NCBI RefSeq assembly: GCF_036227225.1 | Contig: NZ_CP109444.1 | Span: 10,645,501 to 10,709,500 of the forward strand | DNA length: 64,000 bases | Origin: Streptomyces sp. NBC_01478 | Lineage (GTDB): Bacteria > Actinomycetota > Actinomycetes > Streptomycetales > Streptomycetaceae | Reading direction: 5' to 3' | Shown here: positions 1 through 64,000 of the stretch, piece after piece | Position numbering within the stretch: position 1 is the stretch's first letter | Layout: the number at the start of each line of letters is the position of its first letter | Made by a program: the position numbers and the translations under genes | Notes under the pieces: generated by a model | Databases searched by the model: none | What the model was told of the DNA's origin: nothing | What the model saw: only the letters and a program-made list of their open reading frames with translations

Positions 1-54
1 GTCGTCGGGCTCCAGGGGTTCGGCGCAGCAGGGGCTGGCGATTGGTTGCACCAT
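1..54 (-). CDS. Partial CDS downstream of pknG, possible zinc-ribbon PP2C-type phosphatase
   Basis: Only the first 18 codons are inside the window. On the minus strand an ATG follows the pknG stop after 3 bases, and the start reads MVQPIASPCCAEPLEPDD. The CxEPLEPDD pattern resembles the first half of an N-terminal zinc ribbon. In Streptomyces a PP2C phosphatase with such a ribbon often follows pknG, which is known gene order and not something shown here. The tight spacing suggests the last gene of the glnX-pknG operon. Identity is a guess from context. Confidence 0.4.
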   Translation of the reverse strand, partial: MVQPIASPCCAEPLEPDD

Positions 55-57
55 GTG

Positions 58-2640
58 TCACACCCACGTCCAGGGGCGGAAACGATTGGCCCGCTCCACC
101 AGTTCGACCGCTGAGCTGTCCTGCTGGGCGAGCCGGGCCAGCACTCGGTAGGAGCGCTCCATGCCGAAGCGCAGCCCACGCTCGGTCAGGGGGCAGTCCA
201 ACAGCCTGACCCCGGTGGCCTCCGGGCCCGCGCCGGGGCTGCCGGAGAGCACCCAGTCGAGTGCGCTGCCCAGTACTTCGGTGGCGAGCTGTTCGCGCCG
301 CTTGGCGTCGATACCGAGCTGCCGAAGCTCCTCCACCTGGACGGCTGCCGCCCGTAGGTCTTCCAACGGCAGTTCCTGCGGCGGCCGTTCGCGCAGCCGG
401 GCACGTATCGCGGCGACCCGGGCCGCGGTGAAGTGGATCGAGGCTTCCGGCACCGACTCCAACGCCGCTACGGCCCCGGCCCGTTGGCGCGAGGCGAGCA
501 GCACGCGGGCGAGGCCGAACGCCGCGCTGACATAGCGCTCGTCGGTGCTCCACACCAGCCGGTAGTATTCGGCGGCCTTCTCCAGTCGGCCCAGCGTCTC
601 GGCGCAGATGCCCAGCGCCAGCTTGGGCGCGGACTCGCCAGGGAAGGCGTCGTACACGGCGTCGAAGGCCAGCGCGGCACTCTCGTGGTCGCCGGTCGCC
701 AGCGCGGTCAGACCCCGGTGCCACACCACGCGCCAGTCGTCGAGGTCGTCGTCGGCCAGCGCTGTCAGCATGTGCGTCGCCGCGTCGATGTCATCCGTCT
801 CCAGCCTTGCCCGCAGGTCCCGCAGCCGTATCTCGACGGAGTCCACGGGCGCCGACCGCAAGGCCGTGATCAGCTCCGCCGGTACGGCGGCGGCCAGACC
901 CGCCAGGAACTTGGCGTTGGGGTCGGTCGGGTCCACCAGCGGCACCGGCAGCGCGAGGGCGGCGGCCCGTGCGTCGAGCCGCGCGACGGTGAGCGCGGCA
1001 CCTGCCTCGGCCTCGCCCGCCGGGCCGGAAACCTGCGCCGGCACGGTGTACGGCGTACCGGCCGGGGGTGGGGTGTTCCCGAAGAAGACACCGCTCGCCG
1101 ACGGGCCGGAGCCGGACGCGATTGCCTTGCCCGCCGGGCGACTTGGCCGTATGCCGAGGGATCCGTTCGGCGACCGGCGCGGGGCGCCGCGCCGTACCGC
1201 GAGCGTGTGCGCGCCGAGGGTGGAGGTGTTGCCGTCCAGGGGTTCGACCAACTTGTCCTCGACGACCCGCAGTTCCTGCCCGAAGACGCTGGACAGGGCG
1301 GGGCGGGGCTTGCCGGTCTGTGAGGCCACGATCTCGCGCAGGACGCCGAGGAGCTGGTCCGTCATTTCCTCGGCGGAACCGAAACGTCTGTCGGGGTCGG
1401 GGTCGGTGGCCCGGACGAGGAGCCGGTAGAAGGACTCGTACTGCGAGAAGACGGGGATCTTGTCGGGGCCGGGGAGGCTGTCGACGAAGACGGTCGTGTA
1501 GCCCTGGAAGTCGAAGGTGAGGATGGCGAGCGCGCGGGCCACCGTGTAGAGGTCGGAGGTGACGGACGGGCCGAACTCGGCGACTTCCGGCGCCTGGTAG
1601 CCGATCGTGCCGTAGATCGCGGAGTCCTCGTCGTCCATGTGGCGGACCGCGCCCATGTCGATGAGTTCGAGCCGGTCCTCCTGCTGGATGGCGTTGTCTA
1701 TCTTGAAGTCGCAGTACAGCAGCCCGCGTTTGTGGAGGTGGCCGAGGGCTTCCAGGGCCTCGATGGCGTATGCGATGGCTTGCTCGACCGGCAGCGGCTC
1801 GCGCTGGCCGTCCGGGCCGCGCCGCTCGTCGGCGATCTCCTTCAGGGATTTGCCGCCGACGTACTCCATGACGATGTAGCCGTCGAGCGAGCCCGTGCGC
1901 TGGTCGAGATGCTCGACGAAGTTGTAGATGCGGACGATGTTGGGGTGTTCGATCTCGGCGAGGAACCGCCGTTCCGAGACGGCGGCGGCCAGCGCGTCCT
2001 CGTCGCCGGTGTCGAGCAGGCCCTTCAGGACCACCCAGCGGTCGCTGACCGCGCGGTCGACGGCGAGATAGATCCAGCCGAGCCCGCCGTACGCGAGACA
2101 GCCAACGACCTCGTACTGGTCGCGGACGAGATCGCCCGCCCGCAGCTTGGGGGTGAAGGAGTACGGGTGGCCGCACTTGGCGCAGAAGCCGTCCGCGCGC
2201 CCCGGGCGCCCGTCGCGGCTGCGGCTGACCGGCATGCCGCAGTCGCTCTTGCCGCAGTACCGGTTCCGTTCGGGGACCTCGGGGTTCTCCAGGACGGAAG
2301 TGGCCGGGTCGGGACGGGGGATGGGCGGTACGGCGACCAGGCCGGCGCCGAGTCTGGCGCGGGTCGGTCCGCTGCCGCCGGTGACCGTGGTGCGCACGGT
2401 CACCGGGGTACCGCCGACGCTGCCCGTGAGGGTGTGGGACAGCCGGCTGAGTGTGGAGCGGGGTGAGGGCGAGGAGTTGTTCCCGGAGTTCTTCGGGCCC
2501 TCGCTCGCGGGTGACGCCCCTGTACGCCCGGCGCCCACCCGTTGGGGCACTGGGGCACGCCCGCAGATGTCGCAGTACAGTTCGCCGCCGCCGACGTCCT
2601 CGATGGTTCCGGTGCAGCCCGGGCGTTGGCACTTGGTCAT
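58..2640 (-). CDS. pknG: PknG-like serine/threonine protein kinase with zinc ribbons and TPR domain
   Basis: Soluble kinase of the PknG family, about 860 residues. The order is: an N-terminal Cys4 ribbon (CQRPGC then CDIC), a proline/serine-rich linker, a second Cys4 ribbon (CGKSDCG then CAKCG), the kinase domain, and a C-terminal helical TPR region. The catalytic loop reads YCDFKIDN in place of the usual HRDLKxxN and the metal-binding motif is IDMGAV instead of DFG, both hallmarks of PknG. The invariant lysine lies in VVLKG. I chose the ATG at 2640 (MTKCQRP) because AAGGTGG lies just upstream of it, while the ATG seven codons earlier has no clear ribosome site. It lies 128 bp downstream of a GlnX-like gene. 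In mycobacteria GlnX and GlnH control PknG and glutamate metabolism, but no GlnH is seen here. Confidence 0.9.
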   Translation of the reverse strand: MTKCQRPGCTGTIEDVGGGELYCDICGRAPVPQRVGAGRTGASPASEGPKNSGNNSSPSPRSTLSRLSHTLTGSVGGTPVTVRTTVTGGSGPTRARLGAGLVAVPPIPRPDPATSVLENPEVPERNRYCGKSDCGMPVSRSRDGRPGRADGFCAKCGHPYSFTPKLRAGDLVRDQYEVVGCLAYGGLGWIYLAVDRAVSDRWVVLKGLLDTGDEDALAAAVSERRFLAEIEHPNIVRIYNFVEHLDQRTGSLDGYIVMEYVGGKSLKEIADERRGPDGQREPLPVEQAIAYAIEALEALGHLHKRGLLYCDFKIDNAIQQEDRLELIDMGAVRHMDDEDSAIYGTIGYQAPEVAEFGPSVTSDLYTVARALAILTFDFQGYTTVFVDSLPGPDKIPVFSQYESFYRLLVRATDPDPDRRFGSAEEMTDQLLGVLREIVASQTGKPRPALSSVFGQELRVVEDKLVEPLDGNTSTLGAHTLAVRRGAPRRSPNGSLGIRPSRPAGKAIASGSGPSASGVFFGNTPPPAGTPYTVPAQVSGPAGEAEAGAALTVARLDARAAALALPVPLVDPTDPNAKFLAGLAAAVPAELITALRSAPVDSVEIRLRDLRARLETDDIDAATHMLTALADDDLDDWRVVWHRGLTALATGDHESAALAFDAVYDAFPGESAPKLALGICAETLGRLEKAAEYYRLVWSTDERYVSAAFGLARVLLASRQRAGAVAALESVPEASIHFTAARVAAIRARLRERPPQELPLEDLRAAAVQVEELRQLGIDAKRREQLATEVLGSALDWVLSGSPGAGPEATGVRLLDCPLTERGLRFGMERSYRVLARLAQQDSSAVELVERANRFRPWTWV

Positions 2641-2768
2641 GGTGTCCACCTTGTTCCCCATCGGATGTTCATGCGCAGGTCACCGCCTCTCCCGGGGCCC
2701 GCGAGTCTTCTGGACGGCGGGGTGGTTCCAGCGGGTCCGCGGCACGGAAATCACCCCGCAAGCCGATG

Positions 2769-4373
2769 TCAGGCACTCTCGCGCCCGAACGGAGGGAACT
2801 CGGCCAGGGTGCGGCGCAGACCGATGACGGCGAGGGCGGCGATGACGAACACGGCGCCGGAGAGGCCCAGCGGTCCGGACAGCGCGCTGCCGGCACCTCC
2901 GGCGGCGGACTTCTCGTAGGCATCCGTGTTGATTTTGATCAGTTTCTGCAGTGCGGTGTCGAACTGCCCGAAAGCCCAGTTGGAATCGCCGGGCTTGTAG
3001 CTCACGCAGTACGCGATCGCCCCGGTCAGGTCCCCGGAGGTGGCGAGGGCGCGTATGCGGCGGTCGTCCTTTTGGTACACCTGGTAGGCGGCGACGACGA
3101 CTTCGGCCTGCTTGCGCTCGCCCTTGAACGTGATGTTGCGGAACTCGTCGCCGAAGAAGCCGGTGAAAGGCAGGTCTTCCTGATCGGCCCGGTAGGCGTT
3201 CATGGCGGCGGCGGACCGGGCGTCCCAGACGCGGATGGTGGCGCCGGGCAGATGCATGAGCTGCTGGGTCTTGTCGAAGAAGTGCTGTTCGTGTTCGGCG
3301 GCGTTCGGCTGGTCCAGCAGGTAGCGGGACTCGTCGGCGTTGGCGTCGTAGGCGACGGCGCGGGCCCGGGTGAGGGCGACGACCGAGTCGTAGGCGTCGC
3401 GGCGAGCGCCGTGCAGGTACTCCTGCTGGCCGGAGATCTGCACGGTCGCGGTGATGGAGACGCCGATGGCGATCAGGACCGCGGCCGCCAGGGCCGGATT
3501 CACGAGGCGTCGGAACCGGACGGCGAGGAAGAGCTGGAGGACGAGGAGTACGACGGTCAGCAGCAGGCCGGCGGTGAGGACGGCGATCCGGGCCGAGGAC
3601 AGCTTGTCCGTGGTGGTGGTGTAGGTCGTGTTGAAGGCGATGTTGTTCGCTGTGACCAGTTGGTCGGCCTCCGGGAGGAGGCGGGTGCGCATCAGGTCCG
3701 TGGTGGACCGGTAGGCGGCCAGTGTGCCCGGGTCGGTCTTCCCTGCGGCGTAGCCCTTCTGCTTGCCGAGGAGCAGCGCGTGGGACGCGCCTTCCTCGTA
3801 ACTGCCGAAGTCGGCGATGGCCTGCGCGACGGACGCTTCGGCCACCGGATCACCCTGGGCGGCGACCGAGAGGTCTCGGAGGTAGACGCCGGCTTGGTTG
3901 CGCCGCTGGTTGTAGATGTGGGCGGCGGTGCTGCGGTCGTCGGTGAGTTCCGAACTGGTGCCGAACATCAGCTGGTTGGCGAGCTGGGCGTCCATGTCGT
4001 TGAGCGTGAAGTACAGGCCGGTGGCGCTGGTGATCTGGGGTGCGGAATGGTTCCGGATGTCCGACCAGGAGGAGCGTGCGAACAGACCGGTCACGACGAG
4101 CGCGACGATGAGCAGGGCCGAGGCGCTCAACGTGGCGCCGCGCAGCAGTCTCAACCACTGGGGGACGGTTGTCGGGAGGCGGCCGCGCCACAGCTTCGGC
4201 GGTCTGAGGCGCGGCCTGCGTATTCCGCGGAGTGGCCGGCGTATTCGGCTGTTGGGGGAGACACGCGGTTCGCGGTGCCTCCCTCGGGAAGGCCGGGGGG
4301 AGTTGGCCCCCATCGGAGCCGACGCCTGGGGCGGTGCCGCAGGGCGCTGTTCCGTGGCGCTGGTGTCCGGCAT
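2769..4373 (-). CDS. GlnX-like transmembrane protein, likely signal partner of PknG
   Basis: Protein of 534 residues. A long basic, proline-rich cytoplasmic N-terminus (about 110 residues) precedes a TM helix, then a roughly 190-residue extracytoplasmic helical domain, two central TM helices, a second extracytoplasmic helical domain with the motif YDANADESRYLLD, and a last TM near the C-terminus. The layout matches actinobacterial GlnX, a sensor that passes amino-acid signals to PknG. The open frame runs on to 4655, but the ATG at 4373 (MPDTSATEQ) has AAGGGGA 8 bases upstream and is preferred. The gene is transcribed towards pknG. A run of four 11-bp-spaced repeats lies about 90 bp upstream. 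A paralogue is at 15422-16990. Function is inferred from family and context. Confidence 0.75.
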   Translation of the reverse strand: MPDTSATEQRPAAPPQASAPMGANSPRPSRGRHREPRVSPNSRIRRPLRGIRRPRLRPPKLWRGRLPTTVPQWLRLLRGATLSASALLIVALVVTGLFARSSWSDIRNHSAPQITSATGLYFTLNDMDAQLANQLMFGTSSELTDDRSTAAHIYNQRRNQAGVYLRDLSVAAQGDPVAEASVAQAIADFGSYEEGASHALLLGKQKGYAAGKTDPGTLAAYRSTTDLMRTRLLPEADQLVTANNIAFNTTYTTTTDKLSSARIAVLTAGLLLTVVLLVLQLFLAVRFRRLVNPALAAAVLIAIGVSITATVQISGQQEYLHGARRDAYDSVVALTRARAVAYDANADESRYLLDQPNAAEHEQHFFDKTQQLMHLPGATIRVWDARSAAAMNAYRADQEDLPFTGFFGDEFRNITFKGERKQAEVVVAAYQVYQKDDRRIRALATSGDLTGAIAYCVSYKPGDSNWAFGQFDTALQKLIKINTDAYEKSAAGGAGSALSGPLGLSGAVFVIAALAVIGLRRTLAEFPPFGRESA

Positions 4374-4463
4374 TGCGTTGAGTCCCCTTCGCACTGCGGA
4401 GCGGCCTGCGCCGCGCCTTCCGCGAGCGCCACTCTTACGCCTCGAACGGGGAACAACCCTGTC

Positions 4464-4502
4464 TTGTCGCGACTTTGACGCCGCATCAACGGGACCTTGA
4501 CG
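4464..4502 (-). promoter_or_regulatory. Tandem 11-bp response-regulator boxes upstream of the glnX-like gene
   Basis: Four half-sites start at 4464 (TTGTCG), 4475 (TTGACG), 4486 (TCAACG) and 4497 (TTGACG) on the plus strand, each exactly 11 bp from the next. Read in the direction of the gene, the strong ones are CGTCAA. Unlike most other sites in the window there is no 21-bp gap. The distance to the start codon is 91 bp. The 11-bp period is typical of OmpR-family binding. Confidence 0.65.
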
Positions 4503-4655
4503 CGGTGCCGAGGGGGTGGGCGGGACGGGAGAGCCGGGAGGGGCTGTCCGAACAGCCGACCCGTACGCGGGAGAACGAGACGGCGTCGGCGCCCGCCGTG
4601 CACATGCCGACGCCGCCCGCTCGTGTCGGCGGATCACTTCGTGAGAGATCGCCAA

Positions 4656-5060
4656 CTATCCGAGGAGCAGACCCGCGCCCAGGAGAATGAAGGCGGCGCC
4701 CAAGCCCGCCATCGCGTACTCCCATATCGCGCGCTCGCGGCCGTACAACACCAACTCGCGGGGATCTTCGGGGTCGTATCTGACGAGCACATGGCTGCCG
4801 TCGGTCAGAGGATGACGCCTGGACGCGGGTACGGGGGAGCTGACCTCCATGACCTTGCCATCCTCGGTCGTGTACTGCAGTACCGGCCGTCGGTCGTCCT
4901 CGCCCGCGATCGGGCCGGTGCGCTTCACCAGCGCCCACGCATCCACGCCCGCGCGGCCCAGTCGACGGATCCGGTGCAGACCGACGAGGCCCGTCAGCAG
5001 CGCGACCGTGCCACTCACGCCGGTGAATCCGGCCATCGTGATGACGGCTCCCTGCGGCAT
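4656..5060 (-). CDS. DUF3592 membrane protein
   Basis: Small membrane protein of 134 residues. It has one TM helix near the N-terminus, a soluble beta-rich central domain containing VLVRYDPEDPRELVLYG, and a second TM helix at the C-terminus. The motif and layout match the DUF3592 family, which has no established biochemical role. The start at 5060 (MPQGAV) is chosen because GGAGGGA lies 8 bases upstream. The frame is open 13 codons further, but without a ribosome site. It faces the same way as the DUF1707 gene upstream, with a 66-bp gap, and may be co-transcribed with it. Confidence 0.75.
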   Translation of the reverse strand: MPQGAVITMAGFTGVSGTVALLTGLVGLHRIRRLGRAGVDAWALVKRTGPIAGEDDRRPVLQYTTEDGKVMEVSSPVPASRRHPLTDGSHVLVRYDPEDPRELVLYGRERAIWEYAMAGLGAAFILLGAGLLLG

Positions 5061-5126
5061 CCGGGGTCTCCCTCCGTTGTGCGGAGTCCGTCCTTGCACG
5101 GTGAGTGTCCATCGTGCACGGGGGCC

Positions 5127-5669
5127 TCAGCGCCGGGCGTGGCGGATCTTCAGCCGTCCGTACCCCATGACTCCGGAGATCCGGATCCTCGGCCCGCCCG
5201 GAAGGGTGGGCCGCCGGGGCTTGTATCTCGGGTCCTTCCACTCGGTGCGCAGATCCTCGATCTCGACGATCGCGTCGCGAGGCACCGTGATTCTGGCCCT
5301 GCCGTACGGGAGTTGCAGCTCGATGTCGACGACAGGGTGCTCGAAGACCGCCCGGGACAGGTCCAGTTTGACCTTTCCGAATGCGGACTCGACCTTGAGG
5401 GTCCGCGGTACTCGCCATGCGCCGCGTCGCCGGATCCACCCGCTGGCGGCGGCGATTGTGGACGTGGTGGCAGGCTTCTCCGCCGGGAGCGAGACCATGG
5501 TTGACACGAGCTCGCCGTGCGTCGTGACGGTGAGCGCCTGGTGGAGGAGTCCGTCCATCTCCTTGTGCGAGATGTGCCCTTCGGCGTACGCCTCCTGCAG
5601 GCGCTGCACGGCCGTGTCGCGGTCGGCTTCGCTGATCCGTGGCGGCGGGTCTTCCGGCAGGGACGTCAC
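5127..5669 (-). CDS. DUF1707 (SHOCT-like) domain protein
   Basis: Begins with the DUF1707 segment ISEADRDTAVQRLQEAYAEG, a short helical domain frequent at the N-terminus of Streptomyces membrane-linked proteins. It is followed by a C-terminal beta-rich domain with VESAFGKVKLDLS, similar to the DUF1707-associated or LiaF-like fold. No TM helix is apparent. The start is uncertain: a GTG at 5669 places the domain right at the N-terminus, whereas the frame is open up to an ATG at 5879 with 70 extra residues of doubtful coding character. Function unknown. Confidence 0.7.
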   Translation of the reverse strand: MTSLPEDPPPRISEADRDTAVQRLQEAYAEGHISHKEMDGLLHQALTVTTHGELVSTMVSLPAEKPATTSTIAAASGWIRRRGAWRVPRTLKVESAFGKVKLDLSRAVFEHPVVDIELQLPYGRARITVPRDAIVEIEDLRTEWKDPRYKPRRPTLPGGPRIRISGVMGYGRLKIRHARR

Positions 5670-5919
5670 CGTTTCACTGTAGTGCGGCGCCGGCGGTGCG
5701 AACGTGCCGAGGCCCGCAGTGGGCAATGCATCCGAGGGGGAGGCCGACCGCTCGACAACCTGGCCTTGACCGTCCGACCCGCCGAACCCAAGTGGTCGTA
5801 GCACTGCCTCGCTCACGCGCGGGAGTTCGGCCGGGCCGCGCACTGCGGCTGAGCGCGCCGACCGCGAGCCGAACTTCATGGCCGCGGCGTGGAGTTCGGC
5901 TGAAGCGGCCGGTCGATTG

Positions 5920-6207
5920 TCAGTCCCCCTGCCCGTCTGCCGGTGCCTTCAGCAGCCGCTCCAGCTCGTCCCCGGCTTCGTCGTACCCGGCGTCGGAGAT
6001 CCGTTGCAGCTCGCGCAGGTCGCCGGTCGCCACCGCGCGTCGGGTGAGCAGGAACCCGGCGCGCATGGATCCCTCGTCCAACAGCTCGCTCAGCTCTCCG
6101 AGGTCGCCGGCCGCGTCGACGAGGTCGGCCAGCCGGTCCAGGGCGGTCTCGTTGCCCTCGTCGGCCAGCTCGCGCAAGGTCTCCCGGTCGATGTTCGTGT
6201 TCGCCAT
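5920..6207 (-). CDS. Small helical repeat protein divergent from merR
   Basis: A 95-residue acidic protein (MANTNIDRETLRELADEGNE). It looks like short alpha-helical repeats rich in Leu, Ala and Asp (DRLADLVDAAGDLGELSELL), reminiscent of Sel1 or armadillo-type solenoids. No catalytic motif is visible. It is transcribed divergently from the MerR gene, and its start lies just downstream of a symmetric CCCCTGGGG element within a TTGACC-type promoter. It is therefore a likely direct target of that regulator. I do not recognise a named function. Confidence 0.7.
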   Translation of the reverse strand: MANTNIDRETLRELADEGNETALDRLADLVDAAGDLGELSELLDEGSMRAGFLLTRRAVATGDLRELQRISDAGYDEAGDELERLLKAPADGQGD

Positions 6208-6215
6208 GCCCCCAT

Positions 6216-6246
6216 GCTGCAGCCCTGCCCCAGGGGAAAGGTCAAG
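6216..6246 (-). promoter_or_regulatory. MerR-type divergent promoter and operator
   Basis: Read on the minus strand, TTGACC (a -35-like box) is followed by a stretch with the palindrome CCCCTGGGG and then TGCAGC as a weak -10. The long spacer filled by a symmetric operator is the usual design of MerR-activated promoters. It sits between the 95-residue gene and the merR gene at 6262. Confidence 0.5.
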
Positions 6247-6261
6247 TGGGACGATGGCCGG

Positions 6262-6993
6262 GTGATCACGATCGGACAGTTGGCCAAGTATGTCGGGGTG
6301 TCGACCAAGACCATCCGCGTGTACCACGACAAGGGGCTGCTGCCCGAACCCGACCGTGATGCGTCCGGCTACCGGCGGTACGGCGCGAGCGACGCCATCG
6401 ACCTGATCAAGATCCGCACGCTCGCCGAGGCCGGCGTTCCCCTGGCCCGGATCCGGGACCTGCGGTCGGCGACCGACGAGGAGTTCCAGCAGGCACTGCG
6501 CGAGATCGATGACGACCTCACCGCCCGCATCCATGGCCTGCGGGCAACGCGGGGTCGCCTGCGCGGTCTCGCAGCCGGGCAGTTGGCACCGCTGCCAGCC
6601 GAGGTCGGTGCCCACTTGGAGCGCCTTGCCGGCTGGGGATTCACTCCTCGATGGGTGGACCTGCAACGCGACCTGTGGATCCTCGTGTTCGCCACCCACC
6701 TGGACCACGCGATCACCCTGTTCCACGATCAGGCCGAGACCCTGGCCGACCCGGCGCTACGGCGGCTCTTCCTCGACTACGATCACGCGCACGACCTCGC
6801 CCCCGACGATCCCCGCATCGACGACCTCGCCCGCCGAATCGCCGAGGCTCATCGGGAACGTTACGGACCCGACGAAGTGCCCCAGCTGGACACAGCCTCC
6901 GAGATCCCGGCGCTGATCCAGGGCACGGTCAACGCCTCGTCCCCGGCATGGCAGCGACTCGACACGCTCATCCGCGCACAACTGGACGCGTAA
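6262..6993 (+). CDS. MerR-family transcriptional regulator
   Basis: A 243-residue regulator. The N-terminal 70 residues form a MerR winged helix-turn-helix (ITIGQLAKYVGVSTKTIRVYHDKGLL, then GYRRY). A dimerisation helix follows around residues 75-110, then a helical C-terminal domain of about 130 residues that resembles small-molecule-binding domains of TipA-like MerR proteins. No metal-binding cysteines are visible, so a drug or metabolite is a likelier signal than a metal. The start is the GTG at 6262, placed immediately before the conserved ITIGQL. It is divergent from the small helical protein gene, its probable target. Confidence 0.85.
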   Translation: MITIGQLAKYVGVSTKTIRVYHDKGLLPEPDRDASGYRRYGASDAIDLIKIRTLAEAGVPLARIRDLRSATDEEFQQALREIDDDLTARIHGLRATRGRLRGLAAGQLAPLPAEVGAHLERLAGWGFTPRWVDLQRDLWILVFATHLDHAITLFHDQAETLADPALRRLFLDYDHAHDLAPDDPRIDDLARRIAEAHRERYGPDEVPQLDTASEIPALIQGTVNASSPAWQRLDTLIRAQLDA

Positions 6994-7056
6994 CTCGACG
7001 TGCACGGAGGCAGGTCCGGGCCGCGTGCGGAAATCAGTCAGTGCTCTCTCGCGATG

Positions 7057-7575
7057 TCAGGAAAGTCCCGACTCCCGTAGGACCGCCCGTGCCGTCTCGT
7101 CGTCGATGCGTCGGCCCAGTCGGTCGAGGACGTCTGCTCCCTGGCGGAGCGTTCCGCGTTCCAGGGAGCGGCGGACGCCCGTGTCCAGTTCGTGCCAGAG
7201 CAGGGGGTTGGCGGCGAGGACCCGGGGGTCGAGTTCCACGCTGTGGCCGTGGACGTCGCGCAGGACCAGGTGGGAGGAGACGCCCTCGTACTGTCGTACG
7301 GCTGCCAGGCCGTCCGTGCGGACCACGTGCCGGCGCCAAGGGGTCCGTACCGCCACCCAGCCGGGGCCCGCACTCACCCGCTGCGGCAGGAGGACGACGC
7401 ATACGGCGGCCGACATGGTGACCCAGAGCAGGGCGCGGAGTGGCGTCAGGCTTCCCGCGTCCCAGTCGACCAGAAGGCTCATGGCGCAGAACAGCAGGGC
7501 ACAGCTCACCGCCAGCCGGGCGCTGCCACGCCAGTGGCGGTCGCCGGCTTGGATCACCGGTCTGTTGTGCCTCAT
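7057..7575 (-). CDS. Two-TM PH-like membrane protein paired with APC permease (paralogue 1)
   Basis: A 172-residue protein. Two TM helices lie within residues 20-62, then a cytoplasmic domain of PH-like appearance (VSAGPGWVAVRTPWRRH, then LVLRDVHGHSVELDP) and a C-terminal helical tail. The start ATG is at 7575. A clear paralogue lies at 22309-22866, sharing VSAG-GW, VRTD, LLRD, VLxANPxLWH and ERxDxETA. Both copies sit beside an APC-type permease and have the same promoter repeats about 43 bp upstream of the start codon. The role is unknown. An accessory or regulatory subunit for the neighbouring transporter is an inference from repeated pairing. Confidence 0.75.
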   Translation of the reverse strand: MRHNRPVIQAGDRHWRGSARLAVSCALLFCAMSLLVDWDAGSLTPLRALLWVTMSAAVCVVLLPQRVSAGPGWVAVRTPWRRHVVRTDGLAAVRQYEGVSSHLVLRDVHGHSVELDPRVLAANPLLWHELDTGVRRSLERGTLRQGADVLDRLGRRIDDETARAVLRESGLS

Positions 7576-7617
7576 GGCGCCGACGCTAGGCGCGTGTGTG
7601 CACCTGAGCGACCGGCG

Positions 7618-7666
7618 CTGACGGGCCCCTGACGGCGTACCGGCGAATCTTGACGGGATCCTGACG
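7618..7666 (-). promoter_or_regulatory. 11-21-11 direct-repeat array upstream of PH-like gene 1
   Basis: Plus-strand half-sites start at 7618 (CTGACG), 7629 (CTGACG), 7650 (TTGACG) and 7661 (CTGACG), spaced 11, 21 and 11 bp. In gene direction they read CGTCAGGATCCCGTCAA and so on. The array also lies directly behind the stop codon of the APC permease gene, so it must serve the PH-like gene independently. Confidence 0.75.
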
Positions 7667-7676
7667 GCGAGGCCGC

Positions 7677-9629
7677 TCAGCCGGTGTGGACGCGCGGTCG
7701 GCGGGTCCGGTCCGGTTCCGCCTCGCGCAGGACCTCGCGGGTGACCGGGGCGACCTCGCCCTGGCCGAAGAGGAAGAAGCGGAGGAAGTTGGCGAAGGGC
7801 CCGCCCTCGGTCCACTCGAAGTAGATGTGCGGGATGCAGCCTGTCGTGTCGCGGACGTGCAGTAGGAGCGCGGCCAGGGCGTTGGGGATGGAGGAGGACT
7901 CCAGGGTCAGCACCCGGTAGCGGTTGTGCAGCACCTCGCCGCGCACGGTGAGGCCCGCCTCGAACTCGGAGGCGTCGAGGACCGTCACCTCGACGAAGAC
8001 GAAGTCCTCTTGCTCGGGCAGGTCGTTGTCGTTGCGGATCTGTTCGATCTTGTCCCGGTACTCGGCCTTGTCGCGCCGGTCGGGCTCGTTGGCGAGGAAA
8101 CGGATCTTGCGGCTGGAGATGTCCCGGACGAACCGTTCCGCCATGGGGTCCAACTGCACGCTGGTGACGCGGAGTTCGAAGGCGCGGGCCAGCCGGGACA
8201 GCAGGGAGACCAGGATGATGCCGGCGATGAAGCAGGCGCCGATCTTGACGCCGTCGGGGCGCTCGACGACGTTCGCCCCGGTGACGTAGAGGAGGACCGC
8301 CGAGACGACGGCGAAGCCGATGGTCAAACCCTGCTGTCCGGCGCGGCGAGCGGCAATGGTCACCGCGATCGCCGCCGAGGACATAAGCACCAGGACACCG
8401 GTGGCGTAGGCGCCGCCCTGGGCGTCCACGTTCGCGTCGAAGATCCAGGTGACCAGGAAGCCGATCAGGGTGAAGACGATCACCATCGGCCGGACGGCGC
8501 GGGCCCAGTGCGGGGCCATGCCGTAGCGGGGGAGGTAGCGCGGCATGAGGTTGAGAAGGCCGGCCATCGCGGAGGCGCCTGCGAACCACAGGATGGCGAT
8601 CGTCGAGACGTCGTAGACCGTGCCGAAGGCGCCGCCCAGATACTGGTGCGCCAGATAGGCCAGGGCGCGGCCGTTGGCCCGGCCGCCGGACTCGAACTCC
8701 TTCTCCGGGATCAGCCATGTGGTGATGAAGCTGGTGGCGATCAGGAAGACGCTCATGATGATCGCGGCGGCGGTGAGCAGTTTCTTGGTGTCGCGGATAC
8801 GCCCCTTGGGGTTCTCCTCCGTGTCGCTGTCGTCGCCCTTCACATGGGGCATGACGGCGACCCCGGTCTCGAAGCCGGACAGGCCGAGTGCCAGCTTGGG
8901 GAAGACCAGCAGGGACACACCGACCATCGCGAACACGTTTCCGTGCTCGGCTGTCAATGCGCTCGACCAGTCGGTGACCACATGGCCCGCGGCGCCGACG
9001 TGCCACAGACCGACGATCACGACCACGACGTTCAGCGCGAGATAGACGGCCACGAGGACGACCGCGACGCCGATGGCCTCCAGGAAGCCCTTGAGGAACA
9101 CCGCGCCGAGCAGGGCCACGAGGACGAGGGTGATCAGCATTTGTTTGTCGTGCAGGGTGCTGGTCAGGTGCGGGTTCTCGACCAGGTGGGTTGAGGCGTC
9201 GGCGGCCGACAGGGTGATGGTGATCAGGAAGTCCGTCGCCGCGAACCCGAGCAGGGTCAGGACGAACAGCTTGCCCTTCCAGAACGACAGCAGCCGCTCC
9301 AGCATCGCGATGGAACCCTCACCGTGCGGGCTCTCCTCGGCCACCCGCCGGTAGACCGGCAGGGCGCCGGCCAGCGTGACCACGACGAGCACGATGGTCG
9401 CGATCGGGGAGAGCAGGCCGGCGGCGAGGGCCGCGATGCCGGGCTGGTAGCCGAGGGTGGAGAAGTAGTCGACACCGGTCAGGCACATGACCCGCCACCA
9501 GCGTTGGCCCTTGTGCGGGGGCTCCGGTTCGGCATGGGGTCCGGTGTGGCCGCCGGTCCTGCCCATGTCGGCCAGGCCCTCCAGCATCCACGCACGCATA
9601 CGACGCGGTGGGTGTTCGGTGGCGACCAT
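7677..9629 (-). CDS. APC-superfamily permease with cytosolic C-terminal domain
   Basis: A 650-residue integral membrane protein with about 12 TM helices up to residue 470, then a roughly 170-residue cytoplasmic domain. The first TM carries [23 protein letters not shown], typical of the APC fold where the broken first helix binds substrate. The start at 9629 (MVATEHPP) is supported by AGGAG 9 bases upstream. It is related to, but distinct from, the KimA-like permease at 23150. Both sit next to paralogous PH-like genes. Substrate is not shown. K+ or an amino acid are the two main options, with K+ favoured only by location. Confidence 0.8.
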
Positions 9630-9740
9630 CGGCGTGCTCCTGGTGCGCGGGTCGGCGTGGGGTTCCGGCCATCACGCGGACGGTGGCACCAGCGTAGGCA
9701 GAGAGTGACGCCTGAGCACACGGGGAGAGCGCTGCACGAG

Positions 9741-9757
9741 CGTTAGGACTCCGTTAA
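9741..9757 (+). promoter_or_regulatory. Single pair of 11-bp repeats upstream of the APC permease
   Basis: CGTTAG at 9741 and CGTTAA at 9752 are 11 bp apart and match the CGTCAA consensus at 5 or 4 of 6 bases. The orientation is opposite to that seen at most other promoters relative to the gene it precedes (start 9629). It is a weaker member of the set. Confidence 0.4.
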
Positions 9758-9848
9758 GAGCGGCTGGTGCGTGCCGATGGAACATCGGGACTGGGAGGTC
9801 GGGGCCGGACACCCAACGTCATTTCGTTGGGGGGTCGGCTACCCGCGA

Positions 9849-9880
9849 CCGGGCGGAACGCCTCAAGAGGTTCCGCCCGG
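9849..9880 (-). terminator. Hairpin terminator behind the alpha-oxoamine synthase gene
   Basis: A perfect 11-bp stem (CCGGGCGGAAC at 9849-9859 and its complement at 9870-9880) with a 10-base loop begins 21 bp beyond the stop codon at 9901. There is no T-run, as usual in Streptomyces. Confidence 0.7.
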
Positions 9881-9900
9881 CCGCAGGGGTATGTCAGGAC

Positions 9901-11244
9901 TCAGACGCGGGTTGGGGTGGCGGCTTGCCGGGCCTCGCGGATGCAGGTGTCGAGGATGTCGATCGCGGTGTCGACGTCGGCGTCGCTGTGGTCCGCCATG
10001 GCCTGCATGCGGAAGCGTGCCGCGTCGGAGGCGACCGCCGGTTGTTCGACGAGGTGGGCGACGAGGCCGGCGCGGGCGATGAGGCCGGAGGCGGTACGGC
10101 CGGTGGGGGTGTCGCCGATGAGGACCGGGACGACCGGGCAGACCACGTCGCCCATGACCTCCAGACCGCGGGCGGTCAGTCCCTCGCGCAGGCGGGTGGC
10201 GACGGCCGCGACCGCCGCCCGACGCCGGGCACCCTCGGGCGAGTTCACGATGGACAGGGACGCGAGGGCCACCGCGGTCTGTACGGGGGTGATGGCGCTG
10301 GAGAAGGTCTGCGGGCCGCCGAACATCCGCACGAACTCCCGAGCCGAGGCCGACGGGGTCGCCAGGAATCCGCCGGTGGTGGCGAACGTCTTGGAGAAGG
10401 CACCGACCACGAAGTCGACCTTGCCGAGGATTCCGTGCACCTCCAGCTGGCCGCCGCCGGACTCGCCCATGGCACCGAAGTCATGGGCGACGTCGACCAT
10501 CAGCTGGGCGCCGAACTCGCGGCAGATGCCCAGCAGTTCGGCCAGTTGCGGGGTGTCGGAGTCCATGGAGAAGACGCCCTCGGTGACGACGAGGACGGCG
10601 TTGGTGGTGTCGGTGGCGCGGATGCCGGCCAGGTGGCGTCGTACGGCGTCGTTGTCGAGGTGCCGGAAGAACTCCACGGTCGCCCCGCTGGCGGCGGCGC
10701 CCTGGCGCAGCGAGTCGTGGGAGAGCTTGTCGAGCAGGATGTGGTCGCGGCGGTGCATCAAGGCCCGGATGGTGCCGAAGCCGGACGCCCAGCCGGTGGG
10801 GAAGAGTGCCACGTGCTCGGTGCGCAGGGCCTCGGCGAGACCGGCTTCCAGCGCCCTGCTGATGGGGGTCGCGCCGCCCAGGGCGGGGGAGCCGGCGGTG
10901 AGGGGGCCGTAGTCGCGCAGGGCCTGGTGGGCGGCGTCGAGGACGGTGGGGTGGCCGGTGAGGGACAGGTAGTCCTGGCCGCCGAAGTTGGGGCCCTCGG
11001 TGATCACGCCGGTGTCGGAGACGACGGTGGCGCGGGTGGTCAGGGCGGTGTCGTAGCGGCGGAAGTAGGGCCACAGGTCGGCCTGTTCGCGGTCCCGCTG
11101 CCAGGCGAGGTAGGCGTCGTTCCGGGTGGTGAGATCGGGTCCGGACACCGTGCGGAACCGCATGATGTCCTTCTCGCGGGCATCGGCCTGTCGGCCGTCG
11201 TCCGGCCCGGCCTGTGTGGGGGTGGCGGGCACAGTGGTCGTCAT
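9901..11244 (-). CDS. Alpha-oxoamine synthase family PLP enzyme (KBL/KAPA/SPT-like)
   Basis: A 447-residue fold-type I PLP enzyme. Visible landmarks are NFGGQDYLSLTGHP near the N-terminus, SPALGGATPISRALE, the Asp-rich strand MVDVAHDFGAMG, and the PLP lysine in GAFSKTFATTGGF. These match enzymes that condense an amino acid with an acyl-CoA and lose CO2: KAPA synthase, glycine C-acetyltransferase, ALA synthase, serine palmitoyltransferase. The substrate pair cannot be read from sequence. The start at 11244 has AGGAGAAG about 9 bases upstream. A complete 11-21-11 repeat array lies 115 bp upstream, linking it to the K+ genes. No biotin or heme genes are nearby, so a stress-related amino-ketone product is likelier than vitamin synthesis. 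Confidence 0.8.
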   Translation of the reverse strand: MTTTVPATPTQAGPDDGRQADAREKDIMRFRTVSGPDLTTRNDAYLAWQRDREQADLWPYFRRYDTALTTRATVVSDTGVITEGPNFGGQDYLSLTGHPTVLDAAHQALRDYGPLTAGSPALGGATPISRALEAGLAEALRTEHVALFPTGWASGFGTIRALMHRRDHILLDKLSHDSLRQGAAASGATVEFFRHLDNDAVRRHLAGIRATDTTNAVLVVTEGVFSMDSDTPQLAELLGICREFGAQLMVDVAHDFGAMGESGGGQLEVHGILGKVDFVVGAFSKTFATTGGFLATPSASAREFVRMFGGPQTFSSAITPVQTAVALASLSIVNSPEGARRRAAVAAVATRLREGLTARGLEVMGDVVCPVVPVLIGDTPTGRTASGLIARAGLVAHLVEQPAVASDAARFRMQAMADHSDADVDTAIDILDTCIREARQAATPTRV

Positions 11245-11358
11245 GTTCTGCGTCTTCTCCTGTGAAGAGGGAGGTGCAGGCCCGCGCCCTGGCGGATCTC
11301 GCCGGGTCGGTGGGCCCACGGTGACGCTATGGGGCCGAGCCCTGGGGCAGAGTCCGTA

Positions 11359-11407
11359 CTGACGGCTTCTTGATCGAATGGGAGCGCTTTCTAACGCCGG
11401 GCTGACG
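11359..11407 (-). promoter_or_regulatory. 11-21-11 direct-repeat array upstream of the oxoamine synthase
   Basis: Half-sites at 11359 (CTGACG), 11370 (TTGATC), 11391 (CTAACG) and 11402 (CTGACG) are spaced 11, 21 and 11 bp. In gene direction the strong ones read CGTCAG and CGTTAG. Two of the four are imperfect. Confidence 0.7.
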
Positions 11408-11521
11408 CGGGGGAGTTCCGACACCTTCATCGATGCCTCCCGGAAGCCGTACGGCAGGGGCGGGCGAGAAGCGAGAGCAACGCTGCTCCTCGTCGCCCAC
11501 CCCTCGGCAGACGGCGTTCCG

Positions 11522-11599
11522 TCAGTGCTGGCCGGCCTTGCCTCCGTGGTTGGCCTTCTTCTTGCGACGCGCCTTCTTCTTGCGGGCACGCTTGGACAC
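11522..11599 (-). CDS. 50S ribosomal protein bL37 (25-residue, unannotated-size gene)
   Basis: A 25-codon reading frame starts with GTG at 11599 and is preceded by GAAGGAGAG. The product begins SKRARKKKARRKKKANHGG and ends KAGQH. This very basic protein with an ANHG motif matches actinobacterial bL37, a 24-25 residue component of the large ribosomal subunit. It is too short for ordinary ORF calling. It lies 31 bp downstream of the SDR gene on the same strand and could share its transcript. Why a ribosomal protein gene sits in this stress locus is not clear. It may be a paralogue of a housekeeping copy. Confidence 0.85.
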   Translation of the reverse strand: MSKRARKKKARRKKKANHGGKAGQH

Positions 11600-11630
11600 G
11601 GACGTCAACTCTCCTTCGGGTAAGGGCGGT

Positions 11631-12443
11631 TCAGGCGGCGCTGCGGCCGACGAGCAGGTCCGCGAGCTTGTTCAGGCGCTTGACGGTGCGGTCCTCGGTG
11701 GCGGCCAGGGCCGGTTCGATGCGGGCGTCGCGGTCGTAGTACGCGCCGTTGACGATCTCGACGGCCGGGTCGCACAGCCGGACCACGTGCGCGGCACCCT
11801 CGGCAGGCGACATGCCCTCGTGCGAGTACAGCGGCAGCATCGCCGTGTCGCAGACGCCGGGGTGCACGGAGACGGCGGTGACACGCGGGTCGGCCGCGAA
11901 GACCGTCAGGGCCAGTTGGGACTGGGCGTAGGCGGCGAGCCGGGAGTAGCGGCGGGTGCGGTTGGGGTCGGACCACTGGATGGAGCCTGTTCGGTGCAGG
12001 GCCGAGGAGACGTTGACCACGCGGCCGCCGGGGTCGCTGGTGAGCGCCGGCTCCAGCAGACAGGTGAGCAGGTAGTGGGCGAGGAAGTTGACCTGGAACG
12101 CGATCTCGTTGCCGTCGGCGGTGACCGTGTGCCGCTCCGGGGCGGCCATGCCGGCGTTGTTGACGAGCACGTCCAGGTGGGGGTGCTCGGCGACGACCGT
12201 GCCGGCGAGGGTCTCGACCTCGTCGAGGTGGGCGAAGTCAGCTGCGTACGTGCGGAGTTGGTCCCCCGCGATGCCCGCTGTGGCGATGAGCGCATCGGAT
12301 GCGGCGCGGGCGTCCTCGGCGGTACGGCCGTGCAGCAGCACGGTTGCGCCGCGCTCGGCCAGCTGCCGGGCGGTCTCGTAGCCGATGCCGGCGGTGGCGC
12401 CGGTGACGAGGACGGTGCGGGACGAAAGAGTGGAGTCGGACAT
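11631..12443 (-). CDS. Short-chain dehydrogenase/reductase with Lys-to-Gln change in the catalytic motif
   Basis: A 270-residue SDR. The cofactor motif TGATAGIG is at the N-terminus, NNAG is in the middle and NVSS carries the catalytic serine. The Tyr-x3-Lys motif reads YAQSQ, so the usual catalytic lysine is glutamine, while neighbouring residues follow the family pattern YxQSKLA. The basic residue after the Gly motif (HGR) suggests NADP(H). Start: ATG at 12443 (MSDSTL) preferred over an upstream GTG at 12467. The next gene on the transcript is bL37. Activity may be lowered or altered by the substitution. Confidence 0.8.
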   Translation of the reverse strand: MSDSTLSSRTVLVTGATAGIGYETARQLAERGATVLLHGRTAEDARAASDALIATAGIAGDQLRTYAADFAHLDEVETLAGTVVAEHPHLDVLVNNAGMAAPERHTVTADGNEIAFQVNFLAHYLLTCLLEPALTSDPGGRVVNVSSALHRTGSIQWSDPNRTRRYSRLAAYAQSQLALTVFAADPRVTAVSVHPGVCDTAMLPLYSHEGMSPAEGAAHVVRLCDPAVEIVNGAYYDRDARIEPALAATEDRTVKRLNKLADLLVGRSAA

Positions 12444-12519
12444 GATCCAATCCGGGGTTGATGGCACGCGAACAGAGCCCCGGCCCGGGGCAGTTGGGCG
12501 TGCGGAAGGAAAGACGGGC

Positions 12520-12548
12520 GGGGCGCCGGACAGGAGTCACGGCGCCCC
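12520..12548 (-). terminator. Hairpin between small ORF and SDR gene
   Basis: A perfect 9-bp stem, GGGGCGCCG at 12520-12528 and its complement at 12540-12548, with an 11-base loop. On the minus strand it comes 19 bp after the stop of the 36-residue ORF and 77 bp before the SDR start. It could end a short transcript or act as an attenuator for the SDR-bL37 genes. Confidence 0.45.
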
Positions 12549-12566
12549 GGAGGGATGCGGAACGCG

Positions 12567-12677
12567 TCAGTGGGACACGGACGCGGGCATTTCCGCACAG
12601 CGCGGCGCAGGACTGGACGGCCGAGCGGGACTCGGCGGCCGGTCGAAGAGGAGCCAGGCGCTGTTCACGTCATCCAT
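12567..12677 (-). CDS. Possible 36-residue small protein
   Basis: A frame starting MDDVNSAWLLFDRPP and ending PASVSH. It lies 44 bp downstream of a strong repeat array and ends just before a hairpin, so promoter, frame and terminator are in order. The ribosome site is weak (GGGACGG), and a leaderless or near-leaderless transcript is possible. The tail is low in complexity (Pro, Ser, Ala), so it may be chance. I do not recognise it. Confidence 0.3.
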   Translation of the reverse strand: MDDVNSAWLLFDRPPSPARPSSPAPRCAEMPASVSH

Positions 12678-12720
12678 GGAAGCCGTCCCGCAGACTGCGA
12701 GCAAGCCCGATCGCCCTACC

Positions 12721-12758
12721 CTGACGGGCTTCTGACGTGCGCATACGTGTCCTTGACG
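12721..12758 (-). promoter_or_regulatory. Direct-repeat array upstream of the small ORF/SDR/bL37 unit
   Basis: Half-sites at 12721 (CTGACG), 12732 (CTGACG) and 12753 (TTGACG) are spaced 11 and 21 bp. The fourth expected position, 12764, does not match. In gene direction the order is CGTCAAGG, then two CGTCAG units. Confidence 0.65.
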
Positions 12759-12786
12759 GTCGGGCCCGAGCGGCAGCGGGCGGGGT

Positions 12787-14940
12787 TCAGCCAAGGCCAG
12801 GCACCCCGGAGATCAGCAGGTCGATCAGCTTGATGCCCAGGAAGGGCAGCACCAGCCCGCCGAGCCCGTACAGCAGCAGGTTGCGGCGCAGCAGGTCGTG
12901 CGCCGATGAGGGCGTGTAGCGCACCCCGCGCAGCGCGAGCGGGATCAGTCCGACGATGATCAGCGCGTTGAAGATGATCGCCGAGGTGATCGCGGACGTG
13001 GGGCTGTGCAGGCCCATCACGTTCAGCGACCCGAGGCCCGGATACGCGCCCGCGAACATCGCCGGGATGATCGCGAAGTACTTCGCGACGTCGTTGGTGA
13101 TGGAGAACGTGGTCAACGCGCCTCGGGTGATGAGGAGTTGCTTGCCGATCTCGACGATCTCGATGAGCTTGGTCGGGTTCGAGTCGAGGTCGACCATGTT
13201 GCCGGCCTCCTTCGCGGCCGACGTGCCGGTGTTCATCGCGACGCCGACGTCCGCCTGAGCCAACGCGGGCGCGTCGTTCGTACCGTCACCGGTCATCGCG
13301 ACCAGCTTGCCCCCTTCCTGCTCCCGCTTGATCAGCGCGAGCTTGTCTTCGGGAGTCGCCTCGGCCAAATAGTCGTCCACGCCTGCCTCTTGGGCGATGG
13401 CACGGGCGGTGAGCGGGTTGTCGCCGGTGATCATGACGGTGCGGATGCCCATGCGGCGCAGCTCCGCGAAGCGTTCGTGGATGCCGTCCTTGACGACGTC
13501 CTTGAGGTGGATCAGGCCCAGGACGCGCGGCCCGTCCCAGTCGTGCACGGCTACCAGGAGAGGCGTACCGCCCGAGGCGGCCACGGAGTCGGCGAAGTGC
13601 CGTGCCTCCGGCGGGACTTGCCCGCCGTACATCTGCGCCCAGTCGATCACCTGCTGGGCGGCGCCCTTGCGGATGGCGCACACAGCTCCGTTGTCCCAGT
13701 GCAGGTCGACCCCGCTCATTCGGGTCTGCGCACTGAAGGCGACCCAGCGGGCGTTCGCCAACTCGCCCTCGGCGGGGGCTCGTAGGTCGTACGCGTTCTT
13801 CGCCAGGACGACGACCGAGCGGCCCTCGGGTGTCTCGTCGGCCAGTGAGGAGAGCTGTGCGGCGTCCGCGAGCTGTCGCTCGTCGATGCCGGGCAGCGGG
13901 ACGAACGCGACAGCCTCGCGGTTGCCGAGGGTGATGGTGCCGGTCTTGTCGAGTAGCAGGGTGTTCACGTCACCGGCCGCCTCGACGGCCCGGCCCGACA
14001 TGGCGAGCACGTTGCGCTGCACCAGCCGGTCCATGCCGGCGATGCCGATCGCGGACAGCAGGGCGCCGATCGTCGTCGGGATGAGCGTGACGAGCAGGGC
14101 GACCAGGACCGTCGTCGACTGACCGGCGTTGGCGTACTCGGCCATCGGCTGGAGCGTGACCACGACCAGCAGGAAGATGATCGTGAGCGACGCCAACAGG
14201 ATGTTAAGGGCGATCTCGTTCGGGGTCTTCTGCCGGTTCGCGCCCTCGACCAGGGCGATCATCCGGTCCAGGAAGCTGTGGCCGGGGCGGGCGCTGACCC
14301 GCACCACGATCCGGTCGGACAGGACGGTCGTACCGCCCGTGACGCCGCTGCGGTCGCCGCCCGCCTCCCGGATCACGGGCGCCGACTCACCGGTGACCGC
14401 CGACTCGTCGACTGCGGCGACGCCGTCGACTACATCTCCGTCCGCCGGGACCATCTCGCCCGCTTCGACGAGTACGACGTCCAGCGGCTTCAGCTCGGTG
14501 GCCGCGACTGCCTCGGTGCGGGCGCTGCGCAGGTCGGTGCCCCAACGCCAGTCGAGCAGCCGCAGCGCGACCGTGTCCGTACGCGCCCTGCGCAGCGACT
14601 CGGCCTGCGCCTTGCCGCGGCCCTCGGCGACGGCTTCGGCGAGGTTGGCGAAGACGACGGTCAGCCACAGCCAGGCGCTGATCACCCAGGTGAAGACGGC
14701 CGGGTGGAGCAGTGCGGACAGGGTGGTCAGCGCGGCTCCCACGGACACCACGAAGAGCACGGGGTTCTTGACCAGGGTTCGTGGGTGCAGTTTGCGGAGG
14801 GCCTCGGGGAAGGAGCGGACGAGCTGGGCCGGTTCGAAGAGCCCGCTCCGGGCGCGGCGTCCCGTTCCTCCTTCCGGTCCGGGCCCCGAGGTGCGCTGGG
14901 GGCGGGACGGCGGGGCCTGCTTGGGCGCAGCGGGATACAT
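12787..14940 (-). CDS. Orphan second KdpB: K+-transporting P-type ATPase catalytic subunit
   Basis: A 717-residue P-type ATPase clearly of the KdpB type, with high similarity to the canonical KdpB at 27032. It keeps the phosphorylation motif [13 protein letters not shown], the actuator motif TGES, the nucleotide and hinge motif [24 protein letters not shown] (given here as [10 protein letters not shown]), and the membrane NDVAK segment with the Asp and Lys that couple to transport. It starts at the ATG at 14940 with AAGG 5 bases upstream. No KdpA, KdpC or KdpF gene is beside it, so on its own it lacks the K+ channel-like subunit. It could pair with the KdpA and KdpC encoded 10 kb away, act as an alternative isoform, or have a new role. 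It looks fully intact, with no frameshift. It has no box of its own in the correct orientation. Confidence 0.9.
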
Positions 14941-15019
14941 GAGACCTTCGTGGCTCGGCGTCGGCACGCGTCAGGGCATGCCGGCGGACTGGTCGGTGGG
15001 CGGGAAGCGATCACGGGAA

Positions 15020-15049
15020 CGTGCGGGGCCGGGGCCCCGGCCCCGCACG
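15020..15049. repeat. 30-bp perfect palindrome
   Basis: Each arm is CGTGCGGGGCCGGGG; the two meet without a loop. Transcribed from either side it would form an extremely stable hairpin. It lies 80 bp upstream of the orphan kdpB start codon, where it could sit in the leader RNA or separate the divergent promoters. Confidence 0.65.
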
Positions 15050-15285
15050 GTGGTGCGCGGACGTCGGCGCGAGAGGACGACAGGACGCCCCACGCCGATG
15101 CCCGCCGTTCCGGGGCACGCATCAGGCCGCCGCGAGCCGCTTTCGGCTTCGGGACCAAGGGAACGGCCAAGACCATCGACGCCCCGGACTCGGCGGCGAA
15201 CCACAGGAATCTATCCGCGGCCATCGACCGAACAACCCTGCTCAGCAAGGAATTTGCGGCTTTCATACGGGTCCGGCATGAGCGT

Positions 15286-15334
15286 CGTCAAGGCCCCGTC
15301 AAACAATGCCGACCAGCCGTCAGGAGGGCGTCAA
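15286..15334 (+). promoter_or_regulatory. 11-21-11 direct-repeat array upstream of GlnX-like gene 2
   Basis: Half-sites at 15286 (CGTCAA), 15297 (CGTCAA), 15318 (CGTCAG) and 15329 (CGTCAA), spaced 11, 21 and 11 bp, all in gene orientation. The last unit is 88 bp from the GTG start. One of the best matches in the window. Confidence 0.8.
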
Positions 15335-15421
15335 CACAGTCCGTCCGTGGCCTGATCCACTCGCAGACTGAGTGGCAACGGGGGGCGGGGCGACCGTCCT
15401 CGGCATTGCGGGGGAGGGACC

Positions 15422-16990
15422 GTGACCATCACGGCCGGTACATCGCACAGACCTCAGCCGGAGGCCGGTGCGCAGCCATCGAAGCCAGCGGTCACCCCGC
15501 CAGGGGGCAGCCCCGGACCGCAGCGACACGAGGCGTCGCGGACGGGCGGTCCGGGGCAGCGCCCGGTGCAGCAGACCGTGGCCGCGTGGGCCGCTCTGCG
15601 CCGCCGCTACTGGGCCCACGTGCCCGCGCGGCTGCGCCTCCTGCGCGCGGCCACGGTCCTGCTCGCCACCGCTCTGGCGCTGCTGCTGACGTTCGCCGGA
15701 CTCGCCGCCATGGGCACCTGGAACAGCGTGGCCGACCGCGACGCGCCCCGAACCACCAGCGCGGCCGACCTCGATCTCGCCCTCAACGACATGGACGCGC
15801 AGGCAGCCAACATCCTTCTGTCCAACGGCGACGCGGGCAAAGGGCGCCTGCAGACGCCGTACCAGAAGGCCGTCGGCTTCTACGGCGACGCCCGGTACGA
15901 GATCGGGCACGATCTGCGCACCCTCGCCGTCGCGGCCCAGGGCGACCGGAGCGACGAGAAGACCGTGGAGTCCCTCACCGACGGCTTCGCCGAGTATCAG
16001 GAGCTGATCGGCCGGGCCCTGGAGAACGACGGCCACCGCGGCGGCAAAGCGGCCGCGCTCGCCGACTATCGCAAGGCCACCGACCTTCTGCAGCAGCAAC
16101 TCGTCCCGTCAGCACGGACGTTGGTGTCCTCCAACGACAAGGCGTTCGACACGGAGTACAGCTCCGCCCGATCTACCCTGTCCTCCCAACTCATCGCCGT
16201 CATCGCGCTCGGTGTGCTGCTGCTGGTCGTGCTCGGAGCCCTGCAGTGGTATCTCGCCCGCAGGTTCGGGCGCAACCTCAACCCCGGCGTGCTGGCCGCC
16301 ACCGTCTGCACTCTGCTCGCCGTGATCCTCGGCGCCCAACTGCTCACCTCCACGGCCGACGACCTGCGGGGAGCCCGGCGCGACGCCTTCGACTCCGTCG
16401 TCGCACTCTCCCGCGCACGGGCCATCGCCTACGACGCCAACGCCGACGAGAGCCGGTATCTCCTGGACCCCGGGCGCCGCGAGCAGTACGCCGCCTCCTT
16501 CCTCGCCAAGTCGCAGGAGCTGTACGGCATCAAGGGCGCGACCCTCGCGACGTACGACGCGGAACTCGCCACCAGCTGGCAGGCGTACGAGTCCGACCAC
16601 CAAGACCTGCGCTTCACGGGCGAGTTCCGGCGCGAGCTGGACAACATCACTTTCGTGGGGGAGCGGGTGGCGGCCGAGAAGACCGTGGAGACCTACGCCG
16701 TCTACCAACGCGACGACCGCAAGATCCGCGCGCTGCTGGCCGCGGGCAAGGAGGACCAGGCGGTCGAGTTCTGCATGGGCTGGGAACCGGGCACCTCCAA
16801 CGCGCACTTCGGGACATGGATGGCCGCGCTGGACAAGGTGACCGACATCAACCGCGCCCACTTCACGGCCTCGACCGACGCGGGCCGCTCGGCGGTCACC
16901 GGCCTGCTTCCCTGGGCGGGAGGGCTGTTGCTCACCGCGATGGCTCTCACGGCTCTCGGAGTACGGCCAAGGCTGGCTGAGTTCCGTTAG
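15422..16990 (+). CDS. Second GlnX-like transmembrane protein
   Basis: A 522-residue membrane protein with the same plan as the protein at 2769-4373: a disordered N-terminus of about 75 residues, TM helix, extracytoplasmic helical domain (LALNDMDAQAANILL), two central TM helices, second extracytoplasmic domain with YDANADESRYLLD, and a C-terminal TM helix. The GTG start at 15422 has GGGGGAGGG directly upstream. Unlike the first copy it has no PknG gene next to it. It may sense the same or a related extracellular ligand and signal to the distant PknG. It ends at a hairpin shared with the convergent antiporter gene. Confidence 0.7.
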   Translation: MTITAGTSHRPQPEAGAQPSKPAVTPPGGSPGPQRHEASRTGGPGQRPVQQTVAAWAALRRRYWAHVPARLRLLRAATVLLATALALLLTFAGLAAMGTWNSVADRDAPRTTSAADLDLALNDMDAQAANILLSNGDAGKGRLQTPYQKAVGFYGDARYEIGHDLRTLAVAAQGDRSDEKTVESLTDGFAEYQELIGRALENDGHRGGKAAALADYRKATDLLQQQLVPSARTLVSSNDKAFDTEYSSARSTLSSQLIAVIALGVLLLVVLGALQWYLARRFGRNLNPGVLAATVCTLLAVILGAQLLTSTADDLRGARRDAFDSVVALSRARAIAYDANADESRYLLDPGRREQYAASFLAKSQELYGIKGATLATYDAELATSWQAYESDHQDLRFTGEFRRELDNITFVGERVAAEKTVETYAVYQRDDRKIRALLAAGKEDQAVEFCMGWEPGTSNAHFGTWMAALDKVTDINRAHFTASTDAGRSAVTGLLPWAGGLLLTAMALTALGVRPRLAEFR

Positions 16991-17031
16991 GGGCGAGGTC
17001 CGGCGGGGCCTGCCGAGACGGAGGGCTGGAA

Positions 17032-17050
17032 GCGCCCCTTTTAGGGGCGC
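17032..17050. terminator. Bidirectional hairpin between convergent genes
   Basis: Stem GCGCCCC at 17032-17038 and GGGGCGC at 17044-17050 with loop TTTTA. It lies between the GlnX-like gene and the antiporter gene, which converge here. Confidence 0.65.
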
Positions 17051-17107
17051 GGGGCTGTATCAATATGCGGCTCCGCCGCGTGGGCGCGACCAGCCACGAC
17101 GTGGCCG
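17044..17107. repeat. Streptomyces-type dispersed intergenic element
   Basis: The stretch GGGGCGCGGGG ... GCGCGACCAGCCACGACG has the wording of a short element that recurs between genes across Streptomyces genomes, usually at ends of transcripts. That it is dispersed is from general knowledge. Only one copy is in this window. Confidence 0.5.
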
Positions 17108-17147
17108 CACCCAACCAACGACCTCTCCCGGCACCCCCAGCGGACCC

Positions 17148-18728
17148 TCACACATCCGCCAGCCGTGTCTCCTCCAGGTCCAGGGACCGCTGCAGCCGAC
17201 GCCGGGTGGTGTCGCTGATGGCGTGGCCGTCGTACAGGCGCTGGAGTTCGCCCGTCTCGACGGTGATCAGGTCGCGGCGCAGCTGGCGGTAGACCAGGTC
17301 GGCGGACTCGGTCGCGGCCGTCTCGCTGTCGCTGTCCTGCTCCGCGAGGCGGTCGCGGGAGTCGTCGAGGCGGGCGGCCAGGCCCCGGCGGAGCCGGTCG
17401 AGGACGACGTCCGGTACGACCTCCAGTTCGGCCAGTTCCTCCAGGCGGGCCAGTCCCGCGTGGGCGAGGTGGGAGCGGGCCTCGGCCTCCTCGCGCGCGG
17501 TGTGGGCGGGCTCGAGGGCGATGCCGGCGCGGTGGACGACGGGGGCGAGGGTGAAGCCCTGCACGACGAGGGTGACGACCACGACCGAGGTGGTCAGGAC
17601 GAGGACGAGCGGCCGTTCTGCGAGGGCGGTGCCGTTCCGCGCGACCTCGGGGATGGACAGGGCGGCGGCCAACGGCATGACCCCTCGGGTACCCGCCCAG
17701 GTCAGGACCACGGGGATCCGCCAGTTCATGCGGGTGATGCCGCCCTTGCGCTGCACTACCGCCGACAGCGGGGCCAGCCACAGCATGCGCACGGCGATCA
17801 GCGTGCCCGCCACCGCGAGCGCGTACAGCGGCCAGGCACCGTCGCCGTCGGCCAGTGCCCGCACCTGCGCGGGCAGGGCAAGACCGATGAGCGAGAACAC
17901 CACGCTCTCCAGCAGGAACACCACCGTGCCGTAGACGGCGTGCAGTTGGAGCCGGATGCGAGCGTTGGTGAGACGGTCGCCCCGGCCGCCCAGGACCACG
18001 CCGGCCACCACGCACGAAGTCACGCCCGAGGTGTGCGCCGCCTCCGCCAGCAGGTAAGCCGCGTACGGGGTGACCAGGGCGATCACCGTCTCCAGGACCG
18101 GGTCCTCGGTGCGTCGCCGGATCAGGGCGATCACGCCGGCCACCGCCGCGCCGATCAGTGTGCCGCCGCCGGCCAGGAGCAGGAACTCGCCGCCCGCCGC
18201 GCCCCAGTTGGCGGCAGTGGACGCCACGGCGATACCCGCCGCCACCCGGACCAGCACCAGGGAGGTCGCGTCGTTGAAGAGACTCTCCGCCTGCACGAGG
18301 ACCTGGACCTTCGGCGGCAGGGCGAGGCGTCTGCCCAGCGCGGTGACGGCGACCGGGTCGGTGCTGGCCAGGATCGCGCCCAGCACGAACGCCATCTGCC
18401 ACGACAGCGGCGTCACCAGCGCCGCCACCGCGCCGACCGCCGCCGCGGACGCCAGAACCAGGCCGATGGAGAGGATCCCGACCGGTTTCCACACCGCCCG
18501 CAGCTCACGCCAGGGCATTTCCTCCGCGGAGGCGTAGAGCAGCGGCGGGAGTACCACGAGGCCGATGATCTCGGGGCTGATCTCGATCTGAGGGGTGCCC
18601 GGCAGCAGCGCCACGCCGAGGCCGGCGACCACGAGCAGGGACGGGGCGGGGATGCGCCACCGGCGCGCGAAGGTGGCCACCATCGTGGCGAGGACCACGA
18701 GGGCGAGAACCGTACCTACGCTGCGCAT
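17148..18728 (-). CDS. CPA1-family Na+(K+)/H+ antiporter
   Basis: A 526-residue antiporter with about 12 TM helices followed by a 130-residue cytoplasmic tail of acidic and basic helices. Family landmarks are LPPLLYASAEE, ILASTDPVAVTALGRRL and the ion-binding ESLFNDATS. CPA1 proteins exchange Na+ or K+ for protons at the cell membrane. The ATG at 18728 (MRSVGT) has AGGAGG 5 bases upstream; the 21 residues in front of it in the open frame are unlikely to be translated. It is divergent from the KdpD-like gene. The repeat array in between points to that gene. In this context it may serve K+ efflux or pH control. Confidence 0.85.
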   Translation of the reverse strand: MRSVGTVLALVVLATMVATFARRWRIPAPSLLVVAGLGVALLPGTPQIEISPEIIGLVVLPPLLYASAEEMPWRELRAVWKPVGILSIGLVLASAAAVGAVAALVTPLSWQMAFVLGAILASTDPVAVTALGRRLALPPKVQVLVQAESLFNDATSLVLVRVAAGIAVASTAANWGAAGGEFLLLAGGGTLIGAAVAGVIALIRRRTEDPVLETVIALVTPYAAYLLAEAAHTSGVTSCVVAGVVLGGRGDRLTNARIRLQLHAVYGTVVFLLESVVFSLIGLALPAQVRALADGDGAWPLYALAVAGTLIAVRMLWLAPLSAVVQRKGGITRMNWRIPVVLTWAGTRGVMPLAAALSIPEVARNGTALAERPLVLVLTTSVVVVTLVVQGFTLAPVVHRAGIALEPAHTAREEAEARSHLAHAGLARLEELAELEVVPDVVLDRLRRGLAARLDDSRDRLAEQDSDSETAATESADLVYRQLRRDLITVETGELQRLYDGHAISDTTRRRLQRSLDLEETRLADV

Positions 18729-18820
18729 GCCGCCTCCTGGAACTACGAGGAGAGCCGCTTTGGCTCCCCTGCCGACCAGGCTTCCCGGCACACCGCTTTC
18801 ACCCTATCCGCTGCAGGTCA

Positions 18821-18869
18821 CGTCAAGGCAGTGTCAAGGTCCGCGGGACCGGCGCCAAGGAAGCGCTAA
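18821..18869 (+). promoter_or_regulatory. 11-21-11 direct-repeat array upstream of KdpD-like gene 1
   Basis: Half-sites at 18821 (CGTCAA), 18832 (TGTCAA), 18853 (CGCCAA) and 18864 (CGCTAA), spaced 11, 21 and 11 bp in the direction of the gene at 18986. The match weakens along the array, but the spacing is exact. Confidence 0.7.
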
Positions 18870-18985
18870 CACGCGTACCTCCCGGCCTCCAGAGGGGCTT
18901 CCTTAGGAACAGCCCCCTTCATGAGAGGGGGAGTTGATGTTGAACCAGTGATTCAGTGATCCAGTGATGGAGCGCGTCGGCGGCG

Positions 18986-21511
18986 ATGAGTGACGTACGG
19001 CCCGGACGACTGAAGGTCTACCTCGGGGCAGCCCCCGGAGTCGGCAAGACCTACCGCATGCTCGACGAAGGACGGCGCCGCGCCGCCCGTGGGGCGGACG
19101 TGGTGGTGGGATTCGCCGAGTGCCACGGCCGCCCCGGTACGGAGGCGATGCTCGACGGCCTGGAGGTCGTCCCCCGCGCCCGCTGCTCCTACCGTGGCGG
19201 ACACTTCCAGGAGATGGACCTGGCCGCGGTCCTCGCCCGCCGCCCGCAGGTCGCGATCGTCGACGAGTTCGCCCACAGCAACGTCCCGGGCGACGGCCGC
19301 AACGCCAAGCGCTGGCAGGACATCGAGACACTGCTCGACGCAGGCATAGACGTCGTCACCGCGCTGAACGTGCAGCACCTGGCCTCACTCAACGACGTGG
19401 TCGAGAAGATCACCGGGGTGCCGCAGCACGAGACGGTGCCCGACGAGGTCGTACGGCGTGCCCATCAGGTCGAGTTGGTCGACATGCCGCCCGAGGGGCT
19501 GCGGCGGCGCATGGCGCACGGCAACATCTACACGCCGGAGAAGATCGACGCGGCCCTCGCCAACTACTTCCGGCCCGGAAACCTCACCGCCCTGCGGCAG
19601 TTGGCGCTGCTGTGGGTCGCCGACCGGGTCGACGAGGCCCTGCACACCTATCGCGCCGAGCACGGCATCGGCGGGGTGTGGGAGACCCGGGAGCGCGTGG
19701 TCGTCGCGCTGACCGGCGGTCCCGAGGGCGACACGTTGATCCGGCGGGCCGCCCGTATCGCCGACCGGTCCGTTGGCGGTGATCTGCTCGCCGTGCACGT
19801 GGCCCGCAGCGACGGACTCGCCGCCGGGGTGTCGCACGCCTCGCTCGCCCGGCAGCGCAGGCTCGTCGAGGACCTGGGCGGCAGCTACCACTCGGTGGTC
19901 GGCGACGGAGTCGCCACCGCCCTGGTCGAGTTCGCCCGCACCGAGAACGCCACCCAACTCGTCCTCGGTACCAGCCGCCGGGGCCGTCTGGAACGGTTCC
20001 TGACCGGGCCCGGCACGGGTGAGACCGTGACGGAGCTGTCCGGTGACATCGACGTACACCGGGTCACGCACGAGCGGGCCGGGCGCGGCACGCTGCTGCC
20101 GTCCCGGCGCCGTACCCTCTCGACGGCACGGCTGATTGCCGGGCCCGTAGCGGGACTTGTGCTGCCGGTGCTGCTCACTGTCTGCCTCGCGCAGGTGCGC
20201 GGCACGGTCAACCTCACCAGCGAGGCCCTGCTGTTCCTGCTCGCCGTGGTCGGGGTCGCCTGCATAGGCGGCGTCACCTCGGCGGTCATCGCGTCGTTGA
20301 CGGCGTCGCTGCTGCTCAACTACTGGTTCATCCCACCCATCGGCCAGTTCACCCTGGACGACCCCAACGCCCTGCTTGCACTGGGGGTGTTCACGGTGGT
20401 GGCGGCGACCGTGGCGGCCGTCGTGGACCGTTCCCTACGACTGTCCCGGCGCTCGGCGCGTGCCACCGCCGAGGCGGAGACGATGTCGTCCCTCGCGGGC
20501 AGCATCGTGCGCGGCGGCGCGACCATTCCGGCGCTGCTGGAGCGCACGCGGGAGACCTTCGGCATGGAGTCGGCGGAGCTCGTGGACGAGCCGCCCGACG
20601 CCAACGGCGTGACAACCGTGCCGGCCGGTCCCGGCGCGTATCTCGTCCTGTCCGGCCGCACTCTGTCGTCCTCCGAGCGGCGGGTGCTGGCGGCCTTCGC
20701 CGCGCACGTCGGCTCCGCCGTCGAACGGGCCCAACTCGCCGAAGCAGCCGCCGAGATCGAGCCGGTGAAGGCCGCCGACCGGATGCGTACGGCGCTGCTG
20801 CGGGCCGTAGGACACGACCTGCGCACGCCGCTCGCCGCGGGCTGGGCCGCGGTCACCTCGCTGCGCAGCCGGGACGTCGAGTTCTCCGCCGAGGACCGCG
20901 ACGAACTCCTCGCCACCGCCGACGAGTCCATGGCCAAACTCAACCGGCTGGTGGAGAACCTCCTCGACCTCAGCCGCCTGGAGGCCGGCGTCCTCACCCT
21001 GAACCTCCGCGCCACCACGCTTGAGGAGGTGCTCCCCATGGCGCTCGCGGACACGACCGGCGTCGAGGTGGCGGACACACAGGAGATTCCGGCGGTGCGG
21101 GCCGATCCACCGCTGCTGGAGCGCGTGATCGCCAACCTGGTCGCGAACGCCGCCCGCCACACGCCTCCGGGACAGAAGGCGCTGGTGACCGCCAGTGCAC
21201 TGGCCGGCCGGGTCGAATTGCGTGTCGTGGACCGGGGTCCCGGTCTGCCTGCCGACAGCCGGGAGCGGCTCTTCGAGCCGTTCCAGCGGCTCGGCGACAC
21301 GGACAACACCACCGGACTCGGCCTCGGACTGGCCCTCGCCCGCGGCCTGACCGAGGCGATGAACGGCACCCTCACTCCCGAGGACACTCCCGGCGGCGGT
21401 CTGACGATGGTCGTGTCCCTGCCCTTCGCCGAACAGACCGAGCAGACCGGACGGACCGAATCGTCGGAGTACCCGCACCCCCGGGGTGCGCAGAGCATAG
21501 GAGGTGTCTGA
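18986..21511 (+). CDS. KdpD-like sensor histidine kinase 1 (no adjacent response regulator)
   Basis: An 841-residue protein with the full KdpD layout. Residues 10-220 are the KdpD N-terminal domain with Walker A GAAPGVGKT and the family motif NYFRPGNLTALRQLALLW. A USP-like domain follows (230-360), four TM helices (385-490), a GAF-like region, HisKA with GHDLRTPLAA (His near residue 610), and an ATPase domain with NLVANAARHTPP and GLGLGLALARG. KdpD senses low K+ or high Na+/ionic strength and phosphorylates KdpE. Here no regulator gene follows. The next gene, starting on the last base of this one (ATG at 21511), is a DUF4118 sensor fragment. It may therefore feed the KdpE at 29987. Confidence 0.88.
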   Translation: MSDVRPGRLKVYLGAAPGVGKTYRMLDEGRRRAARGADVVVGFAECHGRPGTEAMLDGLEVVPRARCSYRGGHFQEMDLAAVLARRPQVAIVDEFAHSNVPGDGRNAKRWQDIETLLDAGIDVVTALNVQHLASLNDVVEKITGVPQHETVPDEVVRRAHQVELVDMPPEGLRRRMAHGNIYTPEKIDAALANYFRPGNLTALRQLALLWVADRVDEALHTYRAEHGIGGVWETRERVVVALTGGPEGDTLIRRAARIADRSVGGDLLAVHVARSDGLAAGVSHASLARQRRLVEDLGGSYHSVVGDGVATALVEFARTENATQLVLGTSRRGRLERFLTGPGTGETVTELSGDIDVHRVTHERAGRGTLLPSRRRTLSTARLIAGPVAGLVLPVLLTVCLAQVRGTVNLTSEALLFLLAVVGVACIGGVTSAVIASLTASLLLNYWFIPPIGQFTLDDPNALLALGVFTVVAATVAAVVDRSLRLSRRSARATAEAETMSSLAGSIVRGGATIPALLERTRETFGMESAELVDEPPDANGVTTVPAGPGAYLVLSGRTLSSSERRVLAAFAAHVGSAVERAQLAEAAAEIEPVKAADRMRTALLRAVGHDLRTPLAAGWAAVTSLRSRDVEFSAEDRDELLATADESMAKLNRLVENLLDLSRLEAGVLTLNLRATTLEEVLPMALADTTGVEVADTQEIPAVRADPPLLERVIANLVANAARHTPPGQKALVTASALAGRVELRVVDRGPGLPADSRERLFEPFQRLGDTDNTTGLGLGLALARGLTEAMNGTLTPEDTPGGGLTMVVSLPFAEQTEQTGRTESSEYPHPRGAQSIGGV

Positions 21512-22299
21512 TGAGCACCGAGACCGGCACATGGTGGCTGTTGCACCGCACGCAGGGAGCGCGCGTCGCGTCGACGGGTGCCTGGCCGCTGCGGGACCGG
21601 CTCGCCCTGGCGGTGGGCCTGGCCGCCCCGTTCCTGGTGGCCCTCGCGCTCGTTCCGTTCCGCACGGACCTGTCCCACACCAACGCCGCCCTCATCCTCG
21701 TCGTGGTGGTCGTCGCGGTCGCCGCGCTGGGCAGCCGTACGGTGGGCGCGCTCGCGGCGCTGTCCGCGGCAGCGTGGTTCGACTTCTTCCTCACCCGGCC
21801 GTACGAGACGTTCGACATCACCGCGTCCGCCGACGTCGAGACGGCGGTGCTCCTGCTGCTCGTCGGCGTCATCGTGTCCCAACTGGCCGCCCGGGCCCGC
21901 CGGTTAGAGGTCATCACGGTGACCGACGCGGATCACCTGTCCCGGATCCACCGCACGGCCGCCCTCGCCCAGTCGGCCAACTCCGCGGACACCGTGGTTG
22001 ACCACGTCCGCCAGGAGCTGACCGACCTGCTCGGTCTGCGTGCGTGCCGCTTCGAGTACGGCACCCTCATCGGCCGCCCGCCCCGGCTACTGAAGGACGG
22101 CAGCGTGACGGGGGCGAGCGCCTGGCCGCAGGACGAGATCGAGCTGCGGACCTACGGCAACGGTCACTACCTCGGCCGCTTCATGCTGACCCGTGGCCCG
22201 GGCCCCGTACCCCCGCTCCAGGCACGCCTGGTGGCGGTCACCCTGGCCGACCAGACGGGTGCGGCGCTGGACACGGCGGGGCCGGTGCGGGAGGGCTGA
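21511..22299 (+). CDS. DUF4118 membrane protein with GAF-like domain (KdpD fragment-like)
   Basis: A 262-residue protein. Residues 25-125 form the KdpD-type membrane module (DUF4118: ALILVVVVVAVAALGSRT, WFDFFLTRPYETFDIT), followed by a GAF-like domain. It has neither the KdpD nucleotide-binding N-terminus nor a kinase domain. The ATG overlaps the stop of the KdpD-like gene by one base, and a strong GGAGGT is just upstream, so the two are translationally coupled. It could form heterodimers with KdpD through the shared membrane module. This is an inference. Confidence 0.8.
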   Translation: MSTETGTWWLLHRTQGARVASTGAWPLRDRLALAVGLAAPFLVALALVPFRTDLSHTNAALILVVVVVAVAALGSRTVGALAALSAAAWFDFFLTRPYETFDITASADVETAVLLLLVGVIVSQLAARARRLEVITVTDADHLSRIHRTAALAQSANSADTVVDHVRQELTDLLGLRACRFEYGTLIGRPPRLLKDGSVTGASAWPQDEIELRTYGNGHYLGRFMLTRGPGPVPPLQARLVAVTLADQTGAALDTAGPVREG

Positions 22300-22308
22300 C
22301 AGTGGTGG

Positions 22309-22866
22309 CTACTCCAGGCCGGAGACCCTGAACACGGACTCGGCGGTCTCGCGGTCGACGCGCTCCGAGACACGGCGCAGCGCGGTCGCGCCGCACACCA
22401 GCGTGCCGCCCGCCGCCGACTTCCGTGCGTCCTCGTCGAGGCGGTGCCATAGCTGGGGATTGGCCACGAGGACGTCCGGGTCGATCTCGACGCGTCCACC
22501 GAACGCGTCCCGCAGCAGGAGCCGTTGCGAGATCCCGTCCAGGCAGCGGACGGACACCAGCAGATCCGTACGGACCCTGTGCTCCCGCAGCATCCGACGC
22601 GAGGACAGCCAGCCCTCGCCGGCGGACACCCGGGCGGGACACAACGCGACGAACAGCAGCCCTGCCAGGCCCAGCCACAGCGCGGCACGCAACGGATCGA
22701 GCCGACCGGTACCCCAGTCGAGCAGGAGGAGCAGGACGAGCAGCACGCCCGCGCAGCGGACGGAACTCCACAACTCCTGCGTCCACTGCAGGCCATTGCT
22801 CACCTCACCGGGTTTCTCTCCGTCTGCGTCGACCGGTTGGTGTCGCGCGTCGTCGCGGCGTCCCAT
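22309..22866 (-). CDS. Two-TM PH-like membrane protein (paralogue 2)
   Basis: A 185-residue paralogue of the protein at 7057-7575, with two TM helices near residues 38-75 and a PH-like cytoplasmic domain (VSAGEGWLSSRR, LLLRDAFGGRVEIDP, VLVANPQLWH). It is convergent with the DUF4118 gene, 9 bp apart, and divergent from the KimA-like gene. The start at 22866 lacks a strong ribosome site, but it puts the repeat array 42 bp upstream, matching the 43 bp of paralogue 1. An internal GTG (EVSNGLQ) is an alternative. Confidence 0.7.
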   Translation of the reverse strand: MGRRDDARHQPVDADGEKPGEVSNGLQWTQELWSSVRCAGVLLVLLLLLDWGTGRLDPLRAALWLGLAGLLFVALCPARVSAGEGWLSSRRMLREHRVRTDLLVSVRCLDGISQRLLLRDAFGGRVEIDPDVLVANPQLWHRLDEDARKSAAGGTLVCGATALRRVSERVDRETAESVFRVSGLE

Positions 22867-22907
22867 ACCGGTGACGGTAGAGATCCGGAGAACCCGATCG
22901 GCACACT

Positions 22908-22945
22908 TTGATGAGCCTCTGACGGATATCCGCTACTTCTTGACG
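22908..22945 (-). promoter_or_regulatory. Direct-repeat array upstream of PH-like gene 2
   Basis: Plus-strand half-sites at 22908 (TTGATG), 22919 (CTGACG) and 22940 (TTGACG), spaced 11 and 21 bp. The fourth position is not conserved. Same orientation and distance to the start codon as in the paralogous promoter at 7618. Confidence 0.65.
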
Positions 22946-23005
22946 CCCTGACCGCGGTACATGGGAGTCCCAGCGGCGGAACGGCAGTTGCGCAGGTCAC
23001 ACGGC

Positions 23006-23022
23006 CGTCAAGGTCCCGTCAA
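23006..23022 (+). promoter_or_regulatory. Perfect 11-bp repeat pair upstream of the KimA-like gene
   Basis: CGTCAAGGTCC occurs at 23006 and again as CGTCAAGGTCT at 23017. This is the clearest tandem unit in the window and defines the half-site CGTCAAGGTC. No second pair was found at plus or minus 21 bp. Confidence 0.7.
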
Positions 23023-23149
23023 GGTCTGGCCCCTCGGCGCGAAGATGCCGCAAGGAGCGGTCGGAAGCGACGGGATTCGGACAGAACCTGGAGTGCACCG
23101 CGCACTCTTCAGCCCCTGTGCGTGGCCCTGGAAGAAGGAGCACGCGCCC

Positions 23150-24991
23150 ATGTCCGTCCTGACGACCGAGCCGGACGCCGTCCCCGCCGGTGAGGAACCA
23201 CCGGATACCGGCGAACGCCATCGCCTGACCACGTTCACCGGCCTCGCCGCGCTGTCACTGGACGCCATGGCGTCGGTGGCCTACGGCCCCGAGGCGATCG
23301 TCCTCGTCCTGGCCGCCGCGGGTGGGCACGGCCTCGGCTTCACGCTCCCGGTGACGCTGGCCATCGCGGGCCTGCTGGCGGTGCTGGTCGCCTCGTACCG
23401 GCAAGTGATTGCCGCGTTCCCCGACGGCGGCGGGTCGTACGCCGTCGCGAAGACGCACCTGGGCGCCCGTACGAGCCTGGTCGCGGCAGCCTCTCTGGTG
23501 CTGGACTACGTCCTCAACGTGGCTGTCGCCGTCACGGCCGGCGTAGCCGCCCTGACCTCCGCCTTCCCGTCCCTCTACGACGACCGGCTGTGGCTCTGCC
23601 TGGCGGTCCTCGCCCTGATCACGGGCGTGAATCTGCGGGGCATCGTGGAGTCGGCGAGGGCGTTCATCGTGCCGACGGTCGTCTTCGTCGGCTCCATCTT
23701 CGTCCTCATAGCGGTGGGCTTGTTCCGGTCCGAGCCGGTGAGCACCGCCACCGCGGCGGGACACGCCTCGGCGCTCGCGGACAACGCCTCCACGGTGGGC
23801 GCACTGCTGTTGCTGAAAGCTTTCGCCTCCGGTTGCGCCGCACTGACCGGAGTGGAGGCCATCGCCAACGCCGTCCCGTCCTTCCGCCGCCCGCGCGTCA
23901 AGCGTGCGCAGCGCGCGGAGGTAGCCCTCGGGGCGGTGCTCGGCGTGATGCTGATCGGTCTGTCGGTGCTGATCTCCCGCTTCCACCTCCAGCCGGTCCA
24001 GGGAGTCACCGTCCTCGCCCAGCTCGCGGACGCGTCCCTCGGCCACAACTGGGCTTTCTACGTCATCCAGTTCGCCACGATGATCCTGCTGGCGCTCTCC
24101 GCCAACACGTCCTTCGGCGGCCTGCCGGTGCTGCTGAAGCTGCTGGCCCGGGACAACTACGCGCCGCACGTGTTCGCGCTGAAGGCCGACCGCCAGGTGC
24201 ACCGGCACGGAGTGCTCGCCCTCGCCGTGGTCTCGGCCGCGTTGCTGGTGTTCTCCGGTGGTGACACCAACACCCTGGTGCCGCTGTTCGCCATCGGTGT
24301 CTTCGTCGGCTTCACCATCGCCCAGGTGGGCATGGTCAGACACTGGCGGTTGGAGCGCGGACCCGGCTGGAGGGGCAAGGCGCTGCTCAACGGGTTCGGC
24401 GCCGTCCTCACCGGCATCGCGACCGTCGTCGTCACGGCGTCGAAGTTCGAGGAGGGCGCCTGGCTGATCGTGATCGCCCTGCCCCTGCTGGTGCTCGCCT
24501 TCGAGACCGTCCACCGCGCTTACCGACGGATCGGTGAACGACTCGGCCTCGGCCGCATCCCCGAACACCCGCACCGAGACCGCTCGGTGGTGATCGTGCC
24601 GGTCTCCTCCCTCTCCCGGCTCACCTCCGAGGCCCTGACCGCGGCCGCCTCCCTCGGCGACGAGGTCCGTGCGGTCACCGTCTGCTATCCCGACCCGGAG
24701 GACCGGGCCCAGATGCATGCCCTGGAGCGCGCGTGGGCGGAGTGGGACCCGGGCATCCCGCTGGTCCGGCTGACGTGCGAGCGCCGCAGCCTGGGCCGTC
24801 CCATCGCCGCCTACGTCCGCGAGGTCACCGCGGCCGAGCCGGACACCCGGGTCACCGTTCTCATCCCGGAGACCGAGCCGGAGCGGCTGTGGCAGCGGCT
24901 GCTGCAGAACCAGCGGGGAGCCGTCGTCGCGCACGCGGTGCGCCAGGAGACCGACGCCGTGATCTGCCGGCTGCGCTTCCGGCTGTTCTGA
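23150..24991 (+). CDS. KimA-like potassium/proton symporter (APC superfamily)
   Basis: A 613-residue membrane protein. The first TM region has LSLDAMASVAYGPEAIVLVL, closely following the DALSSVAYGPE signature of Bacillus subtilis KimA, a high-affinity K+/H+ symporter. About 12 TM helices run to residue 455, then a cytoplasmic domain of USP-like or nucleotide-binding type (SVVIVPVSSLSRLTSEALTAA), the part bound by cyclic di-AMP in KimA. The start at 23150 (MSVLTTEP) has GAAGGAG 9 bases upstream. The upstream repeats tie it to kdpFABC, which begins 200 bp downstream. K+ as substrate is inferred by family and context. Confidence 0.82.
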   Translation: MSVLTTEPDAVPAGEEPPDTGERHRLTTFTGLAALSLDAMASVAYGPEAIVLVLAAAGGHGLGFTLPVTLAIAGLLAVLVASYRQVIAAFPDGGGSYAVAKTHLGARTSLVAAASLVLDYVLNVAVAVTAGVAALTSAFPSLYDDRLWLCLAVLALITGVNLRGIVESARAFIVPTVVFVGSIFVLIAVGLFRSEPVSTATAAGHASALADNASTVGALLLLKAFASGCAALTGVEAIANAVPSFRRPRVKRAQRAEVALGAVLGVMLIGLSVLISRFHLQPVQGVTVLAQLADASLGHNWAFYVIQFATMILLALSANTSFGGLPVLLKLLARDNYAPHVFALKADRQVHRHGVLALAVVSAALLVFSGGDTNTLVPLFAIGVFVGFTIAQVGMVRHWRLERGPGWRGKALLNGFGAVLTGIATVVVTASKFEEGAWLIVIALPLLVLAFETVHRAYRRIGERLGLGRIPEHPHRDRSVVIVPVSSLSRLTSEALTAAASLGDEVRAVTVCYPDPEDRAQMHALERAWAEWDPGIPLVRLTCERRSLGRPIAAYVREVTAAEPDTRVTVLIPETEPERLWQRLLQNQRGAVVAHAVRQETDAVICRLRFRLF

Positions 24992-25043
24992 CGCCGCCTG
25001 ACGCGCGTTACGGCGGCTCCTTGCCACAGGTCGGCGCAGATGC

Positions 25044-25092
25044 CGTAAGAGTTCCGTCAAAGGTGTACGACACGCCGTAAGGGACCCGTCAA
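25044..25092 (+). promoter_or_regulatory. 11-21-11 direct-repeat array upstream of kdpFABC
   Basis: Half-sites at 25044 (CGTAAG), 25055 (CGTCAA), 25076 (CGTAAG) and 25087 (CGTCAA), spaced 11, 21 and 11 bp. The array consists of two copies of a CGTAAG/CGTCAA pair. It ends 100 bp before the first start codon of the operon. As KdpE activates kdpFABC in all studied bacteria, this is the best argument that the array is a KdpE site. Confidence 0.8.
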
Positions 25093-25192
25093 CGGCGCTC
25101 GAATCCGGCCAGAGACGGGGTTTCCTCTATTCGTCCGATCCGCTCGCGGACGATTCGCCTGCGGATTCCAGAACCTCCTCTAGGAGCTCGCG

Positions 25193-25276
25193 ATGGCCGA
25201 TCTGGCCTTCGTCGTCACCACGATCGCGGTGTTCGCGCTGGTGGCCCTCGTCGCCAAGGGGGTGACGAAGCTGTGA
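25193..25276 (+). CDS. 27-residue single-TM miniprotein preceding kdpF
   Basis: ATG at 25193 with TAGGAG 6 bases upstream. The product starts [21 protein letters not shown] and ends KGVTKL: one hydrophobic helix with a basic tail. Its stop overlaps the kdpF GTG start (GTGA at 25273), so the two are translationally coupled. The size resembles KdpF, suggesting an extra small subunit or stabiliser of the Kdp complex. Function is not known. Confidence 0.75.
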
Positions 25277-25362
25277 CCGCCGAGAACATCGTCGGCCTCG
25301 TCGTGGCCGTCGCCCTGCTGGGCTATCTCGTCCTCGCCCTGATCTTCCCGGAGAGGTTCTGA
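25273..25362 (+). CDS. kdpF: KdpF, small stabilising subunit of the K+ pump
   Basis: A 29-residue single-TM protein (GTG start, [20 protein letters not shown], ending PERF). The sequence and the position directly before kdpA match KdpF, which stabilises the KdpABC complex in the membrane. The start overlaps the stop of the 27-residue gene, and the stop is 8 bp before the kdpA ATG. Confidence 0.88.
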
Positions 25363-25370
25363 GACAAGAC

Positions 25371-27035
25371 ATGGGTCCCGTACTTGCCGGCGTCCTCCAG
25401 TTGCTCGCCCTGATAGGAGCACTGGCACTCGCCTACGTCCCCCTTGGCAACTACATGGCCAAGGTCTACTCCTCCGACAAGCACTGGCGTGTCGAGAAGT
25501 GGATCTACAAGGGCATCGGTGCCAACCCCGACACCGAGATGCGCTGGCTCGCGTATCTGCGCGGCGTGCTGGCCTTCTCCGCGGTAGGCGTTCTCTTCCT
25601 CTACCTGCTCCAGCGGATTCAGGGCGTGCTGCCCGGTTCGCTCGGCTTCTCCGCGATCTCGCCGGCGCAGGCGTTCAACACGGCTGCTTCCTTCGTCACC
25701 AACACCAACTGGCAGTCGTACTACGGCGAGCAGGCCATGGGCCACGTCGTACAGACCGCCGGTCTGGCCGTGCAGAACTTCGTCTCCGCCGCTGTCGGCA
25801 TCGCCGTCGCGGTGGCTCTCGTGCGCGGCTTCGCGCGCTCGCGTACCGGTGAACTCGGCAACTTCTGGGCCGACTTGGTGCGCGGCGTCATTCGCATCCT
25901 GATCCCCGGTTCGATCATCGCCGCGCTCGTGCTGGTCGCCTGCGGTGCGATCCAGAACTTCTCCGGCATTCACGAGGTCGGTCAGTTCATGGGCGGCCAC
26001 CAGCAGTGGAACGGCGGCGCGGTCGCTTCCCAGGAGGCGATCAAGGAGTTCGGTACCAACGGTGGCGGTTACTTCAACGCCAACTCCGCCCACCCCTTCG
26101 AGAACCCGACCCCGTTCACGAACCTCTTCGAGATCTTCCTGCTGCTGGTCATCCCGTTCTCGCTGACCCGCACGTTCGGTGTGATGGTCGGGAGCGTGAA
26201 GCAGGGGTACGCGATTCTCGCCACCATGGCCACCATCTGGGTCGGCTTCGTCGCCCTGATGATGTGGACCGAGTTCGCCCACCACGGCGCGGCGCTCCAG
26301 GCCGCCGGTGGTGCGATGGAGGGCAAGGAGTCCCGGATCGGTGTCGGCGCCTCCTCGATCTTCGCGGTGTCGACGACGCTGACCTCGACGGGCGCGGTGG
26401 ACTCCTTCCACTCCTCGTTCACCGGGCTCGGCGGCGGAATCACCATCCTGGGCATGCAGTTGGGCGAGATCGCACCCGGTGGTACCGGCTCCGGTCTCTA
26501 CGGAATGCTGATCATGGCGGTCATCGCGGTGTTCATCGCCGGGCTCATGGTCGGCCGTACGCCCGAGTACCTGGGCAAGAAGATCGGCACCCGCGAGATG
26601 AAGCTCGCGGCCTGCTACATCCTGATCACCCCGGCCCTGGTACTGATCTTCGCCGCCGCCTCCATGGCGCTGCCGACCCCGCCGCACTCCATGCTGAACT
26701 CCGGCGCGCACGGCTTCTCCGAAGTGCTGTACGCCTTCACCTCCGCCGCCAACAACAACGGCTCCGCCTTCGCAGGCCTGAACGCGAACACCGACTGGTA
26801 CAACACCATGACCGGACTCGCGATGGTCCTCGGCCGCTTCCTGCCGATGGTGTTCGTGCTGGCGCTGGCCGGTTCGCTCGCCGAGCAGAAGCCGGTCCCG
26901 GCGACGGCGGGCACCCTGCGCACCGAAAAGCCGCTGTTCACGGGTCTGCTGGTGGGCGCGATTCTGATCATCACCGGTCTGACGTACTTCCCGGCGCTGG
27001 CGCTGGGGCCGCTGGCCGAGGGGCTGGCGTCATGA
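25371..27035 (+). CDS. kdpA: KdpA, K+-binding and translocating subunit
   Basis: A 554-residue membrane protein, typical length for KdpA. It belongs to the K+ channel-like transporter superfamily: four repeats contribute selectivity-filter loops, seen here as [24 protein letters not shown] and [11 protein letters not shown]. It binds extracellular K+ and passes it through the KdpA-KdpB tunnel. Its stop overlaps the kdpB start (ATGA at 27032). Nothing unusual was seen. Confidence 0.95.
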
Positions 27036-29176
27036 CCACCCGCATAGACGACCAAGAAAACCAAGAGGACTCGATGTCCACTGCCACTCCGACCCGGGCG
27101 CCGCACAGCGATGTGCCGACCGGTCACAAGGACGAAGGCAAGGTCGGCGCGGGTCTGTTCGACCCGAAGCAGCTGATCAAGTCCCTGCCGGACGCTCTTC
27201 GCAAGCTCGACCCGCGGGTGATGGTCAAGTCCCCCGTGATGTTCGTGGTCCTCGTCGGCTCGGTGCTGACGACGATCTTCTCCTTCAAGGACCCGGGCGA
27301 CTGGTTCGGCTGGGCGATCAGCGTCTGGCTGTGGCTGACCGTCATCTTCGCCAACCTGGCGGAGGCCGTCGCCGAGGGCCGCGGCAAGGCGCAGGCCGAC
27401 ACCCTGCGCAAGGCCAAGACCGACACGGTCGCGCGGCGTCTGGGCAAGGACGGCAAGACCGAGGAGCAGGTGCCCGGCACCGAGCTCACGATCGGCGACC
27501 TGGTCGTGTGCGAGGCGGGCGACATCATCCCCGGCGACGGTGACGTCGTAGAGGGCGTTGCGAGTGTCGACGAGTCGGCGATCACCGGCGAATCGGCGCC
27601 CGTCATCCGTGAGTCCGGCGGCGACCGCTCGGCCGTCACCGGCGGTACGAAGGTTCTCTCCGACCGCATCGTCATCAAGATCACGACGAAGCCCGGCGAG
27701 ACCTTCATCGACCGGATGATCGCCCTGGTCGAGGGCGCCGCCCGGCAGAAGACGCCCAACGAGATCGCGCTGAACATCCTGTTGGCCTCGCTGACGATCG
27801 TCTTCCTCCTCGCGGTGGCGACCCTGCCGCCGTTCGCGGACTACGCGGGCACGCACCTCACGATGGTCGTGCTGGTGGCCCTGCTGGTCTGTCTGATCCC
27901 GACGACGATCGGCGCGCTCCTGTCCGCGATCGGTATCGCGGGTATGGACCGACTGGTGCAGCGCAACGTTCTGGCGATGTCGGGCCGTGCGGTCGAGGCC
28001 GCAGGTGACGTGTCGACGCTGCTGCTGGACAAGACCGGCACCATCACCCTCGGCAACCGCCAGGCGTCGGAGTTCGTGCCGGTGTCCGGCACCACCGAGG
28101 CCGAGTTGGCGGATGCCGCCCAGCTTTCCTCGCTGGCCGACGAGACGCCCGAGGGCCGTTCCATCGTCGTCCTGGCGAAGGAGAAGTACGGCCTGCGCGA
28201 GCGCCACCAGGGCGAGCTGGCAAATGCCGAGTGGATCGCCTTCACCGCCCAGACCCGCATGTCGGGTGTCGACGTGGACGGGCGCAAGACCCGTAAGGGC
28301 GCGGCCGGTTCGGTCATCACCTGGGTCAAGGAGCAGGGCGGTACCGTCTCCGAGGACGCCGACACCCTCGCCAACCGCATCTCGGAAGCCGGTGGCACCC
28401 CGCTGCTCGTGGCTGTCGAGGACGACAACGGTGCCCGGATCCTGGGCGTCATCCATCTCAAGGACGTCGTCAAGGAAGGTATGCGCGAGCGGTTCGACGA
28501 GCTGCGCCGCATGGGCATCAAGACCATCATGATCACGGGCGACAACCCGCTGACCGCCAAGGCGATCGCGGAAGAAGCGGGCGTCGACGACTTTCTCGCG
28601 GAGGCCACTCCCGAGGACAAGATGGCCCTGATCAAGCGGGAGCAGGCCGGCGGCAAGCTGGTCGCGATGACCGGCGACGGCACGAACGACGCCCCGGCCC
28701 TCGCGCAGGCGGACGTCGGCGTGGCGATGAACACGGGTACGTCGGCCGCGAAGGAGGCCGGCAACATGGTCGACCTCGACTCGAACCCGACCAAGCTCAT
28801 CGAGATCGTCGAGATCGGCAAGCAACTCCTCATCACCCGGGGCGCGTTGACGACGTTCTCCATCGCCAACGACGTCGCGAAGTACTTCGCGATCATCCCG
28901 GCGCTGTTCGCGGCCGTCTACCCGGGCCTGGACAAGCTCAACATCATGCACCTGGCCTCGCCCGACTCCGCGATCCTGTCGGCCGTCATCTTCAACGCGC
29001 TCGTCATCATCGCGCTGGTGCCGCTCTCCCTTCGAGGTGTGCAGTACAAGCCGGTGAGCGCGGACAAGATGCTGCGGCGCAACCTCACGATCTATGGCCT
29101 CGGCGGCCTGATCGCGCCCTTCATCGGCATCAAGATCATTGACCTGCTCATCTCCCTCATCCCCGGAATCGGCTGA
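27032..29176 (+). CDS. kdpB: KdpB, catalytic P-type ATPase subunit
   Basis: A 714-residue P-type ATPase. Motifs: TGES in the actuator domain, [13 protein letters not shown] with the phosphorylated Asp, KGAAGSV in the nucleotide-binding domain, [10 protein letters not shown] in the hinge, and NDVAKYFA in the membrane. Translation probably starts at 27032, overlapping the kdpA stop. The ATG at 27074 (MSTATPT), which has AGAGGA upstream, is an equally good choice and would give 700 residues. The orphan copy at 12787-14940 shares nearly all of these motifs. Confidence 0.95.
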
Positions 29177-29181
29177 TCGGC

Positions 29182-29850
29182 ATGAACAACTCGGTTACGA
29201 ACACCGCCCGGTTGCTCTGGGCCGGTCTGCGGGCCCTCCTGGTACTCACCGTGGTGACGGGCGTCATCTACCCGCTCGCCGTCACGGGGATTGCCCAGGC
29301 GCTGTTCAACAACAAGGCGAACGGCTCGGAGATCAAGGCGGACGGCAAGGTCGTCGGCTCCTCCCTCATCGGGCAGTCGTACAACCTGCCGTTGAAGAAG
29401 GGCCAGGAGACCCCGGACCCGGATCTGAAGTGGTTCCAGGGCCGCCCGCAGAACGGACTCGGCACCAACAGCATCAACACGCAGTACTCGTTGATCCTGT
29501 CCGGCGCCACCAACCTCTCCGCCGACAGCAAGGTACTCCTCCAGCAGGTGAAGGACGCCAAGGCCGCCGTCATCAAGGACAACTCGGTGCCCGGCTACAC
29601 GGTCAAGGCGTCCCAGGTGCCCGCCGACGCGGTCACCTCCTCCGGCTCCGGACTCGACCCGGACATCTCCCCGGCGTACGCGGACCTCCAGGCCCACCGC
29701 ATCGCCGAGAAGAACGGGCTGTCCGTCGCCCAGGTGCAGAAGCTGGTCGACGACCACACCGACGGCCGCACCCTCGGCTTCATCGGCGAGCCCACGGTGA
29801 ACGTCCTGGAACTCAACATCGCGCTCAAGTCCCTTGTGACGAAGAGCTGA
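29182..29850 (+). CDS. kdpC: KdpC, K+-transporting ATPase subunit C
   Basis: A 222-residue protein with one N-terminal TM helix (LRALLVLTVVTGVIYPLAVTG) and an extracytoplasmic domain with GRPQNGLGTNSINTQYS, DAVTSSGSGLDPDISP and the C-terminal NVLELN. This is the normal KdpC architecture. KdpC raises the K+ affinity of the pump. It begins 5 bp after kdpB and ends before a strong hairpin. Confidence 0.95.
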   Translation: MNNSVTNTARLLWAGLRALLVLTVVTGVIYPLAVTGIAQALFNNKANGSEIKADGKVVGSSLIGQSYNLPLKKGQETPDPDLKWFQGRPQNGLGTNSINTQYSLILSGATNLSADSKVLLQQVKDAKAAVIKDNSVPGYTVKASQVPADAVTSSGSGLDPDISPAYADLQAHRIAEKNGLSVAQVQKLVDDHTDGRTLGFIGEPTVNVLELNIALKSLVTKS

Positions 29851-29873
29851 TGGCGTTACGCGACGATCCGCGT

Positions 29874-29916
29874 GGGAGTCGGCGGCCGGGGAGACGTCCC
29901 GGATCCGCCGACTCCC
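29874..29916 (+). terminator. Strong hairpin behind kdpC
   Basis: Perfect 12-bp stem, GGGAGTCGGCGG at 29874-29885 and its complement at 29905-29916, with a nested CCGGG/CCCGG stem inside the loop. It separates kdpFABC from the kdpE-kdpD pair, which would then need read-through or its own promoter. Confidence 0.75.
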
Positions 29917-29986
29917 GTCGCATTGAGGCCGGTTGTGCTGTTCCCGGACTTCGCGACTGCCCGTACGACACGAAAGGCGTACACCC

Positions 29987-30670
29987 ATGACCAGGGTGTT
30001 GGTGGTGGAGGACGACCCGCAGCTCGTACGGGCCCTCGTAATCAACATGCAGGCACGCCATTACGGCGTCGACGCGGCGCCCGACGGCGCCACCGCGCTC
30101 CGGCTCGCGGCGGCGCGACAGCCCGACGTGGTGATGCTCGACCTCGGACTGCCCGACATGGACGGCGTCGACGTCATCAAGGCGCTGCGCGGCTGGACCC
30201 GGGTCCCGATCCTGGTCTTGTCGGCCCGGCAGGCGTCGGATGAGAAGGTCGCCGCGCTCGACGCGGGCGCGGACGACTACATCACGAAGCCGTTCAGCAT
30301 GGACGAGCTTCTGGCCCGCCTGCGAGCCGCTGTCCGCCGTAGGGAGGACACGCCGCTCGTTCCGGAGTCGACCGTGGTGGAGACCGACGAGTTCACCGTC
30401 GATCTGCGTGCCAAGAAGGCGACGCGGGGCGGACATGACATCCGGCTGACCCCGACCGAATGGCACCTGCTGGAGATCCTGATCACCAACCCCGGCCGCC
30501 TGATCACCCAGAAGCACCTGCTCCAAGAGGTCTGGGGGGTGTCCCAGAGCAACAAGACCAACTACCTGCGGGTCTACATGGCCCAGTTGCGCCGCAAACT
30601 GGAGACGGACCCCGCCCACCCCCGCTATCTGATCACCGAGCCCGGCATGGGCTACCGCTTCGAAGGATGA
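29987..30670 (+). CDS. kdpE: KdpE, OmpR-family response regulator
   Basis: A 227-residue regulator. The receiver domain (1-120) has the acidic pair EDD at 8-10, phospho-acceptor Asp in VVMLDLGLPDMDG (residue 52) and Lys in YITKPF. The C-terminal winged helix has LTPTEWHLLEILITNPG and YLRVYMAQLRRKLE. It starts at the ATG at 29987 with AAAGG upstream. It is the only OmpR-family regulator in the window and the natural candidate to bind the 11-bp repeats found at a dozen promoters. No clear array lies directly upstream of it. Confidence 0.92.
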   Translation: MTRVLVVEDDPQLVRALVINMQARHYGVDAAPDGATALRLAAARQPDVVMLDLGLPDMDGVDVIKALRGWTRVPILVLSARQASDEKVAALDAGADDYITKPFSMDELLARLRAAVRRREDTPLVPESTVVETDEFTVDLRAKKATRGGHDIRLTPTEWHLLEILITNPGRLITQKHLLQEVWGVSQSNKTNYLRVYMAQLRRKLETDPAHPRYLITEPGMGYRFEG

Positions 30671-30672
30671 AC

Positions 30673-33216
30673 ATGGGACGCGGCAAGCTCCGGATCTACC
30701 TCGGCGCGGCACCGGGCGTCGGCAAGACGTACGCGATGCTCTCCGAGGCACACCGGCGCGTGGAACGCGGCACCGACTGCGTGATCGCCTTCGTGGAACA
30801 CCACGGCCGGCCGCGCACCGAGGTGATGCTGCACGGCCTGGAGGAGATCCCGCGCCGCGAACTGGAGTACCGGGGCACGACGTTCACCGAGATGGACATC
30901 GACGCCGTCCTGGCCCGGAACCCCCAGGTGGCGATGGTCGACGAGCTGCCCCACACCAACGTCCCCGGCTCCCGCAACACCAAGCGCTGGCAGGACGTCG
31001 AGGAACTCCTCGCGGCCGGAATCGACGTCGTCTCGACCGTCAACATCCAGCATCTTGAGTCGCTCGGCGACGTCGTCGAGTCCATCACCGGCGTACGGCA
31101 GCAGGAGACCGTGCCCGACGAAGTCGTACGCCGGGCCGACCAGATCGAGCTCGTCGACATGTCGCCGCAGGCGCTCCGCCGCCGGATGGCGCACGGCAAC
31201 ATCTACAAGCCGGACAAGGTCGACGCGGCCCTCTCGAACTACTTCCGGCCCGGAAACCTCACCGCCCTGCGGGAGTTGGCGCTGCTGTGGGTGGCCGACC
31301 GGGTCGACGCCTATCTGACCGAGTACCGCAGTGAGCATCAGGTGTCGACGATCTGGGGCTCGCGGGAGCGGATCGTGGTGGGCCTGACTGGCGGGCCGGA
31401 GGGCCGGACACTGATCCGCCGGGCCGCGCGCCTCGCCGAAAAGGGCGCCGGCGGCGAGGTGTTGGCTGTCTACATCTCGCGCAGTGACGGCCTGACCTCC
31501 GCCTCGCCCAAGGAACTGGCCGTCCAGCGAACACTGGTGGAGGATCTGGGCGGCACGTTCCATCAGGTCGTCGGCGACGACGTCTCGGCCGCGCTGCTGG
31601 ACTTCTCCCGCGGGGTGAACGCCACCCAGATCGTGATGGGTGTCTCCCGGCGCAGGAGCTGGCAGTACGTGTTCGGGCCCGGCGTCGGCTCGACGGTCGC
31701 CCGTGAGTCCGGACCCGATCTCGACGTCCACCTCATCACGCACGACGAGGTGGGCAAGGGACGCGGACTGCCCGTGAACCGGGGCGCGCGGCTCGGCCGG
31801 CCCAGGCTCATCTGGGGCTGGCTCGTGGGCGTGCTGGGCCCCGTCCTGCTCACCCTTCTGCTGACCAGCGCCACCCCGGCTGTCGGCCTCGCCAACGACA
31901 TGCTGCTCTTCCTCACCCTGACCGTCGCGGCGGCTCTGCTCGGCGGACTCCTCCCCGCGCTGGCCTCGGCGGCGGTGGGATCGCTGCTGCTGAACTGGTA
32001 CTTCACCCCGCCCGTCCACACGTTCACCATCGCCGACCCCAAGAACATCGTCGCCATCGCGATCTTCGTCGGTGTGGCCGTCTCCGTGGCCTCGGTGGTG
32101 GACCTCGCCGCCAGGCGCACCGATCAGGCGGCCCGGCTGCGCGCCGAGTCCGAGATCCTGTCCTTCCTCGCGGGCAGCGTGCTGCGCGGCGAGACCAGCC
32201 TGGAGGCTCTGCTGGAGCGGGTGCGGGAGACCTTCGGCATGGAGTCGGTGGCGCTGCTGGAACGGGCCGGCGAGCTGGATCCGTGGACCTGCGCGGGCAG
32301 TGTCGGCCCCCGTCCCTGCCAGAACCCCGAGCACGCGGACGTCGATGTGCCGGTCGGCGACCACATGTCCCTGGCCTTGTCGGGGCGCGTACTGCCGGCC
32401 TCCGACCGCCGGGTGCTCGCCGCGTTCGCCGCCCAGGCCGTTGTCGTCCTGGACCGCCGGCGCCTACAGCAAGAGGCCGACCAGGCCAAGGAGTTGGCCG
32501 AGGGCAACCGCATCCGCACCGCGCTGCTGGCCGCCGTCAGCCACGACCTCCGTACCCCACTGGCCGGGATAAAGGCGGCCGTCACGTCTCTGCGCTCCGA
32601 CGACGTCGACTGGTCGGAGGAGGACCGGGCGGAGCTCTTGGAAGCCATTGAGGCGGGCGCCGACCGCCTCGACCAACTGGTGGGCAACCTGCTCGACATG
32701 TCCCGCCTGCAGACCGGCACGGTGACCCCCATCATCCGCGAGACCGACCTCGACGAGGTCGTGCCGATGGCGCTGGTCGCGGTGCCGGAGGACAGCGTGG
32801 AACTGGACATCCCGGAGACGCTGCCCATGGTCCACGTGGATCGGGGGCTGCTGGAGCGGGCCGTCGCCAACATTGTGGAGAACGCGGTCAAGTACAGCCC
32901 GCCGGAGGAGAAGGTCCTCGTGTCGGCGAGCGCCATCGCGGACCGGGTCGAGGTGCGTGTGGTGGACCGCGGGCAGGGTGTCCCCGACGAGGCCAAGGAC
33001 CGCATCTTCGAGCCCTTCCAACGCTATGGCGACTCTCCGCGCGGCGCCGGGGTCGGCCTCGGCCTGGCCGTGGCCCGCGGCTTCACGGAAGCCCTGGGCG
33101 GCACCCTGAGCGCGGAGGACACACCGGGCGGCGGACTCACGATGGTGCTCAGCCTGCCGACAGCACCGGAGCGCCGGCCGGAGCAGCCGGATCTGTCGGC
33201 CGCGGTCACGCCCTGA
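30673..33216 (+). CDS. kdpD: KdpD sensor histidine kinase 2, partner of KdpE
   Basis: An 847-residue kinase with the full KdpD plan: Walker A GAAPGVGKT in the N-terminal domain, the NYFRPGNLTALRELALLW motif, USP-like domain, four TM helices (about 380-480), GAF-like region, HisKA with SHDLRTPLAG (His near residue 624) and ATPase motifs NIVENAVKYSPP and GVGLGLAVARG. The kdpE stop overlaps an ATG at 30667. The ATG at 30673 has AAGGA at proper distance and is preferred. It is paralogous to the sensor at 18986 over its whole length. This copy is the expected cognate sensor of KdpE. Confidence 0.92.
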   Translation: MGRGKLRIYLGAAPGVGKTYAMLSEAHRRVERGTDCVIAFVEHHGRPRTEVMLHGLEEIPRRELEYRGTTFTEMDIDAVLARNPQVAMVDELPHTNVPGSRNTKRWQDVEELLAAGIDVVSTVNIQHLESLGDVVESITGVRQQETVPDEVVRRADQIELVDMSPQALRRRMAHGNIYKPDKVDAALSNYFRPGNLTALRELALLWVADRVDAYLTEYRSEHQVSTIWGSRERIVVGLTGGPEGRTLIRRAARLAEKGAGGEVLAVYISRSDGLTSASPKELAVQRTLVEDLGGTFHQVVGDDVSAALLDFSRGVNATQIVMGVSRRRSWQYVFGPGVGSTVARESGPDLDVHLITHDEVGKGRGLPVNRGARLGRPRLIWGWLVGVLGPVLLTLLLTSATPAVGLANDMLLFLTLTVAAALLGGLLPALASAAVGSLLLNWYFTPPVHTFTIADPKNIVAIAIFVGVAVSVASVVDLAARRTDQAARLRAESEILSFLAGSVLRGETSLEALLERVRETFGMESVALLERAGELDPWTCAGSVGPRPCQNPEHADVDVPVGDHMSLALSGRVLPASDRRVLAAFAAQAVVVLDRRRLQQEADQAKELAEGNRIRTALLAAVSHDLRTPLAGIKAAVTSLRSDDVDWSEEDRAELLEAIEAGADRLDQLVGNLLDMSRLQTGTVTPIIRETDLDEVVPMALVAVPEDSVELDIPETLPMVHVDRGLLERAVANIVENAVKYSPPEEKVLVSASAIADRVEVRVVDRGQGVPDEAKDRIFEPFQRYGDSPRGAGVGLGLAVARGFTEALGGTLSAEDTPGGGLTMVLSLPTAPERRPEQPDLSAAVTP

Positions 33217-33852
33217 AGGGCGAGGCTCGACGGCCTCGGACAGCGGGTGGGACGGCCTCAGCGCCTGTGTTTGATGCTGGCATGACAGCTTGTTTGGTCG
33301 GTGTGCTTGCGAGAGCGTCATCCTTGTCGGACGTCGTGTGGAAGATGCTGCGATGCCGGAGCGGTTGTCGGCCTGCGCAGGAGTGCGCTTGGCAGTTGAC
33401 GGATGACAGTCGTCGGTTCGTGGCGGAGAACTGGCGGCTCAGGTTGCTGCGTTCCTGTTTGAGTCATCTCGTGGCTTCGTAGGTGGACAACCGACTCCAG
33501 CTGTAGGCAGGTTCCGACTCCACCTGCCGGGTGGCACAAGACCTTGACGGTTTCCCTGACGTGCGCAGCCGCCGGCGTCCGCGCTGCGCGACCGCCGCGT
33601 CTGAGCAGCCTCACCCGAACGCCGGACAGTGAAACGCCTCGGACTGGCAGCGGCCGCCACGGAGTCGCGGTGGACGGCCGGCGCCGACGTCGCGCCCTGT
33701 GATCAGACCCAGTGGTGGTCTCTGGAAGTCGGTGACTGTGACGATCGGGTCCGGTCCGGGCCGGACGGGGATCTTGGTGTCCGGGGGCGGGGTGAGTCGT
33801 TCTTGCTGGTGGCGGTCGTCCGGACCGCCCTTCACCGAAGGATCTTCTGTTG
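33217..33852. other. 636-bp region without a recognised gene
   Basis: Between kdpD and the nitrilase-type gene. Several short frames exist on both strands, but none has a convincing ribosome site or recognisable domain. TTGACG at 33544 and CTGACG at 33556 resemble the regulon repeat, but are 12 bp apart. Function not visible. Confidence 0.5.
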
Positions 33853-34788
33853 ATGACTCAGCCTGTCCGTGTCGTGTTCCGCTCTGCCTCGCGCGCCGCG
33901 CCCGCTGTCGGTGAAGGACTTCGGGTGGCGCTGTACCAGGGCCAGGGCTCGGTCGGCAGCCGGCAGGCGGTGGAGCAGAACCTGGAGCGTCTGGTCGGGG
34001 TGACCGCGCTGGCGGCGGACTACGGCTGTCAGGTGGTGGTCTTCCCGGAGAAGTACACCACCGGCTACGCGATCGGTCCCCAGCAGTGCCGCGAGCTGGC
34101 CGAGCACCGCGAGGGCCCCTCGGTCGAGCGTGCGCGGCTGGCGGCCAAGGAGAACGCCCTGGCCGTGGTCCTGCCCTACCCCGAACGCGACGGGGACGCG
34201 TTCTACGACTCGATCAGCATCATCGCTGCGGACGGGCTGGTGGCGGCGAACTACCGCAAGACCCATCTGTACGGGGCCGCCGAGCGGCGCAACTACTCCT
34301 TCGGCCAGGACCTGCCGCCCGTGGTCAGCCTGAACGGCATCGGGGTCGGCGTGCTCAACTGCTACGAGTGCGAGTTCCCGCCGCTGTACCAGTACCTCGC
34401 CGGGCGCGGGGCCCAGGTCGTGCTCGGGCCCACCGCCGCCGACGGGCACTTTCGCCTGGCCGACGGCACCATGAGCCAGGTGCCCTACCAGGACGCCACC
34501 CGCCACATCATCCCCGCCATGGCCGGCATCTGGCGCCTGTTCATCGCCTACGCCAACCGCCGCGGCTGGGAACAGGTCCCCGCAGGCTCCTGGCAGTACC
34601 AGGGCAACTCCGGCATCTGGGCCCCCGACGGCGAACCCCTGATCGCCGCCACCGCCGAAGACCGCCACCACGACTGCCTGCTCATCGCCGACTGCCTCCC
34701 CGCCACCGTCCCGCCCTTCAGCCCCGAAGGCCACCACCCCACCGACAACCGCCTCGCCCTCAACCCCACCCTGCAACCCGCCCGCTGA
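33853..34788 (+). CDS. Carbon-nitrogen hydrolase (nitrilase superfamily)
   Basis: A 311-residue amidase/nitrilase-fold enzyme. The Glu-Lys-Cys triad is visible: Glu in VVFPEKYTTGY, Lys in YRKTHLYG and Cys in LNCYECEFPP. Such enzymes hydrolyse amides, nitriles or N-carbamoyl compounds via a thioester on the cysteine. The substrate cannot be told. The ATG at 33853 follows GAAGGATC; the family core begins about 25 residues in (LRVALYQGQG), so a later start is possible. It stands alone between the kdp operon and the nested IS elements. Confidence 0.8.
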   Translation: MTQPVRVVFRSASRAAPAVGEGLRVALYQGQGSVGSRQAVEQNLERLVGVTALAADYGCQVVVFPEKYTTGYAIGPQQCRELAEHREGPSVERARLAAKENALAVVLPYPERDGDAFYDSISIIAADGLVAANYRKTHLYGAAERRNYSFGQDLPPVVSLNGIGVGVLNCYECEFPPLYQYLAGRGAQVVLGPTAADGHFRLADGTMSQVPYQDATRHIIPAMAGIWRLFIAYANRRGWEQVPAGSWQYQGNSGIWAPDGEPLIAATAEDRHHDCLLIADCLPATVPPFSPEGHHPTDNRLALNPTLQPAR

Positions 34789-35045
34789 GATCACCCACCG
34801 CCGGCACCGCCAAACAGACGGCACCCGGCCGGCCGCTCCGGCCCTGCACAGCGTCACCAATGCCGGCCGGATACCACCCACTCGCTGGCCGCCGGCGGGA
34901 ACATCCACCTGGCCACTGTCAATGCCCGGGCATTCCCGGGACCCCTCGCTCGCGTTCTCGTGAGCGCCCCGGACCGTTGGCTGGCCCCCAGCGGGATCAG
35001 CCCCCCTCCAACTGGAGTCAGAACTCGGTTCTGGCACAGATCTTG

Positions 35046-36759
35046 GGCTCTGTCGCTGATTTGGGGGTGGTGACGATCAAGAGGAGGTGGGCATCACCTG
35101 GGTGTGGGGGATGTGGTTCGCCTCGCCGACCTTCTTCTTCCGGGGGTTGGGGCGTCTGTCGAAGCAGTGGTTTTTGGGGACACCGAGGTCCGGCTTACTG
35201 TGCGGTCCACGGTGGGGTCGGCCGCCTGTCCGGGATGTGGATGGAGATCCTCGCGTGTGCACTGCTACTACCAGCGGTGTCTGGCAGACCGTCCCGTCGC
35301 CGGCCGTCAGGCGCGGCTCGATCTGCGGGCACGCCGTCTCGTGTGCGGTAACGGCAGCTGCGGGCGTCGGACGTTCGCCGAGCAGATACCGGACCTGACG
35401 CGTCGACATGCCCGCCGCACCAACGCGCTCACCACTCAACTCACCGACATCGCCTTGTTTCTGGGCGGACGTGCGGGAGCCAATCTGTGCGGTCGCCTGG
35501 CTGTGACCACCGGCAAGGACACACTGCTCCGCCTGCTGCGCGCACTGCCCGTCCCGGCGCCGGAATCTGTCCCGTGTCTGGGTGTCGACGAGTTCGCCGT
35601 GCGCCGCGGCCGGACCTACGCGACGATCCTCGTCGACATGAACACCCACCGTCCCGTCGACGTCCTCGCGGACCGCACCGCGCAAACCTTCGCGGCCTGG
35701 CTTCGAGAGCACCCTGAGGTCCAGATCGTCTGCCGCGACCGTGCCGGCTCCTTGCGCGACGGCGCCCACGCCGGTGCGCCACAGGCCCGGCAAGTGGCCG
35801 ACGCCTGGCACCTGCTCCACAACCTCGCCGAAGCCGTCGAACGAATCGTTGGGCGACACCGCGCCAACCTGCGCGAACCCCTCACTGTCCGCGCCGACCA
35901 GGACGACACCTGCCCACCCGCGGACGTCCATCACACCGCCCTGGGTGAACTGGACGTGCACGGACGGCCTCGACCGCTGGTGGCCCGCACCCGCGAACGC
36001 CACCAGCAGATCCACGAACGCATCGAACGCGGCGACAGTCTGCGCGCCATCGCCCGTGAACTCCACCTCAGCCGCGGCACCGTCCTGCGCTTCGCCCGGG
36101 CCGCTGATGTCCAACAACTTCTTGGCGCGGCAACCGACCGCCCGAGCATGGTCGACGACTACCGGCTCTACCTGCATCACCGCTGGATGGAGGGATGCAC
36201 CAACGCTGCCGCACTCACCCGGGAGATCCAACAGATCGGCTACCGCGGAGACGTCAACACCGTCCGCAGCCACCTGCGGCCCTACCGCACCGGAACGATC
36301 CCGGCGGATGCCCCGCTGCCCCATGTGACCGTCCGCCGGGTCACCGACTGGATCATGCGCCGGCCCGAGCAACTCACCGACACCGAACGCAAATGCCTCG
36401 ACGAACTATGCGAACGCAGCCCCGCTTTGGCCACGACCACCCAATACGCCCGGCGCCTGGCCTCGATGGTGCGCGAACGCCGCAGCGAGCACCTGGCCCT
36501 CGACGTCTGGCTCGCCGACGTCCGCCTCGACGGACAACGAGAACTCCGTACCCTCGCCGCCGGCATACGCCGCGACCGCGCAGCCGTACTCGCCGCCCTG
36601 ACCACTACCCACACTTCGGGAGCAGTCGAAGGCAACGTCACCAGAATCAAGCTGCTGAAGAGACAGATGTACGGCCGGGCCAACTTCGACCTCCTGCGAC
36701 GCCGCATCCTCCTGTCACCTTGATCAACCGGCTGACACCCCCAAATCAGCGACAGAGCC
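35046..36759 (+). mobile_element. Inner ISL3-family insertion sequence, intact (1714 bp)
   Basis: Perfect 24-bp terminal inverted repeats at 35046-35069 and 36736-36759 (outer bases GGCTCTGTCGC). The 8-bp direct repeat AGATCTTG at 35038-35045 and 36760-36767 is the target duplication, the size expected for ISL3. The single transposase gene is uninterrupted. It inserted into the left terminal repeat of the outer element, so it arrived later. Confidence 0.92.
35104..36723 (+). CDS. ISL3-family transposase (intact)
   Basis: A 539-residue transposase. An N-terminal zinc finger (CPGCGWRSSRVHCYY ... CGNGSCGRRTF) is followed by a helix-turn-helix and the DDE domain: first Asp in LGVDEFAVRRGRTY, second Asp in IVCRDRAGSLRDGA, Glu in SGAVEGNVTRIKLLKRQMYGRA. 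A GTG start at 35104 is taken; AGGAGG lies about 18 bases upstream, so the true start could be slightly different. The stop lies 12 bp before the right inverted repeat. Confidence 0.9.
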   Translation: MGDVVRLADLLLPGVGASVEAVVFGDTEVRLTVRSTVGSAACPGCGWRSSRVHCYYQRCLADRPVAGRQARLDLRARRLVCGNGSCGRRTFAEQIPDLTRRHARRTNALTTQLTDIALFLGGRAGANLCGRLAVTTGKDTLLRLLRALPVPAPESVPCLGVDEFAVRRGRTYATILVDMNTHRPVDVLADRTAQTFAAWLREHPEVQIVCRDRAGSLRDGAHAGAPQARQVADAWHLLHNLAEAVERIVGRHRANLREPLTVRADQDDTCPPADVHHTALGELDVHGRPRPLVARTRERHQQIHERIERGDSLRAIARELHLSRGTVLRFARAADVQQLLGAATDRPSMVDDYRLYLHHRWMEGCTNAAALTREIQQIGYRGDVNTVRSHLRPYRTGTIPADAPLPHVTVRRVTDWIMRRPEQLTDTERKCLDELCERSPALATTTQYARRLASMVRERRSEHLALDVWLADVRLDGQRELRTLAAGIRRDRAAVLAALTTTHTSGAVEGNVTRIKLLKRQMYGRANFDLLRRRILLSP

Positions 36760-36953
36760 AGATCTTGGGGAGCGGTCGCGGAGCGTCACCTTGGTTGTCC
36801 TTTGACAGCGAAGTCAGTCGCTCGGGTCGCGCTGCCCTGCATCGACTGGATTGGATGGCGAACGATCACATGGGGGTTGCTGGTGTTCCTGAGGGACGTG
36901 TCAGGAGCCGCAGACCGCAGCCTCAGTTGCCCGGGTTGCACGCCTCCCGGCGT

Positions 36954-37166
36954 TCACGGCTTGGAGTCCGTGTCCTCGTCCGGGGAGAAAAGATCCTCGA
37001 TCGGTTCGCCGAACACGGCGGCGATCTTGAACGCGAGCGGCAGGCTCGGGTCGTAGCGGCCCGTTTCGATGGCGTAGACCGTTTGCCGGGAGACGCCGAG
37101 GCGGTCGGCGAGGTCAGCCTGGCTCCAACGACGCATCGCCCGCAGTTCCCTGAGCCGGTTCTTCAT
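36954..37166 (-). CDS. XRE-family small DNA-binding protein (IS passenger)
   Basis: A 70-residue protein made of a single helix-turn-helix of the Cro/CI (XRE) type: LRELRAMRRWSQADLADRLG, then VSRQTVYAIETGRYDPSLPL. Its ATG overlaps the stop of the upstream membrane protein gene (ATGA), so the pair is one operon. The long open frame in front of it is the overlap with that gene. Located inside the outer ISL3 element, it is probably cargo. It may repress its own promoter. Confidence 0.85.
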   Translation of the reverse strand: MKNRLRELRAMRRWSQADLADRLGVSRQTVYAIETGRYDPSLPLAFKIAAVFGEPIEDLFSPDEDTDSKP

Positions 37167-37582
37167 CGGGTTCGCGGGGTCTTGAACAGCAGGGCTGCGA
37201 TCCAGATCAGGATGCTCACGATGAAGCTGATCTGGACCAGCTGCCGCAGGTCGCCCACGCCGGCTGCCTGGAGAAGCCCGACGGTGTGGATCGACATGAC
37301 CAGCACGCCGAACCCGATCGCCAGAGCCTCGAGCTGGCAACGGCGCTGGTACTCGTCGGCGCGGCGCAGGCTCCTGATCACGGCCCGGACGACCCACAGC
37401 GCCGGCGTGAGATTCAGCAGCGACCAGAACAGTTTCCATGAGCCCGCCGAACCGAAGAGGCCGAACTCCGAGATCAGGCTGAGCAACACGAGGCCGATGA
37501 CGGCCGGCAACCAGTCGAGGAACCAGGCGCGGGCGCGGACTATGTCGCTTCGGCTCTGGCGGTTCTCCTGCGATTTCTCCAT
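37163..37582 (-). CDS. Small multi-TM membrane protein paired with XRE regulator
   Basis: A 139-residue protein with four predicted TM helices (LPAVIGLVLLSLISEFGLFG, LFWSLLNLTPALWVVRAVI, LAIGFGVLVMSIHTVGLL, ISFIVSILIWIAALLF). The start MEKSQENRQ at 37582 follows a short leader. It is upstream of and overlapping with the XRE gene. Membrane protein plus short XRE regulator is a common pair in Gram-positive genomes, of uncertain purpose (stress response or toxin-antitoxin-like). No family name is claimed. Confidence 0.75.
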   Translation of the reverse strand: MEKSQENRQSRSDIVRARAWFLDWLPAVIGLVLLSLISEFGLFGSAGSWKLFWSLLNLTPALWVVRAVIRSLRRADEYQRRCQLEALAIGFGVLVMSIHTVGLLQAAGVGDLRQLVQISFIVSILIWIAALLFKTPRTR

Positions 37583-37835
37583 GCGGCAAACGTAAAGGTG
37601 ACTTGTCTTAACGTCAAGGGTCCTTGTCACGCGGCGGCGGACGTGAGCATCGACCACCACCCCTGAGCCTCCGCGCGCCGCACGAAATAGCCCGGAGCGT
37701 GCCGACGCTCTCACTCACCGTCGTGCCAGTGCAGCCACGCCTGGTCGTTGCCGACCAGTGCCAGCCCGGGAAGTGGCGCAGTCGCTGCGGCCACCCAGCA
37801 CCCCCAGGCGGTCCCCACGCGACGACGGTGCTGTT

Positions 37836-39424
37836 ATGAAACTTGATGCACCATTCTGGGATTCCCTCGTGTTCGCCGGGATCGACGACGTGGACGTCGA
37901 GGGGGTGACCTCTGCCTTCGGCACCGTCGATGTGGTGGCGAGAGGCCGGGCGGCCGAGGCGGCATGTCCGGACTGCGGTCGATTCTCGGACCGGGTGCAC
38001 GACTGCTATCAGCGCAGGTTGAAGGATCTCCCGCTCGGTGAGCAGAGCGTCGTGATCCTGTTGACAGTCCGGCGTTTCATCTGTGGGGCGGCTGACTGTC
38101 GGCGCCGCACGTTCGCCGAGCCGTTCACGCAGTTGACCGCCCCGTACTCACGGTTCACCACTCGGCTCAACCACGTCCTGGAGCGAGTCGGGCTCGCGCT
38201 GGCCGGACGGGCCGGCGCCCGGCTGGCCGCCCAACTGGGCTTCGGCGCAGGACGGATGACCTTGTTGCGCAGGGTCATGTCGCTGCCCGATCCGCAGTTC
38301 AGCACGCCGCGCGTGCTGGGCGTGGACGACTTCGCGATCCGCCGGGGTCAGACGTACTCCACCGTTTTGACCTGCGGAGAATCCCATCGCGTGGTCGACG
38401 TGCTCCCCACACGCGAAGCGGGGCCGCTGGCCGGGTGGCTGACCAGCCACCCGGGCGTGGAGATCATCTGTCGGGACCGGGCAGGTGCCTACGCCGAGGG
38501 TGCCCGACGCGGCGCCCCCGAAGCTCTCCAGGTTGCTGACCGGTTTCACTTGTGGCAAGGCCTCGGCCGTGCAGTGGAGACCTGTGTCGCCGCCCACCGT
38601 GAGTGTCTGCGCGCTCCGACGTCGCCCGAGCCGTCGAACGTTGACACGCTGCAAGGCGACGCGGGCCTTCCCGACCCGGATCCTGTCGGCCGACGGGCCG
38701 AGCGCAAGAAGGCCGCACACGCCCTGGTCCACGAGTTACTCGCCCAAGGCCACTCCCGCCGGGCGATCACCCGGCACCTGGGCTGGGGTCTCAACACGTG
38801 CTCCGGTACGCGGCCGCCGCACGCTGGCAGGACACCTTCCGCGAGAACAGGCCCCGGCCCAGCAGGCTGGATCCCTACAAGCCCTACTTGGAGCGACGGT
38901 TCGCCGCGGGATGCACAAGCGTCACCCAGCTGCACAGCGAACTGCTTGCCGAGGACGCCCCCGTCACCTACGCCATGGTCCGCGCCCACATCGCCAACCT
39001 GCGCACCGCCCCGCCAGGCACACCACCCCCGCCACCGACGGTGCGGCAGGTGATTGGCTGGCTCACCCGCCACCCCACGGCCCTGAGCGAGGAGGACCGC
39101 GCAGATTTGAAGGACGTCCTGGCGCGCTGTCGCGAACTGGACACGGCAGCCGGGCATGTCCGCGACTTCGGCGAGATACTCACCGGCCGCCTCGGCGGCA
39201 GACTCCCTGCCTGGATCGACGCCGTCGCCGTCAGTCAACTGCCCGGCCTCACCGGCTTCGCGCTCCACATGCTCCGAGACCTCGGCGCCGTAACCGCTGG
39301 GCTCACCCTGGAGTGGAGTTCCGGCAGCACCGAGGGCGCCGTCAACCGCATCAAGAAGATCAAGAGGCAGCTCTACGGACGAGCCGGATTCGAACTACTC
39401 CGCAAGATGATCCTGCTTCAGTAA
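37836..39424 (+). pseudogene. ISL3-family transposase with a single frameshift
   Basis: Begins MKLDAPFWDSLVFAGIDD at the ATG at 37836, with zinc finger CPDCGRFSDRVHDCYQ, first Asp in LGVDDFAIRRGQTYS and second Asp in ICRDRAGAYAEGA. Near 38795, after LGWGLNT, the frame changes; the remainder continues as LRYAAAARWQDTF in another frame to 39424, including Glu in STEGAVNRIKKIKRQLYGRA. A loss of one G would explain it. All domains are present, so the lesion is young. It is only distantly similar to the inner IS transposase. Confidence 0.85.
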
Positions 39425-39578
39425 CGCTCCGCGACCGCTCCCCAAGATCTGTGTCAGAACCCAGAACTCGCCTACAACTGGAGTCGACTCACCTACAAAG
39501 CCACATCTCGCCTTCCCGTCGACCTTTTGTCATCAAAAGGGTGCTCCGGTCGGGGGCATGGGTGGTGGAATGGCCGAC

Positions 39579-39614
39579 AGCCGCCGTCCGGGCTGGTGAG
39601 CACGGACGGCGGCT
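39579..39614. terminator. 12-bp stem hairpin
   Basis: AGCCGCCGTCCG at 39579-39590 pairs perfectly with 39603-39614, with a 12-base loop. Orientation cannot be told. It may end transcripts arriving from the STAS gene or, before IS insertion, from the left. Confidence 0.55.
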
Positions 39615-39736
39615 GAGAGCGCGAAGGCAGCGCCGGATTCCCCCTCCCGTCGCCGTCTCGCGCTGACCGTCCTCACCACCCGTCCGGGATGCGCGGGAGT
39701 ACATCCCGGTCTCGAAAAAGGCTGGGGAGGACGAAG

Positions 39737-39772
39737 GGCTGGAGCCGCGTTGTCGGCGATGCGGCTCCAGCC
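39737..39772 (-). terminator. 12-bp stem hairpin beyond STAS gene
   Basis: GGCTGGAGCCGC at 39737-39748 pairs perfectly with 39761-39772, with a 12-base loop. It lies about 215 bp downstream of the STAS gene stop. Confidence 0.55.
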
Positions 39773-39987
39773 GCTCACAGTGGTCGGACAGTCACTGCGA
39801 CCCGGGGGCTGGGGGCCGAAAGAAGCGGACCGGTAGCCCGCCGCCGACCGGAGCAGGCGAAACGTGCGAAGGCCCTGCCGGGGAGCCTATACCGGGTCCG
39901 GGCAATGAGGGCAGCACGCGATTCAGTCGATGCCGGGAAAGACGGCGGGACGCATTGGTGATCTTCATACCGGGAGCTGGTGGGGGT

Positions 39988-40401
39988 TCACTGTCCATCC
40001 TCCAGTGCGTCTTCCAGAGTGGCGACGGGCTCGAAGAGGGTGAGGAGCCCGGCGGCCTTGAGGATCCGCAGGTGCCAGGGCCGGACACAGACCACTGCCA
40101 GGCGGCCGTCGCGTTCTAGGGCCCGGCGTTGGGTCCGGCAGAGCAGACCGAGCGTGGAGCAGTCGAGGAATTCCACCGGCCGCAGGTCCACGACCACACG
40201 GACACCCGACCGGATGGTCGCGGCATCGGTATGCGCCTGAATCTCAGGGATGCTGCTCAAGTCGATAATTCCGTGGAGCTCGACCACGGTGACACCGCGG
40301 AGAAGGTAACTGCGCGCGTGCCGGCCCGGCACCAGCAGCTTCCCCGGAACCGGGTGATTCCGGCGCTGCCCCGAAGGCGTATTCGTCTCCTGGATGCCCA
40401 T
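39988..40401 (-). CDS. STAS-domain anti-sigma factor antagonist (copy 1)
   Basis: A 137-residue protein with a 35-residue N-terminal extension and a STAS domain (VTVVELHGIIDLSSIPEI, VVVDLRPVEFLDCSTLGLL). The Ser in DCSTLGLL corresponds to the serine that an anti-sigma kinase phosphorylates in SpoIIAA-type proteins. AGGAA lies 5 bases before the ATG at 40401. No kinase or sigma gene is adjacent. It is similar to the protein at 55644-56030. Confidence 0.8.
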   Translation of the reverse strand: MGIQETNTPSGQRRNHPVPGKLLVPGRHARSYLLRGVTVVELHGIIDLSSIPEIQAHTDAATIRSGVRVVVDLRPVEFLDCSTLGLLCRTQRRALERDGRLAVVCVRPWHLRILKAAGLLTLFEPVATLEDALEDGQ

Positions 40402-40677
40402 GGCGGTTCCTGACGTGGGACCCCCTCTGTAGGGGAGTTCGCGGTCGTCGGACCGTCACCGGGGACTGGGGCAACGCCCCACCACCGTAGGAACACAGCG
40501 GATGCAGAAACGTCCACGCACCCGATCCTTCACTCGTGCGAGCGGTAGTCATGTCGCAGCATTGACAGGCCGGCCTGCTCATGAAGCCTGGGCGAGGTAG
40601 TGCGGGGTGGTGTCGCGCCGTTCGGCGGGACGGGCCGTGCGGCGGGTGAGGCGCCTGGTCATCAAGGTGATGGCCGC
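40402..40677. other. 276-bp gap without a supported gene
   Basis: Upstream region of the STAS gene. A minus-strand frame overlaps it, but has no recognisable domain. No clear promoter motif was identified. Confidence 0.4.
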
Positions 40678-41157
40678 TCAGGTGATCAAGGATTCGCTCA
40701 TCTCGGGGAGGCATTCGTAATCCCGGCAGTGACGGCGGGCCCTCATGATCCACGACCAGCGCCGGATCCGGGAGGGCTCGTCCAGCGGAGTAGCGCCGAT
40801 CGCCTCGAAGCGCTCGGTGTCGTCCCCGATGGACGCGAGGATGCGGTGGACCTTGTGGGAGACGCCCCGACAGCGCCGCTCCTCGGGCCAGCGGTGGGCG
40901 GTGAACCGGCAGTTGCGGACCGTACTCAGTGCCAGACCGAGATCGTCGGCGTAGGTCTGCAAGGAGGCTTCTACGCTGAACAGGTCCTCACCCGGGGCCG
41001 GATGGGCGCCGCCGAGCGGCTGCATCGGCTCGATCTCCAGCGCGTGGTCCCCGATGGTGAACTGGATGCGCTGCATCTGCCTGACCAGTTCCCGGTCGCT
41101 GGCAATGATCTGCTCGTAGCGCTCGCGGGTTATGTGGCCGATCGTCGCGGTGGTCAT
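40678..41157 (-). CDS. DUF6192-like protein, probably truncated
   Basis: A 159-residue protein that begins TTATIGHITRERYEQIIASD and has FTIGDHALEIEPMQPLGG, LALSTVRNCRFTAHRWPEER and GVSHKVHRIL, features of the actinobacterial DUF6192 family. Family members are usually more than twice as long. After DEPSRIRRW the sequence departs and stops, so the C-terminal half is missing. Its ATG overlaps the stop of the zinc-ribbon frame upstream. Function unknown; a relic in a disturbed area next to the IS cluster is likely. Confidence 0.55.
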   Translation of the reverse strand: MTTATIGHITRERYEQIIASDRELVRQMQRIQFTIGDHALEIEPMQPLGGAHPAPGEDLFSVEASLQTYADDLGLALSTVRNCRFTAHRWPEERRCRGVSHKVHRILASIGDDTERFEAIGATPLDEPSRIRRWSWIMRARRHCRDYECLPEMSESLIT

Positions 41158-41640
41158 GACGCCTCACCATCTCTCACGGGCAAGGGTCCGGCAGACCGGA
41201 CCTCCGGCGACAACACCCCGGCCCAACTCCCGCCAGAGTCAACCTGTTTCGAGATCCAACACCAGCAATGACAGCAACTGACCATTCGAAAGCGGAACGG
41301 ACACATGAACCGTTCACCAAAGCGTTTATCCCAACGCTTGGACGAACGCTTCCTCCGAACCACCCACGCCCTGCGGCGGCACCAGGCCGAGCAGTACACC
41401 GCACTGCTGCGGTGATCCACCCCGGCCATCCAGACCGCCCCGCACACCGGACACACCCGCCGCAACCGGCGCCACTGCCTGGAACGACACACCCCGAGCA
41501 GAACACCGCCCGCGGCCCGGCGCCCGGACTCAGCCAGTCACCGCAGCCCGGACAACGCCGCCCGCGTACAGGCCCGTTGATCTCGGCCACCAAACCAGAC
41601 TGGACCCACCCAAAGATCCATACCGGAGGTTGAGAAACGG
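41154..41640 (-). pseudogene. Frameshifted zinc-ribbon protein remnant
   Basis: Two Cys motifs of the type CPxCG ... YCSxxCRxRxW are in different frames: RCPGCGDWLSPGAGPRAVFCSG in one frame and CRSRQWRRLRRVCPVCG ... VYCSAWCRRRAW in another, from about 41492 onward. Joined, they would give a tandem zinc-ribbon protein. The break is near 41495. A GTG at 41492 could still give a 112-residue product. No known role. Confidence 0.4.
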
Positions 41641-41644
41641 GCAC

Positions 41645-42211
41645 TCAGGCATCAGGCGGCACGGTCTCGAACTCCTTCTCCACGTGCCCGGTGTCCAATC
41701 GCAGCCGCCAGGCGTTCCGGCGGTGCGCGGCGGCCAGTTCGGCCTCCAAGGGGGACGGCGGCACAGCGAGGACGGGACAGGTGGCGTGCGCGAGGCAGTA
41801 GCGGCCGACCGACGGCCACAGGGCGCGGTGCAGGCGACCGCGAGGTCCGGCGCCGATGACGAGGAGGTCGTCCTCGCGGTCGGCGATCTCGACCAGCGCC
41901 CGGCCCGGGGAACCTCGGACAACTAGGGCCTCCGCCGCAAGTCCCGTGCCCGTGCTGCCGAACACGTCAACGAGCGCCGCGACCAGCCGCTCCCGCGCCA
42001 GCCGTTTCCACTCCTCGACCAGGTAGGACGCAGCCGGTGAACGACGTGCGGAGAGATCCCCGCCGGGCGGCTCCCAGGCCAGCACCGGCCACAACTCGGC
42101 ACCCCTGTGCCGTGCTTCGTCGGCGGCCCGGCACAGGGTGGTAAGACTGCTCACGGAGCCGCTCACTCCGACCACGACACGAGCGGCTGAGGGTGAGTCG
42201 GACTCGGACAT
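41645..42211 (-). CDS. Universal stress protein (UspA family)
   Basis: A 188-residue USP-domain protein. It begins with the first beta strand ARVVVGVSGSVSSL, and the ATP-binding motif region reads LLVIGAGPRGRLHRALWPSVGRYCLAHATCPVLAV, close to the G-x2-G-x9-G(S/T) pattern. A 40-residue C-terminal tail follows. The ATG at 42211 (MSESDSP) is preferred over the GTG at 42229. A repeat pair at 42322-42338 reads in its direction. USP proteins of this type are induced by stress or hypoxia. Confidence 0.82.
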   Translation of the reverse strand: MSESDSPSAARVVVGVSGSVSSLTTLCRAADEARHRGAELWPVLAWEPPGGDLSARRSPAASYLVEEWKRLARERLVAALVDVFGSTGTGLAAEALVVRGSPGRALVEIADREDDLLVIGAGPRGRLHRALWPSVGRYCLAHATCPVLAVPPSPLEAELAAAHRRNAWRLRLDTGHVEKEFETVPPDA

Positions 42212-42321
42212 CACTTCACCGTTCTCCACGCGCCGGCGGTCGGTTCCCGCCGACGATCCTCATCGGAACGCCTCCCATCCCACTCCTCGGCGAGGCATTC
42301 GAAAAGCCCACGGACCACTTC

Positions 42322-42338
42322 TTGGCGCCCCTCTGACG
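42322..42338 (-). promoter_or_regulatory. 11-bp repeat pair facing the universal stress gene
   Basis: TTGGCG at 42322 and CTGACG at 42333 are 11 bp apart; in gene direction CGTCAG then CGCCAA. There is no second pair. The distance to the USP start codon is 111 bp, comparable with the other promoters. Confidence 0.45.
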
Positions 42339-42365
42339 GACGCCGCCCGGGCCGCTCACCAGGCA

Positions 42366-42414
42366 CGTCAGCATCTCGTCAACGTCGTCCCGTTCACCGT
42401 CAGCATCCCGTCAG
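42366..42414 (+). promoter_or_regulatory. 11-21-11 direct-repeat array upstream of SAV_915/decarboxylase
   Basis: Half-sites at 42366 (CGTCAG), 42377 (CGTCAA), 42398 (CGTCAG) and 42409 (CGTCAG), spaced exactly 11, 21 and 11 bp, all in gene orientation. It ends 100 bp before the ATG at 42515, the same distance as in kdpFABC. It lies 17 kb away from the kdp operon. Confidence 0.78.
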
Positions 42415-42514
42415 GACAGGTCCGCCGACCCCCGTGGGCGGGCATAACGTCGTTGTCGAGCCCCGGTCCGCCTCCCCGCGTCCGGGGCACTTCAGCTCCT
42501 CCTGGAGGCATCCC

Positions 42515-42865
42515 ATGAAAGAACTCGTCTACGGCGAAGACCCCGAGCCCTGGGATCGGTTCCCGGCCGGGCTCCTGTTCGTCCCGGTCCGGCCGGGCCT
42601 CTCACGATGCGCGGCCCGCTTCTTCCGCACCCCCCTCGGCGACCGCACGGCCGTCGGCTTCACCTCCCTGCGGAGGCTGACCGCGACGCTAGGTCCCGAC
42701 CAGGCGTGGATCTGCCTCGCCGCGCCCGCGCTGCGCGCCCTCACCGCACCGCTCGGCGTCATCATCGTCACGGTCGACCCCCAGTTCACCGCCCCGGCGC
42801 CTACACCGGTCGGGTCAGCCGTCCCCGAATCGGCCTCGACTGCCCCGAGCCTGCGAGTCAGTTGA
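42515..42865 (+). CDS. SAV_915-like small protein
   Basis: A 116-residue protein with LLFVPVRPGLSRCAARFFRTPLGDRTAVGFTSLRRL (seen here as FRTPLGDRTAVGFTS) and QAWICLAAPALRALTAPLGV. This matches a family of small Streptomyces proteins named after SAV_915, with no known function. The start ATG has GGAGG 8 bases upstream. It is the first gene after the repeat array; the decarboxylase follows 38 bp later, probably in the same operon. Confidence 0.7.
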   Translation: MKELVYGEDPEPWDRFPAGLLFVPVRPGLSRCAARFFRTPLGDRTAVGFTSLRRLTATLGPDQAWICLAAPALRALTAPLGVIIVTVDPQFTAPAPTPVGSAVPESASTAPSLRVS

Positions 42866-42903
42866 GAACCGGCTGAGACCGGCTGAGAAGAGAGCACCAG
42901 TCG

Positions 42904-44238
42904 ATGACCACCCTTCACGAACCCGCCGTCCCTTCCACCTCCGTCGAGCTGTCGGTGTGGCCGGCCTCGACCGCCGAGCCCCGACCGGGCGACCTGGCCG
43001 TGGGCGGCGTATCGCTCGCGGAGATCGCCGACCGCTTCGGCACCCCCGTCTACGTCCTCGACGAGAACGAGGTCCGCGACCGCTGCCGTACCTACCGGAA
43101 CGCCTTCCCCGAGGCCGAAGTCCTGTACGCGGCAAAGGCGTTCCTGTGCCGGGCCATGGTCCACTGGATGGAAGAGGAGGGTCTCGGCCTCGACGTCTGC
43201 TCCGCCGGCGAACTGGAACTCGCGGTCACCACCGGCTTCCCGCCGGAGCGGATGGTCCTGCACGGCAACGCCAAGTCCCCACGGGACCTGGAGACAGCCC
43301 TCCGCCTCGGCGTGGGCCGCATCGTCATCGACAGCCCGTCTGAGATCGCGCGGCTGGCCGCCGCCGTAGGCCCCGGGGGCCACCAGAAAGTCATGGTCCG
43401 CGTGGTGCCCGGCATCAGCGCCGGCGGCCACGAGAAGATCCGCACCGGCACGGACGACCAGAAGTTCGGCCTGTCCATCTCCGACGGCTACGCCCAGCAC
43501 GCCATCACCCGCATACTCGATCAGCCACAACTCGAACTGACGGGCCTGCACTGCCACTTGGGCTCGCAGATCACGAGCGTCAAGCCGTACCTCGCCGCCA
43601 TGCGCCGCATGGTCGGCCTCATGGCCAGACTGCGCGAGCAACACGGCCTGGTCCTGCCCGAACTCGACCTGGGCGGAGGCCACGGCATCGCCTACCGCCC
43701 CGGGGACGAGGCCCTCGATCTGACCACGCTGGCCCGCAGGGTGCGCACCGAGCTCGCCGAGGCGTGCGCCGCGGCCCGGCTCCCCGTGCCGCGCCTGATC
43801 ATCGAACCGGGGCGTGCGATCGCCGGCCCGGCAGGCATCGCGCTCCACCACGTGCTGGCCGTGAAGCGCACGGGCGACCAGCTGTTCGTCGCGGTGGACG
43901 GCGGCATGAGCGACAACCCGCGGCCGGCACTGTACGGCGTGCGGTACGCACCACGCCTCATCGGCCGGCACAGCACCGCCGACCCGGCCCGAGTGACCGT
44001 CGTGGGCCGGCACTGCGAGGCCGGAGACATCCTGGCCGCCGAAGTCGAACTCCCCGACGACGTACGCCCGGGAGACCTGCTCGCCGTGCCGGTGTCCGGC
44101 GCCTACCACCTCTCCATGGCGTCCGGCTACAACCTGCTCGGCCGCCCACCGGTGGCCGCCGTACGCGACGGCCACGCCCGCCTCCTCGTACGCCGCGAGT
44201 CCCCGGACGACATCCGCAGCCGCGACGTGGGCCTGTAG
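42904..44238 (+). CDS. Diaminopimelate decarboxylase-like PLP enzyme
   Basis: A 444-residue fold-type III decarboxylase. PLP lysine lies in LYAAKAF, then GLDVCSAGELE, HCHLGSQI, LDLGGGHGIAY, the phosphate-binding EPGRAIAG, and the second-subunit Cys in VGRHCEAGDIL with SGAYHLSMASGYN. These fit LysA (meso-diaminopimelate to lysine). Related enzymes act on other D/L amino acids in secondary pathways. Streptomyces usually has a housekeeping lysA elsewhere, so this is likely a second copy under control of the stress array. Cadaverine or lysine supply under K+ stress is speculation. Confidence 0.8.
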   Translation: MTTLHEPAVPSTSVELSVWPASTAEPRPGDLAVGGVSLAEIADRFGTPVYVLDENEVRDRCRTYRNAFPEAEVLYAAKAFLCRAMVHWMEEEGLGLDVCSAGELELAVTTGFPPERMVLHGNAKSPRDLETALRLGVGRIVIDSPSEIARLAAAVGPGGHQKVMVRVVPGISAGGHEKIRTGTDDQKFGLSISDGYAQHAITRILDQPQLELTGLHCHLGSQITSVKPYLAAMRRMVGLMARLREQHGLVLPELDLGGGHGIAYRPGDEALDLTTLARRVRTELAEACAAARLPVPRLIIEPGRAIAGPAGIALHHVLAVKRTGDQLFVAVDGGMSDNPRPALYGVRYAPRLIGRHSTADPARVTVVGRHCEAGDILAAEVELPDDVRPGDLLAVPVSGAYHLSMASGYNLLGRPPVAAVRDGHARLLVRRESPDDIRSRDVGL

Positions 44239-44281
44239 CTCGCAGTGCTTCCCGCGTCGGGCTGTGGACCGCGGAAGGGCT

Positions 44282-44656
44282 TCAACGCTGCTCCAACTCC
44301 CCGATCCGGGCCACGGTCGCTCCACTCTTCGGGCACACCCACACCGCCGTGTCCGCCACGACCGTCGCCGTCAGCGGATGCGTGTCCGGGTGATCCGGGC
44401 AGCGCGGCCAGACCGCCGGTGCGCCCTCGGACCACAGCGCCTCCACCGCCCATTCCTGGACCTGATCCGCGAGGTTCGACAACTGCTCCGCCGCGGTGCC
44501 GCCCAGCGGCGAAGTGAAACCCTGGCCGGTGCCGTCCGGGGCGTGGAGCATGATCCCGTAGCTGTCGTCCACGCGGATGCGCGGCTGCACCGCGCACTGC
44601 GCCCGGAGGTCCCGCAGGACCGTCTCCAGGGCTTCGGAGATTTCCACGTCCGTCAT
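44282..44656 (-). CDS. Hypothetical protein with C-terminal zinc-knuckle-like motif
   Basis: A 124-residue protein beginning MTDVEISEALETVLRDLRAQ. The first two thirds look helical and beta mixed with no known domain; the last part has CPDHPDTHPL and VWVCPKSGATVARIG, possibly a metal-binding knuckle of Cys and His residues. A start three codons earlier is possible. It is convergent with the decarboxylase gene, with 43 bp between the stops. I do not recognise a function. Confidence 0.6.
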   Translation of the reverse strand: MTDVEISEALETVLRDLRAQCAVQPRIRVDDSYGIMLHAPDGTGQGFTSPLGGTAAEQLSNLADQVQEWAVEALWSEGAPAVWPRCPDHPDTHPLTATVVADTAVWVCPKSGATVARIGELEQR

Positions 44657-44786
44657 GGCTTCCACTATGCCGCTGACCGGACGAGCGGGGGACGCCGAGG
44701 CGGGGAAGGAGCTGGTCCGGCGTCCTGTGAGGATGGGGCGGGGCTACCGACCGGCTGCCCTTGATGCGTACGAAGGAGCAGTTCGG

Positions 44787-45437
44787 GTGCCGCAGCAGCA
44801 GCGACCGCAGGGTCCGGTCGAGCGGATGGAACACCATCAGGTCGCGATCTACCTCGCGGCGATGGCTGTGGGCGCGCTGCTCGGCTGGGTCGCCCCCGCG
44901 GCGGGCCCGGGACTGGAGCACGCCATCAACCCGGTGCTCGGGGCGCTGTTGTTCGTCACCTTCCTCCAGGTCCCGGCTGCCGAACTGGTCCGCTCGTTGC
45001 GCGACGGTCGCTTCCTGTCTGCCGCGCTGGTGGTGAACTTCGTGGTGGTGCCGCTGATGACCGCCACCCTGCTGGTCGTGGTCGCCTCCCAGGTCCCCAA
45101 GCTCGGCGACAGGTTCGCCGACGTAGCGTCGGTCATTCCCTTCTACGTCGTCTTCCTGCTGGTCATGGCGCTCGCCGGCAGAGCGGTGGCCCGCGTCTTC
45201 CGTCTCGAACCCCCGGCCGGCCGCGCGATCGTCTTCACCGGCGCCACCCGTAACTCCCTCGTCGTCCTGCCGCTCGCCCTCGCCCTGCCCGACGACCTGG
45301 CCGTCGCGGCGGTCGTCGTGGTCACCCAGACCCTGGTGGAGGTCGTGGGCATGGTCACCTACGTCCGCCTGGTGCCCCGGCTGATCCCCGAACGGACCGG
45401 GCAGCCGGACGGGTTGCCCGCCCTCTCTCGCAGGTGA
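44787..45437 (+). CDS. Short bile-acid/arsenite-type transporter
   Basis: A 216-residue membrane protein with about six TM helices. Segments such as NPVLGALLFVTFLQVP, ALVVNFVVVPLMTATLLV and GRAIVFTGATRNSLVVLPLALALP belong to the bile acid:sodium symporter/ACR3 superfamily. Full members have about 300-330 residues and 10 TM helices; here the stretch between VVPLMTATLL and SVIPFYVVFLL is much shorter, so a central part seems lost. The GTG at 44787 has AGGAG 8 bases upstream. It could be a functional short form or a decayed pump. Confidence 0.6.
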   Translation: MPQQQRPQGPVERMEHHQVAIYLAAMAVGALLGWVAPAAGPGLEHAINPVLGALLFVTFLQVPAAELVRSLRDGRFLSAALVVNFVVVPLMTATLLVVVASQVPKLGDRFADVASVIPFYVVFLLVMALAGRAVARVFRLEPPAGRAIVFTGATRNSLVVLPLALALPDDLAVAAVVVVTQTLVEVVGMVTYVRLVPRLIPERTGQPDGLPALSRR

Positions 45438-45524
45438 TGGGGGTGTGCCGTGCGTCTGGCGTCGGCCAGGTGCAGGCGTGCCCGGCGGGCCTCGTCCTGC
45501 CCGAGGTCGGCGCACCGGCCTTAT

Positions 45525-45540
45525 TTGCGCATTGACGCAA
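45525..45540 (+). promoter_or_regulatory. ArsR-type operator TTGC-N8-GCAA
   Basis: TTGCGCATTGACGCAA is an inverted repeat of the form used by ArsR-family repressors. The related TTGCGTATCCATGCAA lies over the start codon of the ArsR gene at 50246. Two sites with the same arms in the window suggest the same repressor controls both. Confidence 0.55.
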
Positions 45541-45623
45541 CAAGGGGCACACTCTTGGGGTCGGGTCCTGTGCGTGCGCTGAGCGCGGACGGGGCACAGC
45601 CACATCACGGATCGGAGGCAGCC

Positions 45624-45671
45624 ATGGGTGCCGACCCTCCTAGTCCGCGCTGCCTCCTGGGTACTCGCTGA
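45624..45671 (+). CDS. Possible 15-residue leader peptide
   Basis: ATG preceded by ATCGGAGGC gives MGADPPSPRCLLGTR. The ribosome site is as good as that of the main genes, and the frame ends 206 bp before the permease start. It could act as an upstream regulatory ORF, with a single Cys codon and two consecutive Pro codons as possible stall points. It may also be chance. Confidence 0.3.
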   Translation: MGADPPSPRCLLGTR

Positions 45672-45877
45672 CTTTCGTACACCTGGGCCGTCGGCCCTGG
45701 TTCTCCCGCGCCGGTCGCGGCCCCCGTCCCGCCGAGGCGACGGTCGGCCCGCAGGCGCACACCCCTTCCTTACCTGTCTTTCCCATGCTGCGTGGGTGAG
45801 CCCCGCTCTGCCGTCGGCGCGTCCGTCGCGGCCGGGTCATGGCGGCGTGCCCAGAGTGTGGGCGGAGGTCTCCCGTG

Positions 45878-47653
45878 ATGTCGTTCCGTACGGACACCAA
45901 AACCCCTGAGCCGTCGCCGACGGCGACGCGCACGCCCCTGGTCGCGCGGCTGCCGGGGCGTCTGTCGCAGTTCTCCTGGGTGGACGCGGCGGTCGCCGCA
46001 GCCGTGCTGGTGACCTTGTATGTCGTGCTGCGCGTGGGCCACGGCACCACCGTTGCCTTCAGTACCCATCAGAACGTCCACGTCGACACCGATCCGGCCC
46101 GGCTCCCCTATGACGCGGCGCGCTCGCTGCTGCGTATGTTCGTCGCGCTGGCCCTGTCGGTCGTGTTCACGTTCGTCTACGCCTATGCCGCGGCGAAGAG
46201 CAGGCGGTTGGAGCGGATCCTGATCCCGGCGCTGGACATCCTCCAGTCCGTCCCCGTGCTCGGCTTCCTCACCGTGGCGGTGACCGGGTTCATCGCCCTC
46301 TTCCCCGGCTCGATGCTGGGTCTGGAGTTCGCGTCGATCTTCGCGATCTTCACCTCGCAGGCGTGGAACATGACGTTCGGCTTCTACTACTCCCTCACCT
46401 CCCTCCCGCGTGAACTCGACGAGCTGTCACGGTCGTTCGGCTTCACGCGGTGGATGCGGTTCTGGAAGGTGGAGGTGCCGGCCGGGATGATCGGCCTGGT
46501 CTGGAACGGCATGATGAGCTTCGGCGGCGGCTGGTTCTTCCTGGTCGCCTCGGAGGCCATCAGCGTCAACAACCAGCAGTACGCCCTGCCCGGCGTCGGC
46601 TCCTACGCGGGCGCCGCCATCACCGACGGCGACCTGGGCAAGGTCGGCTGGGCCATCCTCACCATGGCGGTCATGGTCATCGGCGTGAACTTCCTGTTCT
46701 GGCGTCCGCTGACGGCCTGGGCGGAGAAGTTCAAGAACGAGCAGTCCGAGGCGAGCGAGGTACAGCGCTCCGTCGTCCTCGACTTCCTGCGCCGCTCGCA
46801 CTGGCCGCAACTCCTCGGGCGGGTACTGCGCCCGGTCGGCCGTGGGCTGAGCGCGGCGGGCCGGGTCCTGGGCCGCGACGACCGGCCGCTCGCCGTGGAC
46901 CACAGCCGGCAACGCACTGGCGACGTCGTCTTCGCCGTCATCGCGGGCGGCCTGATCCTGTGGGGCCTGGCCGATCTCGGCAACTATCTCTACGACCGCA
47001 CCGGCCTCGGCGTGTTCGGCGAACCGCTGCTGCTCGGACTGGCCACGCTGGCAAGGGTGTTGGTGCTGGTCGCGCTGGCCACGGTGATCTGGGTGCCGAT
47101 CGGCGTGAAGATCGGCTTCTCGCCCCGGCTGACCCGCATCGCCCAGCCGGTGGTCCAGGTGCTGGCGTCCTTCCCCGCCAACTTCCTCTTCCCCCTTGCC
47201 GTGTGGTTCTTCCTGCGGACCGGCCTGTCCATCAACGTCGGCGGCACGCTGCTGATGGCGCTCGGCGCCCAGTGGTACATCCTGTTCAACTCCATCGCCG
47301 GCGCCATGGCCATCCCCTCCGACCTGCGCGAGGCCATGGACGACCTGGGCGTGACCGGCTGGCAGCGCTGGAAGCGGCTGATCATCCCGGGAATCTTCCC
47401 CTCTTATGTCACCGGCGGGATCACCGCCTCCGGCGGCGCCTGGAACGCCTCGATCGTCTCCGAGGTCGTCACCTTCGGCGGTACGACGCTGACGGCCACC
47501 GGCCTGGGCGCGTACATCGCGAAGGCCACCGAGAGCGGCGACTACCCGCACCTGATCGCCGGGGTCGCCGTGATGAGTGTCTACGTCGTCGCCCTGAACC
47601 GGCTGCTGTGGCGCCGCCTGTACCGGCTGGCCGAAGCGCGCTACTCCCTCTGA
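45878..47653 (+). CDS. Two-domain ABC transporter permease (NitT/TauT-like)
   Basis: A 591-residue membrane protein built of two BPD_transp_1 permease domains in one chain (about residues 80-285 and 375-585). Each has an EAA-type loop: ELDELSRSFGFTRWMRFWKVEVPAG in the first half (seen as RSFGFTRWMRFW) and REAMDDLGVTGWQRWKRLIIPG in the second. No substrate-binding protein gene is nearby. The ATG at 45878 is one codon after a GTG; GGAGG is upstream. It works with the ATPase 34 bp downstream. Substrate unknown; the neighbouring MgtC and CorA genes hint at an inorganic ion. Confidence 0.8.
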   Translation: MSFRTDTKTPEPSPTATRTPLVARLPGRLSQFSWVDAAVAAAVLVTLYVVLRVGHGTTVAFSTHQNVHVDTDPARLPYDAARSLLRMFVALALSVVFTFVYAYAAAKSRRLERILIPALDILQSVPVLGFLTVAVTGFIALFPGSMLGLEFASIFAIFTSQAWNMTFGFYYSLTSLPRELDELSRSFGFTRWMRFWKVEVPAGMIGLVWNGMMSFGGGWFFLVASEAISVNNQQYALPGVGSYAGAAITDGDLGKVGWAILTMAVMVIGVNFLFWRPLTAWAEKFKNEQSEASEVQRSVVLDFLRRSHWPQLLGRVLRPVGRGLSAAGRVLGRDDRPLAVDHSRQRTGDVVFAVIAGGLILWGLADLGNYLYDRTGLGVFGEPLLLGLATLARVLVLVALATVIWVPIGVKIGFSPRLTRIAQPVVQVLASFPANFLFPLAVWFFLRTGLSINVGGTLLMALGAQWYILFNSIAGAMAIPSDLREAMDDLGVTGWQRWKRLIIPGIFPSYVTGGITASGGAWNASIVSEVVTFGGTTLTATGLGAYIAKATESGDYPHLIAGVAVMSVYVVALNRLLWRRLYRLAEARYSL

Positions 47654-47687
47654 ACTTCCCTCTTCCTGAACGTATTTGGAGCACGTC

Positions 47688-49103
47688 ATGGTGCTGAACA
47701 TCCTGCGCAACCTCCGCGCCGACCGGGCCGCCCGGGCCGGCCTCGCCCACCTCACCGCCGAGCGGTCCCGCCCTGCCGACGGCGAACTGCTCCTGGAGAC
47801 AGTCGGGTTGACCAAGTCCTACGCCGGGGCCGACGGCGAACTGCCCGTCCTGTCCGGCATCGACCTCCAGGTCCGCGCCGGTGAAGTCGTCGCCCTGCTC
47901 GGCAAGTCGGGCTCGGGCAAGTCGACGCTGCTGCGCTGCATGGCCGGTCTGCTGCCGGTCAGCTCCGGCACCGTCACCTACAAGAACACCCCGCTCACCG
48001 GCGCCAACCCCGGTACGGCCATGGTGTTCCAGACCTTCGCCCTGCTGCCCTGGCTGACCGTGCAGCAGAACGTCGAACTGGGCTTGGAGGCCAAGGGAGT
48101 TCCGGCCGCCGAGCGGGCGGACGCGGCCCGGCACGCCATCGACCTGATCGGCCTGGACGGCTTCGAGTCGGCGTACCCGAAGGAGCTTTCCGGCGGAATG
48201 CGCCAACGCGTCGGATTCGCAAGGGCGTTGGTCGTCGAACCGGACGTACTGATGATGGACGAGCCGTTCTCCGCCCTCGACGTCCTGACCGCCGAGAACC
48301 TGCGCGGCGAGCTGATGGAGCTGTGGGAGTCGGGCCAGTTCCCGACCCGGGCGATCGTGTTGGTCACCCACAACATCGAGGAGGCCGTACTGATGGCCGA
48401 CCGGATCGTCGTCCTCGGCGCCCGGCCCTACGGCACGATCCGCGAGGTCTTCGAGGTCGGCCTGGACCGGCCCCGCGACCGCAACTCGGCGGCCTTCGAG
48501 GACCTGATCGACCGCGTCTACCGCACCATGACCGGACGGCACAAGGAGGGCCGCACCCCTGGTCGGGCAGAGCCGATCGAGCTGGAGAAGCGCACCGCGG
48601 CCAACACCCCGCTGCCCACCGCGAGCGTGGACGGGCTGTCCGGCCTGGCGGAGATGATCGCCCACAGCGGCGGACGGGCCGACCTGGCGGACCTCGCCGA
48701 CGACCTCGGCCTGGAGATCGACGACATCCTGCCCCTCGTCGACGCCCTCGACCTCCTCGGCTTCGCCGCCGTGCACGGTGACGACCTGCTGCTGACCGAC
48801 ACCGGTTCCGAGTTCGCCGGCGCCGACGTGCAGAAGTCCAAGAGCATCTTCGCCCAGGCGGCAGTCAACGCGCCGCTGGTGCGGCTGATCACCAGCAGCC
48901 TGCGCCAGAACCCGGACGGCACCCTGCGCGCCGGCTTCTTCCGCGACGTGCTGGCCCACCACTTCACCAGCGAGCAGGTCACCCGCCAGCTGGAGACGGC
49001 CACCGACTGGGGCCGTTATGCCGAGTTGTACTCGTACGACGCCGAGCCGCAGGAGTACCGGCTCGACGAGAACGACACCGCACGGGCTGTACGGAGGGGG
49101 TAG
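47688..49103 (+). CDS. ABC transporter ATPase with AAA-associated C-terminal domain
   Basis: A 471-residue ATPase. Walker A GKSGSGKST, Q-loop FQTFALLPW, signature LSGGMRQR, Walker B VLMMDEP and switch His VTHN are all present. After residue 300 a second domain of 150 residues (LAEMIAHSGGRADLADLADD, then QKSKSIFAQAAVNAPLVRLI) matches the AAA-associated C-terminal domain found on some nitrate/taurine-type ATPases. That domain is probably regulatory. The ATG at 47688 follows TTTGGAG. It is 4 bp upstream of mgtC, so one operon of permease, ATPase and MgtC. Confidence 0.85.
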   Translation: MVLNILRNLRADRAARAGLAHLTAERSRPADGELLLETVGLTKSYAGADGELPVLSGIDLQVRAGEVVALLGKSGSGKSTLLRCMAGLLPVSSGTVTYKNTPLTGANPGTAMVFQTFALLPWLTVQQNVELGLEAKGVPAAERADAARHAIDLIGLDGFESAYPKELSGGMRQRVGFARALVVEPDVLMMDEPFSALDVLTAENLRGELMELWESGQFPTRAIVLVTHNIEEAVLMADRIVVLGARPYGTIREVFEVGLDRPRDRNSAAFEDLIDRVYRTMTGRHKEGRTPGRAEPIELEKRTAANTPLPTASVDGLSGLAEMIAHSGGRADLADLADDLGLEIDDILPLVDALDLLGFAAVHGDDLLLTDTGSEFAGADVQKSKSIFAQAAVNAPLVRLITSSLRQNPDGTLRAGFFRDVLAHHFTSEQVTRQLETATDWGRYAELYSYDAEPQEYRLDENDTARAVRRG

Positions 49104-49107
49104 ACCG

Positions 49108-49800
49108 ATGAACACGTTGCACTTCGCCACCGGCCTTGGCGCCGGGTTGTCCTCAGGCGCGCTCATCGGCATCGAGCGGCAGTGGCGCCAGCGGATGGCC
49201 GGTCTGCGCACTCACACGCTCGTCGCGACCGGCTCGGCGCTCTTCGTTCTGCTGTCCAGCTCCTTCGGTACCGGCGACCCCAGCCGGGTGGCCGCCCAGG
49301 TGGTCTCCGGCATTGGCTTCCTCGGCGCGGGTGTCATCATGCGCGACGGAGTGAACGTCTCCGGCATCAACACCGCGGCCACGCTGTGGTGTTCGGCCGC
49401 CGTGGGTTCGCTCGCCGGGGCCGGACTGCCCGGTTACGCACTCGCCGGGGCGGCCGCGATCGTCGCTGTGAACACCGCCGTACGCGGGCTGGCCCAGCGC
49501 TTGGACCGCCAGCCTGGCTCAGGCGAAGAGGTGCCGACGCCGTACTGCGTGGAGGCCGTGGTGTCGGCCTGCGACGAGGCCCACGTCCGCACCCTGCTCG
49601 TGCAGGCTCTGCTGGAGGCCGGTTCCGCCAGCCGCCTGCACGCGGTCGCCTCCACCAGTGACGGGGACGACGGCCAGGTCCTGATACGTGCCGAGATCAC
49701 CTCCGCCGGCGCCGACAGCACGCCGGTGGAGAGCGCGGTCGCCCGCATCAGTATGGAACCGGCCGTCGTCTCCGCCCTGTGGCGGCAAACGGTCGTATGA
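49108..49800 (+). CDS. MgtC/SapB-family membrane protein
   Basis: A 230-residue protein. The N-terminal half has four to five TM helices with the family signature GALIGIERQWRQRMAGLRTHTLV and VVSGIGFLGAGVIMRDG; the C-terminal half is a soluble ACT-like domain. MgtC proteins are linked to survival at low Mg2+ and to control of membrane ATP synthase or transporters; direct transport of Mg2+ is not established. GGAGGGGG lies 9 bases before the ATG. Third gene of the ABC operon. Confidence 0.88.
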   Translation: MNTLHFATGLGAGLSSGALIGIERQWRQRMAGLRTHTLVATGSALFVLLSSSFGTGDPSRVAAQVVSGIGFLGAGVIMRDGVNVSGINTAATLWCSAAVGSLAGAGLPGYALAGAAAIVAVNTAVRGLAQRLDRQPGSGEEVPTPYCVEAVVSACDEAHVRTLLVQALLEAGSASRLHAVASTSDGDDGQVLIRAEITSAGADSTPVESAVARISMEPAVVSALWRQTVV

Positions 49801-49838
49801 GGACTGGGAGTTCGGTGCTCGATATGACGACAGGGAGC

Positions 49839-50246
49839 TCAGTGCTCGACGACCGGGCGGCGCCGGGCCCGTGCCGCGGCAGGGCGTTCCTGTGCGACGG
49901 CCGCGGGCACCTCGTCCGCCTCCGCCGCGTCCTCCGGAACTCCGGCGGCGTCACCCGCCAGCACCGCGCTCTCCAACAGCGCCCGCACCTGCCGCCCGGC
50001 GGCCCGGTAGTAGATCCGCGTGCCCTCGCGCCGGGAGGTGACCAGCCCGGCCGCGCGCAGCCTCGCCAGGTGCTGGGAGGTGGCCGCGACGTGCGCGCCG
50101 ATCAGCTCCGCCAGTCGGCTGACCGGCAGTTCCTGCTCGTTCAGCGCCCACAGCAGCCGGTACCTGGACGGGTCGGCCACCGCCTTCAGCACGGCCACCG
50201 CCTGCTCGGCCGCACCCGCGTCCCAGACTCCTCCTTGCGTATCCAT
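49839..50246 (-). CDS. ArsR-family transcriptional repressor
   Basis: A 135-residue regulator. The winged helix-turn-helix covers residues 12-90 (LKAVADPSRYRLLWALNEQELPVSRLAEL, then AATSQHLARLRAAGLV). It lacks the Cys motif of metal-sensing ArsR proteins; His residues near AHVAATSQH could be ligands, but need not be. The C-terminus is Ala/Arg/Glu-rich. The start codon at 50246 lies inside the operator TTGCGTATCCATGCAA, which suggests autoregulation of a leaderless transcript. Divergent from corA and convergent with mgtC. Confidence 0.82.
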   Translation of the reverse strand: MDTQGGVWDAGAAEQAVAVLKAVADPSRYRLLWALNEQELPVSRLAELIGAHVAATSQHLARLRAAGLVTSRREGTRIYYRAAGRQVRALLESAVLAGDAAGVPEDAAEADEVPAAVAQERPAAARARRRPVVEH

Positions 50247-50250
50247 GCAA
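50235..50250. promoter_or_regulatory. ArsR-type operator over the repressor start codon
   Basis: TTGCGTATCCATGCAA (TTGC-N8-GCAA) overlaps the start codon of the ArsR gene and lies 62 bp upstream of the first corA gene. Its twin is at 45525-45540. Confidence 0.55.
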
Positions 50251-50311
50251 CTATGGTACCGGCGGCACGCGCCGCCGGGCCGCGCCTGCCACGAGGGGTC
50301 GGAGGACAGCC

Positions 50312-51337
50312 ATGACGGCCGAGAGCACTTCGCGACAGCCCGTCCCCGTCGTCGACTGCGCCCTGTACGAGTACGGCCGCCGCCGACCAGGGCACCTGCC
50401 GCTCGACGAGGCGCTGAACGTCGCCCGCACCACTCCCGGCGGGTTCGTCTGGATCGGTCTGCACGCGCCGGACGCCGACCAACTCCAGGTGGTGGCACGC
50501 GCCTTCGGCCTGCACCCCCTCGCCGTCGAGGACGCCCTGGAAGCCCACCAGCGCCCCAAACTGGAGCGCTACGACGACACCCTCTTCCTCGTCCTGCGCA
50601 CCGCCGTCTACCTCGAACACGACGTACTGACCCCCACCACCGACATCGTCGGCACCGGCGAGATCATGGCCTTCGCCGGCCGCGACTTCATCGTCGTCGT
50701 CCGCCATGACCCCGCCCAGCACCTCGGGCCTGTGCGCCGCCGCCTGGAGGGCGACCCCGAGCGCCTCGCCCACGGACCCGTCGCCGTCCTGCACGCGATC
50801 GCGGACGCGGTCGTCGACCAGTACCTCGATGTCGTCACCGCCCTGGAGACCGATGCCGAGCAGGTCGAGAACGACGCCTTCTCCCCGGACGTCGGACACG
50901 ACGTCGGCCGCGTCTACCAGCTCAAACGCGAACTCCTCGAACTCCGGCGCACCGTCGCCCCGCTGGCCCAGCCGCTGCGCGACCTGGCCGAACGCCGCGT
51001 CCCCGGAGTGGACCGGGAAATGGCCGCCTATTTCCGCGACGTCGCCGACCACCTCGCCCAGGCCGCCGAACGTGTCGGCGTCCTGACCGAACTCGTCGAC
51101 AACGCCCTGTCCATGGCCCTCGCCCAGACCGGCGTCCAGCAGAACCACGACATGCGCCGCATCAGTGCCGCCGCCGCGCTCATCGCCGTACCGGTCGCTG
51201 TGGCCGGTGTGTACGGCATGAACTTCGACCACATGCCGGAACTGCGCCAGCACTTCGGCTACCCGGCGATGCTGATCTCCACCGCGGTCCTCGTCACCGT
51301 TGTCTACCTGGTCTTCCGCCGTAAGCACTGGCTCTGA
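50312..51337 (+). CDS. corA: CorA-family divalent cation channel 1
   Basis: A 341-residue protein. A large cytoplasmic funnel domain (residues 1-275: GFVWIGLHAPDADQL, HPLAVEDALEAHQRPKLERYDD) is followed by two TM helices joined by the hallmark loop YGMNF with HMPEL. CorA forms pentameric Mg2+ (also Co2+/Ni2+) channels. The ATG has GAGGAC upstream. It is followed 66 bp later by a paralogue, and an ArsR gene is divergent. Confidence 0.9.
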   Translation: MTAESTSRQPVPVVDCALYEYGRRRPGHLPLDEALNVARTTPGGFVWIGLHAPDADQLQVVARAFGLHPLAVEDALEAHQRPKLERYDDTLFLVLRTAVYLEHDVLTPTTDIVGTGEIMAFAGRDFIVVVRHDPAQHLGPVRRRLEGDPERLAHGPVAVLHAIADAVVDQYLDVVTALETDAEQVENDAFSPDVGHDVGRVYQLKRELLELRRTVAPLAQPLRDLAERRVPGVDREMAAYFRDVADHLAQAAERVGVLTELVDNALSMALAQTGVQQNHDMRRISAAAALIAVPVAVAGVYGMNFDHMPELRQHFGYPAMLISTAVLVTVVYLVFRRKHWL

Positions 51338-51403
51338 CGCCCGTCCTACGGTTGTTTGGCACACTGTCCGGATCCGAACCCGTTGGATGGAGGAGAAGCC
51401 CGC

Positions 51404-52501
51404 ATGTCGATGGTCGGCAACCTGCGCAAAGTCGCGGACCTGGCGCGACGGAGCCGACGCCGGGTGGACCTCAGCCACCCGGCCCGCTCACCGCTCGGCT
51501 CGACGGTGGTCAACTGCGTCGTCTACCGCGACGGCATCCGCCGGCCCGGCACGGACACCGTGGAGGAGGCCGTCCGGCAAGCCCGCAAGCACCGCGGCGG
51601 CTTCGTGTGGCTGGGCCTGCACGAACCCGGCGAGGAGGAGTTCGCCGGGGTCGCCGAGTTGTTCGGCCTGCACCCGCTCGCCGTCGAGGACGCCGTCCAG
51701 GCCCACCAGCGACCCAAGATCGAGCAGTACGACGACGTCCTGTTCGCCGTCTTCAAGACCGTGACGTACGTCGAGCACGCCGAACTGACCGCGACCAGCG
51801 AAGTGGTGAACACCGGCGAGATCATGGTCTTCACCGGCCCCGACTTCGTCGTCACCGTCCGCCACGGCCGCCACGGCTCCCTCGGCCCGCTGCGGGAGGA
51901 CCTGGAGGCGGACCCGCAACAGCTGGCCAAGGGACCCTCCGCCGTCCTGCACGCGATCGCCGACCATGTCGTCGACGACTACGTCACGGTCGCCGACGCC
52001 GTCCAGAACGACATCGACCAGGTCGAGACCGACGTCTTCTCCCCGGACAGTGCCCGAAACGCCGACGCCGGCCGCATCTACCAGCTCAAGCGCGAACTCC
52101 TGGAGCTGAAGCGGGCCGTGGTGCCCCTCGCCCGCCCTCTCGACCGGCTCGCCACCGAGCCCAGGAGCTGCATCGACAAGGAGATACAGGCGTACTTCCG
52201 GGACGTCGCCGACCATCTCACCCGTGTCACCGAACAGATCACCGCCTTCGACGCCCTCCTCGACTCCATCCTCCAGGCCCACCTCGCGCAGGTCGCCATC
52301 GCCCAGAACGACGACGCCCGCAAGATCACCGCCTGGGCGGCGATCATCGCCGTCCCCACCATGGTGTGCGGCGTCTACGGCATGAACTTCGACCACATGC
52401 CCGAACTGCGCTGGCGCTTCGGCTACCCCCTCGTCCTCGGCGTCATCGCCACCGCCTGCCTCCTCCTTCACCGAGGCTTCAAACGCAACGGCTGGCTGTA
52501 G
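51404..52501 (+). CDS. corA: CorA-family divalent cation channel 2
   Basis: A 365-residue paralogue of the preceding channel, with an additional basic N-terminus (NLRKVADLARRSRRRVDL). It shares GFVWLGLHEPGEEEF, HPLAVEDAVQAHQRPKIEQYDD, QLKRELLEL and the pore motif YGMNFDHMPEL. GGAGGAG lies 7 bases before the ATG at 51404. The tandem copies may form mixed pentamers or differ in ion preference. Its neighbours downstream are a CmtR-CDF pair. Confidence 0.9.
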   Translation: MSMVGNLRKVADLARRSRRRVDLSHPARSPLGSTVVNCVVYRDGIRRPGTDTVEEAVRQARKHRGGFVWLGLHEPGEEEFAGVAELFGLHPLAVEDAVQAHQRPKIEQYDDVLFAVFKTVTYVEHAELTATSEVVNTGEIMVFTGPDFVVTVRHGRHGSLGPLREDLEADPQQLAKGPSAVLHAIADHVVDDYVTVADAVQNDIDQVETDVFSPDSARNADAGRIYQLKRELLELKRAVVPLARPLDRLATEPRSCIDKEIQAYFRDVADHLTRVTEQITAFDALLDSILQAHLAQVAIAQNDDARKITAWAAIIAVPTMVCGVYGMNFDHMPELRWRFGYPLVLGVIATACLLLHRGFKRNGWL

Positions 52502-52553
52502 CCCACGACCACCGGTCCGCTGGGCCACCGAGGGCCATCACGATCCATGATTT

Positions 52554-52565
52554 CCTGAATTCAGG
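52554..52565. promoter_or_regulatory. Palindromic operator before cmtR
   Basis: CCTGAATTCAGG is a perfect 12-bp palindrome within a longer, looser symmetry from CATGA to TCATG. It lies 20 bp before the cmtR GTG start, a usual place for autoregulation. Confidence 0.65.
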
Positions 52566-52585
52566 ATGTCATGTACTGTCGTGGT

Positions 52586-52921
52586 GTGCTGACAGTTGCC
52601 TCCGAGATCGAAGTCCTGGCCCGGTTCGGGCGGGCCCTCGCCGACCCGATCCGCTGCCGCATCCTGCTCGCCCTGCGCACGGCCCCTGCCTACCCCGCCG
52701 ACCTCGCCGAAGCGCTTGGCGTCTCCCGCACCCGGCTGTCCAACCACCTCGCCTGCCTGCGCGACTGCGGCCTGGTTGTCACCGTGCCCGACGGCCGCCG
52801 CACCCGCTACGAGCTCGCCGACGATCGCCTCGGTCACGCGCTCGACGACCTGCGCACCGCTGTGGTCGCCGTCGAGACCGACCGCACGTGCGTCGAGGCC
52901 GACGAAAAGGGATGCTGCTGA
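52586..52921 (+). CDS. cmtR: CmtR-like Cd(II)/Pb(II)-sensing ArsR repressor
   Basis: A 111-residue winged-helix repressor very like mycobacterial CmtR (LARFGRALADPIRCRILLAL, SRTRLSNHLACLRDCGLVV). CmtR binds Cd or Pb with two Cys in the recognition-helix region and one in the C-terminal tail; these are present here as HLACLRDC and DRTCVEA, and two more Cys end the protein (KGCC). A GTG start at 52586 aligns with the CmtR start (MLT); the ATG 5 codons upstream is less likely. Its stop overlaps the start of the CDF gene. Confidence 0.87.
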   Translation: MLTVASEIEVLARFGRALADPIRCRILLALRTAPAYPADLAEALGVSRTRLSNHLACLRDCGLVVTVPDGRRTRYELADDRLGHALDDLRTAVVAVETDRTCVEADEKGCC

Positions 52922-53640
52922 TGACCGCGACATCCCTCGGCCCCGCCCCGGCCCGCCGGGACGCGCTCGCCCGCCGGATACGCCTGCTGGTCGCCGCGAC
53001 CATCACCTACAACGTCATCGAGGCGGTCGTCGCGATCACCGCGGGGACGATCGCCTCCTCCACCGCGCTGATCGGCTTCGGCCTCGACTCCGTCGTCGAG
53101 GTCTCCTCCGCCACCGCGGTCGCCTGGCAGTTCTCCGCCCGCGAGCACGCCGTACGCGAAGCGCGCGAGAAGACCACCCTGCGCATCATCTCCCTCTCCT
53201 TCTTCGCCCTCGCCGCCTACGTCACCGCCGACGCCGTACGCTCGCTGACCGGCACCGGAGAGGCGGAGCGTTCCATCCCCGGCATCGCGCTCGCCGCACT
53301 CTCCCTAGCGGTCATGCCGTTCCTGTCCGCCGCCCAACGCCGCGCGGGCCGCGAACTGGGCTCCGCCAGCGCGGTCGCCGACTCCAAACAGACCCTGCTC
53401 TGCACCTACCTCTCGGCCGTACTCCTCGTCGGCCTCGTCCTCAACGCCACCCTCGGCTGGTCCTGGGCCGACCCAATCGCCGCCCTCGTCATTGCCGCCG
53501 TCGCTGTCAAGGAGGGACGCGACGCTTGGCAGGGGAAGGGTTGTTGCGCGCCCTCGGCTGCGGCTGCTCATGGCCCTGCCGCCGATGCCGAGGTGGACGA
53601 TGGGTGCGGCTGCCGGCCCGGCTGCGACTGCTGCAATTGA
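52921..53640 (+). CDS. Cation diffusion facilitator-type exporter with Cys-rich tail
   Basis: A 239-residue membrane protein with five to six TM helices. The metal-site helices contain STALIGFGLDSVVEVSSA and SASAVADSKQTLLC (seen here as GLDSVVEV and ADSKQT), typical for the CDF-like family. The C-terminus is short of the usual cytoplasmic domain and ends in a Cys-rich tail, GKGCC then DDGCGCRPGCDCCN. With CmtR next to it this is most likely a Cd/Pb/Zn efflux protein; the tail may scavenge or deliver the metal. ATG at 52921 overlaps the cmtR stop. Confidence 0.82.
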   Translation: MTATSLGPAPARRDALARRIRLLVAATITYNVIEAVVAITAGTIASSTALIGFGLDSVVEVSSATAVAWQFSAREHAVREAREKTTLRIISLSFFALAAYVTADAVRSLTGTGEAERSIPGIALAALSLAVMPFLSAAQRRAGRELGSASAVADSKQTLLCTYLSAVLLVGLVLNATLGWSWADPIAALVIAAVAVKEGRDAWQGKGCCAPSAAAAHGPAADAEVDDGCGCRPGCDCCN

Positions 53641-54404
53641 GTGTCTCTGGACGCAAAGAGGGTCCGGATGTAGGGAGCCGAGCTGCTGTAGACGGCTCGT
53701 CTGAAGTCGGTCTGTACGTAGGGGCGAGATAGCCAATTGGCGCGCGACAGCCGCAGTTTGAAGTGCCATATGGGGAAGGGGAGTTGAGACGAGTTCGGCT
53801 GGGCGGATGATCCCCGTCACGGTGGCCTGAACGCAACCAGGCGAACCTGCGCGGCCACACAACGAGCAGGTCGTCGGCTTCTCACAGGCCGGTGACGGGC
53901 TGCCTGGTAAGTGCTTGGGCGATCTGCCAGAGCTGTCCACCGCGAGGCGCCTGACGGCTAGCCGACAGGCGCCGCCACCGCGTCCCGCTCTCTCTGCCGG
54001 GCGACGAGTTGTCTGCTCAGGTACCGCAGAGCACGGCTGGACAGATCGATTGCCGAAGGGCAGACGAGCACGTGAAGCTTCCGGCAGGCGCAGGTGATCT
54101 TGGTTGAGAATCCGCCTACCAGGAGCTTCGTCGTTTCGCGGAGCGTCCAGCTCGCGGTCATCATCTCGATCGAGGTTGGAAAACCCTCAATGCCTCTGGT
54201 GGGTGTACTGGTTCCACGGCCGGGAGCAGCCGCGCCGCAGTCCGTACACGTTTCGGGGAACCGACCAGGGCAGCGAAGCCACAGCCACCAAGAAACGATG
54301 ATGGTGGGCCTGGCCGAGACTCTGTGCAGAGAGTTCCGTACGGATGCCGTGACGCGGAGTTGTCAGCGGGGGTCGGTGTAGCCGGGCAGGCCGAGCGGGA
54401 CGGG
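53641..54404. other. 764-bp region with transposase debris
   Basis: Between the CDF gene and the IS30 element. Apart from the IS5-type fragment at 53885-54071 on the minus strand, no gene can be supported. Codon bias is weak and frames are broken. Confidence 0.5.
53885..54071 (-). pseudogene. Fragment of an IS5-type transposase
   Basis: The minus strand reads VLVCPSAIDLSSRALRYLS and then, after a frame change, TRWRRLSASRQAPR. This follows the N-terminal wording of Streptomyces IS5-family transposases (DLSS.TL..L...L......IGTRWR.L..GRQALL). Only about 60 codons remain, and the catalytic domain is absent. Confidence 0.5.
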
Positions 54405-55608
54405 CTTAGATTCAACCGGTCAGAGCAACAGTGCAGGTTGAGGGCGGTAGAAGTGGCGAGACTGGGACGGCCGGGGATGTCGGACGAGATGAAGGCCGAC
54501 CTGTGGCGGCGGTGGAGGTCCGGGGAGTCGATCAGCGTCATCTCGAGGGGAATCGGCAAGCCGCCCGGCTCGGTGTTCACCGTCCTCAAGCACCACGGAG
54601 GAATCGCTCCGCTGCCTCGCACGACGCGCGTCGGAAGTTTGACCCTGGTGGAGCGGGAGGAGATCTCCCGAAGGCTGTGTGCCGGCGATTCCTACCGGGC
54701 GATCGCCGGTCTGCTGGGGCGTGCCGTGTCAACGGTCAGCCGTGAAGTCAACAACAACGGCGGACGCGACGTCTACCGGGCAATCGCCGCGCAGGAGCGT
54801 GCACTTGACCGCGGTCGGCGTCCGAAAGAGTGCCTGCTCGCTCGCAGGCCCGCGTTGAGGCAGACGGTGCTGGACCTGCTGAGGGAGGAATGGTCACCGG
54901 AGCAGATCGTCGGGCATCTGCGTCTGCGTCACGGTGACGACCCGGGAATGCGGATCAGCCACGAGACGATCTACCGGTCGGTCTACATCACCCGATGGAA
55001 AGTGGTGCCCCGTGAGCTCTGCAAACGCCTGCGGACCGGCCGTCCGATCCGGAAGAACAAGCGTCACACGGTGAAGGGACAGTGGCGTTCCCAGATCCGG
55101 GATGCCCGGCCGATCGAGGAGCGGCCCCAGGCCGCGGAGGACCGCAGCGAGTCCGGGCACCTGGAAGGCGATCTGGTGATCGGCTCGAACAACAGCCAGG
55201 TCGCGACACTCGTCGACCGGAAGACGCGGTTTCTCCAGGTCGTGAAGCTCGCCAGCCGCCACACCGCCGTGGTCGTTCCCGCTCTGGCCGAGACCTACAC
55301 ACGCATGGATTCCCGCCTACGCGGCACGCTGACCTGGGATCGCGGCATGGAACTGGCAGCTCATAAGCGCCTCAGCGCCGACACCGGTATCGACGTGTTC
55401 TTCGCGGCGCCACGCAGCCCCTGGCAACGTGGCACCAACGCGAACACCAACAAGTTGCTCCGCCAGTACCTGCCCAAGGGGACAAACCTGTCGACCTTCA
55501 GCCAGGACGACCTCAACGCCATCGCGACGAAGCTCAACAACCGTCCGCGCAAGTGCCTGGGTTTCCGGACACCAGCAGAGAGCGTTGCCTTGACCGGTTG
55601 AATCTAAG
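54405..55608 (+). mobile_element. IS30-family insertion sequence (1204 bp)
   Basis: Perfect 18-bp inverted repeats CTTAGATTCAACCGGTCA at 54405-54422 and its complement at 55591-55608, with looser similarity inward. One transposase gene fills the element. No matching short target duplication was seen, so the insertion may be old or rearranged. Confidence 0.82.
54453..55601 (+). CDS. IS30-family transposase, catalytic Glu replaced by Ala
   Basis: A 382-residue IS30-type transposase. Two N-terminal helix-turn-helix regions (MSDEMKADLWRRWRSGESI and YRAIAGLLGRAVSTVSREV) precede the DDE domain: first Asp in GHLEGDLVIGSNN, second Asp in LTWDRGMELAAH. The third catalytic residue, the Glu of the family motif GTNENTN, is Ala here (GTNANTN, codon GCG at 55440-55442). 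The frame is otherwise whole, so the protein can be made, but should be inactive. GTG at 54453 gives the family-like start. Confidence 0.82.
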   Translation: MARLGRPGMSDEMKADLWRRWRSGESISVISRGIGKPPGSVFTVLKHHGGIAPLPRTTRVGSLTLVEREEISRRLCAGDSYRAIAGLLGRAVSTVSREVNNNGGRDVYRAIAAQERALDRGRRPKECLLARRPALRQTVLDLLREEWSPEQIVGHLRLRHGDDPGMRISHETIYRSVYITRWKVVPRELCKRLRTGRPIRKNKRHTVKGQWRSQIRDARPIEERPQAAEDRSESGHLEGDLVIGSNNSQVATLVDRKTRFLQVVKLASRHTAVVVPALAETYTRMDSRLRGTLTWDRGMELAAHKRLSADTGIDVFFAAPRSPWQRGTNANTNKLLRQYLPKGTNLSTFSQDDLNAIATKLNNRPRKCLGFRTPAESVALTG

Positions 55609-55643
55609 TCGTCAACATCCTCAAGTGGCGCTCCACGCACGGC

Positions 55644-56030
55644 TCATAACGTGCCGGACGTGGCCTCGGGCTGCCCCAGGGCCGCGTCCAGCGTCGGCTG
55701 CGGCGGCAGCAGCCGGCCCAGGCCGGTGACCCGCAGGATGCGCAGCGTCAAAGGGTGGGTGCAGACGAGATGCAGCCGGCCCTCCCGCTCCAGCACCCGC
55801 TGCCGAGCCCGGTACAGGAGCCGCAGCCCCGAGCAGTCGAAGAACTCGACCTGCCTGAGATCGATCACGATCCGCGCGCGGGGCAGCCCTGTCAGCCGGT
55901 CCAGCCAGGGCAGGATCTCCATCGCCGCCGCGATGTCGATCTCCCCGCGGAACTCCAGGACCGTGAACCCCCGGTCCCGGTGGATCCGCAGATGCCGGGT
56001 CAGCGGCGCGGGTTCCTGCTGCACGTCCAC
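55644..56030 (-). CDS. STAS-domain anti-sigma factor antagonist (copy 2)
   Basis: A 128-residue STAS protein (FTVLEFRGEIDIAAAMEIL, VIDLRQVEFFDCSGLRLL). The Ser in DCSGLRLL matches the phosphorylatable serine of SpoIIAA-like antagonists. The GTG start at 56030 has GGAGG 6 bases upstream. It resembles the protein at 39988-40401 in DLRxVEFxDCSxLxLL and in the C-terminal LRIL...GL..L. No cognate anti-sigma kinase is adjacent. Confidence 0.8.
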   Translation of the reverse strand: MDVQQEPAPLTRHLRIHRDRGFTVLEFRGEIDIAAAMEILPWLDRLTGLPRARIVIDLRQVEFFDCSGLRLLYRARQRVLEREGRLHLVCTHPLTLRILRVTGLGRLLPPQPTLDAALGQPEATSGTL

Positions 56031-56180
56031 ATCGCCTCCAACCGGCCCTCGGTGAAGCGGGGTTGAGCGTAGAAGCGCTCCCCGCCCTGCAAGTTACCCT
56101 CGATGGAGTGAATTTGAGCATGTTCGATTGACATATGTCTTCGAATCGAGCCAGAGCTTTCTGAGATGTTCGGGGCGGTG

Positions 56181-56630
56181 CTACGACAGCGCGTGCCAGG
56201 CCTTGGAAAGTGCCTGGCGGAACTGCTCGCTCTGGTGCGCTGTGAGCTCGCGCACCATCCGCTCCTCCAGCTCCCGCACCGGCCCGGCGCAGCCCGCCAG
56301 CAGCTCGCGCCCCTCGTCGGTCAGCAGGATCAGCAGCTCGCGTCGGTTGCGCGGATTGCGCTCCCGGCGGATCAGCCCGCGCCCCTCCAGGGAGCGCACC
56401 AGGTCGGCGATGGACTGCGCGGTGACGAACGAGTCCCGCGCCAACTGGGCCGCCGACAGACCGTCGTGTCGCTCCAGGACCGTGAGCGCGGTGTACTGGA
56501 GTGCGGTGATCCCGTACGGCCTGACCAGCTCGTCCAGGCGGGAGCGGACGATCAGCTCCACCTGCTTGACCATGTACAGCAGGGAAGGGGGTGCCTTTGT
56601 CGCGTGGGCGCCAACCAGGGATTCAGCCAT
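56181..56630 (-). CDS. MarR-family transcriptional regulator
   Basis: A 149-residue MarR protein with the winged helix in the middle (GITALQYTALTVLERHDGLSAAQLA, SLEGRGLIRRERNPRNRRELLILLTDEG seen here as RRERNPRNRR) and dimerisation helices at both ends. It is divergent from the dehydrogenase operon. Two palindromes with the shared core ACAGGA...CCTGT are in between. Such regulators usually release DNA on binding aromatic or phenolic compounds. Confidence 0.87.
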   Translation of the reverse strand: MAESLVGAHATKAPPSLLYMVKQVELIVRSRLDELVRPYGITALQYTALTVLERHDGLSAAQLARDSFVTAQSIADLVRSLEGRGLIRRERNPRNRRELLILLTDEGRELLAGCAGPVRELEERMVRELTAHQSEQFRQALSKAWHALS

Positions 56631-56649
56631 GGATTCACCCTAGAGCATT

Positions 56650-56664
56650 GACAGGAAACCTGTC
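56650..56664. promoter_or_regulatory. MarR operator 1
   Basis: GACAGGAAACCTGTC, a perfect 15-bp palindrome 20 bp upstream of the marR start codon. Confidence 0.6.
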
Positions 56665-56691
56665 TGTAATGAGACTGCGGACCAGACGAGA

Positions 56692-56714
56692 AACCAACAG
56701 GAATCCTGTTGGTT
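56692..56714. promoter_or_regulatory. MarR operator 2
   Basis: A 23-bp perfect palindrome with arms AACCAACAGGA and TCCTGTTGGTT around a central A, 32 bp before the aldehyde dehydrogenase start codon. It shares the ACAGGA/TCCTGT core with operator 1. Confidence 0.65.
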
Positions 56715-56745
56715 GAAATCTTGGCAACGATGCTGAGGAGTGGCG

Positions 56746-58200
56746 ATGACCGCCTTCGAGATCGAACCCGGCCGCCTGTTCGTCGGGGGGCAGTGGCGCG
56801 AGGCCGCCGACGGAGCGCGCACCGAGGTGGTCGACCCGTCCCGGGGCCGAGTCGTCACCACGGTCGCGGAGGCGGGCCCCGCCGATGTGGACGCGGCCGT
56901 CCGCGCCGCCCGCGAGGCCTTCGACAGCGGCCGCTGGTCCGGGCTGAGCGGCCGCGAACGCGGCCGGATCCTGCACCGCGTCGCCGAGCTGATCCGCGAG
57001 AACGCCGACGAACTGGCCCACTTGGAGAGCCTCGACGTCGGCAAGCCCATCACCCTGTGCCACGCCGTCGACGTCACCAACGCGGCCAACGACTACGAGC
57101 ACTACGCCGCCCTCGCCTACTCCCTGGACGGCGCCACCCGCGACACCCCGCTCAACGCGCTCGCCTACACCAAGCGCGAGCCGCTCGGCGTGGTGGCGGC
57201 GATCACGCCCTTCAACTTCCCGCTGATTCTGGCCGGTTCGAAACTCGCCCCCGCCCTGGCGGCCGGGAACACCGTGGTCCACAAGCCCGCCGACGAGACC
57301 CCGCTCAGCGCCCTCTACATGGCCGGACTGCTCCAGCGGGCCGGCGTCCCGGACGGTGTCGTCAACGTCGTCACCGGCGCGGGCCCGGTCGCGGGCGAGG
57401 CCCTGCTGCGGCACACCGGCATCGACAAGATCGCCTTCACCGGCTCCACCGCCGTCGGCCGGCACGCCGCGAGCATCGCGGGCGAGAACCTCAAGCCCGT
57501 GACCATGGAACTCGGCGGCAACGCGGCCCACATCGTCTTCGAGGACGCCGACCTGGAGAAGGCCGTCGGCGCGGTCATCAAGGGCTTCGTGTTCAACACC
57601 GGCCAGTTCTGCATGGGCGGCCCGCGCCTGCTGGTCGCGCGCTCGGTGTACAGCACCCTGCTCGGCATCCTCGCCGACGCCGTCCCCGGCGTACCGCTCG
57701 GCGACCCCCGGCTGCCCGAGACCGTCGTCGGCCCGATGGCGGGGGAGAAGCACCTGCGCAAGGTCGAGGAGTACGTCGACCTCGCCCGCAAGGAGGGCGC
57801 CCGCATCGTCTGCGGCGGCGAACGGCTCGACCTGGACGGCGGCTACTACTACAAGCCCACGGTCATCGCCGACCTCGCGAACGACTCCCGGGTGATCCAG
57901 GAGGAGATCTTCGGCCCGGTCCTCACCGTGCAGCCCTTCGACACCGAGGACGAGGCCGTCGAACTCGCCAACTCCACGCCCTACGGCCTGGCTTCGGGCA
58001 TCCAGACCGGCAACCTCGGCCGCGCCCACCGCATCGCCGACCGGCTCCAGGCGGGCATCGTCTGGATCAACGACTGGGCGATGCTCGACCCCAACGTCCC
58101 CTTCGGCGGCGTCAAGGACTCCGGCTTCGGCCGCGAGTACGGCCCCGAGGGCCTCGCCGCCTACACCCGGACCAAGTCCGTCGTCGTCTCGCTCGACTGA
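56746..58200 (+). CDS. Aldehyde dehydrogenase family protein
   Basis: A 484-residue NAD(P)-dependent dehydrogenase. The Rossmann motif FTGSTAVGR, the general-base Glu in TMELGGNAAH and the nucleophile Cys in NTGQFCMGGPR are present; the C-terminal NDWAMLDPNVPFGGVKDSGFGREYG is as in the family. Substitutions around the Glu (GGN in place of the common GGK) resemble benzaldehyde/vanillin-type enzymes. AGGAG is 6 bases before the ATG at 56746. It forms an operon with the alcohol dehydrogenase 47 bp downstream, giving alcohol to acid oxidation. Confidence 0.85.
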   Translation: MTAFEIEPGRLFVGGQWREAADGARTEVVDPSRGRVVTTVAEAGPADVDAAVRAAREAFDSGRWSGLSGRERGRILHRVAELIRENADELAHLESLDVGKPITLCHAVDVTNAANDYEHYAALAYSLDGATRDTPLNALAYTKREPLGVVAAITPFNFPLILAGSKLAPALAAGNTVVHKPADETPLSALYMAGLLQRAGVPDGVVNVVTGAGPVAGEALLRHTGIDKIAFTGSTAVGRHAASIAGENLKPVTMELGGNAAHIVFEDADLEKAVGAVIKGFVFNTGQFCMGGPRLLVARSVYSTLLGILADAVPGVPLGDPRLPETVVGPMAGEKHLRKVEEYVDLARKEGARIVCGGERLDLDGGYYYKPTVIADLANDSRVIQEEIFGPVLTVQPFDTEDEAVELANSTPYGLASGIQTGNLGRAHRIADRLQAGIVWINDWAMLDPNVPFGGVKDSGFGREYGPEGLAAYTRTKSVVVSLD

Positions 58201-58247
58201 CCGCACCCATCAACTCGCCTGACCACGCCCACCAAGGAGTTCCTGCG

Positions 58248-59366
58248 ATGTCCACCATCACGCGCGCGGCCGTCGTCGAGTCGGGCGGCGCACCCTTCAC
58301 CCTCACCGACGTCGAACTGGCCGCGCCGGGCCCGCACGAGGCGCTCGTCCGGGTCGTCGCAACAGGCCTGTGCCACACCGACCTCGGGGTGGCGAGCGGC
58401 GGACTGCCCTTTCCGCTCCCGGGAGTTCTCGGTCACGAGGGCGCCGGTGTCGTCGAGGAGGTCGGCTCCGCCGTCACCGGTGTCGCACCCGGCGACCATG
58501 TCGTGCTGTCCTTCACGTCCTGCGGCGACTGCCGCAACTGCCAGGGAGGGCACCCCGCTTACTGCGCGACCTGGCTGCCGCTGAACCTGATCGGCGGCCG
58601 ACGTGCCGACGGCAGCAGCACCATCAGCCGGGACGGGGAGCCCCTCGGCGGCCACTTCTTCGGCCAATCCTCGTTCGCCGAACGGGCGTTGGTCGACGAA
58701 CGCAGCCTCGTCAAGGTCGACCCGGACGTACCGCTGGAGTCGATCGCCCCGCTGGGCTGCGGAGTGCAGACCGGGGTCGGTGCCGTCTGGAACGTCCTGC
58801 GTCCCCGGCTCGGCGACACGATCGTGGTGCTCGGCGCCGGAGCCGTCGGCCTGTCCGCGGTGATGGCCGCCGCGCTCACCCCGGCCACCCGGATCATCGC
58901 CGTCGACAAGGTCGCCGAACGCCTGTCCCTGGCAAAGGAGTTGGGCGCCACCCACACCGTCAACGCGGGCGAGGCCGACCTCGGCGAGACCCTCGCGGTG
59001 CTGACCGACGGACAGGGCGCCGACGGCATCGTGGAGACCACCGGCAGTGTCGCGGTCCTCCGCCAGGGCGCCGACGCGCTCGCCGCCCGGGGAACCCTGG
59101 TCGTCGTGGGAGCACCGCCGTTCGGCAGCGAAGTCGCCCTGGACGTCAACGGGTTGATCCCCGGGAAGCGGATCGTGGGCCTCACCCTCGGCGACAGCGA
59201 GACACAGAGCTTCATCCCCGCGCTCGTGCGGCTCGTCAAGGAGGGGCGGCTTCCGCTGCACCGCCTGATCAGTACCTATCCGTTCGCGGACATCGACCAG
59301 GCGGTGCGGGACATGAGCGCGGGCAAGGCCATCAAGCCCGTGCTCACCTTCCGACCCGTCGTCTAG
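58248..59366 (+). CDS. Zinc-dependent alcohol dehydrogenase (aryl-alcohol type)
   Basis: A 372-residue medium-chain dehydrogenase. Catalytic zinc ligands: Cys in TGLCHTD, His in LGHEGAG and Cys in PLGCGVQTG; structural zinc: four Cys in CGDCRNCQGGHPAYC. The NAD-binding motif is VLGAGAVGLSAVM. Overall pattern as in aryl-alcohol/benzyl alcohol dehydrogenases. It would oxidise an alcohol to the aldehyde used by the preceding enzyme. AAGGAG is upstream of the ATG. Its stop overlaps that of the convergent oxidoreductase gene through CTAG. Confidence 0.85.
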   Translation: MSTITRAAVVESGGAPFTLTDVELAAPGPHEALVRVVATGLCHTDLGVASGGLPFPLPGVLGHEGAGVVEEVGSAVTGVAPGDHVVLSFTSCGDCRNCQGGHPAYCATWLPLNLIGGRRADGSSTISRDGEPLGGHFFGQSSFAERALVDERSLVKVDPDVPLESIAPLGCGVQTGVGAVWNVLRPRLGDTIVVLGAGAVGLSAVMAAALTPATRIIAVDKVAERLSLAKELGATHTVNAGEADLGETLAVLTDGQGADGIVETTGSVAVLRQGADALAARGTLVVVGAPPFGSEVALDVNGLIPGKRIVGLTLGDSETQSFIPALVRLVKEGRLPLHRLISTYPFADIDQAVRDMSAGKAIKPVLTFRPVV

Positions 59367-60313
59367 TCGACCGTCAGCACCAGCTTGCCCGCGGTGCGGC
59401 CGGTGGCGCCGAGCGCGTGTGCCTCGGCGGCACCGGCCAGCGGGAACGTCCCGGCGATCGTCGCGCGCAGGTGGCCCGCCTCGACGAGTTCCGCGATCGC
59501 CTCCATGTCGGCGCGGTCGGCGTCGACGAGCATCCTGACGGCCCGTACGCCGAGCCGCTCGGCCTCCTCGTAGAAGTCGTTCTTGCCGATCGGCACGATG
59601 GAGACCACGACCCCGCCCGGCCGCAGCACACGCAGCGACTTGAGCCCGGTCTCGCCGCCGAGCGTGTCCAGGACCACGTCGACGTCCTTCACGGCCTCGG
59701 CGAAGTCGGTCTCGCGATAGTCGATCGCCTCGTCGACACCGAGCTCGCGCAGGAAGTCGTGCTTGGCCGCGCTCGCCGTACCGATGACGTACGCGCCGCG
59801 CGCCTTGGCGATCTGCACGGCCACGTGCCCGACCCCGCCGGCCGCCGCGTGGATCAGCACCCGCTGCCCGGGCCGGACGTCCGCGTTCTCCACCAGGGCC
59901 TGCCACGCCGTCAGCGAGACCAGGGGCAGGGCACCCGCCTGGACGTGGTCGATCCCGGCGGGCTTGTGCACGAAGGCGCGGGCCGGGGCGGTGACGTACT
60001 CGGCGTGCGAGCCGTGGCCCCACGGGTACGCCAGCATCCCGAAGACCTCGTCGCCGGGCTGGAGACGGGCGACACCGACGCCGACGGCCTCGACGACGCC
60101 GGAGACGTCCCAGCCGAGGACGAAGGGGGGTTCGCCGAGGAATCCGCCGGTGGCGCGGTGCTTCCAGTCGGTGGGGTTGAGCCCGGCGGCCCGCACCTTG
60201 ATCAGGATCTCGTTGGCGCGCGGCGCGGGGCGCTCGACCTCGGCGACTTCGAGGACCTCGGGACCGCCGAGGGCGTGCTGAGTGATGACGCGCATGGTGT
60301 TCACAGTGCTCAT
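59363..60313 (-). CDS. NADP-dependent quinone oxidoreductase-like protein
   Basis: A 316-residue zinc-free MDR protein: GroES-like N-terminal half (MRVITQHALGGPEVLEV, GLNPTDWKHRATGG) and NADPH-binding motif IHAAAGGVGHVAVQIAKARG. No zinc-ligand cysteines are present. It is divergent from the GlxA regulator gene (71 bp between the starts), its likely controller. Substrate unknown; quinones or enones are common in the family. Confidence 0.85.
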   Translation of the reverse strand: MSTVNTMRVITQHALGGPEVLEVAEVERPAPRANEILIKVRAAGLNPTDWKHRATGGFLGEPPFVLGWDVSGVVEAVGVGVARLQPGDEVFGMLAYPWGHGSHAEYVTAPARAFVHKPAGIDHVQAGALPLVSLTAWQALVENADVRPGQRVLIHAAAGGVGHVAVQIAKARGAYVIGTASAAKHDFLRELGVDEAIDYRETDFAEAVKDVDVVLDTLGGETGLKSLRVLRPGGVVVSIVPIGKNDFYEEAERLGVRAVRMLVDADRADMEAIAELVEAGHLRATIAGTFPLAGAAEAHALGATGRTAGKLVLTVD

Positions 60314-60384
60314 GGTCAGTCAGCCTGCCGGGTCCCGCACGACAAGGAAATGGCAGGATGGCCAACCTTCGATAGGATCGTGCC

Positions 60385-61332
60385 ATGCAGCATGTGGAAC
60401 GGGTCGTGGTCCTGGCGCTCGACGGCGTCTACCCCTTCGAGCTGGGCATCCCCAGCCGTATCCTCGGCGCGGCCGACGGCCACTACGAGGTGCTGACCTG
60501 CACGGTCGACGGCCGCCCGGTGCGCACCAACGCCGACTTCTCGGTCGCGGTGGAGCACGGGCCGGAGATCCTCGAAACGGCGGACACGGTCGTGGTCGCC
60601 TCCATGGCGACCCCGCGCATCCCTGAGGGACTGCCCGTCGAGATCGCCGCCGCCCTCGCCCGGATCCGCCCGGACGCACGCATCGTCTCGATCTGTACGG
60701 CCGCCTTCTTGCTCGCCGCCGCCGGTCTCCTCGACGGCCGCCGCGCCACCACCCACTGGCAGGTCGTGGACCGCTTCCGGGCCCTGTATCCGCAGGTCGA
60801 CCTGGACCCGGACGTGCTCTTCGTCCACGACGGCCGGATCCTCACCTCCGCCGGGGCGGCCTCCGGAGTCGACATCTGCCTGCACATCGTGCGCACGGAC
60901 CACGGCAGCGAACTCGCCAACGCGGTCGCCCGCAGTTGCGTCGTCCCGCCGTTCCGCGACGGCGGGCAGGCCCAGTACATCCAACAGCCGGTGCCGGACA
61001 GCGCGGTCACCAGCACCGCCGCCACCCGCGACTGGGCCCTGACCCGCCTCGACGAGTCCCTCGCCCTGGCCGATCTCGCCCGGCACGCCGGGATGAGCCT
61101 GCGCACCTTCGCCCGCCGCTTCAACGACGAGGTGGGCCTCAGCCCCGGCCGCTGGCTGATCCAGCAGCGGGTGGCCCGCGCCCGCGACCTCCTGGAGGCC
61201 AGCGACCTGTCGGTCGACCAGATCGCCGGCCGCGTCGGCTTCGCGACGGGCGCGTCCCTGCGGCAGCACCTGCACGCGGCGATCGGGGTCTCGCCGCAGG
61301 CGTACCGGCGGACGTTCCAGGAAGCCCGCTGA
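60385..61332 (+). CDS. GlxA-family transcriptional regulator (DJ-1/PfpI plus AraC domain)
   Basis: A 315-residue regulator. Residues 1-190 form a DJ-1/PfpI-like domain with the nucleophile-elbow region SICTAAFLLAAAGLLDGRRATTHW. The C-terminal 100 residues are an AraC-type double helix-turn-helix (DLARHAGMSLRTFARRF, SVDQIAGRVGFATGASLRQH). Family members sense small molecules. The ATG at 60385 is closely preceded by a divergent promoter region for the oxidoreductase gene. Confidence 0.87.
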   Translation: MQHVERVVVLALDGVYPFELGIPSRILGAADGHYEVLTCTVDGRPVRTNADFSVAVEHGPEILETADTVVVASMATPRIPEGLPVEIAAALARIRPDARIVSICTAAFLLAAAGLLDGRRATTHWQVVDRFRALYPQVDLDPDVLFVHDGRILTSAGAASGVDICLHIVRTDHGSELANAVARSCVVPPFRDGGQAQYIQQPVPDSAVTSTAATRDWALTRLDESLALADLARHAGMSLRTFARRFNDEVGLSPGRWLIQQRVARARDLLEASDLSVDQIAGRVGFATGASLRQHLHAAIGVSPQAYRRTFQEAR

Positions 61333-61388
61333 CCCCCAACGTTTCGGCCCGCCCGTGCGTCGTAGGAACAAGACGTGAGGGGGCAGTC

Positions 61389-62210
61389 ATGCGCAGAGGG
61401 CTCGCAGGGGTCGCCGTACTGGTGGCCGTGACGGCGTGCGGTACCGAGGAGGGGGGAGACGTCGTGGTCGCGGGCACCCCGCCGGCCACGCCCTACGGCG
61501 GACCGCTGTACGTACCGGCCACCGACTCCGACGAGTCGGGCGCCGCCGGCCGGGCGCTGGAGTGCGACGGCACGATGTACTCGGGCGGTGGCGCGGAGAC
61601 GTGGAGCAAGGGCGACGGCGGCAGGACGCCCGAGGGCGGCCTGCGGACGTACTTCGACATCGAGCAGCCGGACGTGCCGCGCACGGGCTACCGCGTCGAG
61701 CGCAGGTCGGACGGGCGCGTCCTGTTCTCCTACGACGTCGACGGCCGTACGAAGGTCGCCGTCGTCGTCGCCAAGGACGGTAAGGACAGGCCGGGTTGGG
61801 GCCCGGAGGCCAGCGCCTCCTGTGACCCGGCCGAACTCCCGGCGAGCTTCACCGAGGCGCACGGATACGAGATCTGGACCGATGGGGACGGCCGTCGCCT
61901 GCCGACCACGGTGGTGAGCAGCTCGGCCGGGGCCGCGCACTGCGACTGGCAGAAGGCGCACTTCCTGCAGACCGGCGACGGCGAGAAGGGCAGGCTGTAC
62001 GCCCGCGATCCGGACGGCGTGCTGCCGTCCGGCATGCTCACCGCCCCCTACGACGGTGACGTGCCGCTGCCCGCGAGCGCCCGCGACACCGGATACCGGT
62101 ACCAGGACCGGCAGTTGTGGCTGACGGCCGACGCGTCGACGGCGTACGTCCGCACACCCGACGGAGTGGAGGCCTGGCCGTCGGTGAAGGAAGGTATGGG
62201 CTGCAAGTGA
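61389..62210 (+). CDS. Predicted lipoprotein of unknown function
   Basis: A 273-residue protein with a short signal peptide and lipobox (MRRGLAGVAVLVAVTACGTEE, Cys at residue 17), so it should be anchored to the outer face of the membrane. The mature part is polar, Gly/Asp-rich and has four further Cys (ECDG, SCDPAE, HCDWQK, GMGCK) that could make two disulfides. No enzymatic motif was recognised. GAGGGGG precedes the ATG. It is convergent with the TetR gene. Confidence 0.75.
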   Translation: MRRGLAGVAVLVAVTACGTEEGGDVVVAGTPPATPYGGPLYVPATDSDESGAAGRALECDGTMYSGGGAETWSKGDGGRTPEGGLRTYFDIEQPDVPRTGYRVERRSDGRVLFSYDVDGRTKVAVVVAKDGKDRPGWGPEASASCDPAELPASFTEAHGYEIWTDGDGRRLPTTVVSSSAGAAHCDWQKAHFLQTGDGEKGRLYARDPDGVLPSGMLTAPYDGDVPLPASARDTGYRYQDRQLWLTADASTAYVRTPDGVEAWPSVKEGMGCK

Positions 62211-62217
62211 GCCCCCG

Positions 62218-62781
62218 TCACCGGCTCATGTGCAGCGCGACCAGCAACTGCCATACCTGGTCGGCGATTTCCTCCGCCGTACCCTCCAACAGCCCGTGCA
62301 GCCAGTCGGCGAGGACCCCGCCGAAGGTCCCGGCGACGGCCGAGGCGACCAGCGGGGCGTCCGCCGCGCCCGCGAGTTCGCGTTCACGGAGGCTGTAGGC
62401 GCGCAGATCCCGGTGCAGGACCCGGCCGAGCGGGCCACCGCCGCCCGGGCTCAACAGGGCGCGGTACAGGGCCGCGTGGGGGAGCAGACCGGAGAAGAAC
62501 TCCGACAGCGCGGGCGGCGCGTGCACCGGATCGGGCCGTCCGCGCCACGCGTGCAGCGCCTCCACCGCGTCCCGTACGACATCCGCGCAGGCATCGACAG
62601 CAAGCGCTTCCAGCCCGTCGTAGTGGACGTAGAACGTGGCCCGGCCGACCCCCGCCCGGCGCGCCAGGGCGGCCACGCCGACCTCCTCCAGGGGGTGTTC
62701 GGCGCACTCGTCGAGGAGGGCCTGGCGCAGCCGTGCCCGGGTGCGGGCGGTCCGCCGGTCCTCGGGCTCGGCGCGGCTCAC
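62218..62781 (-). CDS. TetR-family transcriptional regulator
   Basis: A 187-residue TetR protein. The N-terminal helix-turn-helix reads RARLRQALLDECAEHPLEEVGV, ALARRAGVGRATFYVHYDGLEAL. The rest is a helical ligand-binding domain. A GTG start at 62781 overlaps the DUF1304 stop (GTGA), so both genes form one operon. The long in-frame extension upstream is only the shadow of that gene. Its operator is probably the paired motif at 63165-63196. Confidence 0.85.
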   Translation of the reverse strand: MSRAEPEDRRTARTRARLRQALLDECAEHPLEEVGVAALARRAGVGRATFYVHYDGLEALAVDACADVVRDAVEALHAWRGRPDPVHAPPALSEFFSGLLPHAALYRALLSPGGGGPLGRVLHRDLRAYSLRERELAGAADAPLVASAVAGTFGGVLADWLHGLLEGTAEEIADQVWQLLVALHMSR

Positions 62782-63140
62782 CGGGCGATCAGGACGGCCG
62801 CCAGGGCCAGCGCGCCGGGCAGCGCCTGCGCGAACAGGATGCGCCGGTTCGCCGTCACCGTGCCGTAGACGCCCGCGATCACGACGCAGCTCAGGAAGAA
62901 CACCTGGGCGCGGAAGCCGGTCGGGTCGGCGGCGATCAGGCCCCAGATCAGACCCGCGGCGAGGAAGCCGTTGTACAGCCCCTGGTTGGCGGCCAGCGGT
63001 GCGGTGGCTCTGGCCATCTCGGGGTCGAAGCCGTGCAGTCCGCGCCCGGGCTTCTTCTCCCACAGGAACATTTCGAGCACCAGGATGTACAGATGCAGCG
63101 CGGCCACCAGTCCGACCAGCACGTTCGCGAGCGTTTCCAT
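62778..63140 (-). CDS. DUF1304 membrane protein
   Basis: A 120-residue protein with four TM helices: VLVGLVAALHLYILVLEMFLW, GLYNGFLAAGLIWGLIA, VFFLSCVVIAGVYGTVTA and a last helix at the C-terminus. The EMFLW and NQGLYNGFLA motifs define DUF1304 (a DoxX-like small membrane family). GAGGAG is 11 bases upstream of the ATG. It is the first gene of an operon with its TetR regulator. Physiological role unknown. Confidence 0.82.
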   Translation of the reverse strand: METLANVLVGLVAALHLYILVLEMFLWEKKPGRGLHGFDPEMARATAPLAANQGLYNGFLAAGLIWGLIAADPTGFRAQVFFLSCVVIAGVYGTVTANRRILFAQALPGALALAAVLIAR

Positions 63141-63164
63141 GATCGATCGACTCCTCTTCATCTT

Positions 63165-63196
63165 GGACAGGTGTCTACTATAACTGGACACATGTC
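63165..63196. promoter_or_regulatory. Twin TetR operator
   Basis: GGACAGGTGTC at 63165 and GGACACATGTC at 63186, exactly 21 bp apart. Each is close to palindromic (GACAnnTGTC), and they lie 25-56 bp upstream of the DUF1304 start. Confidence 0.6.
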
Positions 63197-63396
63197 TGTG
63201 TTCAGACTTTCCGGAGAGTGACGGAATCCTCACTTCCGCGGGGTCGTGAGGTTGATCTTTTAGGGTGCAAACCCGATAAGCTCCCGTGCGGCGCAGCGAG
63301 TTGAAGTGATCGTGACCGGTCGGCTCGTGGGGCGTCCTCCTGAGTGCGGTCTGCCCTCGCACCCCCTATTCGTTCGTGTCGCTTCGAAGGATGCAG

Positions 63397-64000
63397 ATGG
63401 AACTCGCCACTCCGCCACCGGCGGCGCGGGCCCCTGTCGCCTGGTACGGCTGGTGGCTGATGCCGCTGTCCTTAGGTGGCGGGACGGTCGCCGCCACGTT
63501 CCTGAGCCCGGAGCGCATCACCGCGACCGTGGCCGGAGCTGCGGCCACCGCGGCCGGCACCGTGTGCGTCCGTCTGCTGGTCCGCACCCAGACTCGACTG
63601 CGCCGCGCCGAAAGCGGTTTCCGCACCGCGCAGGCCGAGCACTCCCAGCAGTGGCAGCAGCATGTGGCGGGCCTGGAGCGGAAGTTCGGCGCCGAGCGTG
63701 CCGCGCTGGAAGCCCGACTGATCGAACACTCCGCCGTCTACGAGAACCGGATCGCCGACGGCACCGACGCCTACGAGGCCCAACTCGCCGAGCAGGCAAG
63801 GGCGGACGAGGAGCGGCTGACCGCGCAGGCCGCGTCCTACGAGGCGCAGCTCGCCGACCAGGCCGAGGTGTGGCAGGAACAACTGGCCCACCAGCTCGCC
63901 GCGGTGGCCAAGCTCGCGGACGAGCAACTCCCCGAAACGCTGCGGCAGTTGCGCGCGGGTGACGCCATCGACGACCTGCTGCCGGCCGCGAACCAGTGCG
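63397..64000 (+). CDS. Sensor-type membrane protein with coiled coil, partial
   Basis: Open to the end of the window (201 codons seen). The ATG at 63397 follows GAAGG; another ATG two codons earlier is possible. Two TM helices (WLMPLSLGGGTVAATFL and a second around ATVAGAAATAAGTVCVRLLV) are followed by a long helical region with repeats of YEAQLAEQ/YEAQLADQ, likely a coiled coil. This layout is common in Streptomyces ATP-binding sensor kinases, in which an HATPase domain would follow outside the window. It was identified by reading the frame directly, as no stop is in the window. Confidence 0.65.
   Translation, partial: MELATPPPAARAPVAWYGWWLMPLSLGGGTVAATFLSPERITATVAGAAATAAGTVCVRLLVRTQTRLRRAESGFRTAQAEHSQQWQQHVAGLERKFGAERAALEARLIEHSAVYENRIADGTDAYEAQLAEQARADEERLTAQAASYEAQLADQAEVWQEQLAHQLAAVAKLADEQLPETLRQLRAGDAIDDLLPAANQC

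What the first reader, a model, noticed from the sequence alone, without database searches (positions are those of the whole stretch)
4464..42414. A shared 11-21-11 direct-repeat promoter element defines a local regulon around kdp
The half-site CGTCAA(G) occurs in pairs 11 bp apart, and at six promoters (7618, 11359, 15286, 18821, 25044, 42366) two pairs are separated by exactly 21 bp. Three further sites (12721, 22908 and the tandem run at 4464) keep part of it, and 23006, 9741 and 42322 have one pair. All strong sites point towards a gene start 42-130 bp away. This fits four receiver-regulator dimers or two dimer pairs on one DNA face. Genes served include K+ pumps and symporters, sensors, PknG/GlnX, an oxoamine synthase, a decarboxylase and a stress protein. 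The only OmpR-family regulator seen is KdpE. If right, Streptomyces KdpE would run a much larger programme than in E. coli.
Basis: partly seen in the sequence, partly recalled or inferred. Interest (0 to 1): 0.92.

Follow-up and report, generated by a model that had tools for sequence, protein, structure and literature searches.

The report
Potassium-limitation regulon of Streptomyces (KdpE)
Many promoters in this stretch of a Streptomyces genome carry the same four-part DNA address, very probably the binding site of the potassium-shortage regulator KdpE, and the same address marks the same potassium-related genes in many other Streptomyces, so one sensor seems to run a whole potassium programme rather than a single pump.

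Summary
Elements of four half-sites CGTCAR at offsets 0, 11, 32 and 43 score up to 52 bits in the window; 100 dinucleotide shuffles never exceed 13. A model trained only on other genomes gives 11 hits at E<0.001 in the 12.1-Mb genome: six in this window, five at two other loci with homologous genes. In 199 Streptomyces genomes the pattern occurs 387 times against 16 for the reversed control. Of 119 sites read in other genomes, 99 precede homologs of window genes.

KdpE is very probably the binder. The footprinted M. smegmatis KdpE site (CGTAAA-N5-CATCAA, PMC5401905) has the same half-sites and spacing. Upstream of kdpA outside Streptomyces, pair spacing is exactly 32 bp in 16 of 20 scorable loci. 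KdpE's recognition helix nearly matches the mycobacterial one. The element was not found in the 5 genomes without KdpE.

In 38 of 110 sites a -10-like TANNNT lies 28-30 bp downstream, as for an activator site. A 2023 review calls Streptomyces KdpDE unanalysed. Corrections: 23006 is a full element; 9741 is unsupported; 4464 and 12721 are partial. KdpE binding in Streptomyces is not shown.

The parts
25044..25092 (+). KdpE element (four half-sites, 0/11/32/43) of the kdpFABC operon
   Evidence: 51.8 bits; model E 3.6e-8; same element upstream of kdpA in other Streptomyces and other families
7618..7666 (-). KdpE element upstream of the 172-aa two-TM protein gene at 7057-7575
   Evidence: 0 mismatches, 52.5 bits; 15 sites precede this gene family; -10-like TAGCGT 29 bp downstream
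15286..15334 (+). KdpE element upstream of the second GlnX-like gene (15566-16990)
   Evidence: 0 mismatches, 44.3 bits; paralogous promoter at 9.22 Mb matches with 1 mismatch
42366..42414 (+). KdpE element upstream of 42515-42865 and the LysA-like decarboxylase 42904-44238
   Evidence: 0 mismatches, 42.5 bits; 23 sites precede these genes; -10-like TAACGT
18821..18869 (+). KdpE element upstream of the second KdpD-like kinase (18986-21511)
   Evidence: 38.7 bits; model E 1e-5; homologous promoters L038 (own paralog), L166, L171
23006..23054 (+). KdpE element (second pair degenerate) upstream of the KimA-family K+ symporter gene (23150-24991)
   Evidence: 33.2 bits; model E 5e-4; gene matches the KimA structure 6s3k, E 1e-120
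11359..11407 (-). degenerate element upstream of the BioF/oxoamine-synthase-like gene (9901-11244)
   Evidence: 3 mismatches, 21.2 bits; -10-like TAGCGT; not listed by the model search
22908..22956 (-). partial element (half-sites at 0, 21, 32) upstream of the two-TM protein gene 22309-22866
   Evidence: 19.2 bits; model E 0.5, but its paralog at 2.30 Mb E 1e-5; homologs L061, L142, L149, L177 match the full pattern with 2-3 mismatches
12719..12758 (-). partial element; target gene not resolved
   Evidence: pair of 21.8 bits; model E 0.075
4464..4502 (-). tandem run of four half-sites at 11-bp steps, upstream of a GlnX-like gene (2769-4154) and PknG (58-2661)
   Evidence: weak: model E 0.068; a homolog of the GlnX-like gene in another genus of the family has a full element (L107)
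42322..42338 (-). single pair upstream of the Usp gene 41645-42229
   Evidence: 17.9 bits; paralog at 9.19 Mb has a full element, model E 1.6e-6
29987..30670 (+). kdpE, the proposed regulator
   Evidence: Response_reg + Trans_reg_C (longer start); E. coli-type KdpE structure 4kny E 1.9e-63
30673..33216 (+). kdpD sensor kinase
   Evidence: KdpD, Usp, DUF4118, HisKA, HATPase_c (longer start)
25273..29850 (+). kdpF, kdpA, kdpB, kdpC
   Evidence: TIGR02115/PF09604, TIGR00680, TIGR01497, NF010599 all above cut-off
25193..25276 (+). conserved 27-aa one-TM ORF overlapping the start of kdpF
   Evidence: a similar ORF in 24 of 30 kdpA loci, 24 of the 25 with a recognised kdpF; no Pfam/NCBIfam match

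Best explanation
The element is the operator of the response regulator KdpE. Under K+ limitation or osmotic stress KdpD phosphorylates KdpE (known elsewhere; inferred here). Two KdpE dimers then bind the two CGTCAR-N5-CGTCAR pairs in tandem. The pairs lie 32 bp, three helical turns, apart, so all four half-sites face the same side of the DNA. The last half-site ends 28-30 bp before a -10-like element, just upstream of where a -35 box would lie, so KdpE acts as an activator. The regulon covers kdpFABC, kdpDE, a KimA symporter, a second KdpD, a second KdpB, small two-TM proteins, GlnX-like proteins, a Usp, and a LysA-like decarboxylase operon. Shown: site geometry, specificity, conservation, gene set, promoter position. 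Inferred: binding by KdpE, cooperativity, direction of control.
For: (1) M. smegmatis KdpE's minimal EMSA/footprint site CCGTAAAGAAACCATCAAGGCC (PMC5401905 section 20) reads CGTAAA-N5-CATCAA and scores 21.0 bits with the pair matrix from Streptomycetaceae sites; the 99.99th percentile of sampled window positions is 19.9. (2) Of the 24 kdpA loci fetched from outside Streptomyces (48 such genomes had a match), 20 have a pair of at least 10 bits within 600 bp upstream, and in 16 of those the best partner 15-80 bp away lies exactly 32 bp away. (3) 387 hits (my copy of the table, summed) against 16 controls (my sum) in 199 genomes. 110 of 130 unique sites, or 99 of 119 outside this genome, precede a window-gene homolog on the same strand (107 and 96 as the very next gene; 5 first genes are over 400 bp away); 1 of 130 lies inside a called gene. 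(4) Genomes with a pattern match by KdpE copies: 0 copies 0/5, 1 copy 86/128, 2 copies 50/55, 3 copies 11/11; Fisher p 0.001. The model finds a match (E<=0.01) in 31 of the 47 KdpE-positive genomes the pattern missed and in 0 of 5 KdpE-negative ones. (5) KdpE DNA-binding domain: 60-61% identical to KdpE of three mycobacterial records, helix TNYLRVYMAQLRRKLE vs THYLRVYLAQLRRKLE, and SHYLRIYMGHLRQKLE in E. coli KdpE; the five next-best regulators of this genome differ. (6) TANNNT starts at offset 77-79 in 38 of 110 sites, and twice elsewhere between 49 and 109.
Against: No binding or expression data for any Streptomyces KdpE were found. The half-site differs from E. coli KdpE's AT-rich TTTAYA despite a similar recognition helix. 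Co-occurrence is partly confounded: the one other target searched in the 5 KdpE-negative genomes, KimA, is present only as a 38-39% relative in 3 of 5, and one of the five is 81% complete. 16 of 194 KdpE-positive genomes showed no element by either search, and of 30 model-rescued loci read, 8 were not at kdp genes. 4 of 24 class loci had no scorable pair and 4 more had their best partner at another distance. 20 of 130 sites did not precede a window-gene homolog on the same strand as the next gene (4 of these still have kdpA next on their strand). 72 of 110 sites lack TANNNT at the fixed position.
Confidence: 0.88

Rival explanations
1. Another OmpR-family regulator (one of about 34 others in the genome), not KdpE, owns the 11-bp direct repeat and controls kdp and the rest.
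For: Regulators of this family often bind 11-bp direct repeats (M. tuberculosis PhoP, abstract); the genome has 53 KdpE-like matches at E<=1e-10. No binding was measured.
Against: The M. smegmatis KdpE footprint matches; no element found in KdpE-negative genomes, and more genomes have it as KdpE copies rise; the element is at kdpF beyond the genus; the recognition helices of the five next-best regulators differ.
Confidence: 0.06
2. KdpE controls only kdpFABC and kdpDE; the other sites are read by a diverged paralogous system (for example the second KdpD-like kinase with a different partner) or are inert copies spread by duplication of the K+ island.
For: Part of the island is duplicated at 2.29-2.31 Mb, and a second KdpD-like kinase lies here with no regulator directly beside it.
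Against: Sites at the same non-kdp genes recur in other genomes on other contigs or far from kdp (for example G036, G164, G190), with half-sites kept while spacers vary. The recognition helix is identical in all three KdpE copies.
Confidence: 0.05
3. Chance enrichment of CGTCA words in G+C-rich intergenic DNA.
For: Half-sites are short and degenerate; lone pairs such as 9741 may well be chance, and so may some 3-mismatch hits (16 control hits against 387).
Against: Whole-genome scan, reversed-pattern control, shuffles and conserved downstream genes.
Confidence: 0.01

Closest known systems
KdpE site of the Mycobacterium smegmatis kdpFABC promoter (22-bp motif, PMC5401905; passages and section 20 read)
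   Same: Half-sites CGTAAA and CATCAA 11 bp apart, upstream of kdpF; shown there by footprint and EMSA
   Different: Described as a single 22-bp motif of the kdpFABC promoter. Three records of relatives (two M. asiaticum, one Mycobacterium sp. ACS4331) show one more half-site 21 bp upstream; Streptomyces has four half-sites and many targets
E. coli KdpE site kdpFABC-BS (PMC3264566; abstract and passages read)
   Same: Two 6-bp direct half-sites separated by 5 bp, 11-bp period; 2:1 stoichiometry of KdpE DNA-binding domain to DNA
   Different: AT-rich TTTATA/TTTACA, one pair; here C/G-containing half-sites in two pairs 32 bp apart
PhoP direct-repeat sites (M. tuberculosis PhoP: 7-bp motifs with 4-bp spacer, PMC4832192, abstract in search listing only; Streptomyces PHO box recalled)
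   Same: OmpR-family, 11-bp direct repeats
   Different: Half-site of the PHO box is GTTCACC-like (recalled), not CGTCAR; targets are phosphate genes (recalled)

Membership tests
KdpE operator (actinobacterial type, after M. smegmatis) | Direct-repeat half-sites CGTAAA/CATCAA, 11 bp apart | tested here: met
   25044 CGTAAG-N5-CGTCAA; the M. smegmatis 22-mer scores 21.0 bits with the Streptomycetaceae pair matrix
KdpE operator (actinobacterial type, after M. smegmatis) | Lies upstream of kdpFABC | tested here: met
   25044 in the window; 39 of 130 sites upstream of kdpA, 4 more where the next called ORF is on the other strand; 20 of 24 loci outside the genus with a scorable pair
KdpE operator (actinobacterial type, after M. 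smegmatis) | Bound by KdpE | not testable with these tools
   needs protein-DNA assays
KdpE operator of E. coli type | AT-rich half-sites TTTAYA | tested here: not met
   Half-sites are CGTCAR/CGTAAG; only the 6+5 geometry is shared
KdpE (protein 29987-30670) | Receiver plus winged-helix DNA-binding domain, closest to KdpE | tested here: met
   KdpE 4kny 1.9e-63 against regX3 1.6e-45
KdpE (protein 29987-30670) | Recognition-helix arginines (R193, R200 in E. coli) | tested here: met
   Both YLR...LR arginines, seven apart, are conserved in the alignment; residue numbers from the PMC3264566 abstract, the mapping is mine
KimA-type K+ symporter (23150-24991) | Sequence homology to KimA | tested here: met
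   6s3k E 1.2e-120 over residues 21-606
GlnX family (2769-4154, 15566-16990) | NCBIfam NF058618 cut-off of 250 bits | tested here: not met
   212.2 and 248.2 bits, nearly full-length but below the cut-off; called GlnX-like, not filed as members
PHO box (PhoP) | GTTCACC-like half-site (recalled) | tested here: not met
   Half-site consensus is CGTCARnR

The most novel reading that the evidence does not exclude
The four-half-site element is the ancestral KdpE operator of the class. The published 22-bp mycobacterial motif is only its promoter-proximal part, and a two-dimer complex is what activates. In Streptomycetaceae this operator has been recruited to a K+-limitation programme that couples K+ uptake to glutamate signalling (PknG and GlnX-like proteins) and to amino-acid decarboxylation, perhaps making organic cations that stand in for K+.
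Probability: 0.45. Interest if true: 0.78.

Novelty: new variant of a known kind. Interest (0 to 1): 0.68.

Why it matters
[quoted passage not shown] venezuelae K+ transporters it lists had been studied experimentally. A testable site matrix, a target list and the promoter geometry turn that into direct experiments. If right, a system seen as the switch of one pump is a general K+ programme in a large genus of antibiotic producers. The result would also recast the single mycobacterial motif as part of a larger operator, and put PknG/GlnX-like signalling and a LysA-like decarboxylase under potential K+ control.

Tried and rejected
Rejected: chance (shuffles, reversed control, whole-genome scan); inert repeats (spacers diverge while half-sites stay); 9741 as a site (lone pair, no gene called ahead). 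The first strict pattern undercounts kdpF-type sites (CGTAAG/CGTATG count as mismatches); a kdpF-specific pattern (81 of 121 family genomes, 13 of 17 genera, control 0 in every row) and a sequence-only model were added.

Led nowhere: an exact 19-base pattern from the mycobacterial site in the named genome collection gave 11 loci, three of them mycobacterial kdp promoters and none titled M. smegmatis. A plasmid search with the second GlnX-like protein gave 4 records and was not used. No solved relative of the 7677-9587 permease was found; its name 'APC family/amino acid transporter' comes. Literature: phrases for a KdpE regulon/box/targets/motif gave 0 papers, a combined KdpE-binding search 0; among the titles shown (30 of 84; 12 of 2,234) I saw no Streptomyces KdpE regulon study. 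These cover only the open library.

Caveats: one search's list was cut off. Of its 387 hits I read 30 fetched as loci plus the first 80 listed without a locus, together with ten loci (one a duplicate) and this genome's own 11; 130 remained after removing identical sites. Minus-strand loci were wrongly oriented in my first scoring and redone. Gene calls are from my own codon scorer.
Full report
What is there. The window is bases 10,645,501-10,709,500 of a 12.12-Mb genome; the named close relatives of one of its proteins are Streptomyces. It holds kdpFABC, kdpE and kdpD with a KimA-family symporter, a second KdpD-like kinase, a Na+/H+ antiporter, a second KdpB, an APC-type permease, two GlnX-like proteins, PknG, a Usp and a LysA-like decarboxylase. 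Around these genes lie elements of four half-sites, consensus CGTCARnR, at offsets 0, 11, 32 and 43.

Chance. Exact CGTCAA-N5-CGTCAA pairs: 2 against 0.01 expected; with up to 2 mismatches 17 against 4.5. With a matrix from 64 sites of other genomes, seven window positions score 20 bits or more and six score 30 or more; in 100 dinucleotide shuffles the best score is 13.0. A sequence-only model from the same 64 sites, with no site of this genome in it, scanned the whole genome (150 of 20,970 first-look candidates scored): 11 hits have E<0.001. Six are in the window (7618, 25044, 15286, 42366, 18821, 23006). Five are at 2.30 Mb and 9.19 Mb, upstream of a second kdpA, a 22309-type gene, a 7057-type gene, a Usp gene and a second decarboxylase operon. 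The next two (E about 0.04 and 0.05) lie at places I did not examine; below them come 4464, 12721, 9.22 Mb (a paralog of the second GlnX-like gene) and 8.607 Mb, just upstream of a third kdpDE. 11359 is missing from that list.

Conservation. In 199 Streptomyces genomes the element (up to 3 mismatches) occurs 387 times, the reversed control 16 times; 147 genomes have it (sums and by hand). I read 130 unique sites with their downstream genes. In 110 the next gene is on the same strand and it (107), or the one after it (3), is a homolog of a window gene: kdpA 39, the 42515/42904 decarboxylase operon 23, the 7057 family 15, the second GlnX-like gene 5, KimA 5, Usp 4, 22309 family 4, the second KdpD, kdpE, kdpD and second KdpB 3 each, and one each of three others (one of them, L110, a doubtful 36% match). 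Leaving out this genome's own 11 sites it is 99 of 119. In 5 of the 110 the first called gene is more than 400 bp away. Among the other 20 sites, 4 have kdpA as the next gene on their strand, and 5 precede a demethylmenaquinone methyltransferase gene in five different genomes (one tested by families; the others alike by eye), perhaps another target. Half-sites are kept while the N5 and N15 spacers vary, as expected of binding sites.

Which protein. The published minimal M. smegmatis KdpE site (PMC5401905 section 20) is CGTAAA-N5-CATCAA plus flanks, the same register as CGTAAG-N5-CGTCAA at 25044. E. coli KdpE also uses 6-bp direct half-sites with a 5-bp gap, though AT-rich (PMC3264566). One search found kdpA in 54 of 118 genomes of the class, 48 of them outside Streptomyces; I read the 24 non-Streptomyces loci it fetched. 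Of these 20 have a scorable pair, and in 16 the best partner is exactly 32 bp away, against 2 at 43 and 1 each at 33 and 52. In the three mycobacterial records the known pair has one extra half-site 21 bp upstream, the same partial form as 22908 in the window. KdpE orthologs (E<=1e-75) exist in 194 of 199 genomes; the 5 without one show no element by pattern or model, and the share of genomes with a pattern hit rises with KdpE copies (0/5, 86/128, 50/55, 11/11). This is partly confounded, since KimA, the one target searched there, is absent or distant in those 5. The model found the element in 31 of the 47 KdpE-positive genomes the pattern missed; of 30 such loci read, 22 precede kdpA, kdpB or kdpD and 8 do not.

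How it probably works. In 38 of 110 sites TANNNT starts at offset 77-79, and only twice elsewhere between 49 and 109; kdpF promoters show a TTTYCT-like element at the same place. The element therefore ends a few bases before where a -35 box would lie, the position of an activator that contacts RNA polymerase directly. Pairs 32 bp apart are three turns apart, on one face. The simplest model is two head-to-tail KdpE dimers activating a promoter with a poor -35. The geometry and the sites are shown; binding, cooperativity and activation are inferred. The M. smegmatis paper gives its kdpFABC promoter SigF-type -10 and -35 regions (figure legend), so the sigma factor in Streptomyces is open.

Biology. 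The targets suggest a K+ programme: high-affinity pump, symporter, sensors, small two-TM proteins of one family (7057 and 22309), and metabolic or signalling genes. PknG and GlnX-like proteins might link K+ to glutamate, its usual counter-ion (recalled). The decarboxylase is tied to kdp beyond Streptomyces: a 51% homolog lies directly upstream of the kdpF promoter in Mycobacterium sp. ACS4331. Both ideas are untested.

Novelty. The review PMC10117811 states that KdpDE had not been analysed in any Streptomyces model, and that the authors' unpublished data found it not needed for S. venezuelae development or for growth with 0.5 M NaCl or KCl. Searches showed me no Streptomyces KdpE regulon or site in the open library. 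I rate this a new variant of a known kind: a known regulator class with a doubled operator and a far wider gene set.

Noticed in passing
window 25193-25276 (+); L193-L222, L258, L261, L263: A 27-aa one-TM ORF ([27 protein letters not shown]) overlaps the start of kdpF. Similar ORFs precede kdpF in 24 of 30 kdpA loci of the class (24 of the 25 with a recognised kdpF), and small hydrophobic ORFs of 25-27 aa do so in three mycobacterial records, where the region would fall in the leader published as 5'-UTR for M. smegmatis (inference). No Pfam or NCBIfam match. Possibly an overlooked Kdp micro-subunit.
   Followed up: partly
window 12787-14940 (-): A second KdpB (TIGR01497, 989 bits) with no KdpA or KdpC called beside it; homologs in three other genomes have their own element (L112, L135, L181).
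   Followed up: partly
window 2769-4154 (-) and 15566-16990 (+): Two GlnX-like proteins, one beside pknG, in a K+ island; both score under the GlnX-family cut-off.
   Followed up: partly
window 7057-7575 (-) and 22309-22866 (-): Two small two-TM proteins of one family without a Pfam match (a 2.30-Mb paralog matches both), among the commonest downstream genes of the element.
   Followed up: partly
L043, L044, L133, L159, L179: A demethylmenaquinone methyltransferase gene preceded by the full element in five genomes (L043 confirmed by families); may extend the regulon to quinone synthesis.
   Followed up: partly
L149:1393-3270 (-): A 625-aa protein with TrkA-N domains, perhaps a K+ channel or its regulator, is the next gene after an element and precedes KimA.
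   Followed up: partly
G000:C1:2291145-2309000: A second copy of much of the K+ island (kdpABC, kdpE, kdpD, KimA, second KdpD, antiporter, APC permease, two-TM protein) at about 76-97% protein identity in the same chromosome.
   Followed up: partly
window 45878-49800: ABC permease and ATPase with a MgtC-family protein downstream of the decarboxylase operon; no position there reached 5 bits with the element matrix.
   Followed up: no
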